From Styela clava (taxonomy: Eukaryota > Chordata > Ascidiacea > Stolidobranchia > Styelidae): 64,000 nt of DNA. The position numbers were made by a program, and so were the translations under genes. The notes below the pieces were generated by a model. The model saw nothing but the letters and a program-made list of their open reading frames with translations, was not told the DNA's origin and ran no database searches. Shown in pieces: positions 1 through 64,000 of this stretch. Numbering within the stretch: position 1 is the first letter of the stretch; every line of letters starts with the position of its first letter. The stretch is taken from assembly GCF_964204865.1 (NCBI RefSeq), contig NC_135263.1:11391426-11455425 (forward strand), given 5' to 3'.

Positions 1-2003
1 TTTTTAAAAACGGAAAACGGACGATAGGAAAACTCCCACGTTCTGTTAAAAAGGTAAAAAATAACACGAAACAATATTATTTTCTTGTCCTGAAATCTCC
101 ACCAAGCCTATTTCAGCTCTGTTTACAAAGCTTAAAATATCAAAACCCACGCGAAATATAGATATAATAACAGGCCCAGTTTGTTGCCTATAAATTGCGG
201 TCCATTTGCATGAACCTTAATTTAAAGCAAGTCGACGAACAAGACGGAACATTCTTTTTTCTAAAAAACGACGGAAAGCACAGTAGGATGGTTTTCTATG
301 TTCTGTAGAAGTATATAAGATGCATCCAAGAAGACATATTGAACAATCACGCTGATGAGTATATAAAAAATATTGACAATATTGGACAATCTTTTCTTGT
401 TTGTAGCCTTTTTGAAATTGATCTTCGGTATTTCGTATTATCTGATGCTATCGCTTCTCTTATGTCTAAGCATTCATGTTTATTTTTTCCACGTTGTTAA
501 CCTATGACTTTTTTGTCACAAGTCAGCCTGTGATCTTGGAGTGTTAAAAATGTAATGAATAATACTAAATTGCTTAGACTACTTCGGCTTTTTGCTCTAC
601 TTCTCAATAGCAAATAGCGGGCATGCTTGTATTTCAGTGTTCTGGAGTCGATTTCAAATTGAATGTGTCCCGTGATACCCTGGACTAAAATACTATGGTA
701 TGATGACATGAAGTTCATAAACTTTAATTTGTCTTTCGTTATTTAAAAGAGGTTTTAAAATTAAGCAATTAGTTGCTTTGCAATTAGTCTTTTCTAAAGC
801 AAGGATAAAACCATATCACGAATCGGAGAAAACTCACAAAGCGATTTTAAAACCTTGACAAAAATATAAATTAAATAATATAATAATATCCCAGTTACTT
901 TTGAAAACAGCCCGAATAATTATTGGGTGAAGAACTTGATTTCATATTTCACATTTCTTATGTTTTCAATATTCCGTATTAGTTCGAATATGGCGAAGGT
1001 ATTCTACCAATAAGTTCCGCTTTTTGTAATTCCCTTTCATGTAGATGGTTGGGTTGTCTATAAATTTTCCGTTATACAGATTTTTGCCTTGTTATGTCAT
1101 GTATAAAGAAATTTATTAAAATGTACTGAGTGGAGTGGCAATAAATCCTTGTAAATTGAAAAGCATTTTGCAGTAATCAAACTAGCATTTTAAATGTATT
1201 GCCACTATTTTGAAATAAATGCGTCAAATTCAAACATAAAGCTATGAAAAATTCCGTTCAGATGAAATTTTACCCGCAAATATATAGTTTGATTCCATAA
1301 ATGAAAATGTTTTTGTGGGAAATTATTTACAATAAAATGATGTTATGTTCCCAACTTTGCATCTGTGCCATTGTACTTCATGGATTATCGTGTATGAAAA
1401 ATATATCTGGTGAGACAATATCTCATATAACTTTTGCATATAACTCATAACAATGAGCGGGATCGGTAATATTTGGAGAAACGTGAAAGTAAAATATACG
1501 GACAAAACTAAAGTTAGATTCCACAAAGGGTTACAGTGGAATTAGCGGCTAGGACGATTTCTTCTTAGTTCATTGTACAATCCAAGTACACTGTTTCACC
1601 CTTAGAATAATTAGAATTATATGCAGATGGGAATTCTCATTTGAATTCAGGAATCTTGGCGATATCTAACTACATTTTTTCATATTACCACATGCCTACA
1701 CCCCTGGCCTTAAAGATAAGAAAATACATTATAGAAATACTGCCGAATATAAGCCCTATCGTCAACGAAATACACGAATAATTTACTTATCTCGTTAGTT
1801 ATTTTTTCCCAACTAACGATAACGCCATTTGTGCATCGCTATCTTATATGCCTTCCTAAATGGCAAAACTACTCGACTACCGATATCCTTACCTTTTCAA
1901 AAATCCTGAAATCAAAATCTTTCAATACTATTCCGATTGTTGTTAAATAATTTTTACTTCAGTTAACAATTTATTTTCATATAGATTTTTAAACATTTTC
2001 AAG
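1..2003. other. Duplicated flank upstream of the 2040 gene
   Basis: 1-470 matches 8821-9290, and 704-1540 matches 7690-8460, in the same orientation but in swapped order, as expected at the junction of two tandem units. 1560-2003 matches the upstream flank of the 19289-20419 gene inverted (20420-20900). No gene seen. Confidence 0.65.
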
Positions 2004-2039
2004 GTATAAGTGTATTTAAACGAACAATAATCATCAACA

Positions 2040-3248
2040 ATGAATTCCGTATTTTTAATCCAAATAGTCTTACTGGCAATTCTTGCTTTCGATACTGGAA
2101 ATTCCTTATTCCGTCGACGCAGACGTTGCCCAACACCATACAAGGATAAATATGAAGAACAAGTGAAGGAAGTTACAAAACTCAAAAGCAGTATCCAGGG
2201 CTATCAACGACTGGTGATGACCATGGGAAGCTTGGCTGAAAAAATAATTAATCACGGCACCCAGATTACGAATGAGGGCAACGAGCTTAAGAAACTTCAA
2301 TCAAGCCATACGTAAAAAGATCTTATACATATATTTTTTTCTCTTTTCCACGTTTGCAAAAAAAAATGAAATTTACAATATAAGCCAATCATAGGAGAGA
2401 TCAAGAGAAATTTGCATATTTTCATAATTGCACTTGAGATGACCGTATTTATTTGAAAATATTATATTTTTTATTTTGATAGAATATACATGAGCATATC
2501 ACGGATCAATTACTATTGTGTTTTATTTTTATTTTTTAAAATGTTAAAACTATACAACATAACAAATTGAATAGACTTCAATTTTAAAGAAATACTGGGT
2601 TTTAAGGAGGCTATGGTTATAGTATGGTTGCATCGTTAGCATGTGGCCCGATTTTTTTTATTAATGCTCGTGGTAATGTCCAGGAGAATTGCTGCATTCA
2701 ACAATGTCCGAGTTATGTCATTCGTTGGTAGGTTGCGTCCTGTTATAATAACTTCAGCTACGCAGAGGTAGTTATGCTCCATCTCGTAATCAAGAATTTT
2801 TTATTTGTTATTCTACCCTGCAACGTTTTTGAGCAGTCGACGTTTTTTTTTTCATTGTCTTCCTATCATTTTTATTATTGTTACCATTTTTTCCATTGTT
2901 GTTTATTTATTTTCACAGAAGCAGTGCTACTGGTCGTGACATAGCCGACGACAAACCTGACGAGGTGAGACGAAAAATAATCTGATTCGCAACAAAACAA
3001 CTGAGACTGATACTGTTTGTACTATTTAATTTATCCTTGTAGAAATGCGTGTGTGATAAATTTGTCCAAGTAATTGAAATATTTTTATAAATTTTGTTTT
3101 TTTTAGAACGCACTATGCGCACCGCGATTAAATTTGTGGTATATAGACTTAGATGTGCATTGTAAACTCTTGTTCATTTTAGAACTCTGATTCTGAAAAA
3201 CAAGATGCTGAGGATCTAGAGATGTTTGAAGATGTTAATAATTTCTAG
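2040..3248 (+). CDS. Subfamily A secreted Arg-rich single-Cys peptide precursor, copy 1
   Basis: Three exons: 2040-2311, 2919-2964, 3183-3248; introns phase 2 and phase 0, all GT-AG (ACgtaaaa, tttcacag, GAGgtgag, cattttag). Exon 1 encodes a signal peptide ending AILAFDTGNS, then LFRRRRRCP with one Cys, then about 65 residues of mixed-charge helix with heptad-like hydrophobics. Exon 2 (SSATGRDIADDKPDE) and exon 3 (DAEDLEMFEDVNNF, stop) are acidic. A TATAAG at 2005-2010 lies 35 bp before the ATG, so the 5' UTR would be very short. The stop TAG comes 14 codons earlier than in the copies at 19289 and 9 codons earlier than in the copy at 5794. It converges on the copy at 5794-7659. Exon structure is seen directly and confirmed by four paralogues. 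A defence-peptide role is inferred from the precursor layout only. Confidence 0.8.
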
Positions 3249-5793
3249 AAACAAAATAGTGAAGATGAAGAACTCTAAACATGGTAATATGCAAGTTAAT
3301 TTACAAAATAACATAATATTGAATTGAAGTTGAATTATCAGTGGGTAAAAAAATATATTGTTGAGCAAATTGTATTTGTATATAAACTTTGTAAAATCCA
3401 AATTAAGCTTGATTAAAACTAGAATTTTGAAGCTACCAGATAATCGAGGGATATTTTTAAATACATAATTGACTCATTTTAATTGTTTTTACAGTAAACG
3501 ATTCGTACATTTGTCTCAACTAAAAGAATTCAATACAAAAATTAGAAGATAAAGGACAACATATTACTCGGATAGATGATGAAATCACGTCTGATTTGTT
3601 GATATAACTTTTTCACAAAATTTTAAAACGATGTATAAACTGTTTATTTTTTTTAGTGCATCTTAATGATAATAAATAAAATAACAAGAAACATTCAGAA
3701 TTTTATTTATGTCTGCAAAACGGTCTGCGTCTTGATTTTTAATACGACCTAAACTGAGCTGAGTTATGCCAAATTAATTAGTAAAGTTTGTACCAGGCCG
3801 AGTTTATATATATATGGGAAATTAGGTACACTGCAGAAAAACTTTTTTTCAGGGCATGTGCATGTTTATTAAAATTTGCATAAGGAATGAACATGTGATA
3901 ATAAAAGCTAATATATATTATCACCATGTTATAGTGACATTATTCAAAAGATATTTATTGGCCACCGACAAAGTTTGTTGTTCATAGTATATTCTGTATT
4001 GTAGCCTAAATACTTATGTGAAGACGAAAGAATGTCTGCATGTTCATAGGATAATATAGTGTAAATCCATCCATTCACCTGGACAAATTGAACATAGAAC
4101 AAATTGGGAAATTTGACAGGATTTTCTCCATACATGGGTCCATTGAAATCTCAACGGTATTTTTGCAAAGCGAACAAAAAATTCCAGACCACATTTTCGA
4201 CCAGTCGGAATTTTTTTTAAGCTCTGTTAGAAAAACAACATGATGCAATTTATTTTAATAAAAGTGGTTGGTTGAAAGGAGGACAATACGTTGAAAATGA
4301 TTGATAGTTTGCCACACACGAGTTCTCGAAAAACCCAGTATCATCAAAAGTAGTTTTAGTGTGTGGGATATAAATTACTTTTTCATATAAACTTACGTTT
4401 ATCTGTTAGCGCTTGACTCATTTCCTTTAAACACTCAGTACATTTATTAGACATTGCATGACAAAGAAACGCATTTATAACGAAAACCTTGTATAAGCGA
4501 AAACCACTATCATTTTAAGCTTCTATTTTTATGCAGAATTCGATTTATTTACTAGTTGAAAGTATAGTTATCCCAATGCTTGGATTCAGTATAACCATGG
4601 CGTAGTTTGGTATTCATCTATTTCATCAATATTATGGTATTAGATGCAAAAATAGTGCAAGTTTAAATGAGACAAAACAAAGCTATAATATTCACGGTAT
4701 ATAATAGTAATGGATGTAGGCATACCTAAATATACATAAATTTCTAATAACAAATAATGGATCTTATTTTAATATTAGATTCCGGACAAAAATTTTTTTC
4801 GAAGAACGTGAATTACGTGAATGCAAGAGTAAAAAAAATACTTTATGCACCTTAGATAATATGATAGAGATCCATATTGAAGAAAACAAGGACATAGAAC
4901 GACTATGGAAATTCCATGGATTTTCCCAAAGTAAAAAAACACAAAGATCCAGGGAAATATCGATAGTGTTTTTGCAAAGTAAAGAAAACATTTTTTCGGA
5001 TTGTCAAGTTTTATTATTGTAATAATTGTTTCAATAAGGGTGTTCAGTCTAAACTAGAGGACAACAATACGTTTTGAAAGATCGGAGGTTTTTGACATAT
5101 AGTGGCTATCTAAAAATCCATGCAGTTGTATCGAATCTAGTTTTATGGTATGTAAGATAAATTTAGGATAATATAGTATAGATCGATCCATTCATCTGAA
5201 CAAGGAACATAGAATAAATTGTGCAATTCATGGGTTCATTGAAATCACAACGGTATTTTTGCAAACCGAACAAAATATTTCAGACCATATTTCCGACTAG
5301 TCGGAATTTTTCTTGCTCTATTAAAACTTGGACATAATTTATTTTAATAAAAGTGATTGGTTGACGGGAGAACTATACACTTGAAAATGATCGGTAGTTT
5401 ACCAAAAACGGGTTCTCGAAAAACCGAGTTGTATCAAAAGTAGTTACAGTGTGTGGAGATAAAGTAAATGAAGTAATCCAAGCATTAGGACACCTACTTG
5501 GGTCTTCAACCAGTAAATGAATCAAATTCTGCATTTGAAATGCAAGTGATTTTTTCTTATATAATGTTTTCGTTATGATATGTTTCACTTTGTTGGTCAT
5601 GCCATGTTTAATCAAGCTTAATTTAAATTTCTAATAGCTCCTATACGAATACAATTTTCTCAATTATAATTAAATTTTCAGGCAACAACCCCCTTTTTTA
5701 CTGACTAATAATTCAACTCCAATTTAATAATATTTTATTTTTTAGACACACAAGAACCACCAATTAACTTCAAAGACTTGCATATTACCATGT
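3249..5793. repeat. Inverted 3' flanks of the convergent genes at 2040 and 5794
   Basis: 3250-3720 and 5600-5793 are inverted copies. In addition a roughly 200-bp segment (CAACGGTATTTTTGCAAA ... GAGTTCTCGAAAAACCCAG type) occurs at 4135-4345 and 5215-5440, with a weaker copy at 4890-5135. The same box appears inverted in the tandem units near 12300, 12545, 14700, 14945, 17490 and 18310. Non-coding as far as I can tell. Confidence 0.7.
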
Positions 5794-7659
5794 TTAGAAT
5801 TCATCTTCACTATTTTGTTTTGGGAAGTCATTAACATCTTCAAACATCTCTAAAAACTTAGCATCTTGTTTTTCAGAATCAGAGTTCTAGAAAAAAAATT
5901 TTTTGACAATGCATATCTAAGTCTACATAACACAAATTGAATCAAGGTGCGCATGATGCGTTTTGAAAATAACAAAATATATATATTATTTTAATTAATG
6001 AGACAAATTCAGCCTTGCAAGTGTATTTGCAACTCTGCATTTCTACAAAGATAAATGGAATAGTACAAACAGTATCTTGTTGTTTTGTTGCGAACTAGAT
6101 TATTTTTCGTTTCACCTCGGCTGGTTTTCCGTCGGCTATATCATAATCACTAGCACTGTTCCCGTGAAAATAAATGAACAACAATGGAAAAATGGTAACA
6201 ATAATAAAAACTAGATAGCGATTGGAGACCGCCGACTTATCGATCTTCCGCATGTTCAATATTTTACTCGACGTGGATCCCCCAAAACAAAAACTGCGGT
6301 TTTAATTCTTTCGCTCTGACTCAATAGCGACACCGCGTGTCCCATCACTAATTAATTAATACCTCGCTAATTATACGAATTATATTAAAAATCAATAGGC
6401 TTCTGGTCCGAAATATGATGAATGCACATGCCAAATTTGGAGCTGATTCAACCTCACTTTCGTGAGATATCGCGTAACACACAAGCAAACAAGCAAACAG
6501 ACAAATAAATACCTATCAACATACCTACCGATCGAGATCGATAAATAATAATAACAAGACAATTGAAAGAAAACCTCGACCGCTCAGTAACCTTGCAGGA
6601 TAAAATGAGTAGCTGGTATTATAAGGTATTATAACAGGACGTAACCGACCCACGAGGCACAAAACTCGGACATTGATGAATTCAGCAATCTACTTAAGTA
6701 TTACTACCATGAGCATTACACAAAAAAATCATCCGGATCAACTGAAGAATCCCCCCTCCCCCGGGACCCACCTGGGGAGGAGATTCTCCAGTTGGATTTA
6801 CCAGAGGGGAAATTCTTCAGTTGATCCCGTTTCCCAACTGAAGAATGTCCCCCTCCCCCAACCCACCGATAATACTAGTTGATCCTTCATTTGACCTGGA
6901 CTACTTATTTGGTAGGGTTAGGGTTAGATGGACTTAGTAGGGGTGGAGATTCTACAGTTGGTCTAACTTGGGGAGGAGATTCTTCAGTTGGTCTAACTTG
7001 GGGTGGAGATTCTACAGTTGGTCTAACTTGGGGTGGAGATTCTTCAGTTGGTCTAACTTGGGGTGGAGATTCTTCAGTTGGTCTAACTTGGGGTGGAGAT
7101 TCTACAGTTGGTCTAACTTGGGGTGGAGATTCTTCAGTTGGTCTAACTTGGGGTGGATATTCTACAGTTGGTCTAACTTGGGGTGGAGATTCTTCAGTTG
7201 GGTACCCTGTGGGAGAGGGGGTCTTCAGTTGTTGATCCAATCACCCCATATACTAATGATGAATTGTAATCATACCTATAAAGCAAAGGCATATAAAACA
7301 AGGAAAGGTAATTAGTTTCAAGTAACCCCAACTGTTAAATACTTGTTGTAAAAATATGCAAATTTTTATATATATATAATATTTTTTTACATACGACTTG
7401 AATGGAGGTTTGTAAGCTTGTTTCCCTCATTCGTAATCTGGGTGCCATGATTAAATATTTTTTCAGTCAAGTTTTCCATGGTCATCATCAATCTTTGGTA
7501 GCTCTGGATACTACTTTTGAGTTTTGTAACTTCCTTCTTTTTTTCTTCGTATTTTTCTTTGTATGGTTGTGGGCAACGTCTGCGTCCACCCCAGGAATTT
7601 CCAGTATCGAAAGCAAGGATTGCTAGTAAGACTATTTGGATTAAAAATACGGAATTCAT
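5794..7659 (-). CDS. Subfamily A secreted Arg-rich peptide precursor, copy 2 (damaged acceptor, transposon in intron 1)
   Basis: Exons on the minus strand: 7391-7659, 6116-6161 (or 6116-6155), 5794-5886. Exon 1 has the same signal peptide as the other A copies, then WGGRRRCPQPYKEKY and a Lys/Glu-rich helix. The polyarginine run is reduced to three Arg. The normal acceptor AG of exon 2 is mutated to GG. A CAG six bases further in is in the same phase and would only drop two residues, so the frame survives. Exon 3 is open for 30 codons (QDAKFLEMFEDVNDFPKQNS, then EDEF, stop). The first intron holds a 504-bp foldback/minisatellite insertion. The gene may still be expressed or may be decaying. 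Confidence 0.68.
6735..7238. mobile_element. Foldback-like element carrying a 30-bp minisatellite
   Basis: The ends are inverted: GGATCAACTGAAG at the left, and the right end reads GGATCAACAACTGAAG on the other strand. Flanks are AATCATCC (6727-6734) and AATCACCC (7239-7246), an 8-bp target duplication with one mismatch. The paralogous intron near 19990-20010 lacks the insert and reads AAAAAATCCGTCCATATAC, a usable empty site. Units related to the minisatellite occur in inverted orientation at 6740-6870 and directly repeated at about 6949-7200. No transposase is present, so it is non-autonomous. It sits in intron 1 of the 5794-7659 gene. Confidence 0.7.
6949..7200. repeat. 30-bp minisatellite, about 8-9 units
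   Basis: The unit is 30 bp, made of TCTWCAGTTG, GTCTAACTTG and GGGTGGAGAT. Units alternate between TCTACAG and TCTTCAG variants, and one unit has GGGTGGATAT. Because 30 is a multiple of three and the unit has no stop, both strands show long open frames here. These are not genes. Confidence 0.95.
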
Positions 7660-9644
7660 TCTTGATGAATATATATGGTTTAAATGAAGACATGAAGTTC
7701 ATAAACTTCAATTTATCTTTTGTTATTTAATAAAGGTTTTAAAATTCAAGTTATTAATTGCTTTGGCCGGAGTTCTATCCAAAACGAAGATAAAACCATA
7801 TTACAAAATGGAGAAATCTTAAAAAGCGATTTTAAAGCCTTGACAGTATGATTAAATTAAATGATATTCCAGTTACTTTTGGAAATATCCTGAATAATTA
7901 TTGCGTGTAGAACTTGATTTCATATTTGACATTTGTGATGTATTCAGTATTTCGTATTAGTTCGGATATGGCGCAAGTTTTCCAACAACATTTCCGCTAT
8001 GTTTATTTCTCTGTCATGCAAGTGATGGTGCTGCCTATAAAGTTTCCGCTATCAAATTTTTGCCTTGATATGTGATGTAAAAAAAAAATATTGGAATTTA
8101 CATTGGAGTGGTAACAAATAATTTAAAAGTATTTGGCAGTCATACACTTCATGAAACTGGATTTCACAAATGAGAACAACTTCTGCTATATTTTACGAGG
8201 TCTATATATGTCTTTTTGTGTGGGGAATTAGTTATAATAACATAATGTTATGTTCTCAACTTTGCATCTGTGACATTGTACTATTGTTGTACTTTCATAG
8301 ATTATCGTGCATGAAAATATATCTGGTGATGCAATACCTCATATAACTTTTGCATACACCTCATAACAATGATGATATCGGTAATATTCTGAGAAACGTC
8401 AAAGTAAAACATACTGACAAAACTAGAGTTAGATTCAATAATGTGTTACAGTGAAAATATAAATAAAAGTTTGTCTGAGTGCATTAGAATACACTCTTCG
8501 ATATATACAAATTGCATTAAACATTTTAGTATCAGTTATGGGCTTTAAGTTTTTAACAGATGGTTTGAATGTTCGACAAGGAATAATTAAAATAAGTATA
8601 ATTTCGACTTTTTATGGATGAACATATATTATATTGATTTTACCTATATTTTAAAAACCTGAAATATGAATAAAAATACAACGACGAATATTCCTGAATA
8701 TCTAATACATTTTTGCCTGTCTTGAGCCTTCATTGTATATCAGGAATCTTCTTTTACTCATTTCTGAATAATAAATCAAAACATCATCTAATCTAACTCA
8801 GCCTATTGTTTTACTCGAAAATTTTTTAATAGGTAAATTACTCCCACCTTCTGGTATAAAGGGAAACAATGACACAAAACAATAATATTTGCTTGTCCTG
8901 AAATCTTGAAATCTATACCAAGCTGTTCCCAACTCTGTTTACAAAACTTAAAATATCAAATCCCACGCAAAATAAAACAGGCTCAGTTTGTTGCCTATAA
9001 ACTGCGGTTAGTGTGCATGAAATCTCAATTTAAAACAAGCCGACGAATAAGACGGAACAAGTTTCTTTTCAATAACAACGCAAGCACGGTATGATGTTTT
9101 TTCTATGTTTTATGTAAGATTCGCCTTATTGGACGATCATGCTGAGTTGATATTATTGACAATGTTGGACAATTTTTTATGTTTATAGCCTTAACATTTT
9201 TGAAATTAATCTTTCATATTATCTGATGCCATCGCCTCTCTTATGTCTAAGCCTTCATTATGTTTAGTCTCCAAATGATTATACTTTTTGCGAATGAACT
9301 GATACTTCAACTGATATTGATTTGAATACGGTTATTCAAATCGAAACTTTTGTTCGTGATATTCACAAACTATTATAATATCAATTTGCTTTCAGCAAGT
9401 AACGATATTTTAAGGGTACACGATGGGTGTGACCCTATGGCCACGCTTTTCTCGGCACCAGTCGATTGGAGGCGGCCCCTTTGTCGTCAAATCAATCACA
9501 ATCGTGATTAGTTTGGCACTTCAAATTTTTTAATTGCCTAAACTAAGTCGAGAAAATTTAGTTTCACTTTAAATTATATATGCCGGTATATATATATATT
9601 AGTTACAAAATATATTGATCTTCCTTTTTGTTTTTAGGTAAGAA
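7660..9644. other. Upstream flank of the 5794-7659 gene and of the 9645 gene
   Basis: Mostly the duplicated flank shared with 1-1540. From about 9300 to 9644 it is unique DNA leading to the acceptor before the 9645 start codon. No gene is seen in this stretch. Confidence 0.6.
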
Positions 9645-10987
9645 ATGAACACCAAATTGATACTCGTTCTTCTTTCAGTCGCATTGTTTGTGGCCGATAA
9701 CGGAGCAGCCAGATACAGGTGTCGACGACGCCTTACTTACAGGGCATTACTTATAAACTACTATAAGATGATAAATAGTGTGAGGGTGTACTCTAGAAGA
9801 GCTTACATCCTGGGACGAGGATTAAATTCGATTGCTTCATACTACAGGTAAGTGGATTCTATACGTAATTTTTATGTACGTATGAAAAAAATAATATGCA
9901 CAGCGAAAAAACATCCTGATGATATTTACCCCTTTTTCATTACAGGAGACTTGCCTATTATGGAGACGCTGAAGCAATTGACAAGAAACAAAATGACCTA
10001 GCCAAGGTAAATTGAAACAATATTTTGAAAATATATATACAGTATTAAGATTATAAATTGAATCACGAAAATTTTCATAAATTTCGACGCTTTTTATATC
10101 GGCTTCAACTATCTTCAAGTACTAAAAGTTCATTGTTTTTTTCACATTTACCAAGAACAAGCTCCAGAGAAGTACCTACTAACACATAGAGAGTTGCTAT
10201 TTTCAAGGTACCAGGGTTTTTCTCTTATCCGTGCGCAATTTATTACTCTCTTATTTTCTTGTAGTTGTTAAAATGGTGTACTTGAACAAGATTTTTTACT
10301 TGTCATAGCAATATAGTTTTGTCAAAGATTTATGGACCAGATTAATGAATTTCCTGTTTGCCCCAATCTTATAATACCTTCGAAAATATTTCCCTTTTGT
10401 TTTTATTAAAGGATACTGCTGATTTCTTTGAAGATGGAGATGAAATGTTGGATCATTTGGAAATTGAGAAAGACACTGAGGAAATTCCAGATCATAATAA
10501 AGCTGGTGAAATATAAAAATATTATTCATCCTTCCGGATAACGACCGGGTCAGGTCGGTCAGCAATTTAACTGTCACCCATTTAGCTCTGTTTGCATAAA
10601 ATAACTTTTGTTGGCATTTTATTAGACCTTTTACATTTACATAAAACTCAAATTTTCAATATCAGTACCTTAGCTGTATATATATATATATATTTACCAG
10701 GTAAGAGACACACCAAGTTCTGTTTAAATTCATGATAGCTAATTTCATTCAACTTCTTCTCCTCTCAGCTTCATTTTCGATTCTCCGAAAATGCTCGACA
10801 TAATCTTAGAATGTTATGCTACGAACATATTTGAAATTAGCATTGAATGGCTTATTCAAATTGTAAACATTATCATTTTCGATACCTGTTAGAAATATTA
10901 TAGTCACACTGTCGCATCATATACCTATATTAAACAATTTCCTTTTTTTCAACAGCAATCAAAGCTTTCAGCAAACTTGACGAATAA
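9645..10987 (+). CDS. Subfamily B secreted cationic peptide precursor (RYRCRRR type)
   Basis: Four exons: 9645-9847, 9946-10006, 10412-10505, 10956-10987; phases 2, 0, 1. Exon 1: signal peptide ending VADNGAA, then RYRCRRRLTYRALLINYY and a Tyr/Arg-rich amphipathic segment to SIASYYR. Exon 2 starts RRLAYYGDAEAIDKK, so a Gly-Asp junction separates the cationic core from the acidic tail. Exon 3 is acidic (DTADFFEDGDEMLDHLEIE). Exon 4 (AIKAFSKLDE, stop) follows a strong pyrimidine tract and CAACAG. Without the last splice, the frame ends GEI, stop, at 10516. A strong acceptor (TTTTTAG, 9636-9637) lies 7 bases before the ATG, suggesting a 5' UTR intron or trans-splicing. Single Cys. Antimicrobial-type function is inferred. 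Confidence 0.78.
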
Positions 10988-11025
10988 ACCGATCCAATTT
11001 AAAAGGAAATTCACGTTCGGACCTT

Positions 11026-13769
11026 GATCTTGTACTTTTTGTGACCGTTGATATAATATAAACTTTATACAATTCGGAATGCAATTAAATGTAACCCTAC
11101 GATAAAACTGTGTTTTTTGATTGATATATATTGTAATGTATCATGCAAAGTTGAGTACGATTCCCAAATTGGCGAGACGTGATTTGTAATCAAGTCTTGA
11201 GTCGACTCACAAATACTGAGCATGACGTTTAAGTAGTGGACAGCAATATTTTTAAAGATATTTACGCACCTTCACTACGAGCAGAGCTATGTACTACAGC
11301 CTATTTTTGAAAGAATGGCAATTTTTCCGGTTTGGCAATGCATACCCGATTCATTACCGCCTGTGTGAGTTGGTGGTCGTTAACGACTGGCCGGCCGTAA
11401 GACAATACTGGCATGCATATTTCCTAAATAATATTTAGGACTGCATGGATTTTAGCATGTGGCTTCTATTTCAGAGTAACCACAAGTCCAAAGTGAATGA
11501 GCTTTCCATACTCTGACATCTCCGCTAAAACAGGGGATGTTTTACGTTGTTTCTGTCGCAATTAAAAGATATTTCATTAGCAACCTTTACAGTTAATGGG
11601 ATACAGCGCTGCCTTGCGTATATTTCGTAAATCTCACAAACTGAACCTTGTACACAAAAAAGTGTTTGATTAGCCGATTCAACTATCAGTACTCCTATAA
11701 AACACAGTATATTTCATGGTAAATATAACTTGTTGAAAATCTTCCCTAAAAATTTTAGCCTGTCGAATTTTTGTCTACCAAGCTATTACTTCACTGTGTT
11801 TATTTGAATTGCTTTTTGAGCCATACTTTAGGGTTTTTATAGAGCATAATTACAAAATACTTACACTATTGTGCGGGAATTAATGCTTGCCCCTTTACCT
11901 TACTCTTGCTATTATTAATTCATCGACTCCTGTAAAGTATAAAGTAAAAAACGTCAAAAAGAATACGCCATAAAATTTACGATGAAGTAGAAATAGGATT
12001 TTAAAAAACACAATAATAAGTTAGCCGGAATAAAACATTTTAAAACGTTTCACAAGACTTTTTTCTCTCACAATTTTAATGCTTCGTGTTGTTGAATCTC
12101 TTTTATTCTTGAGAAAATCTGTGGGAGATTTCAGACTGTAATGTTGAAAAAATGAATAAATGCACGCATGGATTTTTTGATAGACAATATATGTCGAAAA
12201 CCGACGATCTTTTAAAATGTCTTGTCGTCCTATAGTTTATAATGACCACTCTTATTGAACAAAATGACATCAAATGTTTTTTTCTAATATTACAATGAAA
12301 GAAATTCTGATAATTCGAAAAAAATGTTATCTTCGCTTTGCAAAAATACTATCGAAATTTCCTTTGATCTTTGTGTTTTTTATGTTGTGGGAAAAATCCA
12401 TGAAATTTCCATATTTTTCTATGTCCATTTGCCGAGATGTTCTTCTGAATAGTACCGATCAAGTATTGTCCTCCTTTCAACCAACCACTTTTATTAATTA
12501 AAATAAAGTGCATCAGAGCTACTAAAGATAAAAAAAAATTCCGACTGGTCGAAAATATGGTCTGGAATTTTTTGTTCGCTTTGCAAAAATACCGTAGAGA
12601 TTTCAATGGACCCATGTATGGAGAAAATCCTGTCAAATTTCCCAATTTGTTCTATGTTCAATTTGTTTATATAAATGAATGGATCTACACTACATTATCC
12701 TATGAACATGCATCCATTCTTTCGTCTTTACATAAGTATTTAGGCTACAATACAGAATATACTATGAACAACAAACTTTGTCGGTGGCCAATAAATATCT
12801 TTTGGGTAATGTTACTATAACATTGTGATGATGAATTTTATTTTCCTTTCTCACATGTTTATTTCTTATGCAAACATCGAAGTTAAAAATGAACATGCCA
12901 TAAATAGAAGTTTTTCTGTACTGTACTTAATTCTCCATATATATAAACTCGGCCTGGTACAAACTTTACTAATTAATTTGGCATAATCCAGCTAACTTTG
13001 AGTCGTATTAAAAATCAAGACGCAGGCTGTTTTGCATACATAAATAAAATTATGAATGTTCCTTGTTATTTTATTCATTATCATTAAAATGCACCAAAAT
13101 TGAATAAACAGTTAATACGTTAAAAAGGGTATTTAAACAAATCAGACGCAATTTCATCATCTATCCGAGTAATATGTTGTCCTTTATCTTCTAATTTGTG
13201 TATTGAATTCTTTTAGTTGAAACAAATGTACGATTTATTCACTGCATAAACAAAAAAAAATCAGTCAATTGTGTGTTTAAAAAAATCCTTCGAATTATCG
13301 TAAAATCTAGCTTCAAAATCCAAGTTTTAATTAAGCCTAATTTCGATTTTAAAAAGTTTATATACAAATACAATTTAATCAATTATCGTTAAATTTTCAG
13401 GCAACAATCTCTTTTTTCATTTACTAATAATTCAACTACAATTTATTATTTTATTCACTTTTCAAACACGCAAGAAACAGCAATTACCATGTTTAGAATT
13501 CATCTGTGGATTCATCATCTTTACTATTTTGTTTTGGGAAATCATTAACATCTTCAAACATCTCTAGATCCTCAGCATCTTGTTTTTGAGAATCTGAATT
13601 CTGAAATAAAAGAAGAATTGACAATGCATATCAAAGTCTACATAACACAAAATCAATCAAGATGCATTTTGAAAATAACAAAATATATAAGAAAATTTCA
13701 ATTAATTGGACAAATTTATCCGTTAAAAGTGTATTTACAACAGCGCATTTCTACAAGTATAAATTGAAT
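11026..13769. repeat. Segmental tandem copy U1 (3' flank plus orphan terminal exon)
   Basis: Starts at GATCTTGTACTTTTTGTGAC, 39 bp after the stop of the 9645 gene. The same start recurs at 13770 and 16166. Near 12440 U1 lacks the bases corresponding to 17631-18234 of the third copy. It ends inside what was intron 2 of a subfamily A gene (AAATTGAAT junction). Apart from the terminal exon at 13493-13600 the unit looks non-coding. The frames of 60-98 codons in it recur only because the DNA is duplicated. Confidence 0.88.
13493..13600 (-). pseudogene. Orphan terminal exon of subfamily A (intact frame)
   Basis: Minus-strand exon with acceptor TTTATTTCAG, then NSDSQKQDAEDLEMFEDVND, FPKQNSKDDESTDEF and a stop. 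It matches exon 3 of the 19289-20419 gene nearly exactly. No exon 1 or 2 of this copy lies upstream. The sequence that should be intron 2 is joined to the start of the next tandem unit at 13770. It is either a duplication relic or an alternative last exon about 5.7 kb downstream of the 19289-20419 gene. Confidence 0.75.
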
Positions 13770-16165
13770 GATCTTGTACTTTTTGTGACCATTGATATAA
13801 TATAAACTTTATACAATCCGGAATGCAATTAAATGTAACCCTACGCTAAATTTGTGTTTTTTGATTGATATATATTGTAATGTATCATGCAAAGTTGAGT
13901 ACGATTCCCAAATTGGCGAGACTTGATTTGTAATCAAGTCTTGAGTCGACTCCCAAATACTGAGCATGACGTTTAAGTAGTGGACAGCAATATTTTTCAA
14001 GATATTTACGCACCTTCACTACGAGCAGAGCTATGTACTACAGCCTATTTTTGAAAGAATGACAATTTTTCCGGTTGTTACGTTGTTTCTGTCGCAATTA
14101 AAAGATTTTTCATTAGCAACCTTTACAGTTAATGGGATACAGCGCTGCCTTGCGTATATTTCGTAAATCTCACAAACTGAACCTTGTACACAAAAAGTGT
14201 TTGATTAGCCGATTCAACTATCAGTACTCCTATAAAACACAGTATATTTCATGGTGAATATAACTTGTTGAAAATCTTCCCTAAAAATTTTAGCCTGTCG
14301 AATTTTTGTCTACCAAGCTATTACTTCACTGTGTTTATTTGAATTGCTTTTTGAGCCATACTTTAAAAAAACAAAATAATAAGTTAGAAATAAATAAATA
14401 AAAACAAAACAATAAGTTAGCCGGAACAAAACATTTTAAAACGTTTCACAAGACTTTTTTCTCTCACAATTATAATGCTTCGTGTTGTTGAATCTCTTTT
14501 ATTCTTGAGAAAATCTGTGGGAGATTTCAGACTGTAATGTTGAAAAAATGAATAAATGCACGCATGGATTTTTTGATAGACAATATATGTCAAAAACCGA
14601 CGATCTTTTAAAATGTCTTGTCGTCCTATAGTTTATAATGACCACTCTTATTGAACAAAATGACATCAAATGTTTTTTTCTAATATTACAATAAAAAAAA
14701 TTCTGATAATCCGAAAAAAATGTTATCTTCGCTTTGCAAAAATACTATCGAAATTTCCTTTGATCTCTGTGTTTTTTATGTTGTGGGAAAAATCCATGAA
14801 ATTTCCATATTTTTCTATGTCCATTTGCCGAGATGTTCTTCTGAATAGTACCGATCAAGTATTGTCCTCCTTTCAACCTACCACTTTTATTAATTAAAAT
14901 AAAGTGCATCAGAGCTACTAAAGATAAAAAAAAATTCCGACTGGTCGAAAATATGGTCTGGAATTTTTTGTTCGCTTTGCAAAAATACCGTAAAGATTTC
15001 AATGGACCCATGTATGGAAAAAATCCTGTCAAATTTCCCAATTTGTTCTATGTTCAATTTGTTTATATAAATGAATGAATCTACACTACATTATCCTATG
15101 AACATGCATCCATTCTTTCGTCTTCACATAAGTATTTAGGCTACAATACAGAATATACTATGAACAACAAACTTTGTCGGTGGCCAATAAATATCTTTTG
15201 GGTGATGTTACTATAACTTTGTGATGATGAATTTTATTTTCCTTTCTCACATGTTTATTTCTTATGCAAACATCGAAGTTAAAAATGAACATGCCATAAA
15301 TAGAAGTTTTTCTGTACTGTACTTAATTCTCCATATATATAAACTCGGCCTGGTACAAACTTTACTAATTAATTTGGCATAATCCAGCTAAGTTTGAGTC
15401 GTATTAAAAATCAAGACGCAGGCTGTTTTGCATACATGAATAAAATTCTGAATGTTCCTTGGTATTTTATCCATTATCATTAAAATGCACCAAAATTGAA
15501 TAAACAGTTAAAACGTTAAAAAGGGTATTTAAACAAATCAGACGCAATTTCATCATCTATCCGAGTAATATGTTGTCCTTTATCTTCTAATTTGTGTATT
15601 GAATTCTTTTAGTTGAGACGAATGTACGATTTATTCACTGCAAAAACAACAAAAAAATCAGTCAATTGTGTGTTTAAAAAATCCTTCGAATTATCGTAAA
15701 ATCTAGCTTCAAAATCCAAGTTTTAATTAAGCCTAATTTCGATTTTAAAAAGTTTATATACAAATACAATTTAATCAATTATCGTTAAATTTTCAGGCAA
15801 CAATCTCTTTTTTCATTTACTAATAATTCAACTACAATTTATTATTTTATTTACTTTTCAAACACGCAAGAAACAGCAATTACCATGTTTAGAATTTATC
15901 TGTGGATTCATCATCTTTACTATTTTGTTTTGGGAAATCATTAACATCTTCAAACATCTCTAGATCCTCAGCATCTTGTTTTTGAGAATCTGAATTCTGA
16001 AATAAAAGAAGAATTGACAATGCATATCAAAGTCTACATAACACAAAATCAATCAAGATGCATTTTGAAAATAACAAAATATATAAGAAAATTTCAATTA
16101 ATTGGTCAAATTTATCCGTTAAAAGTGTATTTACAACAGCGCATTTCTACAAGTATAAATTGAAT
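13770..16165. repeat. Segmental tandem copy U2
   Basis: Second copy of the unit starting GATCTTGTACTTTTTGTGAC. Relative to U1 and U3 it has lost about 210 bp at about 14076 (CCGGTT joined to GTTACG) and about 165 bp at about 14364. It shares with U1 the fusion that lacks 17631-18234. It carries a second orphan terminal exon at 15889-15996. High identity to U1 suggests recent duplication. Confidence 0.88.
15889..15996 (-). pseudogene. Second orphan terminal exon of subfamily A (intact frame)
   Basis: Same 36-codon frame as the exon at 13493-13600, ending DESTDKF instead of DESTDEF. It has an intact TTTATTTCAG acceptor. No partner exons are present in this unit. Confidence 0.75.
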
Positions 16166-19100
16166 GATCTTGTACTTTTTGTGATCATTGATATAATATA
16201 AACTTTATACAATCCGGAATGCAATTAAATGTAACCCTACGATAAAATTGTGTTTTTTGATTGATATATATTGTAATGTATCATGCAAAGTTGAGTACGA
16301 TTCCCAAATTGGCGAGACTTGATTTGTAATCAAGTCTTGAGTCGACTCCCAAATACTGAGCATGACGTTTAAGTAGTGGACAGCAATATTTTTCAAGATA
16401 TTTACGCATCTTCACTACGAGCAAAGCTATGTACTACAGCTTATTTTTGGAAGAATGACAATTTTTCCGGTTTGGCAATGCATACCCGATTCATTACCGC
16501 CTGTTTGAGTTGGTGGTCGTTAGCGACTGGTCGGCCGTAAGACAATACTGGCATGCATATTTCCTAAATAATATTTAGGACTGCATGGATTTTAGCATGT
16601 GGCTTTTATTTCAGAGTAACCACAAGTCCAAAGTGAATGAGCTTTCCATACTCTGACATCTCCGCTAAAACAGGGGATGTTTTACGTTGTTTCTGTCGCA
16701 ATTAAAAGATTTTTCATTAGCAACCTTTACAGTTAATGGGATACAGCGCTGTCTTGCGTATATTGCGTAAATCTCACAAACTGAATCTTGTACACAAAAA
16801 GTGTTTGATTAGCCGATTCAACTATCAGTACTCTTATAAAACGCAGTATATTTCATGGTAAATACAACTTGTTGAAGATCTTCCCCAAAAAGTTTAGCCT
16901 GTCGAATTTTTGTCTACCAAGCTATTACTTCACTGTGTTTATTTGAATTGCTTTTTGAGCCATACTTTAGGATTTTTATAGAGCATAAGTACAAAATACT
17001 TACACTATTGTGCGGGAAATAATGCTTGCCCCTTTACCTTACTCTTGCTATTATTAATTCATCGACTCCTGTAAAGTATAAAGAAAAAAACGTCAAAAAG
17101 AATACGCCACAAAATTTACGATGAAATAGAAATAGGATTTAAAAAACAAAATAATAAGTAAGAAAAAAATAAAAATAAAAACAACACAATAAGTTAGCCG
17201 GAACAAAACATTTTAAAACGTTTCACAAGACTTTTTTCTCTCATAATTATAATGCTTCTTGTCGTTGAATCTCTTTTATTCTTGAGAAAATCTGTGGGAG
17301 ATTTCAGACTGTAATGTTGAAAAAATGAATAAATGCACGCATAGATTTTTTGATAGACAATATATGTCAAAAACCGCCGATCTTTTAAAATGTCTTGTTG
17401 TCCTATAGTTTATAATGACCACTCTTATTGAACAAAATGACATCAAATGTTTTTTTCTAATATTACAATGAAAAAAATTCTGATAATCCGAAAAAAATGT
17501 TATCTTCGCTTTGCAAAAATACTATCGAAATTTCCTCTGATCTTTGTGTTTTTTTATGTTGTGGGAAAAATCCATGAAATTCCCATATTTTTTCTATGTC
17601 CATTTGCCAAGATGTTCTTCTGAATAGTACAAAATTTTGAAGCTATGGTATACAACCTAGGTCCAGTGCTTCAATATGGATTTTATCATATTACCTAATG
17701 TGCATGGAATAATTTCTCACCTTAACTCGAATATTGAGGGTAGCCTACAAGACAGATACTATAAACAACTTAATTGGTCGATGACCAACAAATATCTTTT
17801 GAATATTATTACTTTATAACATTGAGATCATATCAAATAAGTACATATATATGCCTAGGTCAAGGAAATCAGTCTTACACTTTTGAAATCTATGTATCGC
17901 AGTCGCAGTTTAGAATTCGGTTATGTGTTAATACGAATCGATTGAAAAGTGAAGAATTAGGATAACTATACTTGGGTTTTCAACCAGTAAATAAATCAAA
18001 TTCTGCATAAAAGTAGAAGCTTGAAATGCAAGTAAGTTTCCCTTTTGCAAAGTTTTCGTTATGAAACGTTTTTCTTTGTTATGCCATGTACAAATAAACG
18101 TATTACGTGTTCAAAACAAATGAGTCAAGCGCTAACAAATATACGTAAATTTATATGTAAAAGTAATCTATATCCCACACACTAAAATACTTTTGACGAT
18201 ATTGGGTTTTTCGAGAACTCGTGTGTGGCAAACTACCGATCAAGTATTGTCCTCCTTTCATCCAACCACTTTTATTAATTAAAATAAGGTGCATCAGAGC
18301 TACCAGAGATAAAAAAAAAATTCCGACTGGTCGAAAATATGGTCTGGAATTTTTCGCTTTGCAAAAATACCGTAGAGATTTCAATGGACCCATGTATGGA
18401 GAAAATCCTGTCAAATTTCCCAATTTGTTCTTTGTTCAATTTGTTTATATAAATCAATGAATCTACACTACATTATCCTATGAACATGCATCCATTCTTT
18501 CGTCTTCACATAAGTATTTAGGCTACAATACAGAATATACTATGAACAACAAACTTTGTCGGTGGCCAATGAATATCTTTTGGGTAATGTTACTATAACA
18601 TTGGGATGATGAATTTTCTTTTTCTTTTTCCCATGTTTATTTCTTATGCAAACATCTAAGATAAAAATGAACATGCCATAAATAGAAGTTTTTCTGTACT
18701 GTACTTAATTCTCCCTATATATAAAATCGGCCTGGTACAAACTTTACTAATTAATTTGGCATAACCTAGCTAAGTTTGAGTCGTATTAAAAATCAAGACG
18801 CAGGCTGTTTTGCATACATAAATTAAAAACTGAATGTTCCTTGTTATTTTATTCATTATCATTAAAATGCACCAAAATTGAATAAACAGGTTTATACGTC
18901 GTTTTAAAATTTTGCAAAAAAGGGTATTTAAAACAAATCAGACGCAATTTCATCATCTATCCGAGTAATATGTTGTCCTTTATCTTCTAATTTGTGTAGT
19001 GAATTCTTTTAGCTGAGACAAATGTACGATTTATTCACTGCAAAAACAAAAACAAATCAGTCAATTGTGTGTTTAAAAAAATCCTTTGCATTATCTTAAA

Positions 19101-19566
19101 ATCTAGCTTCAAAATCCAAGTTTTAATTAAGCCTAATTTCGATTTTAAAAAGTTTATGTACAAATACGATTTAATCAATTATCGTTAAATTTTCAGGCAA
19201 CAATCTCTTTTTTCATTTACTAATAATTCAACTACAATTTATTATTTTATTTACTTTTCAAACACGCAAGAAACAGCAATTACCATGTTTAGAATTCATC
19301 TGTGGATTCATCATCTTTACTATTTTGTTTTGGGAAATCATTAACATCTTCAAACATCTCTAGATCCTCAGCATCTTGTTTTTCAGAATCTGAATGCTAA
19401 AATTAAAGAAGAATTGACAATGCATATCAAAGTCTATATAACACAAATTCAATCAAGATGCATTTTGAAAATAACAAAATATATAAAAAAAAATTCAATT
19501 AATTGGACAAATTTATCCGTTAAAAGTGTATTTACAACAGCGCATTTCTACAAGGATAAATTGAAT
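16166..19566. repeat. Segmental copy U3, the longest version, joined to the 19289-20419 gene
   Basis: Begins with the same 20-bp start as U1 and U2 and runs without a break into exon 3 and intron 2 of the subfamily A gene, so it probably represents the parental arrangement. It keeps 17631-18234, which U1 and U2 lack. That segment's right end (AACTACCGATCAAG, CTCGTGTGTGG on the same strand) also matches, inverted, the flank of the 2040 gene near 4290-4400. Confidence 0.82.
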
Positions 19567-20419
19567 AGTACAAACAGATTCAGTTTCTGTTGGTCTGTTG
19601 CAAACCAGATTAATTTTTGTCTCACCTCGTCAGGTTTGTCGCTGGCTGTGTCATAACCATAACCAACAGCACTGTTTCTGTAAATGAACAACAATGGAAA
19701 AATTGGTAACAGCAATAAAAATGATAGGACAACAATTGAAAGAAAAGGTCGCCCGCTCAGAAACGTTGCAGGACAAAATAACAAATATAAAGAAACTATT
19801 TGATCACAAGAAAGGAGGATAACTTTTTATCCAATTACTACTGCTTCATCGGTTATAAGACGATGGGCCACTTATGAGTAGCGGGTATTATAAGGTATTA
19901 TGACAGGACGTAACCGACTAACGAATGACATAACTCGGACATTGCTGAATTCAGCAATCCTCCCAGTCATTACCATGAGTATTACACAAAAAATCCGTCC
20001 ATATACTAATGATGAATTGTAATCGTACTTATAAAAGTTGAAATATGCAAATTTTATCTTGACCCTAAATGATTGGCTTATATTGAGAATTTCATTTGTT
20101 TGCAAACATGGGAAAAAATATATCTATATATATATATAATATTGTTTTACATATGGCTTGATTGGAGTCTCTTAAGCTCGTTGCCCTCTTCCGTAATTTG
20201 GGTGCCGTGATTGACTATTTTTTCAGCCAAGTTTCCGATGGTCATCATCAATCTTTGGTAGCTCTGGATACTGCTTTTAAGTTTTGTAACTTCTTTCTCT
20301 TTTCCTTCATATTTTTCTTTGTACGGCGTTGGGCATCGTCTGCGTCGACCCCAAGAATTCCCAGTATCGAAAGCAAGAATTGACAGTAGGACTATTTGGA
20401 TTAAAAATACGGAATTCAT
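19289..20419 (-). CDS. Subfamily A secreted Arg-rich single-Cys peptide precursor, copy 3
   Basis: Exons on the minus strand: 20151-20419, 19626-19677, 19289-19396; phases 2 and 0. Exon 1: signal ending SILAFDTGNS, then WGRRRRCPTPYKEKYEGK and a heptad-like helix. Exon 2: NSAVGYGYDTASDKPDE. Exon 3: HSDSEKQDAEDLEMFEDV, then NDFPKQNSKDDESTDEF and a stop. This is the longest acidic tail of subfamily A. TATAAG at 20445-20450 is 31 bp before the ATG. It is the best intact member: all splice sites are canonical. Orphan copies of its last exon lie downstream at 15889 and 13493. Confidence 0.82.
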
Positions 20420-23400
20420 TCTTGATGATTACGGTTTAAATTCTCTTATATTCTTGAAATATTCAAAAATACGTATTAAAAAAAAACAGCAAAAAAAAAT
20501 TTTCACAACAATTAGAGGAATATTGAAAGATTTTTAGTTTCCGCACTAGGTAAGAATAGCAGTAGTCGAGTAGATTTGTCATTTAGAAAGGCAAATAAGG
20601 GATCAGTACACAAATATATGAGTACAAATAGCGTTATTGTTAGTTGGGAAAAAAATACCTAACAAGATGACTAAATTATTAACGTATTTTGCTAACGATT
20701 CGGTAGTATTTCTATAATGAGATTCCACATCTTTAGGTTAAGGTAGTAGGTAAGTGATAATAGGGAAGGGCAATTGAATATCGCCAGGATCCCCGAATTT
20801 AAATGGGAATTCTCATCTGTATATCATCCTAATTATTCTACTAATTCTTAGAGTGTACTTGGGTTAAAAAATGGATTGAGCAGAAATCGCCCTAGTCGTT
20901 AATGTGTTAGCTATAGGTAAAGTTGGGTGGGCTGTGATAATATAGTAAAATCACTCGAACACTCATATTCAAACACGTAAACATTGCAGGTTACAAATCC
21001 TGGGGTGAAAGATAATATCAGCCACCTCACCCAGAACGTAATAAATGGGGTGTATAATACCGAACCCGGAAGTTCTTCTCATCCAAAACATACAAAAGTA
21101 GTATAATAACGCCCAAGATTCCAATCACAAATCTACTACTCCGCACCAGAAGACACAAACACCAATAAAATGGGACAAGTTGCTACTGCCTAATTTATAG
21201 AGCTCTATGCTGTCGATTTAGGTATTCCACCAGAAGAATTCACCATATGTAATGAACAACTCATTGTTCATGCGAATATACTTATTAAACTGAAAACACG
21301 CGAGGTCTTCAGATCCGGAATTTTGATCAAAACTCCTTTTCAAACTGTCACTTAAAAAACCCATAGGGTTCTGAATACCAAACCGGAAGGTACATAAATG
21401 TGGATTCTGATCAACAATAGTAATGTCATAAAGATAAAATTCCCCTATTCATAACCTCCATATGCCAAATCTCAAACGTTGAAATTCTAATGTTGGGTTT
21501 TAGGGATAAATTCGTTATTTTAAGTAAAATTTATAAAAATAATAAAAATTCTCCAAATTCATAAATTAGGTCGATAAAGGGCCCGTTGTAATTATACAAC
21601 AGATGCCAACCAAAAATATAATTGGATCGATGACACCAGATGCTAATTAGTATTCCAACCCGAATCGATAACCCTAACGGAATCGATATCACCATACGCG
21701 CATACGTATATAAGGTTTCAAGAGGATATTTGAAAGGTATTGAAGAAGTGAGGTATTGAAGAAGTCATGTATTGAGAGGTCTTGTATTAGGAGTCGAATC
21801 GTCTTGATAAGTGTCGTCTCGTTTCTCGATGTCGTCATGTCTTAACAATCTTCTGTATTCTGTGTCTACAACATTAAACTACATCAACAACATGTGCCTA
21901 TATGCTACAATTTCTTAACCGGGCTAAAAGGTCACTTTTGGGAATTTCATTTTTTGTCTTGCTAATGTTAGTTAGTTGAGAGTTTTAAGTAGAAAATATG
22001 AGTTCACTACCTCCACTAACGTGAATTGAAATAGACTGATAATGCTTTTTACTTAACCATAGTCATTATAATGTTTCAAGTCGTCACTCAAGTAAAGAGG
22101 GTTGTTTTTCACGGAACTGTGAGTTCAAAAATTATCTTCATTTGATCACAACTGAAAGTCGTTCAATGATTTAAATAAGAATAAATTAAACAAATATACA
22201 TTCAACTCTGGCTCTGAGTCTGAGGGATCATAAAATTTTACTGAAACGTATGTCGCCCGAAACTTTTTTGGTTTTAGTTGATCAACATGACTCTGACATC
22301 CTTGTCCGAAACTTAGACTCTACCACACCGACTAAAAATCATTTTAAAAACCAAACAAAAACTGCAAAACATTCAACTCTGGCTCTGAAGGATCATGAAA
22401 TTTTACTAGACTGGATCAACTAGATTCTTACATCTTAGTCCTGTCAAAAATCGCTTGAAGACCATAGCTCACACTGACGTACTTGAAAGTGCGGATGACA
22501 ATGTGTGATTGATTGTTTTTTGGTGGGTTACATTTGTGCCGTAGAAAAGTATAATTCACATCATTACTACAACGTGTCACACGAATTTTAAAGGGTTGGC
22601 GTTCGTTTCTTCAAGACCAAAGACGACCGAAATGTTGGATAAATCAAACTAAAACCAAATTGCGATTTACTTTAGTTTCGTCACGAAGCTTATTGTTTCT
22701 ACTTTTGCTTTTGAAACACTGTAAATTTTGTTCATAAAATGTAAATTTTACGTCACACTTACGTGGCCCGCCAGCCTAGATGGGCAAAGTTTCAAGCCCC
22801 AGGTCCAAAGACCTTGCCCACCTTTGATCATTCTATACTATATGATCCGATGAACATGAAAATATTTTCTCGTCTTTACATAAGTATTTAGGCTACAATA
22901 CAGAATATACTGTGAACAACTAACTCGGTCGGACGCCAATAAATATATTTTGGATAATGTCACTATAACATGGCGATAAGATATTTTAGCTGATGTTCAT
23001 TTCTTAAGCAAATCTTGAAGATGAAAATATACAAGCCCAAAATCAAAGTTTTCTAAACTCAATCTGGTACAAACTTAACTATTTAATCTGGCGTAACTTA
23101 GCTCAGTTTGAGTCGTATTAAAAAGCAGCCCCGTTATGCAGACATAAAAAAAATTCTGAATGTTTCTTGTTATATTATTTATTATCATTAAGATGCACTA
23201 AAAATCAAATAAACAGTTTATACGTCGTTTTAAAATTTTGAAAAAAAATTATTTAACAAATCAGACGTAATTTCATCATCTATCCGAGTAATATGTTGTC
23301 CTTAATCTTTCAATTTTTGTATTGAATTCTTTTAGTTGAGACAAATGTACGAATAATTTACTGCAAAAACAATTGAAATAAGTCAGTCATGTATTTAAAA

Positions 23401-23643
23401 ATATCCCTCGATTATCTGGTAGCTTCAAAATTCTAGTTTTAATCAAGCTTAAGTTAGATTTTAAAAAATTTATATACAAATACAATTTACTCTATTATCT
23501 TTAAACTTTCAGGCAACAATCTATTTTTTACTCACTGACAATTCAACTCCAATACAATGTTATTTTATTTTTTAAACACGCAAGAAGCAGCAATTAACTT
23601 GCATATTACCATGTTTAGAATTCATCATCTTCACTATTTGTTT
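20420..23643. other. Upstream flank of copy 3 and downstream flank of copy 4, no gene seen
   Basis: Bases 20420-22640 align with 24872-26690 upstream of the 24871 gene. Markers are the stretch around CACCATATGTAATSAACAAC (21241 and 25911) and the stretch around ACATTCAACTCTGGCTCTGA. The latter occurs twice here (about 22198 and 22370) but once in the other copy (26378), so there is a local duplication of about 180 bp. About 490 bp near 21457-21950 are missing from the paralogue. From 22860 on, the DNA matches the downstream flank of the other A genes. Confidence 0.7.
21457..21950. mobile_element. Insertion relative to paralogue, LTR-like in part
   Basis: This stretch is absent from the matching place near 26115-26135. 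Inside, 21588-21890 starts TGTAATTATACAACAG, has a TATATAAGG at about 21707, and ends near CATCAACA, like a short copia-type LTR. I could not find a target duplication, so the element type is uncertain. Confidence 0.35.
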
Positions 23644-24871
23644 CTAGAAATTATTAACATCTTCAAACATCTCTAGATTATCAGCATCTTGTTTTTCAGA
23701 ATCAGGGTTCTAAATAAACAAGAATTTACAATGCATATCTCAGTCAATATACCACAAATTTAATCGCGGTGCGCATGGTGCGTTATAAACATAACAAAAT
23801 ATATAAAAAAAAAAAGATTCAATTAATTGGATAAATTTATCCGTTCAAGTGTATTTGCAACGTGCTTTCCACAACGATAAATTGAAAGGTACAATCAGTA
23901 TTAGTCACCTCGGCAGGTTTGTCGTCGGCTGTGTCATTACCAATCGCACTGCTCCTGTTAAAATAAATAAACAACAATGAAAAAAATGGTAACAGTAATA
24001 AAAATGAAGGAAGACAATGGGAAGAAAACGTCGATTGCTCAGAAACGTTGCAGGATAGAATAACAAATAAAAAGAAACTCCTTGATCACGAGAAAGAGCA
24101 TATCTTTTTATCCGATCCACACAGCTTCATCGGTTATAGGACAATGGTGGGCTAACTACTTATGCGTAGGTGAAGTTATTATAACAGGACGGAACCGACC
24201 AACGAATGACATAACTTGGATGGACATTGATGATTTCAGCAATTCTCATGGTCATTACCAAAAGCATTACTAAAAAATAAGCTCACATACTAACGATGTA
24301 GCCACACTTTAATTAAATTGAAAGCCTCATTAAAATCCTGTAGTTGTTCAAAATTGAAATCTATTCAATTAGATATGTTATATAGTTTTAACATCATGGA
24401 AAAATAAAAACACAATAGTAATTGATCCATGCTATGGTTATGTATCTTTTATCAAAATAAAAAATATAATATGTTCAAATAAAGAGGGTCATGTTGAGTT
24501 CAATTATAAAAGTATGCAAATTTTCATATTTACATTGAGAATTTTATTTTTTTGTAAACATGGAAAAGGAAAAAATATGTATATATATAAGATTTTTTTT
24601 ACGTATATCTTGAATGGAGGTTTTTAAGCTCGTTGCCCTCATTCGTAATCTGAGTGCCGTGATTAATTATTTTTTCAGCCAAGCTTCCCATGGTCATCAT
24701 CAAGCTTTGGTAGCTCTGGATTCTCTTGTTTAGTTTTGTAACTTCTTTTTCTTTTGCTTCATATTTTTCCTTGAACGGTTGTGCGCAACGTCTGCGTCGA
24801 CTCCAGGAATTTCCAGTATCGAAAGCAAGAATTGCCAGTAAGACTATTTGGATTAAAAACACGGAATTCAT
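23644..24871 (-). CDS. Subfamily A secreted Arg-rich single-Cys peptide precursor, copy 4
   Basis: Exons on the minus strand: 24603-24871, 23909-23954, 23644-23709; phases 2 and 0. Exon 1: signal ending AILAFDTGNS, then WSRRRRCAQPFKEKYEAK and a helix with the same spacing as its paralogues. Exon 2: SSAIGNDTADDKPAE. Exon 3: NPDSEKQDADNLEMFEDVNN, then F and a stop; the early TAG is shared with the 2040 gene. TATAAG lies about 30 bp before the ATG. About 2 kb of upstream DNA is paralogous to that of the 19289-20419 gene. Confidence 0.8.
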
Positions 24872-27851
24872 TCTTGTTGATTACGGTTCGAATTCTCTTA
24901 TATCCTCAAAATATTCAAACATAAATGTGAAAAAATTGTTAACGTCGAAATAAAAATCATTTTTCAACAATTAGAGTAGCATTGTAAGATTAGCAGTAGA
25001 CGAGAAGATTTGCCATTCAGAAAAAAAAATAAAACAGCAATGCACAAATATATGGACAGAACATATCGTTATTGTAGGCTGGGAAAGGAATAGCTAAAAA
25101 GATAACTAAATTAATCGCGTATTTAGTTGGCGATAGTAATTATATTCGGCAGTATTTCTATATTTTAATTTTCTTATCTTTAGGGTCAAGGTGTAAGCAT
25201 GTGGTAATATGAAAGCGTAATTAGATATTGCCAAGATTTTTGAATTCAAATGGAAATATTCATTTGCATATATTCTAATAATTCGTAGAGTGAAACGGTG
25301 TATTGGGCTTGTACAATGACCTGAGAAAAAAATTCGTCTTAGCCGTTATTGTCTTAGCCATAGGTGAAGTTAGGTGAGCTGTGATAATATAATAAAAGCA
25401 CTGGAACATTCATATTCAATGCGATTGCTCATGTCTATAAGTTAGCAAACAAAGTTATCAATTATATATTATATAGAAAGACAGCAGTCAAATATCGTAT
25501 TTGATTGTTTTATGTAGTAAACTTTTTTTTGTTGGAAAAATTTAGTCATTTAGTTGACATTGCAGGTTGCAGATCCTGAGTTGAAACACAATGTCAGCCA
25601 CCTTACTCAGGGCGTAATAAATGAGGTGTATAATACAGAACCTGGAATATTCAACCCCCTTTAATTAAAAACATACATAAGTAGTACAAAAACGTCCAAG
25701 ATTTCAATCACAAATCTGCTGCATTTTACTTTACAAAACTATAGCATATAATATCATTTGTAGATATTAGAGGTTTCATTTGTTGTCTCATCCAAGATGA
25801 GACCCGTCTCACGTTTAAAAGATACAAACACCCATAAATTGGTAATTGCTATCTACGACCTGATTTATAGAGCTCTATGATGTCGACTTGGGTTTTCCAC
25901 CGGCAGAATTCACCATATGTAATCAACAACTCATAGTTCATGCGAATATAATTATTAAACTGAAAACACGCGAGGTCTTCAAATCCGGAATGTTGATCAA
26001 AACTGCTTTTCAAACTGTCACTTGAAAACCCATAGGGTTCAAAACACCAAACCGGAAGGTCTATAAGAGTGAATTCTGATCAACAATAGTATTTTCGTGA
26101 AGATAAAATTTTCCTACTCTCCAATATGTCTCGCGATTGTTAATAGTTGGCTGAGAGTTTAAATAGGAAATAGGAGTTCACTACCTCAACTAACATGAAT
26201 TAGAACAGACTGATAATGTTTTTTACTTAACCTTAGTCATGATAATGTTTTTTGAGTCACCACGTAAGTACGTAAGTGAAGATGGATGTTTTTCACGGAG
26301 CTGTTAATTTAAGAAATTATGTTCATTTGAACGCAACTGGAAGTTATTCTAAAAACCAAATCAGACTTGCAAAACATTCAACTCTGGCTCTGAAGGATCA
26401 TGAAATTTTATTATAACGTAAATTGTCCGAAACTTTTTTGGTTTTAGTTGATCAATTAGACCCTGACTACTTAGTACGAACTCCGATTTTTAGAAATTTG
26501 ACAATACTCGATAACTGTCAAAAATCGCTTCAAGGCCATAGCTAACACTGACGTATATAAAAGTGCGAATGACAACGCGGAATGGTCTTTTGGCGGGTTG
26601 CATTTGTGCCGTAGAAAAGTCTAATTCACATCATTACTACAACGTGCCACGCGAAATTTATAGGGTTGGCGTTCGTTTCTCCAAGACCCATCACGACCCA
26701 AAGGTTAGATATCATGAATTTTAAGCCAAGCATGTTGATGAATATCCTCGCATGGTGAAGTAAGATTTTATATTTATCTCTGGGGCGATAAAACCTATAA
26801 CACGGCATTAATACGGTGGAGCGCAGCCCATTGTCAGGTTACAATTTTAGGGTATGGGAATATTCACCGTAATCAGTCGTTCTAGAACAGACACATGCCG
26901 TGATGGCAAAAGAAACCTTCGGTATGTTTTTCTTGCTGTCCGTATCAAATATGAGTGGCAATTATTTGAATACAATCATAAATAGAAGCTTGACCTAATA
27001 CTTTTTCATAAACCATAGGATTGATTGATTTGCAGAACACAGCACACAACTACCACGAAAGTAAGTTTAATTTGCACTATTTCTCAGAAAGAAAAATCCT
27101 AAAATCACTGAACGATTATCTTTGAATGCAGTGGACAGAATTGATTGGTGAGTGTGATTCCACCTCCATTCTTTTTTTTAATTTGCGCGCTTGGTAATAC
27201 TAGAATGAAGCTATTCGACAAATATAAAGTTACTGACATTTCTGCTTGTTCGTGTTGAATAATTTGTATCTAAAGACAATATGCAACTGCAATGTAACCC
27301 GCTGGAATATGTTTTTTGTGTGAATGTTTGCTTTTTTTCTGATTTAAATATGCCATTCTATGAGTGGAAGCACACGACAACCCTGCCAAGGAAAAACAAA
27401 ATTATCTGCAGCAATATAGTATATTGTTTCTGAATAGATATATGATATAAAAAAAAAAAATGATCAGCAATCGTAATCAATGAACATGATCAAGCATAGT
27501 ACATATATGAACTAAACTTAAACACATGTCGAGTCGAAATTCGTTTGGTCATCATGGGGGAAAGACGTTGTTCTTTGATGAGCATTTCATTCAGAAATTC
27601 ACCTGTGAAACGTGAAGCAGAGATTAGTGGTCAATATTAAATTGTTTGTAATATTAATGTATTATATGTATTTATTGTATTTGTATTATCGGAAATATTT
27701 AAAGCCAAATGAAACATTTTTAAATCCCCATTCTGTAAGAGATATTTCAATCCATTCATGTCCTAATCATCGTGCTGGCATAAACTAAGTCCTAATACTA
27801 TGAAATCGCTAAATTAAAAATTGTTAACTTTTGATATGCTATTTTAGACCT
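24872..27851. other. Upstream flank of copy 4 and gene-poor DNA
   Basis: Up to about 26690 this is paralogous to 20420-22640. From 26700 to 27851 I see only unique AT-rich sequence with no splice-flanked open frame I can support. Confidence 0.6.
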
Positions 27852-29119
27852 TTATTCTCTCTTCTTGCTTTCTTCTTTTTCTTTTTCTTCTCTTTCTTCA
27901 TTTTCTTTAGCTTCAGCAGAATCGTTATCAAACATTTCCTGCTCATCGCTATCGTCTTCAAAGTTGTCTGCTGAGTCTTCGTCAATCTGTGGTGGAGAAG
28001 TGATTAATTGTACACAAATCATACATGCTTGTCTTAGATATCTAATCCGCAAAATAATACACATTTTGACATTTGCGAATAACAGCAACATGGTATAGAT
28101 TTTAAATTGCCAATTGTAGGCTGTGTAATGTTGTTCGCTGTGTTGCGGAATCATAATAAAGCTAACACGCGAAAAACTTTCACAAAGAAAAGAAATAATC
28201 AAAATCCAAAATTAAAAGTTTGAGGGTAGGACCCTAATAATAAAAATGACAAATATGTAATAATATAATATAATATAATAAAAATGTCTACCTGGCGTTT
28301 AAATTATTATAATGAGAACAGCAAACAAACAATTTAATATTAAGGAAGAACTTTTCAAGTTTCGTATCAGTATCAGTAAATTTTTGCAAATACACGCCTT
28401 ATCTTGCCTTGTTTGAACACTAAAATTCTCATAAATAAATAACATTATTTTGCTATATTTCAACATGGCTGCTGTAGTTCTATTTTGTCTTTTGCTATGA
28501 CAAGCAAATAAAACTGTTAACTCACTTCTTCGTCATTTAGTATTTCATCGTCAAGTTCATCCTCATCTCCCCAACGGCGTGCAATTTTTCTGCAAAATAA
28601 AAATAAGGGGGTTTATTTTTGGTGCTTAACCCAGAGAAAAAAGTTGTAAAAAGGGCTTAGAAGAATAGAACTCATTCTCATTTCACGATGCTGGTCGCGG
28701 CTGTCTATTCAACAATGATCCAAATCTATTTAAAAAACAAAAAAAAATTTGACCTGAGCATAATAATGACATTATTTTCAAAAATTAATATGCGACTTTT
28801 GCGATTAATTTTCAACCTACATGTTTGTGGTATGGTGTGCTAGCAACTCTCTTCCTATTTTAGTCACTGCTCCTCCATATTGTAACGCTCTGACCCCCAA
28901 ACGGTGAATGTACGTGAGCAACTGTGTGTAATGTCTTTGAATGACACTGTATCTTTTTGCTTTCGCTCGATAACGGTTGAGAATACTATGGTAATGAGCC
29001 TTGTAATTGAGATGGCAGGAATGTCTACGACGGCGACGCCTTCTTCGCCACCAGGAGTCGCCACTTTCGAACGCGAGCATCGCCACAAGCGCCAACACAA
29101 TCACTAACTTCATCTGCAT
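27852..29119 (-). CDS. Subfamily B secreted polyarginine single-Cys peptide precursor
   Basis: Exons on the minus strand: 28821-29119, 28526-28589, 27852-27986; phases 2 and 0. Exon 1: signal peptide ending AMLAFESGDS, then WWRRRRRRRRHSCHLNYKAH, a Tyr/His/Arg-rich amphipathic helix and RLGVRALQYGGAVTKIGREL. Exon 2: KIARRWGDEDELDDEILNDE, again with Gly-Asp before the acidic tail. Exon 3 is extremely Glu/Asp-rich (FEDDSDEQEMFDNDS), ends KKRE and has its own stop; no fourth exon is needed. An acceptor (AACTTTCAG) lies 4 bases before the ATG. The eight Arg use mixed AGA, AGG, CGN codons, so the run is kept by selection rather than by slippage alone. Function inferred: cationic defence peptide with a neutralising propiece. 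Confidence 0.82.
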
Positions 29120-30257
29120 TTTTCTGAAAGTTAGAATTGAGGGTATTACTTTTTTGTATTTGTTATTTAATAAAATGTATTTGCAGTATATTTGATTGAA
29201 TAGTATCTATTCATTCAACTTGAAGTACGGAAGTTAGTACAAAATTTTACAGTAGGAATATTGGTCAGACACACAAAGAAAAATTTGTCAAACGCGTACT
29301 GAATGTTTTGTGTAATCTTATAAGTTTTCGTGACTTTTCGTTTAAATGTACAAATCAAAAACACAATTTTGATAATCATTGGAAGCAGAATCGACGAAAT
29401 TAGAATCGAATTCAAAATACTCTGATAATTTGCTTTAATAAAGCGAAGCAAAATAAAGTCTTGAACAAAGACAAGATATGTGTAACGTTGAGCCACTGTA
29501 TGTAGTAACTATATCTGATTTGATTTTCTTGGTCATAATGTATTTTACCCTAATCACTCTTTTTGATAACTTTCTTTTTACAACAAACATTATTGAACTC
29601 CGATTGCCAACGAGAAACTCGAACTGTTTATTTACAAACCTTGTATCCACCGACTTGCCCAATAATCGTCAATGCCAAAATCTTCCGTCTGTATTTTTAA
29701 CCTTTGCAAGCATCGTATTATATAGAAGCCAGAATTGAGAATTTGCTTAATAAATTTGTCTTAAAAGCTGATTCCGACAATAGAATAATACACTATTATA
29801 TTATTACTTTTATTGAAATTCAATTCGACGAGAATGAGGATATCCGTATATTAGAAAAATATGCAAAGATGAAATCGTGGGTTCATGCTAAAGTCTATTA
29901 TTAAGCAAAATTACTGATTGCCATATGGTAACTAGATTTCAAATAACCAATATGTACAAAGGCATATTCATATTTTTCATTACTGTCGGAAATTGTGCAA
30001 ATGGTAGTTCAAATTTCAGACTAAGCAGAATTTTAATACAAAAAGATCGTTAAACATATTACCGTTTTTGAAGAAAGGTATGCTATGATCAGTCATTTAG
30101 TTTTGACATTCAATACATATTAGCATACTTTCATGATAATGATTCCGCTCAAACAAATATATATTCTGTGTTATTCTGTGAGTATGCCCTTCCTGATGGG
30201 TTAGCTAAGCACGGTAATTTTGTGTTGTGTCTATGTGTGAAATATGTTCGGCTACAC
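29120..30257. other. Gene-poor spacer
   Basis: AT-rich DNA upstream of the 29119 gene. Several frames of 60-93 codons overlap on both strands, but none has a signal peptide, a recognisable domain or paired splice sites. Confidence 0.5.
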
Positions 30258-30565
30258 CAGGGGGGAGCAAGGTTTTAGAACTATGGGCCAAACATTTTGC
30301 TCGTCTAGATTGCCGGGCCATATAAGTGTGACCTATAAAGTTACATTTCATAAACAACGTATACAGTGTTACAAAAGCAAAAGTGGAAAACAACAAACCT
30401 CGTGCAAAAACTAAATCAATCGCAGTCCCAACAAACTTCTTGACCTATTTTTTAGATAAAACATCAAAATTTGGTTTTAGTTTGGTTGTGGCTGCATCAA
30501 GCGTGCCAGATTAAATTAACCAACGGGCCGGATTCGGCCCGCGGGCCGCAGTTTACCCATGTCAG
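30258..30565. mobile_element. Short hAT-like element, 8-bp target duplication
   Basis: Flanked by perfect GGCTACAC duplications (30250-30257 and 30566-30573). It starts CAGGGGGGAGCAAGG, typical of hAT termini. The right end contains GGCCCGCGGGCCGCAGTTTA, also seen in the element at 38991, but its last bases are diverged. It has no coding capacity. Confidence 0.72.
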
Positions 30566-31364
30566 GGCTACACGCTAAACATCAGCGCTGAACTCGGCGC
30601 CAGGGCTTTCTGTCGGGCTTAAAGATAATAATTATTGAACACAAATTTTTATATCGTGACTTCGCGCAAGATGTGTTCCAGCTTTCCAATATCTTGCTGA
30701 GAGATTTACCGTTTACTTATTGGCAATGATAAGTTGGGGATCTTTAACTATTCGATATCATGCGGGCCAGTTCATCTAAAACAGACGTTCTTGATGTACC
30801 AAATTAATTTCAGGAAAGGTCATATAGAATATAAATTTGGAAACAACAACGAAGCGTGATTTTCGGGAAGAGTTTGCGCAGAATCCACAGATCCAATTGA
30901 GTTGGAACATTGTGTTTGATAATATAACAAATTAGGCTTGGTACTTCTTTTCGGGTACTGATTAATCTATTCATTTCAGTGTTGTTGGACTTTAAAAATT
31001 CTAGGGATTTGCGCATAAACATTATATTTTGACGTACATTTTGCCTTAAAATTCATACATGTCGGGGGGAGTCGTGAACAATCGTCTTATTTTATAGATC
31101 GATTGATCACGTTTGATTTATTACGTGACAAAAGCGTTGTTGTCCAACAGATAATAATATTGAACATTTATTATTTATTAAAGATACTACAAACTTTAAA
31201 GTACCCTGAATAACCGAAGCAAAAATTATGCATTATATATAGTGTATTTCCAAATACATAAATAATAAAATGACATTCTAAACTTTTATTCAAAAAAGCA
31301 AGATCGGGAAGGTTTGATTCGTTTATGTAACATTGTGTTCTGTCGGTCGATACTCTTCACTTTA

Positions 31365-32582
31365 CTAAACTTCCCGAACAAAATCTCCAGCTGAAAAAAA
31401 ATAGAATATCTTCAATGGTAATGACGGTTACAATGGTAAAAAATTGATTTTGAACACAATACTGACCTACGAATCCTTTTTTTAAATTATTTTCGTTGTT
31501 GTAGTTAGGTTAAAAAAATGACTACTGAACCAATTAATCAAAATTATGGCAGTTAATAGGAAAGATAAAACTGTGGTGTTGTACAAAGTATTGTTAAAGT
31601 TTAAATCAGTAACATGCGATAGTTTCAAAATAAAAAATAAAAAAATATATCAAAGTTCCGGGGTGTGCCGAATATTTCTAATTACAAATCTTTCAGTAAA
31701 GCCTATTTTTAAATTACTTACCATGTTGGGGAAGTCCATTTTCCTGTTTCTCTTCTTTTTCCTCGAACAGATGTTGATCGTCATTCTCTTCATTGAAGTT
31801 GTCTTCTATTGCGTCATTCTGTTTTAGAAAAATATATTTATTGAACATGTCGTCCGGAATGCAGCACTTGGTAGTTTTTGATGACCACTCTCCATGCAAC
31901 TGGCCCTCACTTTTCACTCGTTATTTCAAGACAAATCAATTATATCAATGCTTCAAAAGTAGGATTAATGGAATTTTCTCAATTAAACATCGATATATGT
32001 GAATAGTTCTGCTGTAAAAATGAAACTTGACTGTTTATTTGCTTTTGTATATTTATAACTTAATTCACTCTCCCAAAACTTCTTTGTGTTTAAGTATTGA
32101 ATTAATAATACCTCACTAAACTTACCATGTTGTCAGAAAACAAGTCATCATCAACTAAATCGTCATCTCCATAATGATAGGCAATATGTCTGCAAAATAA
32201 AAATAATATAATCAATGAACACTATATTATATCAACAGCAAAAGTTTTATCTTAGGTAAGTGTTAAAACTTTCATTAGTTACCACATACCTGTGCCTGGC
32301 ATGTTGTGACAACAACTGTCTCCCGATTCCGGTCACGTAGCCACCATATCTAACAGCTTTCACTCCAACACCATGTACGTACGACACTAGAGCTTTATAG
32401 TTGGCTAGAACGACTCGGTATTTTGATTGCAACGCTCGGTACAATCTCAGAGTATTCAAATGATGAGATTTGTACGCGTTGTAATAACGTCTACTTCTCC
32501 TCCGTCTCCTAGACCAGGATTCTCCAGATTCAAAAGCAAGAATTGCCACCAAACCCAACACAAGCAACAATTTTTTCTGCAT
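31365..32582 (-). CDS. Subfamily B secreted polyarginine peptide precursor lacking Cys
   Basis: Exons on the minus strand: 32290-32582, 32126-32189, 31722-31818, 31365-31390; phases 2, 0, 1. The start is the ATG of MQKKLLLVLGLVAILAF. Upstream in-frame codons cross an acceptor (GCTTTCAG) and are not coding. Mature part begins WSRRRRRSRRYYNAYKSHHL and ends GVKAVRYGGYVTGIGRQLL. Exon 2: HIAYHYGDDDLVDDDLF, with the Gly-Asp junction. Exon 3: NDAIEDNFNEENDDQHLFEE. Exon 4: AGDFVREV, stop. The position after the Arg run is Tyr-Tyr rather than Cys, so this member could not form the single-disulfide dimer possible for its relatives. Confidence 0.8.
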
Positions 32583-32879
32583 TTTCACTGAAAGCAAAAA
32601 TCAAAAAATATTGTATTATTCTGGTAGAGATATGATCAGGTAAAGCTGTGATTACGGTGATTCGATTTGCCGAACAATGCTTTGCTGTACCGTGCATGTT
32701 CACCATGTATGTTCTGTCTAAGATTAGTAAATATCATGGATTATCAACGAAAACCTTCAACACAAAAAATAGCATCATTACCCACTTAAAATAGGAAAAA
32801 TTGGTCTACGGCGTCTTCGGTATGAAAATTTAGAAGTGGCCAAAAATGCGCAAAAATGTGGAAATATTTGGTGATAATT

Positions 32880-32946
32880 TCAATAATACAAATAATAATA
32901 ATAATACAATAATACAATAATTCAACAATACAAATTCAATAATACA
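32880..32946. repeat. AT-rich microsatellite (AAT/AATAC)
   Basis: Degenerate run of AATAATACA and AATAAT units, upstream of the 31365-32582 gene. Confidence 0.8.
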
Positions 32947-33616
32947 GAGTTTTTATAAACCATTGGTAAAAATAGTAAGATGGTTTTTGGATCGGCATCG
33001 GCAATGGTAAAATTTATTTCGTTTTAAAATTGAAATTGAGCGAGTCGCTGTAGGTTTGATGCAACTCTGTATTCTCACCCTCTACTCACCTATTTATAAA
33101 TTCAGGAAGTTTTGAAGGAATCTTTGACACCTTTCAGTCGTTCCACAAAATATCCTATTTTCTGGCAGCTATTTATTCATATTCACTTGTTTTCATAAAA
33201 AAAATCAAGTGGAAAAAACATTTCCGTTCAAATGTCGACCCCCTGCTTGTTTGGATTTTGAACCCAATAAGGGAATTCCGTTTTTATTCGCCGGTATATT
33301 GGCAGTTATGGAGAGGTCAAAATGATAGTCAAAACATGAACGTAATCCAATTCAGAAACCATTTCCTGACAGCAGGTGACAAAAATGTGCAATTTTTGCA
33401 AAAAATATTCGCTCAAAAATTCAAAAATGATATATATGGATTTTATTCATTAAGCTAGATTAGTTACAGAAATGAACAAGAGAGATGGCCGATCTGCATC
33501 ATTGCGGCATCCCCGTTGTCTGACATTGCGAAATTGCTCTCTGGGACAGTGTTTTGAAATTTTCATTTTAGTTTGAACCAAATTAGAGACACCAATGTTT
33601 TCATGTTCATCTATGC

Positions 33617-34457
33617 CAGTGGTTCTTAACCTTTGTGAGCCTGCCGAACCCCTGCGCTATTCTGCAATCTCCCGCCGAACCCCATCGTACTGAACGGTTG
33701 AAATTAGAAGCCAAACCGTAACGTTATAAAGCGGAAGCTAATTCTTGCAAGGTTATAGAATATGAACATTGTGATGAAACCTTAGATATCAATAACCATG
33801 TGGGAATAACCATTGTTTTGTCACAATGGCGTTGGCGGCAGAAAGAGCAGATGGTTTTTGTTGTATAAGTTTTGCTGGTGAACCGGCGAAAACTGATAAA
33901 AAATAACTTTGAAAATCCGAAAGATGATAATATACTCCATAAACGTTGGTAGTTCAAGCAATTTGTTCTCAAACTTTAAACTGCGCTGAAATGCGAATAA
34001 AATCGTTTGCCAATAGTTTTATTTTACAGAAATAGAGATAGGATTAATTCGGCGCCATATCGAGGTTGTCCTGAATGGATCATAATAATTTCGGATAAAG
34101 CTCTGCGATAAACTACTCCTTGTCGCAAATTTATCACCTAGTGAAATTCAAACACGCTCTGATTTTGCATTCATTCATGTACAATTACTGCCTATCTTCG
34201 ATTTATCCGTAAAATTGAGTTAATTTTTATTAGTACGGTGGAATATGAATAAGGGTAACACCAATTAATTGTTTCATTCAATTGTTCAAGTCATTAGTAA
34301 TTAGTCATCATGAACTATAGTTATTTTTGCATAATTAGTATGCAGGGTGATAAAAAAGTCTCATAATATGCAACTGTTTCAGAGCACCTTCGTCGCACCT
34401 CTGGAACAGCTCCACCGAACCCCAGGGGTTCGATCGAACCCAGTTTAAGAACCACTG
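33617..34457. mobile_element. hAT-like non-autonomous element
   Basis: Perfect 8-bp target duplication ATCTATGC (33609-33616 and 34458-34465) and a perfect 13-bp terminal inverted repeat CAGTGGTTCTTAA. Both ends contain CCGAACCCC-type sequence. No intact transposase frame was found in its 841 bp. Confidence 0.88.
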
Positions 34458-34465
34458 ATCTATGC

Positions 34466-36530
34466 AATCAAACGTGGGCCATTGTATACAACAGCACAAA
34501 AACATGTCTTAACGACGGCTCACCTTTAGCAGCAGCATGGATTATGTTTACATGAGTTACAAATTGTTTTAGAGAAAAACGTTGTTTTAACATTTGCCTA
34601 AATTTACAAAATGCAAACTTATTTTCCTGCCGCGTACGATTTTATAAAGCATGATACGATAATTTTATGAAAGTATTTTTAATATTCTGATTAGTTTGAT
34701 TGTTTCTAAAATGAATGTTGATTAAATGAGCATGATATATTTGTATAGATGTTAATAACTTTTCATTATAAGCAAATTGCTTCCTCGCTGTTTTGCAAAA
34801 TGATATCACGCAAACCTATTTGCATTCAGTTGATGCGTGGCTGATCTTTGTTGTCTACAGTAATGGTAAAGTGGGATACGTTTGTCGAAAACGCGTAGGA
34901 AACTGGAAAGTAGAAAACTGCATATCTATTTATGTTACCATCATTGGCCTTCTCAAAATACCGTTTTCATACCCCAAAGACGCAAACAAATGCACTCAGA
35001 CCCTGTTGGTGTAACCCCGATATTTTATGAGTTATTATGCCATTAGTACCGATTTAAATGGTATTTTATGGGCTACTCGAGGCTATCAAGCTCTATTGTT
35101 TTTTTTCGTTCCTCTGACATGTATATTTGGGCTTGGCTTATTTGCTTATTAGATTCGTTGTATAGAGTTAATGGCAGAGAGATGTCGCAAATATTGCACA
35201 TTGTAACGTCCGGTTTTAAAAAAGTTTCAAGTCAGTTAATTTTTAGAGAAGTCCGGCATGATCGGCTTTGGGTCCGTGTTGCCTCTTGCATAACTCGTGA
35301 ATAAAATAGGCAAATCAAAAAGAGGACATGCACCAGGAATCATAACATCCTATTACGCACACCATCTATGTATACAAAATATCTATTAGAGTCTACCCAC
35401 TCAGGATAGCCCACATGAGCAGGATGTTATCACGCATATATCTACATCCTGTTGTTGCAAAATCCAAAATACCATATACATGATTATATGCGCAATTATT
35501 TCTTCTATGATTTATTATTATGACCGACACAATAACCACGTATGTGACGCTCATATGTGGGTCAATGGTTCTTGCGAGATTCACCATGTGGCTAATCTTT
35601 TTTTTTTGTATGTGTTCAGTCTAACCATATTATGCAAGGGCATTATCAGGGTTTTGCAAAAATTGAAAATCGCCCCATATTTGCCTTATGACTGATGTTC
35701 ACAGCCCGAGTAAGAAATCTTCTACATTTCAAATAATATATAATACTTTGCGAAATTATTTTTATATCAAGATTATAGAGACTTCAGATACTGACAATAA
35801 TCTGATAAAAACATGGAGCCAGTCTGAGAACGGGAGCGTTTATCTGGTACAACTGGTGTTGTACGAAATGACACTTTATGACGTCACAGAGTTATCGTTA
35901 TATTGCTTTCATTTTGTAAGAATAGAAGTCATTGCCTTGATTTCATTGTTGCTCATGATTGCATTTTTCTTGGTTTTAACCTGTTGTAAGCCATTTGTCT
36001 CTATCGGGCTACCAGACTAGACTTTGACGTTTGATCTTGGCGACTGAGTAATCCAGCATACACGACAGAATGGTTGACGGCCTAAGGCTCAATCAAGAGA
36101 CTTTGGACGCCAAAAGTGTATACACTGTAATACGTGAATCGGTGTCACAAAACAATAATCTTCAGTCGAAATTAAAAGAATGACCTTAGTTCGTGGTTGG
36201 TGCAACAGTAATCGACATACATGCCACAACAGTTTTGAGAGACCACGAAAATATTCTAATTTTGGAAACTACCAATTTTAAGCAACTCATATCATTTAAT
36301 TAATATCATTTACAAACACTTCAAATTTGGCCGCTCTATTTATCCCTGACCAATAGTAACATCACAAATATATTCAACAACTTAGAAGCGTATTTATTCC
36401 ATCATTATTATACATATCATGATTAAATTAATTAAAATGTTTCTGTTTATGATAAAACTGAATATTCTTTAACTGCAGTGCAACAATTAATATATAAGCA
36501 CTATTTTTCTTTAGTTAGATTCTGGGAAAT
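34466..36530. other. Gene-poor region with unassigned short frames
   Basis: The longest open frame is 35688-36020 (+), 110 codons, with one hydrophobic stretch (ALISLLLMIAFFLVLT) near its C-terminus. There is no signal peptide, known motif or paralogue in the window. Frames at 34793 and 35068 are similar in quality. I do not call any of them a gene. Confidence 0.4.
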
Positions 36531-37430
36531 TTATTCTTCCAAATTCTTCACAATTTGATCAACTTGATCGGCATCTTCAGCTTAAAATAAAATGAGCAAA
36601 ATGAATTATTTTTACATAAAAAAAAATAATAAAAATTGGAATAGAAATTATTTATTTTCCTTGTACGTCCTTTATAGTACATACCTTCAATGTCATCAAT
36701 ATATTCAGGGAGAGCTGCCACAAGAGAATTCAAATCCATGTTCTACAAAGATAATGTGAGAGTAAATTTCCAATTATAGAAGTTCGAGTATTTATTGGCA
36801 TGATTATTTTAGGTAAAAGTCTATTTGTAAATCTAATGTGATGTCGTTTCAAAATTTACAAAAATCGTGTACAATTTTTTGCTATATAAATTTATAAAGC
36901 AATATGCAGAAGCTAAGCTGATACCTTATTTAGCAGCATATCTTCATCTTCAAAAGCAGTGCGTCTGAAAATATCAGTCAATGAATTAATTTGAACACGA
37001 TATTTGTGCCGGTAGTTACCAGTTAGGCACACTTTCTTGAGCCCTGTCGATCGCAAAGGCCCCACACGGTGTCGCAATTGTCGAAATGAGCTAAATATAG
37101 TACTGAACAGATGGTCCAGGGATCCACGCAAAGTTATTCTTATTGGCATCTTATGGAAAATATTCTCATCGACTATTCCATTAAATACCAGTCAACCAAC
37201 CTTTGTTTGGAAGGCAGAAGATGAGTTTGTTGGTTAAGTTTTTTCAGTGATCTCATCAATGAGTGGTATTCTTTCTTTATACGGTTGCGTTTCTTCAACA
37301 ACGCCATATATCTTTGCCGCTCGTTTTTTGTAAGTCGGACTTGACCCTGGTGAATTGAATTACTCACGCTTGCTTTACTCGCAACAACGGCAAAGATGAC
37401 AACAAGGGCAAGGGCAATCACAAACTTCAT
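36531..37430 (-). CDS. Divergent member of the secreted peptide family (no polyarginine, no Cys)
   Basis: Exons on the minus strand: 37201-37430, 36925-36964, 36685-36742, 36531-36580; phases 2, 0, 1, identical to subfamily B. Exon 1: signal peptide (MKFVIALALVVIFAVVASKA), then a Lys/Arg-rich helix (MALLKKRNRIKKEYHSLMRS, LKKLNQQTHLL). Exon 2: RTAFEDEDMLLNK. Exon 3: NMDLNSLVAALPEYIDDIE. Exon 4: AEDADQVDQIVKNLEE, stop; it shares the AED start with the 60681 gene. The core is less basic, lacks Cys and lacks the Gly-Asp junction. An acceptor TTGACAG lies 3 bases before the ATG, and a TATA box with a 5' UTR exon is visible upstream at about 38159-38250. Confidence 0.75.
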
Positions 37431-38158
37431 CTTCTGTCAACAAGATATGCTTGTTTAAATTTAGTTTAATCCGACTTGAATAAAGTATATGTCATACAAA
37501 TGTATGGCTGATATTATACTTTGAGTTCTCAACTTTTTAATACACCAATGGATGACACAAAAAACTGCATACCTTACCACCATTTAAGCTGGCCAAGAAT
37601 CTTAAAATTTGATTTTTTTCTGAATTGATAAAATACATGCTATTCTATTCTGGATTACAATATGAATAATTGTCCGTTTTTGGTTGCATGTGATTTCATG
37701 GATGCCAAAAATATCTAACAAACCTAATTAACAGGCATTTTATTGGCAAATCTACAAATAAACAATCATGTACATTATGGTGTAAGAGAATTCAGATTTA
37801 AATGAGAAATGGAATTTATTTCGGCATAAATTGCATTTCTTTTTTCTCTGAAACTTTTTAGAAAGAAAAGAATCACTATGAATTTAATATAAAAACAAGT
37901 ATTTTGCTGAATTCCATTGAATTAGGAGTAGTTAAGAAGTTTTTTTGTTAACGTTTCGTGGACAATGGTCTACCAAAAAGCCCAAGATTTACGAAACAGA
38001 ATGGCAGCATTTTATAAAGAGATGAGCGAGCTAATGTTTCATTAGGAATTCTCAATTTAATATTTGGGGATATAGGAATTGTTTAACTAACCTAATTTAG
38101 AGTCAATTGATTAAATTACAACTTCTAAACAACGTAGTTTTTCGTTTCTTTCACTTAC

Positions 38159-38250
38159 CCTTTCTACTATTGCAACAAAATGTTTTTTCAGTCTTTCTGT
38201 CCGTAACTTTTCCAAGTAGAAATTAACCACCGGTCCGATCCTATTTATAG
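38159..38250 (-). promoter_or_regulatory. TATA promoter and 5' UTR exon for the 36531-37430 gene
   Basis: On the minus strand CTATAAATAG (38241-38250) is followed about 30 bp later by a short non-coding stretch ending AGAAAGGgtaagtg, with a consensus donor at 38154-38158. The matching acceptor would be TTGACAG just before the ATG at 37430. No ATG-initiated protein is needed in between. Inferred from signals only. Confidence 0.5.
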
Positions 38251-38990
38251 CTGATATGGGTTTTTTATAAAAGTCACGGGACATTGAGATATTTTAAAAC
38301 AATCTGTCTTTTGTGATTGAAAAATTTTTAATTCATACTTCCAGTGTCGTTTGATGGTCAAGCCATTCATAACTATTCAAAATAAAAACAGGCTTTCAAC
38401 ATATGATTCTATACCTGAATAAACGTTGCGGTTTAAAATTCACGCATCTCCAAACATAGGAAGGACAGGCAGGTGATGTCGAAATGATTATCTACTCATT
38501 TTATTTAATATGGCATCAAGCATACGTTGTGTAAACCGATCTGTATCGTTTTGCCTTTTGGCTTTTATTGTTATTACCAATCCACAACGAAACAAAATAG
38601 AGTTGAATAAAGCATAAACTTATTACCAGGATCAGAAATAATACCAAAATTTTTATAAAGTTTGGCGATCCAACACCGTAACGCAGATTTTCTCTAATGG
38701 CAAAGTAATTAACCAGATATGTACCAATGAGATTTTGCTTCTCCCATTTGAAAGTAGCAAACAATTTTGCCTGAATGAATTTTTCTACATGAAATTAAAA
38801 CGCAGGATTCAAGAGTCGTTTATTGGCAAAGTTACCCTATTAGCCCACGCAATTCACACATTCACAAATGTCAAACTTTGTATAAAAGATGTACGAAAGT
38901 ATTTGCAAAATATTTTTTATTTGCATAAAAAAATATTTGATTATATTATTGACGTTCCTAAAAATCGATAGAATATTCTACACTCTACAC

Positions 38991-39486
38991 CAGGGGTGTG
39001 CAACCTTTATTACAACAGGGCCAGATACAAGTAACTGGGTGAAGCCGCGGGCCGCACCTTTATTTAAGACAGCTATTCTCGCAGACACAAAAAAGTTGTT
39101 CATTTTTGTTATTGATCTTACATCATTGTTAAGGGTCCTTGCAGAAATGGTGAGGTAAAACGCATAAATTTCCAAAGAAAACTGCTATTCAAATTTATTG
39201 GCACAAAAACTTTAAACGAATTCAGTGCGAAACACTTTTTTATAACATTGCGTATATTGCAACAGGATTTCGCTAGCCAGTTTTGCTAATATAACAGTGG
39301 CACTCAGGTACTGGTATAAGGTTTGTGACGAGAAGAGATTGGAATTGCTCGCACGTACGCATGCGTTACATATACTAAAATCTTGTTTCGCGGGCACACC
39401 ATTCTAAGTTGGCACTTCTACGCGGGCCACGCAATTTTTTCTTGTGTGCCGCATTTGGCCCGCGGGCCGCAGTTTGCACACCCCTG
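38991..39486. mobile_element. hAT-like non-autonomous element
   Basis: Perfect 8-bp target duplication CTCTACAC (38983-38990 and 39487-39494) and a perfect 13-bp terminal inverted repeat CAGGGGTGTGCAA. It carries the GGCCCGCGGGCCGCAGTTT motif near the right end, shared with the element at 30258. 496 bp, no transposase. Confidence 0.9.
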
Positions 39487-39494
39487 CTCTACAC

Positions 39495-41626
39495 CGTAAA
39501 TGAAAAGCTTTATTATTTTATACTGATAGACCACCAAAGATAACAGATGTGACACTCGCACAATAATTTTATATTCGATCAATTTTTGTTTTGAGGTATT
39601 GATTAATGGGCGCTCCCGTAGTATGTGAACCAAGATGGCAAACAGCGTAACGTAGTATGTGTGACATGTTAGGGTTAGGCCATTATTTTGTTCCAATTTT
39701 TCTCATTTTAGTTCTATTACGATTTCGGGGACTCCCTTACTGAAAGTATGGCCTAACCATAACCTGGTACACATACTACGTTCCGGTGATTTGATGTAAA
39801 AAATATGGCAAATATAGGCACACGAGTCAAATTACTTACCGCAGTACTGCCTTAATAAATAATATAATAGCAAAAAACGATCTATATGTAAACTCCATTC
39901 CTAATTATAACAGAAAAATTGATTTTGCAAAGTGTGTCACGCGTCCGTAAGGCTTTAGAAATAAGCCACTCATATGCAGAAAATTTCAATTTTCAAAGGC
40001 ATTTTTATAACCGTTTCGTGATAGTCCACCAAATTTTTTGAGCCTAATCCGAGTAAATTAATCTTACATATTTACCATTCTCGGCGTATCGGGTTACTCA
40101 GAACGGAGCACTGGTACCTTTAGTTTTTGATGACATGATGATATCCCAGTAATTCTTACCTTTGTCGTTGTCGGAATAGTACTAAAGTTGGCCTGACTGC
40201 CAGAGACGGCATATTAAAAAATTAAGTAATTGCCATACATATAGCTGAGCAAAGATTTTGTGAGAATTTTAGCAGTGCAGTATTGTTAAGAACAGATCAC
40301 AACGCAGTTACTTGCGTAAAAGCGAGTTTCTATATCTACAAATGCAACACATCTAAAATAGGAATCAAAGTCCAGTTTCGATTTTTAGAGAGATATCAAC
40401 CCTTTCTTTGGGTGTAGAGAAATCTTTGGTACAATGGATTGAATTACCGTGAAAAGTCGATATACTTTACATGACACAATAAATTGAAAACCACTTGATC
40501 AAACATACAATTTAAATTAGTAAGTTGTTTATTACGACAAGATATTAAATTCATTGAGAATGAATTGTTTCCCTTTTGCCATTTGTGGATTCTCATACCG
40601 AGTACCAGATCCCATTACCCATTGCAACGTACATGGGTTTATATCATATGACTATTGGTTCCAATTCCTGCAATTGAAGCTAATAAAATATATTATATTC
40701 AATTTTACACACCATTAGAATATGCAATACAAAGAGCGATTCCCCCGTTAGAAGCATAGGATTCAATCTTTTATCGGAGAGTATAATTACAAAACTTTCG
40801 TTCATATTTCCATACAGGAAAATAATTCGGATTTAATTTATACGCAACGGGATAACTTTTTCTGTGGATATCAGTTGTCGAGGAGTCAATTTGTGCAGTT
40901 TATTTTCACCTATGAAAAACCGAAAAATGAATTCCAAACAACAGTGAATTTATTTATTCAATTCTGCATTCACAATTGATTATATATAAAAGTATGACAA
41001 TACGAAGACAATTTTTTAGCTAACCAAAGTTGGTCTGTTTTTATATGGTTATATTTGAAATTAAAATTCAGTCAAACAAGTATTATTCGAAGCCGTGCCT
41101 CTGTATCGTTAAAATGTCAATAAACTTAATGTAGGCCTATATTATCTTATAATTCCATTAATCCAATCTACATATTAAAATTATTCAGGACATCCTGAGA
41201 GGTTTATCTCATTTGTGGGTGGAAAAACAATAACTAACAAATCTTTATTTTGTTTTAATGTAGCTTTGCAAAAAATAAGCATGTTTAAAATAACACCTGC
41301 CGGGGAAATAAAATTTAAAGTCGAGCAAACCTTCATCGAGAACACAACTAAGTTTCTCTAAAGTGGGTTACTAATTGTAGACTTGATAAATGGTTCGGAA
41401 TGTAATTTGGTTATTTTTCGTCAAATTTACGGACTAAAATGTGCAAAAATTGAATATTTTTTAACCAAAGTAAAATACTTATGCCGAATATTCTCATATT
41501 GCCTCATTGATGTTTTCTTTTTGGGTTTTGAGTAGGTACTTATGAGTCTTTCAATAAAATGCTATAAAAACTCAAATGGAATTTTTTTTATTTTTTAACG
41601 GATTTTAGCTGTGCTGATATCACCGC
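39495..41626. other. Upstream flank of the 41671 gene
   Basis: No gene seen. From about 40550 to 41400 it aligns with 45965-46832, the upstream flank of the 52448 gene (GAATTGTTTCC, CATTGCAACGT, ACCTTCATCGA markers), showing the two genes arose by tandem duplication. About 250 bp at 41370-41600 have no counterpart there. Confidence 0.65.
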
Positions 41627-41659
41627 TATAAAATAATTTCCATAATTTCGATTCAGTTC
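41627..41659 (+). promoter_or_regulatory. TATA box and initiator of the 41671 gene
   Basis: TATAAAATA at 41627-41635, then TCAGTTC at 41653-41659, an Inr-like site at the right distance (about 27 bp). The paralogue has TATAAAATAA and TCAGTTC at 52398 and 52424, so both are conserved. The predicted 5' UTR is about 15 nt. Confidence 0.6.
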
Positions 41660-41670
41660 GATCAATAAGG

Positions 41671-43184
41671 ATGAAAGTGAGATTCTTGATTCTTTTGGCA
41701 CTTGTGGCGATCCTCGCCTTTGACGGTGGAGATTCTTGGAGTAGACGTAGAAGAAGAAGAAGACGTTGTCCCCCTACATATACATCACAGTACCGCTCAG
41801 TGCGGAAACTTTATACTGCTTTGTATACACGCCATGTTAGTGTATTGGGTAAATACAAAGGTTTGCTTGCATTCGTCCTTCGAGAGGGTAGAAATGCAAA
41901 GAGATACGGCTACCAGATGAAAGCTCTTGGACAAAAAATGATTGCTAAGTTCTACAGCTACAGGTGGAACAAATTTGACATCTTACTTCATTATTTGATG
42001 CTAAAATACATATAACAATACTTTTCTTACAACCATATCGCATGGTATTTTTGTAGCAATCATAAACAATGAAACAAAGCTAATTCACTCCAGCTGTGTT
42101 AATATTGAAATCTTCCGAGCTGTGTCATTTTTATGATCCTATAGAATTACAATAAAAAAATGGCTAATTGCTATAGTTTGTAAGAAAGTCACTGTATATA
42201 GTGATGAACAAGAAGGCAATGCTCAAATATATGGACATGAAAGCCGAAACGAAGTAGTAGCGTAACCACCACCATATGATTGAGATGTTATCACGGAACC
42301 ACAGCACTCAATTTTTATTTCACGTTTTAATTTCACGTTCATATAATCAAGTTTACTTTCTAAGCGTTTTTGTTTTCGGTGTATTTCTATGTGACTTTCG
42401 ATTTTCTTTATAAATATTCTCTTATTCTTTTTACGATTATTTATTACATTTCAGGAAATATGCTTATGGGGATATGGAATTTGAGGACGAACCTTTTATA
42501 GACGAGGTAGCAGCGAGTAATATGTTGAGTTTTATACTTTGTAGGATCTGAAGTTTAAATTAGCTAATTCCATTTACCAATTGCTATATTTATATTTATC
42601 AAGTGTCTTCCCAATCATTATTACTGATTATTTTATCCAAATCTTTGGAAACCCAAATATTTAATATATTTCTATTCGGTAATCTTCTATTACAAAAAGT
42701 TAAAATCCTACAAAGATGTTATATAAAAAAATACTAATACGTTTGTTTTTCCTCACTCAGAGCCATGATTTCGACGATGATAATATCAGTGAACAAGTCA
42801 ACGATGATCAGGACATGTTTCAGGATTCAGAAGATTTTTCTGAAAACGAGGACGAAGAAGAAGTCAAGCAACTACCCGATGAAGGTAACAAACCAAATGA
42901 ATATATAAAAATACAACCATCTTGAATTTTTTTTATCCTAATGAGACACTAAACTTTGCTGTCGATCGATCGTAACAATTTGTACTACAAACGTTATGAG
43001 ATGAGTGAAGAATTTAAACAAATATTAAATTGCACAATTCAATCTCAAATCCGATCGCGGAGTGCGCCCGGTCCTAACAAAATCATAAAATTATGATAAA
43101 CAGGACCAATTAAATGACAATTTCTTTTTATATTAAGTGCAAGACACCGATTCAAACGTGATAGAATCTCATAAAAAAGAATAA
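41671..43184 (+). CDS. Subfamily B secreted octa-arginine single-Cys peptide precursor
   Basis: Exons: 41671-41963, 42455-42506, 42761-42884, 43138-43184; phases 2, 0, 1. Exon 1: signal ending AILAFDGGDS, then WSRRRRRRRRCPPTYTSQYR and an amphipathic helix containing FVLREGRNAKRYGYQMKALG. Exon 2: KYAYGDMEFEDEPFIDE, with the Gly-Asp junction. Exon 3: DFDDDNISEQVNDDQDMFQD and more Glu. Exon 4: VQDTDSNVIESHKKE, stop, found by conservation with the 52448 gene. By my count the cationic part carries about +22 and the acidic part about -27, a near-neutral precursor. The first donor is CAGgtggaa, weaker than in the paralogues. Family role (defence peptide) is inferred. Confidence 0.83.
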
Positions 43185-46100
43185 GAAGAGTCAAGGGGAC
43201 GGACACAAGGAATTCGAAGTTGAATTTACCTTGAACAACATTTTTCTTTTGTTTTTTTGGATGAAGGACATTGGAAATTAATTTTTCAATATTAAAATGA
43301 TGTAGCTGCAATTTTGTTTGATTTTTATTGTGTAGTTTGTAATTGAGTTATTCAGAGATTCAAGACGAAGAAAAATCACACATTTCCAGCAAAATTTCAA
43401 TATAACTTATTTCCGCGTCTTTATGAGATCTCTATTCAGAAGTAGCCTATAGTTGCATTTCTAGTTGTGAGGGTCAAAATTTCGTAAAACTTTCAAGACT
43501 TGTTCAGCATTATTTATTTTCGTGATGTAACGCTTTGTAACATTGCGAGATCCCCGATTTTCAACCAAATATAAACGACTTGGGACGCGTCACATTTATG
43601 ACCGTACTACATCCCTAAAATCCTCATCTTGTTAACAGCTCTACGAAAGTAAATACGGTGGCACGATAAGAGTTAGGCAGAAACATAGGTGTAACTAAAA
43701 TTTAATGCTAAATCTGAATTGGAAAACGGAGAGTGGGTTGCTCGGCGTTAGGTATTCCATCTGGCGGATGCGCGTTTTAAATCAATGGATGAGTCAAGCA
43801 AGGTGTCAGATTTAGGCACACAGATGTTCCATGTCATACGCGTTTATTGTAAAACGGTTGACTGTAAATAAAGTGAAATAATCAATAATTAATCACAAGA
43901 TGAAGGCAGAACAAAAATGCATAACCAGAAAGTTAATAGAAAATAAACTTACATATGATAACGCTCCAAAGGCCTAAATCGACAAGAAACTGACAGGTAA
44001 CGTGAACGATCACGTTATTAGAATATAATAGCAACTAAATTTAGAAAGCAGTTATGAAATGAAAGCAGAATGAAATATAAAAATACATGAACAATTAAAG
44101 CAATAATTGACGACGATGGTCATATGGGTCCCCGGTTACGATACCCTCACCACAGTTCTACTACCTAACGAGACCAAATGCCACCCACACTCTAAGTCAG
44201 TAAAGCGGATATTGCGAAACCACACCACTGACACCATAACAAGATTAAACAAGAACGTCCTACGACGCGTAAAGTCGAGATGCAAGAGCCACGCGTGACA
44301 CGTCAGGTGCAGTAAAGCCCGCGAAATTCGCGTCAAAACCGAAAAGCAATTATCGATAAAAATTAGCCGGTCGGAACACAAGGAAGAACAGCGTTCAAAA
44401 TAATAATCAACTGAAAAGAAACTTTTATCGCCGACACAAGGTCAATTCAGTAAGCAATATAAAATAAGTAAACAAAATCAAAATTGAGAATATTACTGCA
44501 CATTAACATTATCTTAGTGAATATAGGCCTAGACTGAAATATCTTGCGCAGATTAGGGAAGAAGTGAGGAAATATAGGAAAAGAACACTATCGCAAGAGG
44601 GAATGGAGTTTCATTGTCCGACACTGTCATAGAGTCCACAATAGGCCCACTAATCGCGATAGGAAAACTGGGGCTTCTGACGCAGTCAGTTACAGAAAAC
44701 CGCCGCAGCAGCGCGGCTGGTCTTTATTAATTAGTGTGAAGAACAGCCTGGTTCCCATTGTCATAATAGCCGATGGCATAACTCCTCAGGTACTGCCGAT
44801 GATTATATTGCGGCTACAACGATGTTTATATTCCGTTTAGTTCGGTGTTCAATAATTTCAATGTTTATAATATATATATGGCACATTGGCGCTTGGGTCT
44901 TAGCAATTCTGTATTCTGGTCATGCTTTATGCTGGGTACTACACTTAGAAATGGATATAATTTATGTTACAGACACACGAGTAAGCAATAGCCGAGCAAT
45001 AATTGAAGATGCCCATATCTAAATAATTTAGGAATTAAAAAAGGTTTACGAATTGAACGTATACTTTTTGATTTCCTCGACCGAAAAAAAGAATGCATTT
45101 AAATTGAATTTAGATTTAAAATTCTCAGTTGATAGCCCACGTAAACTTTTTCAAACGTATGCATCTGTGTTCGAAAAAGAATATATTTCCATGTTTACGT
45201 ATTTTCACATGATGCATTGCAACTTTGAAATGTGGTAACGCAATAAGAGCAAAATTTGGGATGTAATATCGAGCCCAATACAAATCGTAAATAAATTTAA
45301 AAAAAAAAAAAAAATCATCCTTTCATGAACTTTCCATTTTGAAAACTAAAATATAGAAATCTATTAGTCTATTAGCTGCAAAGGAAAGTATTTTTACGAC
45401 ACTCCCAGTAACAACAACAATTTGTCAAAACAATCCATATACAATACAATTCGTGTTAAATTATAACTGAAAATAATAAATTTTATTAAGTCTGTCGCAT
45501 ATTCACAGAGCCACTTAGACGTATCGAAAGCATTCTATAATCGATCGCACATGCCGGGTCGACGAAGTTCTAAAAATAAAGTCTCAAGTTGCATAACACC
45601 TTATCATTATATCTTGTTGGATTATTCATTATTGGGGACTGGGGTATGAAGTTTAAAATGTCGTATGAGTTGAAATTATCTTTTTAATGTATTCAACCAT
45701 AATCAGACATTTTTAACACATGTTATGTAACGCATCCATATTGCTACAAAATTCACGCCCTGTATTTATATCACAGTGTTGTACCCGGGTATCTTCAATA
45801 TGATCTATCAGCATTTTTTGCTTGTTCGAAGAATGTTAAACAAAAAAAATGGTCGATTTGTCGTAAAAGGCTAGAATATTTTACCTGATACAATGCATCA
45901 AAAGCCTATGTATCCAACATCGAATTCAAATTTGTAATTTTATTATCATCACAAACTATTGAATGTGTGAAAATGAATTGTTTCCTTCTTTGCCATTTGT
46001 AGATTCTCTTACCGAGTGGTAGATCACATTACACATTGCAACGTGCATTCTTTTTATAACACAACAAATGGTTTTAATTCATGCAATTGAATCTATCAGG

Positions 46101-46833
46101 ATATCTTATACATTATACTCGATTTCATAAATCAACACAATGGACAATAGGGCCGTGACAGAAGGCGGTTCCCTAGTTGGCAGCATAAAATTCAAACATT
46201 TTATCAGGACTATAATCATTTTATATTCTACATATCTTCATGAAAAAAAACTTAATTCAATATAAACCAAAAAAGAAAACTTACTGGTGATTGAATGGCG
46301 ACTGCCAAGTTAATGAATGTTCAAACGTTCTCGATTTCGGCAGTATATTGTCTTCACTACAGAAATACCAGCAAATGAATCCTTCCTACCTCGAAAGAAT
46401 CATGCATTCACAATTGATTGTATAAAAGGTACGGATGATTGAAGGCAGTTTTTCAGCGAATCATAGATGATTTGTAGTCAAGTAGTTATATTTCAAATTC
46501 ATTTAAACAGGCATTATTTGAAACCGTGTATTCCGTATTATTGTGATGTGAATGAAATGGATGTAGGCATATGTTGTCTTGTGATTCCATTCAATTAATT
46601 CTACATATTGAAATTACTTAGGATATCCTGTGTAGATTATTTCGTTTGTGGAGGGAGACACAATACCTAACTATCATTTATTTTGTTTTAATGAAGCTTT
46701 ACAAAAGAAAATACTACGTTCAAAAATGTATAAATCAGAGCTATAAGCGAGATAAAATTCAGACTCAGGCAGCCTTCATCGAAAATACAACAAAGTTTTC
46801 AAGGTGAGTTACCAACTGTCTGCGAAATATATA
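43185..46833. other. Spacer between tandem gene copies
   Basis: 43185-43300 matches the 3' flank of the 52448 gene. 43600-44820 is less AT-rich, with frames on both strands but no recognisable protein; minus-strand stretches look LTR-like but no paired repeat or target duplication was found. A 16-17-base A run at about 45300, preceded by AAATAAA, could mark a retroposed 3' end. 45965-46832 is the upstream flank of the 52448 gene. No gene is called. Confidence 0.5.
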
Positions 46834-49800
46834 CACTGTTAAAAAAATTTTCCCAAATTTACTAAAAAAAAATGGCAGCAAAAGTACTGGCCCCATGTAA
46901 AAAAAATTACGAGCCCTATCAGTAGTATTATGAACAGTATTTTCAGTAAATTTACAGAGATTGATGGTAGCAAAAATTACTATAAAACTGTAAAAAATAC
47001 TACTTTTTTGACGGCAGTAAACCTACCCACCAGTAGTAATATTTTTTACCTTAAAATAGTAAATAAAATTACTATCTCGATGGCAGCTACCTTACCCGAC
47101 AGTAGTACCATACAATACTAGCATGATGGTAATTTCTCACTCGCGATGACCGAACCACTACGAGAGTAGCAAAGCTATTTACTAGCACGACACAACAGTA
47201 AACACACATATTACAGTTAAAATAAAAAAAACGAGATTCTGGAAACGAAAATCATTTTATTACAATTGATATTTTTATAAAACCATAAATACACACTGAA
47301 CGCCTTTAAGGCTTGTAAAACAGTTTCGAAAGAAATTTCAGAAAATATATGGTCTACAGTCAAATTTAAACACCTATTAGGAGACGTTGAAGGCTATCCA
47401 TGCAATAAAATGAGGGCACAAGTTCTTGTAGGACATAGGAATTCTGTATGTAATGGATCAAAATCGAGTTTCTATTGGCACTTGTTAGAAATCTGGTCTA
47501 TACATTTCGAGGTCTATTTATTTATCTCAATAGATCCAAATAAAGTCAAACAAGAAAACGTTTTAGGACTGGGTTGTTTAGTTGACAAACTTATTTTGAA
47601 ATCAAATTTCTGGATACCAGGCTATGAGACGCTGGCAAACGTGACATAATAACGAGACTATTGTAAGAATTTCACGATTTTTTGCACTTTACTCTAATTA
47701 TAATGTTTCAAAATGAAAATTTTGGGAAATATCATGCAACCTATTTTGTAGCTATGGCAAGAGTTTCAAAGATGACAAATTCTAAAGTTAATTATGCAAG
47801 ATAATTTTCAAGATAAGATTTCAAGGGGCGTGAAGTCGAAGAGCGGGAGTTTGAGGATTTTGGTAGGAGCATGAGTGGGAGTTCTAAATTTTGAAGCTTG
47901 CGGAGTCTATAGAGTTAATCATAGTCGGAGTTTATCCACACTTATGAATAGAGTTTGACTGGACATTTTTAAAGCTCATGAGCTAGGAGCAGAGTTTGCA
48001 GAAGTTGCAAATTCAAAAATGTTAAAATTGATAAAACTGGACAAAAAGTTACACTAAAGCAGCTGGCATAGCAGCAGTCAAATCTTATAAGATCAGGGAG
48101 TCAAGAGTTTTAATTCATATTTTGAAAGAGTCTTGAGCAGAAGACGGAGTCATATATTTGCAAATGTGGGAGTTGATAGTCATGAGTGGAAGCCAGAAAT
48201 TTTGTGGTTGAAGAAGATTACGGAGCAGAGTTTGTTTAAAATTATCCAGACTTCACACCCAACACACAGCTAAATCATTTTTTATCAAATTAATCGATCA
48301 GCCAAAAGCAGGGCTGCGAACTCGAACTTCGAAAAACTCTATCAAATACATGAACTCAAACCCCTGACCAGGGTAATGAACTCGAACTTGAGAAACTCAA
48401 TCAAAGGCATGTGAAAATTTGATCGAGTTTTCACCCCTGGTCAAAAGTGATGTAAGCTGCAGTAACACCACCAAAGTTTACTTAAACATCAATTTCTAAC
48501 AACGGCACATATAACGCCTGTGATAGATTCACTCTTCTTGCAAGGCCGATTACTTTTGCATGAACGTCTTTGCCTTTACTTTTTTTCGACTTAGTGCCTC
48601 TGGGGTTTATGTCACCGAAGAACCTGAAAAAAGACCGAACTTAAATGGCGAATAGGTTTCACATATGAAATTTGGAAAACGTCCTGTCATCTCACCACCA
48701 AAATAGTAAAAACACAAACACTGGACAAAAATAGTAAAAATGTCAGGTATTTATAATGTATCGTGCCTTGCCAAGGGATAAACAAAAAACTGCCAGTGGG
48801 CCAGGAATGCAATTGCTAAACCAAGAAGCACCAGATCCTCCTAGCCTCCAGTTGTCGCAAATCGCAATAGGCTCATCCGCTCGTTGACATTCGATTGCAA
48901 ATGCAGCAATTGAAAAATATTGTATTAATTTCTGTCATTAGTAATGATTTTTTGCAAATATATCAAAAATTTCCTGCTACAAAATGGAGAGCACAGTGAC
49001 ATCGTTTGAAATTGAAGTTCACTAAAATAGGATTGTTGTGAGTTCATTTTTCACATATGGATGTAAAACATATTAGATTAGGAGGAAACATGTGTGGTAC
49101 CGCCAGTCAGTCTATTATTAACCACCTAAAACTGTTTAACTAATTAAATTATTCTCAGCCCCACTTATGGCCCAGTCCCCAGGATATGGACACCATGAGT
49201 TTGTGCAAGTCCAGTCACATATTTCCTTTTCACAACCCATTTTTTGTATTGTATGTCATCAAATAACACTACATGACAGAAGAAACAGGTAATTCGTCAA
49301 CAACGTGTACATTGTGCCAACAGCAAGAATTATATCAGCACTGTAGACTAGCACATTTTTTCTTACCTCTGAATAAAATCAAACGTCAGCAAGGCCTTCT
49401 TTGGATATTCTATGTTGAAAACATAGAACGAAGCAAACTGAAAAGCTACCGCTTCAAAAAACGATCTACAGGAACACACCACTTCTCGTTCAGCGATGAC
49501 GTAAAAAGTCTCAGCAGTCGCTACCGTGTTACCTGAAACACAAGATTGTAAACTTTAGCTTCGAATCTATAGGCTTATGAATAAAGTGAAAGTCACTCGA
49601 CAGGTTGATTAATCTTATTATCTCAACTTCTAAAGCCAACTAATAACAAATACACTTACTAGAGGTGGATGATTAGTGATTTTTTTGATAATATGCAATT
49701 ACACAATTATTAATTGTATAATAGTACGATCATCTCCAAATTGGCTTTGGCTATATATCTAACATAGCAGACATGGATTTGTTCTTATTTTCACTCACCG

Positions 49801-50548
49801 TTGATAGCAAGCGCAACACTGATAAAACGAAGGGAGAACTTATTACATTGATGAGGCTTATGATGCGCATTACGTTCTTTCAGAAATAATATATTTCATA
49901 TTTCAAGCAATGCATACTGTGACGCAACAGTTAAAGCAGGTTGCATGACAGAAGCTGGTGATATTATTTTATAATAATCACAACTGAGAAGTATATGGCG
50001 ACACAAAATGGCCTTTGAAAAAGTTGCGCAGAATTAATCACAGGAAAACAGCTATCATATCATTTTTCGAAATTGTTCCCGATATTCACAATTACATCGC
50101 TCACCTCTAACACTTACCTATGCAAGCAATAAATGGAGATTTTGGAATATCTTTTAATATCTGGGAAAAAGTGGTTTCTTTCTGAAAATAGGCAAAGTAG
50201 TGAATGTATATGCAAAAAAATTCCGTTAACCACTATCATGCAGTTAGTTTCCAATTAATTTGCAGTCGGCTCACAAAACTTTATACGAACAGTGTTGTGC
50301 AGAAGTTACATTACTCTTGATGCAAAAACTTTCAAAAAAAAGTACTTTACACAAAAAAAGCATAGAACATACCTGGAAACACTTAAATATTTGGTTTAGG
50401 TTTTCTCCGAAATAATAGGCGATCAACGTGACCACCCCAGTCGATTTTGGTAATTCAGTTTTCAGACTCTTTGATTCCGATTTTGAAGAACTTATAAATT
50501 CAGAAATTTTCTTATTGGTTGAATATTTCAATGTTCTAAATAATAATG

Positions 50549-50935
50549 CCTGCTAAAACGCTTAAAAACAGTGAAAAACCGTCAAAAAACACCCAGAACC
50601 CTGCTAAACGCTTAAAAACAGTGACCAACCGTCAAAAAACACCAAGAACCCTGCTAAAACGCTTAAAAACAGTGAAAAAACGTCAAAAAAACACCAAGAA
50701 CCCTGCTAAAACGCCTAAAAACAGTGAAAACCCGTCAAAAAACACCAAGAATCCTGCTAAAACGCTTAAAAACAGTGAACAACCGTAAAAAAACACCAAG
50801 AACCCTGCTATAACCCTTAAAAACAGTGAAAAACCGTCAAAAAACACCAAGAACCCTGCTAAAACGCTTAAAAACAGTGAAAGCCCGTCAAAAAACACCA
50901 AGAACCCTGCTAAAACGCTTAAAAACAGTCAAATA
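50549..50935. repeat. 51-bp minisatellite, about 7.5 units
   Basis: Units read roughly CGCTTAAAAACAGTGAAAAA, then CCGTCAAAAAACACCAAGAA, then CCCTGCTAAAA; spacings between successive CG starts are 50, 51, 52 and 51. Lys/Asn-rich frames of 70-80 codons on either strand are a by-product of the near-51 period. Lies inside the 46834-52376 element. Confidence 0.93.
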
Positions 50936-51019
50936 ATACAGTGTAAATTGTGAAATCGCCAAATACGTTCCGAACAAGATGGCCGCCTTGTAGACTTTGT
51001 AGGTATAGTTGAATTCATC

Positions 51020-51565
51020 TGTCTGTTACCGGTACCGTACCTATTGTTGCCACTGACTTGTAACGTTTGAACGTATCCTATCACCATAGGCTACCGGTAA
51101 GTTACATCTATTCCGAAACAAATACTGAAATAGCCAATTCAGATTTTTACTCTTGGTCGTCGATATATACCGGTACCGGTAAGACGGCGAAACTAACGCA
51201 GTGTGTAAGCATGTCGCTGTATACAGGTAGGCTACGGTACCGGTACCATTAGATGCTGATGTACACGGTATTTAAAGAATATTTTGGTCTACCAACTACA
51301 AGTCTGCTACTGTAACACAAACATGCTCAATTAACGCATGAAAAGCTACAAAAACCAACCGCCTAAAATAAACATCCACTAACGACAAAGAGCCTCGCTT
51401 ACCGAGTCCTAATTCCTGAACCAGAAAAAGCGCGGGCTACAGGCACGTGACATTTGAGTGATGTCATAATTGGCACATTACCGGTACTAAATGACCTATG
51501 ACCGGAAAGAGAAGGATTAAAATATAGGACACTTTGATCTCTGCAAAAAGTACCAGTACCGGTAC
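51020..51565. repeat. Cluster of palindromic CCGGTACCGG motifs
   Basis: At least six copies of TACCGGTA or GGTACCGG type palindromes (near 51029, 51092, 51168, 51234, 51479, 51555) in otherwise less AT-rich DNA within the 46834-52376 element. Degenerate, not a regular tandem array. No function known to me. Confidence 0.6.
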
Positions 51566-52093
51566 CTCAATATTCAGACCACTACCCGTGGTAAATTCGC
51601 AGCTACCGTACAGACCGTTGCTAACACAATCATCAAACTCAGACTCACGCTATTGCATACTTAACATACGTACCGCATTCAGTTTTCATACGCACGCAAC
51701 CGATGCTGAGCTCCCAAACAGCTTAGCGTCCCAGCCGAGATGCGCGGCACAAGGAAACTCGAAATCAAAAATGCTGCGCACGCAACCTGCCCCGTGGAGT
51801 TTTTGCGGATGAATATTTGGACAAATAGGTCCGCTTACTTCCGGAAAAATAAGATATAAAACAATATCTTATCTTGTCTAATGCAATAGCAAAACAATCA
51901 GAATTTTTGGGTGATGAACCAAAATAATTCTAGAATAAAATTAATTCAAATTAATTTGATACCCAGAGCAAAATTTAGATGAAATTTTAAAGTATTTAAA
52001 TTTGCTTCGTGACTATATCGCATGCGTAGGTAGATAAATTCGTTCATTGGAAAGAATAGTTACTCGTAAATTAGAGGAACTTAGATTTTTTTT

Positions 52094-52239
52094 ACTTTTT
52101 CCAAGTATACAAATCTTTTTACTATTTTTCTGTTATATTAATTACTAACTGATCAGTGAAATTACTACTTTTTCCAAGTATACAAATCTTTTTACTATTT
52201 TTCTGTTATATTAATTACTAACTGATCAGTGAAATTACT
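52094..52239. repeat. Perfect 73-bp tandem duplication
   Basis: 52094-52166 is repeated at 52167-52239 (ACTTTTTCCAAGTATACAAA, through GATCAGTGAAATTACT). It lies in the right subterminal part of the 46834-52376 element. Confidence 0.93.
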
Positions 52240-52397
52240 ATTCATTAGTAAACTATTAACAAACAAGCACCCTGATTGGCTTAGCTAAGCAAGTCACGTG
52301 ATTTCAATAAAATACTCGAAAAATTAGTAAAAATTTACTAGAAAAATTAGTATATTTACTAATTTTTTTAACAGTGTAGCTTAAATTGAAATCTTTG

Positions 52398-52430
52398 TAT
52401 AAAATAATTTTGCAACTTTCTATTCAGTTC
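52398..52430 (+). promoter_or_regulatory. TATA box and initiator of the 52448 gene, next to a transposon end
   Basis: TATAAAATAA (52398-52407) and TCAGTTC (52424-52430), matching the paralogous promoter at 41627-41659. The transposon ends at 52376, leaving 21 bp between it and the TATA box. Confidence 0.6.
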
Positions 52431-52447
52431 AACTGTATCAAACAAGA

Positions 52448-53573
52448 ATGAAAGCACGATTCTTGATTCTTTTGGCACTTGTGGCGATCCTCGCTTTTGA
52501 CGGGGGGGATTCTTGGTTTAGTCGTAGACGACGAAGGCGTCACTGCGCACCATCATTCAAATCAAGCTACTACGCACTACTGAGGCATTATCGTGCCATG
52601 TATAGACGCCACATTCACGTACTGCATATGTACAGAGGTTTGGTTTCATTCGTCCTTCGAGAGGGTAGAAATGCAATGAAATACGGTAACGATGTGAGAA
52701 ATCTTGGGCGAAAAATGATTGCTCAGTTCCACAAACACAGGTAAAAAAAATTTTCTAAGCCTGACGATTAGAAAACCGTCAAAATATTTTTCCACCACAG
52801 GGCCGCATGATATTTTCGCAGCAATCAAGACCATCCTCCAGCTATGTTTTCAAGTTTTGTGAACCAATAAACATGCGAATAATGATGTTGTGCAGTCCCC
52901 ATATATTTTGAAAAAATTATCATGAAATATACTAATACTACGTGTTTATATCCTTTATATAAATATTTATTACATTACAGACAATATACTGGCGATATAG
53001 AATTTGAAGACAAAACTTTCATGGACGAGGTAATAGAGAAAATATGTTTTAGACTTATTAGGATTGAATTTAACTGTCAATTACTATATTTATATACATC
53101 TATATTACCAAAACTTTAATCGCAACAAGTATCTTACATAAAAAAATACGTTTATTCTTGCTATCTTAGAGCCATGATTTTGACGATGAGAAGTTCGATG
53201 AACAAGATATCGATGATCAGGACATGTTCCAGGATTCAGAAGATTTTGAAAACGAAGACGAGGAAGAACTCAAACAATTATCCGGTGAAGGTAACAAAAC
53301 ATTACCAACAAACCAATTAAACAATAAAATATTTTGAGCTTTTTGTCATCTCAATAGGACGATAGTATTTGAGGTAACATCACGATTTTTTTAAACAAAA
53401 CTGATAAATTACATTGATTTTAAAAGTTAGATTTATTTGCATTATTCAAACTCAAACTGGATCAGGCCCGATCCTAATTATAAACCCAAGGCTCTTTTAG
53501 AATATTATTTATTTTTTATTATTAAGTGGAAGACACCGATCAAAACATCCACGAGACTCAACAAAGAGAATAA
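52448..53573 (+). CDS. Subfamily B secreted polyarginine single-Cys peptide precursor
   Basis: Exons: 52448-52740, 52981-53029, 53170-53290, 53527-53573; phases 2, 0, 1. Exon 1: signal ending AILAFDGGDS, then WFSRRRRRRHCAPSFKSSYY and a His/Tyr/Arg-rich helix with FVLREGRNAMKYGNDVRNLG. Exon 2: QYTGDIEFEDKTFMDE, one codon shorter than the 41671 paralogue, Gly-Asp kept. Exon 3: DFDDEKFDEQDIDDQDMFQD, then an acidic stretch. Exon 4: VEDTDQNIHETQQRE, stop. All splice sites are canonical. Coding sequence is intact although a 5.5-kb element sits just upstream of the TATA box, so expression may be altered. Confidence 0.83.
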
Positions 53574-54954
53574 TGAGAGAGAAAAGACAAATACGAGAAA
53601 TCAGGGGGGTAAATTTACCGAGAAAAAGATTTTTACATTTTTTTTTTGAGTTAATGATATTCATGTTTTATATTTAACAACGATGGATCTGCAATTTTGT
53701 TTCAAGAAAAGAAAAACCTCGCCGGCTCAATTTCTCACGCTTTTCATATCTCAGTTTAGAAATGGCCTTGTTGCATTCCATTCATGCAGAGTGAAAGTAA
53801 TGTGAAACTTATAAATTTTATTGAACTTCGTTATACTGTTAACATTAGGAATGTTGCATATAGAAGATGAATAGATATTTATTAAATCTAATCACCGGGC
53901 AGTAATGATGAATTGTACTGCAAGTGTTCTTAATATGGTTCTTTCGATTTGCGGGCTTGCGACCCATTCAACGACTTTAAAACATCTCGCGAGAATTTTA
54001 ATTTCCCGCCATATGGATCATTTTTGAAATGGGTGTACGAAATGTTACATTAATTTATACCATTTATATATATATATTAACCATTTTCATGGCTTTCCAT
54101 GAAAAATTTAATCACTGTCAAAGCAGTACCGCTTTGTGATTTCACATTGTCCATATCTTCTGTGACGTAACCAAATTACCATATTCCCCGCCTTCTACGA
54201 TAGAATTCCCTTTAACACGCGGTGCACGCTCAATTTATGCATTGGGGAGAATGCTACCCTTATGTGTGTCTAGATTTATTGTTGATTAGTTCCCTGATAA
54301 GTTCTGATTAATCCTGTATCATACATTAGAAAATGATTGTCAAGTTTGAACTTTGAGACTTAGAATGAGAATGTTATTAGGTTTATTATATCCTGAATGA
54401 AGCAGGAACTGAGGAATACCCTACCATAACTTACCAGTACTGGTACCCGGACTGCCCTAGCTTTCCCAGGTACTGCGGCGATAATGATTTATGCGTCTAG
54501 TCTAATCGTGAAGGAAAATACAAAATGAGTCGAGTCACAACTGTGGTACCAAATCCTCACAGTCCTGGTAGCCTACCGTTTTTTATCTTACATTCGCCCT
54601 AGCTTATCAAAAGCTCCCGTCTCCACTGGCCCAGAGATCGGTGACATGTAGTCGCGGAATCGCTACAAATAATTTTTGATGACGTTACCATACAAAAATT
54701 CTAAACAATAACAGAAAGAAGAACAAGAATACCAACAACAACTCAATAACAAAACGATTCATAGGTACATTTCGTGTCCATTGAAAGGGAAAATTGAAAA
54801 TCTAGTATGAATGGGAACTTGTTTCAATACACATAGGCGCTGGGGTCATTGCAAATTGGGCTTCGGACCAGTTCACATTACTACATTCAGATATTTGTAT
54901 TATTTTATTCGCTACTAGTAATGAGAAAACAGTTACGCGCCAAAATGACTAATA
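53574..54954. other. 3' flank of the 52448 gene
   Basis: 53560-54260 is duplicated at 62690-63460 downstream of the 60681 gene (markers CCGGCTCAATTTCTCACGC and ACATCTCGCGAGAATTTTAA). No coding potential seen. Confidence 0.7.
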
Positions 54955-56157
54955 CAGAGGCGGGCAACATACGGCCCGCGGGCCGGGTCCGGCCCGCGAC
55001 GAGATTTTGACCGGCCCGCTGACTGTATCCAACCACACTCTGTAATGTGGTCCAACGAATCATTCCTGAAAGTTGCCGATCGCTCTACTCTGACCGCACT
55101 GTCAGAGCGAGCTGGTGAAATAAACAATTGCCTTAGTGAACAAACAATGGACCTTCCCCCGACCTTTAATCTCCGAAAAATTCTTTCTATATTTTACCAT
55201 TGCAAAATTTTCGGGGCTTATTTTAAGAGTGATTTCGCGAGCTGGCGCCTGTAAAATGGGGTATGTGTTTCAAACCATCATTATGATTCATCGCATAGAA
55301 CAATCTGTCTTTCAAGAGTACCGATAAAAAATTTAAGGCCAGTCTATCACAGCTATTTCTACACTAATTCTTTATTACTGCAATTAAATTAAAACTCATA
55401 AGAAGACAGAGTGATCATTGAATTATCCGATATATATTTAAATTTCCGAAACACAACTGAAATCTAACGAATAGAGTTCAAAAACGAGATAATGTTTACG
55501 ACCACGCCTGAAAATCTGTCTAAGGGAGAAAAGTGTCTGAGCGGATACGAAAATGTGACATTGTTACGTCACTTTTGCACCTTGCTGATTGGCCAATGTC
55601 ACGAAGTAAACAAGGAAGTTGATGCTCGGGGAAAGGTCCATTACGTTAGCACACTTGTTAAACAACAAAGCAAAGAGCGGTGTAAACATTCCCCACTACT
55701 GTTATATTTGGATTCTAAATATAAATAGATTTTATATTAGGTTTTATTAATCAGGGAATACCCCATGAAACGTAAACTTGACAGAGTGTCGAGATTTAAC
55801 AAAGATTGGATACCGAAGTATTTTTTACAAAGGTTGGCAACAAAGCAGTATGTTTACTGTGTGGTCAAAGTGTTGCGGTATAAAAAGAGTACAACATTAG
55901 TCTTCATTATGTAACGAAACGTGGAAACTATGGCAATAATTTATCAGCAGTGGAACGGCAAACTAGAGCAAAAGTACTGGACAGAAAACTTGCTAGGCAG
56001 CAGAATGTTTTTTAAACGCGATTTATAATTTTCTTTCTTGCATTAGCAAATAAATATGTGATTAAGATATTGAATACTATTCATGTAATAATCCGGCCCG
56101 TCGAGGCCTTCATTTTCCCACATCTGGCCCGCCGACTAAAGAAGTTGCCCACCCCTG
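54955..56157. mobile_element. hAT element with degraded BED-finger transposase
   Basis: Perfect 8-bp target duplication GACTAATA (54947-54954 and 56158-56165). The ends read CAGAGGCGGGCAAC and, inverted, CAGGGGTGGGCAAC, a 12 of 14 match. It includes GGCCCGCGGGCC near the left end, as in the elements at 30258 and 38991, so they may share a family. The interior holds a broken transposase N-terminus. Confidence 0.88.
55765..56015 (+). pseudogene. hAT transposase N-terminal fragment (ZBED/GTF2IRD2-like BED zinc finger)
   Basis: Starts MKRKLDRVSRFNKDWIPKYF, then after a one-base frameshift AVCLLCGQSVAV, a stop, then KEYNISLHYVTKRGNYGNNL and RKLARQQNVF, stop. Cys-x2-Cys followed by His at the right distance is the BED-finger pattern of hAT transposases such as those ancestral to GTF2IRD2 and ZBED proteins. 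One frameshift plus one in-frame stop show it is dead. The catalytic domain is absent. Confidence 0.7.
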
Positions 56158-56831
56158 GACTAATAATAGGTATTCTCCGGTAGCTCCTATAAACTGTTGT
56201 CTATTATAAGAAGCTGTATTAATAACCGTGTACCATCAGTTAACCTTATTAAACCATAAAAATAAATACAACAGAGGACATTTAAAATAATCAAGAGAAA
56301 TTGCCTAGCAGTAACATATGGTTAACAATATCCGTGTTCATGGACCTGACAGTGTGTCGTTTGACAGTTTGGAACCTCGGCCGTTCAGATTTTGTTTTCG
56401 TGTAACGCTAGTCTGCATGTCGCTACATCACATAGCCAGACAACGTATAGTCTTGCTATTGAGGCTCATGTTTTGTACCGATATGCGGTGCAGTGTATGA
56501 ATAATCATTACGTTTAAACACAGAAATAACTTGTAGTCTACCTACTGACCGATAATCTATATCGACAAAAAGTCGGGTCACATATTTTACGAGGTAATTC
56601 TTTGTTTAAATACGGCATTTTGAAATTGAGATCACTATAGTAAACATATGGCTGAGTTCATACCTAAAAATTTTACAGATGGAAAATATACTTGTCTGTA
56701 GGTTCTGTTAAGTGTCATTTACACCAAATTGATAATTTTTACAAATGGTATTGCAGTATACAATTATCTGTGACTGTATCATAATCTTGCTAGCTTATGT
56801 CACCCCATGTGATTCTTGTATATACCCGAAC
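56158..56831. other. Spacer, no gene seen
   Basis: Unique AT-rich sequence up to the first copy of the second secreted-exon family. An upstream in-frame ATG at 56745 would extend that frame, but the extension is not conserved in the other copies. Confidence 0.5.
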
Positions 56832-56992
56832 ATGATAAATATTGATTTGATCATTTGTTCTTTGTTGTTGGTATTTTCAGTTCATGGAAATCAGACAGAA
56901 GAGAACATGAACCAAAAATGGATAACTGAATCATTCGTGAAAATGACCACGCCTACCATATCTTGTGTTGGGGGCTTGGGGCAGGCATATAA
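56832..56992 (+). CDS. Partial: first exon of an unidentified secreted protein, copy 1
   Basis: From the ATG: signal peptide MINIDLIICSLLLVFSVHG, then NQTEENMNQKWITESFVKMT and TPTISCVGGLGQAY, ending at a consensus donor (AAgtgagt) in phase 2. A potential N-glycosylation site (NQT) starts the mature part. I find no downstream exon in the window that clearly completes it. The three copies share ATG, signal and donor, arguing for a real coding exon. I do not recognise the family. Confidence 0.5.
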
Positions 56993-57839
56993 GTGAGTAC
57001 AATCCTATGGGATACAAAATGCACAACAGGTCCCAATAGCCCATTGCAAGTCATGTAGTATACAAAATAAAGCGTGACATTTGACATTTTACCACACGGA
57101 AGCGGAACTGATTACATAACCTTTCGCTTAAAATGTCTTATCCGTGCAATAATGTGTTTCTGTATCCTGCACAAATGTCACTAAATGAGGGAGGAAAATG
57201 ATAAATGAGGGAGGAGCACACTCTCTGTGGTCTCACCCCATGTGATTCTTGTATATATAGCTACTAACCCCCAAAGGTACCCCATTTCATGTTGAAATCA
57301 TCATGACAAAGTTAATTTTTCCCAAAATTCGAACAAAGACTTTCGTAGGAATCAAATTACACCAGGTTTAGGAACATAACAGGTTCCATCCAGTCATTAT
57401 CAAATTAAAATCTATATTCTCAAGACCTTTGGCACTGATTGAAATAATTATATCTAAGTTCCCATCCGTACGATGTACATAATTACCCTTGTTGAGATAA
57501 TAGGAATTTCTGTTTATAACGTGAATCACGAGCTCACGTTTACAGTATTTAATAAGGTTTATGATCAACGTATAAATACGACTCCGATATCTTTCGATAA
57601 GGAGAGAGAAGACGATGTAAACCATTCAAAGCGAGTGTGGATAAGTGTTTTAAGATTTGTATTCTGTGTGTTGTGGAAATTTACAAATAAAAACATATAG
57701 AGATTTTTAACGCATCTTCATTCACGTGAAGCTGAAGGGTGAACGGGTGACTTGCAAGTCAGAGACAATCTACGAAATAGCAATATACGGTAACATCACA
57801 TTCATCTAACAATCATTTATGCTATATATATACCCAAAC

Positions 57840-58000
57840 ATGATAAATATTGATTTGATCATTTGTTCTTTGTTGTTGGTATTTTCAGTTTATGGGAATC
57901 AAACAGAAAAGAACATGAATCAAAAATGGATAAATGACTCATTCGTGAAAATGGCCACGCCTACCATATCTTGTGTTGGGGGCTTGGGGCGGGAATATAA
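57840..58000 (+). CDS. Partial: first exon of an unidentified secreted protein, copy 2
   Basis: Same 161-bp exon as at 56832: signal peptide with FSVYG cleavage region, NQTEKNMNQKWINDSFVKMA, then TPTISCVGGLGREY and AAgtgagt. Changes relative to copy 1 are mostly single substitutions that keep the frame open. The single Cys and Gly-Gly-Leu-Gly are conserved. Its downstream repeat block is interrupted by a solo-LTR-like insertion at 58186. Confidence 0.5.
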
Positions 58001-58185
58001 GTGAGTACAATCCTACCTTGCTGGGCTACAAAATGCACAACAGGTTCACGTCGAAGACGAGTCGATAATTGAGCAATTTCCGGCACATCAATAAGGTCGA
58101 TATTTTGCAAGTATGGTCTATAGATAAGTTATAGAACTCGCTAAAAATTATTCGTGTTTTTATGCTAGGTAATATTACACCATAT

Positions 58186-58604
58186 TGCAACAGTACAACT
58201 TAACCGAAATACCGGTAGGTGCTCGCCACTAATACAGTCTAGTAATACTGTAATAATTAGTTCAGAAGATCCAAGGTGCTGCAGAGACACACAAATAGGT
58301 TCGAAGTTCACGATGCAAACGAAGAGACTTTATTAAAATAGTGTAAAATCCACGCTCAAAGCAGATAAAATAAGAGCGACAAAATACGGTCATTACCAAG
58401 CGACAGCAGAAGCAAGAAGAGTGACACTGCGAATCCGCAGCAACGGTTCACATATGCAGTGGTGGTTGGAGTCGAGTAACTGAAACCAACTGTCCGGCAA
58501 ATTAGGGCTCAGACTCCACACACCAATGCCTATGCAATACCTAGACACTAAATATAAATAAAATACAAAATAATAAAAAATAGGACAATTCCAGTCCCGC
58601 CACA
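58186..58604 (-). mobile_element. Probable solo LTR (minus orientation)
   Basis: 419-bp insertion relative to the paralogous blocks at about 59270 and 59650, which read CACCATATCG without it. On the minus strand it begins TGTGGCGGGACTGG and ends ACTGTTGCA, the 5'-TG...CA-3' hallmark. It contains AATAAAGTCTCTTCG as a likely polyadenylation region. Flanking ATAT (58182-58185 and 58605-58608) is a plausible 4-bp target duplication. Which LTR class it is cannot be told. Confidence 0.65.
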
Positions 58605-58926
58605 ATATCATGGTTGCGTACATTCTGAGAATCCTACATAAAATTCTTCAACTTACCCTTCATGAGGTAAATGGCAGAATACTACCAAACAGTCTACCGG
58701 CAACGACCCAATAGCCCATTGCAAGTCATATAGTATACAAAATAAAGCATGACATTTGACATTTTACCACACGGAAGCGGAACTGATTACATAACCTTTC
58801 GCTTAAAATGTCTTATCCGTGCAATTATGTGTTTCTGTATCCTGCACAAATGTCACTAAATGATAAATGAGGGATGAGCACACTCTCTGTGGTCTCACCC
58901 GATGTGATTCTTGTATATACCCAAAC

Positions 58927-59086
58927 ATGATAAATATTGATTCGATCATTTGTTCTTTGTTATTGATATTTTCAGTTTATGAAAATCAAACAAAAAAGAG
59001 CATGTCCAAAAATGGATAAATGACTCATTCGTGAAATTGACCACGCCTACCATATCTTGTGTTGGGGGCTTGGGGCAGGCATATAA
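58927..59086 (+). pseudogene. Broken third copy of the secreted first exon
   Basis: Aligned with 56832 and 57840 it lacks one base after AGCATG, so the frame stops soon after MINIDSIICSLLLIFSVYEN. It also has Leu to Ser in the signal core and loses the Gly before the presumed cleavage site. Donor AAgtgagt is intact. Confidence 0.72.
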
Positions 59087-60287
59087 GTGAGTACAATCCT
59101 ACCTTGGTGTGATACAAAATACACAACAGGTTCACGTCAAAGACGAGCCCATAATTGAGCAATTTCTCGCACAACAGTAAGGTCGATATTTTGCAAGTAA
59201 GGTCTATAGATGAGTTATAGAACTCGCTAAAAAATATTAGTTTTTTTATGCTAGGTAATATTACACCATATCGGGGTTACGTACATTCTGAGAATCTTAC
59301 ATAAAACTCTTCATATTATCCTTCATGAGGTAAATGGCAGAATACTACCAAACAGTCTACCGGCAACGACCCAATAGCTCATTGCAAGTCATATAGTATA
59401 CCAAATAAAGCATGACATTTGACATTTCACCACACGGAAGCGGAACTGATTATATAACCTTTCGCTTAAAATGTCTTATCCGGGCAATAATGTGTTTCTG
59501 TATCCTGCACAAATGTCACTAAAAACATTGTTAAAGTATAAATTAGTCAAGAAGTTGAACCTCTAAACTGCAAACTACAAATCATTTTGTACGGCACGCA
59601 ATGGGAGGTTTGCCCATTCGTTTTTTTTATGCTAGGTCATATTACACCATATCGTAGTTGCGTACATTCTGAGAATCTTACATAAAACTCTTCATATTAC
59701 CCATCATGAGGTAAATGGCAGAATACTACCAAACAGTCTACCGGCAACGACCCAATAGCTCATTGCAAGTCATATAGTATACAAATAAAGCATGACATTT
59801 GACATTTCACCACACGGAAGCGGAACTGATTACATAACATTTCGCTTGAAATGTCTTATCCGTGCAATAATGTGTTACTGTATCCTGCAAAAATGTCACT
59901 AAAAACATTGCTAAAAGTATAAATTAATCAAGAAGTTGAACCTCTAAACTGCAAACTACAAATCATTTTGTACGGCACGCAATGGGAGGTTTGCCCATTT
60001 TTACTGGCGCGTAATAATATAGCAACCATTCGGTATATGGTTTCAGTATGCATTAGCATTTAGTGGTTGTACTTGAATTTACTACCGATTGAGTATACAG
60101 CACCTTGCGATGAGCAAGTTCTCATAAAATAAATTATTATCCATATCTACCTGTAGGAAATGCTTATCATAAAAATGTGAAACGAGTGAATCAAATAGGA
60201 TTTTACACCCGTTTCATATACTATAACAATATGAAGGTTTTTACTGGCGCGGTGAGAGTGCCAATGTGACAAAGTTGCTCTTTTTAA

Positions 60288-60406
60288 TTAAGCATTTTTA
60301 ATGAGAATTAAAATTAGATTTTTAGTAATGTGAATTTGGTAACGCGTATTAAGCATTTTTAATGAGAATCATAAATAGATTATAGTAATGTGAATTTGGT
60401 ATCGTG
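60288..60406. repeat. About 60-bp imperfect tandem duplication upstream of the 60681 gene
   Basis: AAGCATTTTTAATGAGAAT ... TAGTAATGTGAATTTGGTA occurs twice in a row, ending about 275 bp before the ATG. Confidence 0.8.
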
Positions 60407-60680
60407 CTTTTATTTCAATTCTTAAAAGACCATACGATTAAAGCACTCGTGTACTGAATATTTCAACATACAGAGATTGGCATTACTTGCACACACGCAA
60501 TCTCGCCAGTCAGGTTATATTACGCTATGAACAGCCCATCCTGACAAGTTCATGTGAATTTAAACACACTCCAAAAGAAGCACTTTGAAAAGGACACAAT
60601 ATCACTATTGTTGGCTAAATTTCTTATCAGCTTTTTACAAGGTGAATTCTATTTTTTAGATTGTGTAATATCGAACAAAT

Positions 60681-62091
60681 ATGCAAACCAAATTGTTGAT
60701 TGTTCTTGGTCTTGTGGCGATTCTTGCCTTTGAATGTGGTGATTCCTTTTGGAGAAGAAGGCATTACAGAAGAAGACATCACTGTTCCTACTCCTACAAG
60801 GCTCACTACTATTCCATCCTGAGGCACTATCATACTGTCAACTCAAGATACCACGTCATCTTGAGGAATTACAGGATCCTTGTCAATTACATACATCACG
60901 TTGGCGTCAAAGCACTCCGATACGGAGGCCACGTGACTGCCATAGGAAGACAACTTCTTCATCAGTATTCCAGACACCAGTAAGCAATCCCCGATCAATA
61001 TTAGTGTGTTTAATATGAAAATAGACGGCGCTTTTAACAATTAAAGTCTTTGTGCCGAACAATATTAGTGGCACACAGATTAATGTCGAGATGCCAAGGA
61101 TAAAAAGTTTAATTTCTAGAATTAAAAAAAGTTTGTAATACCCTCTTTTCTACAATTTAGGAATGAAAATTCTATACTGTTTGTGCTATCTTCTACCCCA
61201 AAATTAAAAACTGTATTTTAATTGAATTTTCGGAATTTTTATCTAATAATCACCCCGCCTAACGTTCTCAAAATAAGATCGTATTTTTCGGTTTTATGTA
61301 TATTTGCCAAAATAAGTAGCCCTCTTTGACGTGTGTAGCTGAATGAACGTAATTTTGCACCAACTACTAGATTCTAAGTATTACGAAATGCGTTGATTGA
61401 GGATTGTTATATATTCCGAGCCAATAAAATTTGAAAATTTATCATATTTCAGCCATATATCTCATGTCTACGGAGATGAAGAAGATATCGAAGAGAGTGA
61501 TCTTTTTGCCGAAAAAGATGTTCGTAAATTTATTTTTATTTGAATAAAATTTGGAAGTCATTTACCGTTTCAAATAAATCGAAATATGCCAACTTTGATC
61601 TCATGTTTTAAATTATTGACAACAAAATCAAGATGTGACGTTATATTCACGATAACCACCATAATGATGTCAAATATCTTTAACTTTAACCACAATGCTT
61701 TACTACTTGCATTCAAAAGAATGCTCACTATATATATGTCCGAGAAGAACGAGTATTGATATATATAAAATATCATTGTACGTTAAGAATATTCGAACTG
61801 ATAAAAATAAATAATATTGATCTTACATAAACTTTATCAACAGAATGATAGTTTCGAACAAGAATTTGATGACCAGAACGATGATCGGGATATGGTCGAA
61901 GACTCTGAAGATATGAGTGAAAACGAAAATGAAGAAGACCTGAAGGAACTCCCCGAAAAAGGTGAACATATTTAAGTTGTGTTACTTGTGTTGTAAAAGG
62001 ATTGATGATTGTTGTTAAGCCTTTGATTTGAATGATTTTCTTATTTTAAGCTGAAGACGTCAACAAGGATCATAATCTCAACGACAAATAG
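60681..62091 (+). CDS. Subfamily B secreted Arg/His-rich single-Cys peptide precursor
   Basis: Exons: 60681-60979, 61453-61519, 61844-61961, 62051-62091; phases 2, 0, 1. Exon 1: signal ending AILAFECGDS, then FWRRRHYRRRHHCSYSYKAH, a Tyr/His-rich helix and HHVGVKALRYGGHVTAIGRQ. Exon 2: HISHVYGDEEDIEESDLFAE, with the Gly-Asp junction. Exon 3: NDSFEQEFDDQNDDRDMVED and Glu-rich sequence. Exon 4: AEDVNKDHNLNDK, stop. The donor of exon 2 (GATgttcgt) is non-ideal. The many His residues interspersed with Arg could make charge pH-dependent. An acceptor (ATTTTTTAG) lies 21 bases before the ATG. Confidence 0.82.
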
Positions 62092-64000
62092 TCTGCTAGG
62101 AGAAAATGACAAAATTTTACAACCTGACCTAGAACCGAAGCTGAAACAAATGTTGTCTATAGATAGCTCTATGCGTTCATAGACCATACTTATGTGAACT
62201 TTTCTTTATCCTTTCACGTGAAATTGTCATTGTCTGCATAATCATAAATATACTGCATAAAGAAAAATTTTGACAAAATTATTTATACACAAACATCCGT
62301 GTCAGTGTTGCTTCTCAGTGCCACGTCATATTCAATGAAAAGATACGTTGTAGCGTTGGATTCAGCTTTATTAATACGAAATGCATGCCACAAAATTAGG
62401 TTAGATGATATCCAATATACAGCATTAGATATGTCAGGTCGGGGTCTATTCGAGATTCAGTCAGCAAATCTTCTAGAAGGAAACAGCAAAATGTTTCAGA
62501 CAGCGTTATCGAAATAGATGAAGTGGTGAAGATGAACCATGTGGTATGGTGAATAGTCCTTTTCAAACGGAATTTACGTCTTGCCCACGGTGATATGAAG
62601 ACATAAACTGCAAAATAAAGTGAATGATTGAATATACTTCTCTAACTTATAATTAATATCAAAACCAACACAGAGAATAGGGAGAGAAAAATGACAAATA
62701 CGTGAAATCAGGGGGTTCAACTCACCAAGACAGAGATTTTTCCTTTTTTTTTTGAGTGAATGATATTCATGTTTTATAATTAACAACGATGAATCTGCTA
62801 TTTTGTTCGATTTTTAATGTCTTGAGACGATGAAGTGATAATAAAAGTTCAGTTTCTGCAATTTTGTTCAATTTCAATTCTGTATTCTATCATCGAATAA
62901 AAAACGATTCGAAGTAAGAAAACATCACCGGCTCAATTTCTCACGCTTTTCATATCTCAGTTTAGAAATGGCCTTGTTGCATTCCAGTCATGCAGAGTGA
63001 AAGTAACGTGAAACTCATAAAATTTATTGAACTTCGTTATACTATAAACATGAGGAATGTTGAATATAGGAGATGAATAGATATTTACTAAATCTAATCC
63101 CCTGACAGTAATGATGAATTGTACTGCAAGTGTTTTTGACATGGTTCTTTCGATTTGCGGGGTTGCGACCCATTTCAACGACTTTAAAACATCTCGCGAG
63201 AATTTTAATTTCCCGCCATTAATTAAATGACTGCCATATGCATCATTTTTGGAATGGGTGTACGAAATGTTACATTAATTTATGCCATTTTTCATATATA
63301 TTAACCATTTTTAGGCTTTTCATGAAAAATTTAATCACACTCAAAGCAGTACCGCTTTGTGATTTCACATTATCCATATCTATTATGACGTAACAAAATT
63401 ACCATATGCCGCGCCTTTGGCGATAGAATTCCCTTTAACACACGGTGGACGCTCGCTGCATTTTATGCAGTAGGGAGATTGAGAATGCTAGACTTATGTG
63501 TGACTATACTACTGACTTTTCTGTCACGTAAAATATTCAATTCGTGACAGCTACGAGAATCTATAAAAAAAAATTCTATATTGATATAATTGTGTCCAAC
63601 GTAACTCACAGTTGTGTATTCTTTCATCAAAATTTAAACATTACTAGTCTAAAATACCGCTTAATCTGTTGACGTAAAAATCTGAGATAAACATGTCTAA
63701 TTGTATTTAGTGTCGATACTTTTATGTGATCTTACGAATTCGTTGTCGCCGTTAGAAAAATCTCAAAATCTGTAATAAAAATCTCCTATAGTACAATTAA
63801 ATACATATGGAGTATATCAGTTAATCAAAATTGCATCTTTATCGCCTCGAAATCCCCGCGGAACGACTTTTTCGACGGATAATAACAATTTTTCTGTTGT
63901 GCAAAGTAATCAATCCATGACCGATACTGCCATATTTAAAAAATGTCTTGATTTGTTATAATATACTTGTCTTCGATTTAACCTGCGGCGGCGTCACCAA
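62092..64000. other. 3' flank of the 60681 gene and window edge
   Basis: 62690-63460 duplicates 53560-54260. The rest shows no supportable gene, RNA or element. Confidence 0.6.

Follow-up and report, generated by a model that had tools for sequence, protein, structure and literature searches.

A tandem cluster of secreted precursor genes in the ascidian Styela clava, probably a divergent styelin-type branch

The stretch of Styela clava DNA analysed here (hereafter ‘the window’; 64,000 nucleotides of contig NC_135263.1) holds a cluster of related, small secreted-precursor genes spanning positions 2040 to 62091, ten of which (g1–g10; Table 1) could be rebuilt, across GT-AG introns, into full reading frames that each end at a single stop. 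In each, exon 1 encodes a signal peptide plus core, with the later exons being acidic; intron 1 lies in phase 2 and intron 2 in phase 0 throughout (10/10), and intron 3 in phase 1 in the four genes with a settled exon 4 (g7, g8, g9 and g10), all of which agrees with the exon-phase code put forward in a first-pass annotation of this DNA. The usual acceptor of g2 exon 2 reads CACGG instead of CACAG, and the model takes another AG a few bases downstream. Two orphan copies of a g3-type exon 3 are also present.

Table 1. Coordinates of the rebuilt exons and associated features, as positions within the window
Feature	Position	Strand	Remarks
g1 exon 1	2040..2311	+	signal peptide and RRRRRC core, ends phase 2; identical to LOC120341095
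g1 exon 2	2919..2964	+	ends phase 0
g1 exon 3	3183..3248	+	acidic, stop
g2 exon 1	7391..7659	-	
g2 exon 2	6116..6155	-	doubtful; usual acceptor lost, other AG used
g2 exon 3	5794..5886	-	acidic, stop
g10 exon 1	9645..9847	+	short core; loosest member; matches P0005
g10 exon 2	9946..10006	+	YYG|D site
g10 exon 3	10412..10505	+	ends phase 1
g10 exon 4	10956..10987	+	candidate from sequence, present in P0005
orphan g3-type exon 3 copy	13496..13603	-	in duplicated unit
orphan g3-type exon 3 copy	15892..15999	-	in duplicated unit
g3 exon 1	20151..20419	-	identical to LOC120341478
g3 exon 2	19626..19677	-	
g3 exon 3	19289..19396	-	acidic, stop
g4 exon 1	24603..24871	-	
g4 exon 2	23909..23954	-	
g4 exon 3	23644..23709	-	acidic, stop
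g5 exon 1	28821..29119	-	signal peptide, eight-Arg run, core
g5 exon 2	28526..28589	-	RWG|D site
g5 exon 3	27852..27986	-	acidic, stop
g6 exon 1	32290..32582	-	core without Cys
g6 exon 2	32126..32189	-	YHYG|D site
g6 exon 3	31714..31818	-	acidic; stop at 31714, or phase-1 donor at 31722 to candidate exon 4
37430(-) ORF	37173..37430	-	signal peptide-like, basic core; probable eleventh gene of first-pass annotation, membership unsupported
g7 exon 1	41671..41963	+	LOC120341295
g7 exon 2	42455..42506	+	YAYG|D site
g7 exon 3	42761..42884	+	acidic, ends phase 1
g7 exon 4	43138..43184	+	stop
g8 exon 1	52448..52740	+	LOC120341446
g8 exon 2	52981..53029	+	YTG|D site
g8 exon 3	53170..53290	+	acidic, ends phase 1
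g8 exon 4	53527..53573	+	stop
g9 exon 1	60681..60979	+	
g9 exon 2	61453..61519	+	VYG|D site
g9 exon 3	61844..61961	+	acidic, ends phase 1
g9 exon 4	62051..62091	+	stop

Half of the genes (5/10) correspond to predicted S. clava proteins, all named just ‘uncharacterized protein’: g1 (LOC120341095, P0004) and g3 (LOC120341478, P0003) are identical over their full length, and g7 differs from LOC120341295 (P0002) at three aligned positions, g8 from LOC120341446 (P0001) at four, and g10 from LOC120341494 isoform X1 (P0005) at two. The phase-1 exon 4 of g10 was at first a candidate drawn from the sequence, and was then found in P0005. These matches bear out the tunicate source presumed in the first-pass annotation.

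With thresholds chosen once the gene models were already known, a correctly phased acidic exon 2 was found downstream of 9/10 family ORFs and 0/70 controls (ORFs of at least 45 amino acids, minus those with a same-strand family gene within approximately 3 kb downstream), and an acidic exon 2 followed by an acidic exon 3 in the same proportions (9/10 versus 0/70). It is g10 that falls below the acidity threshold for exon 2. A phase-2 donor by itself is non-discriminating, being present in 59 of the 70 control ORFs.

As the first-pass annotation counted eleven genes and gave only a span, these were matched by inference to eleven signal-peptide-like ORFs; ten are confirmed here and share one architecture, but support is lacking for 37430(-), the likely eleventh. 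This ORF had no match in a genome search using P0001, returned just itself and two weak matches on contig C2 (best E 0.08) when used as the genome query, and offered unconvincing candidate exons. The loosest of the ten, g10, was likewise without a match in the P0001 search and, with a BLAST E of ~0.03 within the window, scores no better than 37430(-); we retain it as a member because of its database-confirmed exons, its 2-0-1 phases and its Gly-Asp site.

Taking the signal peptide as 22 residues by position, without a predictor, an assumption on which core lengths depend, the exon 1 cores measure 45–77 residues (67–77 in nine genes), and the tails, taken to begin where exon 1 stops, 37–75 residues, being acidic in all ten. 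Core charges of +6 to +20 are set against tail charges of -9 to -26 (r = -0.82, n = 10), a correlation that lies mostly between two clades (within g5–g10, r = -0.66, p = 0.16), and whole precursors are near-neutral (net -11 to +2). The ‘Arg-rich or basic core’ of the first-pass annotation describes g5–g10 well (net +11 to +20; R+Y+H+K, 41–49%), but not g1–g4, whose cores are weakly basic (+6 to +7) and hold 7–8 acidic residues each. Gly-Asp opens the exon 2 part in 6/6 of the former and 0/4 of the latter. Exactly one Cys is found in nine cores, with none in g6 or in any tail, and Trp in eight. A motif previously ascribed to most third exons, [DE]xxMF[EQD], occurs in its strict form in five of ten, but the shorter [DE]MF[EQD] in seven. 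The predicted helix, of modest confidence, is long rather than short and amphipathic; amphipathicity is unexceptional, with 3/10 cores giving an uncorrected permutation p < 0.05. Omega is 0 to 0.15 for the signal peptide and 0.25 to 0.68 for the core (8 pairs), reaching 0.91 and 1.26 for the tail in two pairs; as judged from the coding sequences, both signal peptides and cores are shown to be under constraint.

No Pfam family scored above its own cut-off for any of the ten precursors, and the Styelin profile (PF17562) matched none of them at E <= 10, in a search where HMMER filters drop most matches above 0.1. A search of 5.8 billion proteins at E <= 10, which reaches only sequences with shared five-residue words, returned five hits, all uncharacterised S. 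clava LOCs, and the five LOC numbers occurred in none of the papers searched. The family is thus ‘undescribed’, as first suggested, insofar as its sequences are unnamed, but it is kin, by steps, to a styelin gene of the same genome; to call it unlike any named family was too strong, as the first two intron phases are shared with that gene, and Gly|Asp is found in six of the window genes.

The genuine styelin gene lies at C10:16312433 (PF17562, E 7e-41, 138.8 bits), with intron phases 2, 0, 0, a Gly|Asp in exon 2, and lengths of 22 + 32 + Gly + 26 that agree with the styelin layout as published (PMC8659048). The window genes resemble it in their 22-residue signal peptide (assigned by position), in phases 2 then 0, in the placing of an acidic C-terminal part in later exons and, for six of ten, in the Gly|Asp site. 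They differ in several respects: mature styelin has 31–32 residues against cores of 45–77, and the styelin propiece 26 against tails of 37–75; the styelin gene has no Cys, whereas nine window cores have one; and the third intron is in phase 0 in styelin, but phase 1 in the window.

Between the two sit further, unnamed clusters of the same genome, on contigs C3 and C4, through which the window genes connect stepwise to styelin. A genome search with P0001 gave 24 matches among 26 candidates scored, 13 on C18 (several being later exons of a single gene) and 11 on C3, where nine of 11 genes yield spliced models of similar architecture and two just partial ones. The C3 clusters have the same type of signal peptide as the window genes, followed by an Arg run, and phases 2, 0; C3a–C3c add a third intron in phase 1, as in the window, together with a styelin-like KVGKFYKR stretch, and in the C4 cluster it is the signal peptide that closely resembles the styelin gene's. 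Cores in C3 and C4 are shorter than, or differently built from, those of the window, and their exon 3 is styelin-like, whereas that of the window is not clearly so. In profile comparisons, window versus C3 gave a Prob of 99.3 (score 107.8; shuffles average 18.6, and 0/100 reach the real score), C3 versus C4 plus styelin 98.75 (0/100, signal peptide kept), and window versus C4 plus styelin 83.6 (0/100); the direct comparison of window and styelin was weak (Prob 26%). The last step, to the window genes, rests mostly on the signal peptide and Arg run.

Synthesising these results, we consider it probable that the window holds a tandem cluster of secreted antimicrobial-type precursors, forming a lineage-specific, divergent and unnamed branch of styelin type; the gene structures, the stepwise kinship to the styelin gene and the charge layout are what the analysis itself shows. 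The first-pass interpretation of these genes as antimicrobial precursors is strengthened, because the first two intron phases and, in six genes, Gly|Asp match the styelin gene and the intermediate clusters join both.

This reading has to be weighed against one in which there is no descent from styelins at all, with an independent secreted family having converged on signal peptide, Arg run and acidic tail, and the phase match being due to chance (by our estimate ~1 in 9 for two introns on its own). Signal peptides are open to convergence, and a run of Arg is a low-complexity sequence. Much of the window–C3 similarity is indeed carried by the signal peptide alone, since keeping only that of C3 and reversing the remainder still gives a Prob of 94.7; the excess past the signal peptide and Arg run (beyond residue 32) is small, with 1/100 shuffles reaching it, and the silence of the Pfam Styelin profile in the window points the same way. 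However, when the signal peptide alone is shuffled, the score of 107.8 drops to 49.8 on average (0/100 reach), so both it and the remainder contribute; moreover, every off-cluster match of P0001 is on C3, within clusters of similar architecture, and the C3 intermediates have core and exon 3 in common with C4/styelin. We judge an independent origin quite unlikely.

It is also conceivable, if unlikely, that these are secreted structural or condensing proteins that do little killing themselves: the Arg/Tyr/His-rich cores and acidic tails would assemble into polyelectrolyte complexes, whether in the granules of blood cells, in extracellular traps or in the tunic. Cores of 67–77 residues (9/10) are long for a lytic peptide, and the R+Y+H+K content of g5–g10, the long predicted helix and the near-neutral precursors would all suit such a role, as would the reported occurrence of Botryllin, a styelin-like peptide of Botryllus schlosseri, in extracellular traps (PMC9966394); against this stand the stepwise kinship to styelin-type genes, the putative Gly|Asp maturation site of g5–g10 and the juxtaposition of a fast-changing core with a ‘frozen’ signal peptide. 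Signalling precursors of neuropeptide- or cytokine-like type, which we hold to be very unlikely indeed, could share the signal peptide, basic core, Gly for possible amidation and clustered, fast-evolving paralogues, but repeated short peptide units were not seen by eye in the ten precursors, and, of the relatives identified, the closest belong to an antimicrobial family.

Under the styelin-type reading, the precursor would enter the secretory pathway via its signal peptide, with the acidic tail of exons 2 to 4 holding the Arg-rich helical core, mostly encoded by exon 1, in a soluble, inactive state. In g5–g10, a cut before the Asp of the exon 2 Gly|Asp would leave the Gly at the C-terminus, available for amidation in the manner of styelin. 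Once released, the core would bind to the anionic surfaces of microbes, and disulfide dimers may form through its single cysteine. The g1–g4 clade, with its weakly basic core and no Gly-Asp, has probably shifted in function.

In the clavanins, the mature peptide is His-rich and 23 residues long. Together with the styelins they are described as the two families of antimicrobial peptides in the blood cells of S. clava (PMC4904370), both cut before D or DD (PMC7387483), and styelin D is reported to carry bromo-Trp, DOPA and hydroxylated Lys/Arg (PMC8659048). By its published description, Botryllin resembles the window genes in having a 158-residue precursor with a 23-residue signal peptide, a cationic mature part and a long propiece, and is stored in morula-cell granules; it differs in that the mature part has 37 residues (PMC9966394). 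Most Ciona candidates are likewise described as having a signal peptide, a cationic region and an anionic helical region in that order, the Ci-MAM/linear cationic precursors being 50–100 residues by that study's search criterion (PMC7387483). In Halocynthia, dicynthaurin is described as a helical antimicrobial homodimer with one disulfide and a single cysteine per chain, and halocidin as a heterodimer, also helical and antimicrobial, joined by one disulfide (PMC2866484); the single Cys of nine window cores, known here from their genes, fits the dicynthaurin type, a likeness in how the peptides might work.

We also entertain a broader picture, possible if doubtful, where the styelins would form one short ‘twig’ within a larger superfamily of styelid peptides, spread over at least four contigs (C3, C4, C10 and C18), and the window would hold a new structural class of it, namely Arg/Tyr/His-rich, long-helix, one-Cys chains of ~75 residues, disulfide-dimerised and each with an acidic tail that matches its charge and masks it; g1–g4 would have lost the cationic helix and maturation site, and the Arg-Cys ‘head’, all that they kept, would bind microbial polymers or the material of traps without lysis.

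If the styelin-type reading is true, the S. clava genome has a far wider set of styelin-type precursors, clustered on several contigs and largely unnamed; relatives in other tunicates could then be sought by exon code and Gly|Asp site, and the acidic tail, as an evolving, charge-matched mask, would be testable across paralogues whose cores range from +6 to +20.

Ten precursors (g1 to g10), each of 126 to 174 residues with a single stop at its end, were rebuilt in the window with four database proteins as guides and with splice-site scans, from a set of eleven signal-peptide-like open reading frames (ORFs) of the kind described in the first-pass annotation. Intron 1 lies in phase 2 and intron 2 in phase 0 in all ten genes, such that the proposed shared exon code is real for ten genes rather than for eleven; family membership of the ORF at 37430(-), probably the eleventh gene of that annotation, is without support. 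Its further point, that exon 3 ends in phase 1 where an exon 4 follows, holds in g7, g8, g9 and g10, the genes in which exon 4 is settled. Two of the models are identical to LOC120341478 and LOC120341095, and the exon 4 of g10, at first a splice-site candidate, was later found in its database protein P0005 (LOC120341494 isoform X1). Of the ten, g10 is the most loosely attached, with a weak BLAST match within the window (E about 0.03), and a genome search with P0001, the database protein of g8, missed it just as it did the 37430(-) ORF; P0005 was itself retrieved with a profile that included g10. We nevertheless keep g10 in the family, because P0005 confirms its exons, which have phases 2-0-1 and a Gly-Asp site.

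Might such an architecture arise by chance? A correctly phased acidic exon, with an acidic exon 3 after it, was found for nine of the ten family ORFs (g10 fails) as against 0/70 control ORFs from the same window, with thresholds chosen once the models were known; a phase-2 donor alone is present in 59 of the 70 controls. Across eight paralogue pairs, which are not independent since six fall within g1-g4, dN/dS is 0 to 0.15 for the signal peptide and 0.25 to 0.68 for the core; both are therefore constrained coding sequences, and the search for positive selection found none, with core omega below 1 in 8/8 pairs. The tails, encoded by exons 2 to 4, are under weaker constraint than either: their ratio spans 0.29 to 1.26 across seven pairs, and in the eighth it is undefined. 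Nonsynonymous change is lower in the signal peptide than in the core in four of the five pairs put to a Fisher test (p 1.3e-5 to 0.012), with no difference in the g9/g12 pair (p 0.30); in frog antimicrobial precursors, the signal peptide likewise changes less than the core.

Searching the whole 376.6-Mb S. clava genome with P0001 gave 24 matches at E <= 1 (26 candidates scored), of which 13 lie on C18, the contig on which the window spans 11391426-11455425, several being later exons of a single gene, and 11 on contig C3 (ten at 16.14-16.22 Mb, one at 7.76 Mb). The cluster runs on past both window edges, and therefore comprises 12 genes over about 75 kb on C18. Spliced models were obtained from nine of the 11 C3 matches, and partial models from the other two; these have the signal peptide and Arg run of the window type, a phase-2 first intron and a phase-0 second, to which three models (C3a-C3c) add a phase-1 third intron and a styelin-like stretch. 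A C3 query in turn found 22 places (ten in the C3 cluster, three at C3:7.75-7.77 Mb, seven on C18 and two on contig C4), and a C4 query found nine, three each on C4, C3 and contig C10. In the styelin-like clusters of C3 and C4, exon 3 resembles that of styelin.

Genes, gene clusters, exons and repeats located in the S. clava genome
Feature	Contig or window	Position	Locus	Detail
Styelin gene	C10	16312433-16313920	L062	one of three C10 matches of the C4 query
g10-like gene beyond window edge	C18	11387808	L022:6383	candidate exons 2 and 3
g9-like gene beyond window edge	C18	11461082	L019:5657	complete 174-residue model
Other styelin-like precursor clusters	C3; C3; C4	16.14-16.22 Mb; 7.75-7.77 Mb; 7.12 Mb	L023, L024-L032, L045, L048, L051	
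g7 exon 1	window	41671-41963		
Piece of about 1.27 kb with g3-type exon 3, and its two further units	window	11000-18300; 18300-19566		
Minisatellite	window	6940-7201		30-base unit, 8.7 copies; between g1 and g2
Array	window	50549-50933		51-base unit, 7.5 copies; overlaps an open Lys/Asn-rich frame
Several repeats	window	56745-59999		about 190-380 bases; recurring short ORF stretch (MINID...)

The gene on C10 is a styelin (Pfam Styelin, E 7e-41), with a signal peptide of 22 residues, a mature part of 32, a Gly and a propiece of 26, which is the layout reported for styelins in PMC8659048. Its introns lie in phases 2, 0 and 0, with Gly|Asp in exon 2. No gene model was obtained for the two remaining C10 matches, and the styelin fragment printed in PMC8719109 gave no candidates when used as a query. 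Among the papers listed for styelin with intron or exon, as far as titles and the openings of abstracts tell, a description of the exon structure of a styelin gene is not apparent.

The strength of the link differs from step to step. Compared as profiles, the window and C3 precursors gave a Prob of 99.3, or 94.2 without the signal peptide and 4.0 with all C3 sequences reversed; here and below, such values come from single pairwise comparisons of small alignments and are not database-corrected. The observed score was reached by 0/100 controls under each of three schemes: all blocks shuffled, only the part after the signal peptide shuffled, and only the signal peptide shuffled. Keeping the signal peptide and reversing the rest still gave a Prob of 94.7, and, when shuffling was confined to what follows the signal peptide and Arg run, the observed score exceeded the controls by little (107.8 vs 97.0, SD 2.0; 1/100). 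Shuffling and reversal thus place the secure homologous segment at roughly the first 32 residues. Between C3 and C4 plus styelin, the relationship is secure beyond the signal peptide too (0/100 shuffles); two of the four C3 proteins scanned matched the Styelin profile below its threshold (E 0.016 and 0.15), and the C4 proteins scanned with that profile gave none. The window compares weakly with styelin directly (Prob 26%), and with C4 plus styelin at a Prob of 83.6 (0/100 shuffles). From these steps, together with the common gene architecture, we claim a stepwise kinship of the window genes to styelin, but do not assign them to Styelin proper.

Pfam scans of ten exon 1 ORFs (the g9 ORF left out) and of the ten whole precursors gave sub-threshold matches only, and a PDB sequence search with the g8 exon 1 ORF gave no match. 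A profile search with the ten precursors against 5.8 billion proteins, reaching only relatives with 5-residue words in common, returned five matches at E <= 10, all functionally unnamed S. clava proteins that correspond to g1, g3, g7, g8 and g10; it gave no protein record for g2, g4, g5, g6 or g9, and the five LOC numbers are not named in the literature searched. The family that the first-pass annotation took as likely undescribed is unnamed, and a new variant of the styelin type, but, given its kinship by steps to the C10 gene, no isolated new kind.

Two clades can be told apart. Arg, Tyr and His abound in the cores of g5-g9, which have charges of +15 to +20 with tails of -15 to -26, g10 being shorter (core +11, tail -10). 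In g1-g4, the signal peptide is still followed by a run of 3 to 5 Arg and a Cys, but the core charge is only +6 to +7 and the tails carry -9 to -14. The more positive the core, the more negative its tail (r = -0.82, n = 10), a correlation for which the split between clades largely accounts; within g5-g10 only, r = -0.66 (p = 0.16). Exactly one cysteine is present in nine of the ten cores, and none in the tails. An AlphaFold model of the core, of modest confidence (pLDDT 74, pTM 0.39, 10 sequences), predicts helices at residues 37-79 and 83-97, and comparison with PDB structures gave nothing significant (best E 2.2). We do not take the full-length P0001 model (pLDDT 62.6, pTM 0.26, 4 sequences) as evidence that core and tail touch. 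Nor do we accept that amphipathicity proves the helix to be antimicrobial, with uncorrected p < 0.05 in 3/10 cores only.

The Arg run of g7 differs by two residues from that of its database protein P0002, which suggests a length polymorphism between haplotypes or assemblies. A piece of about 1.27 kb with a g3-type exon 3 recurs in two further units, 94-95% identical and without exons 1 and 2, where the match to g3 begins only within intron 2; these are possibly orphan last exons, or alternative exon 3s of g3.

Synthesising these findings, we propose a working model. According to PMC7387483, Ciona precursors mostly comprise a signal peptide, a cationic helix and an anionic part; the same paper places the cleavage of styelins and clavanins before D or DD. 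Gly-Asp occurs early in the exon 2 part in 6/6 of g5-g10, at the same place as in the C10 styelin gene; from this and those precedents, we infer that the precursor is cut before the Asp and amidated at the Gly. The acidic tail would mask the core until the g5-g10 precursor is cut and amidated, an event that would set the cationic core free. Gene architecture and kinship, rather than function, support the view that the window genes encode antimicrobial-type precursors. Morula cells produce botryllin, a styelin-like peptide; the authors of PMC9966394 suggest that these cells store its propeptide, which once released is found with extracellular traps. By analogy, the products of the window genes may act in the same way.
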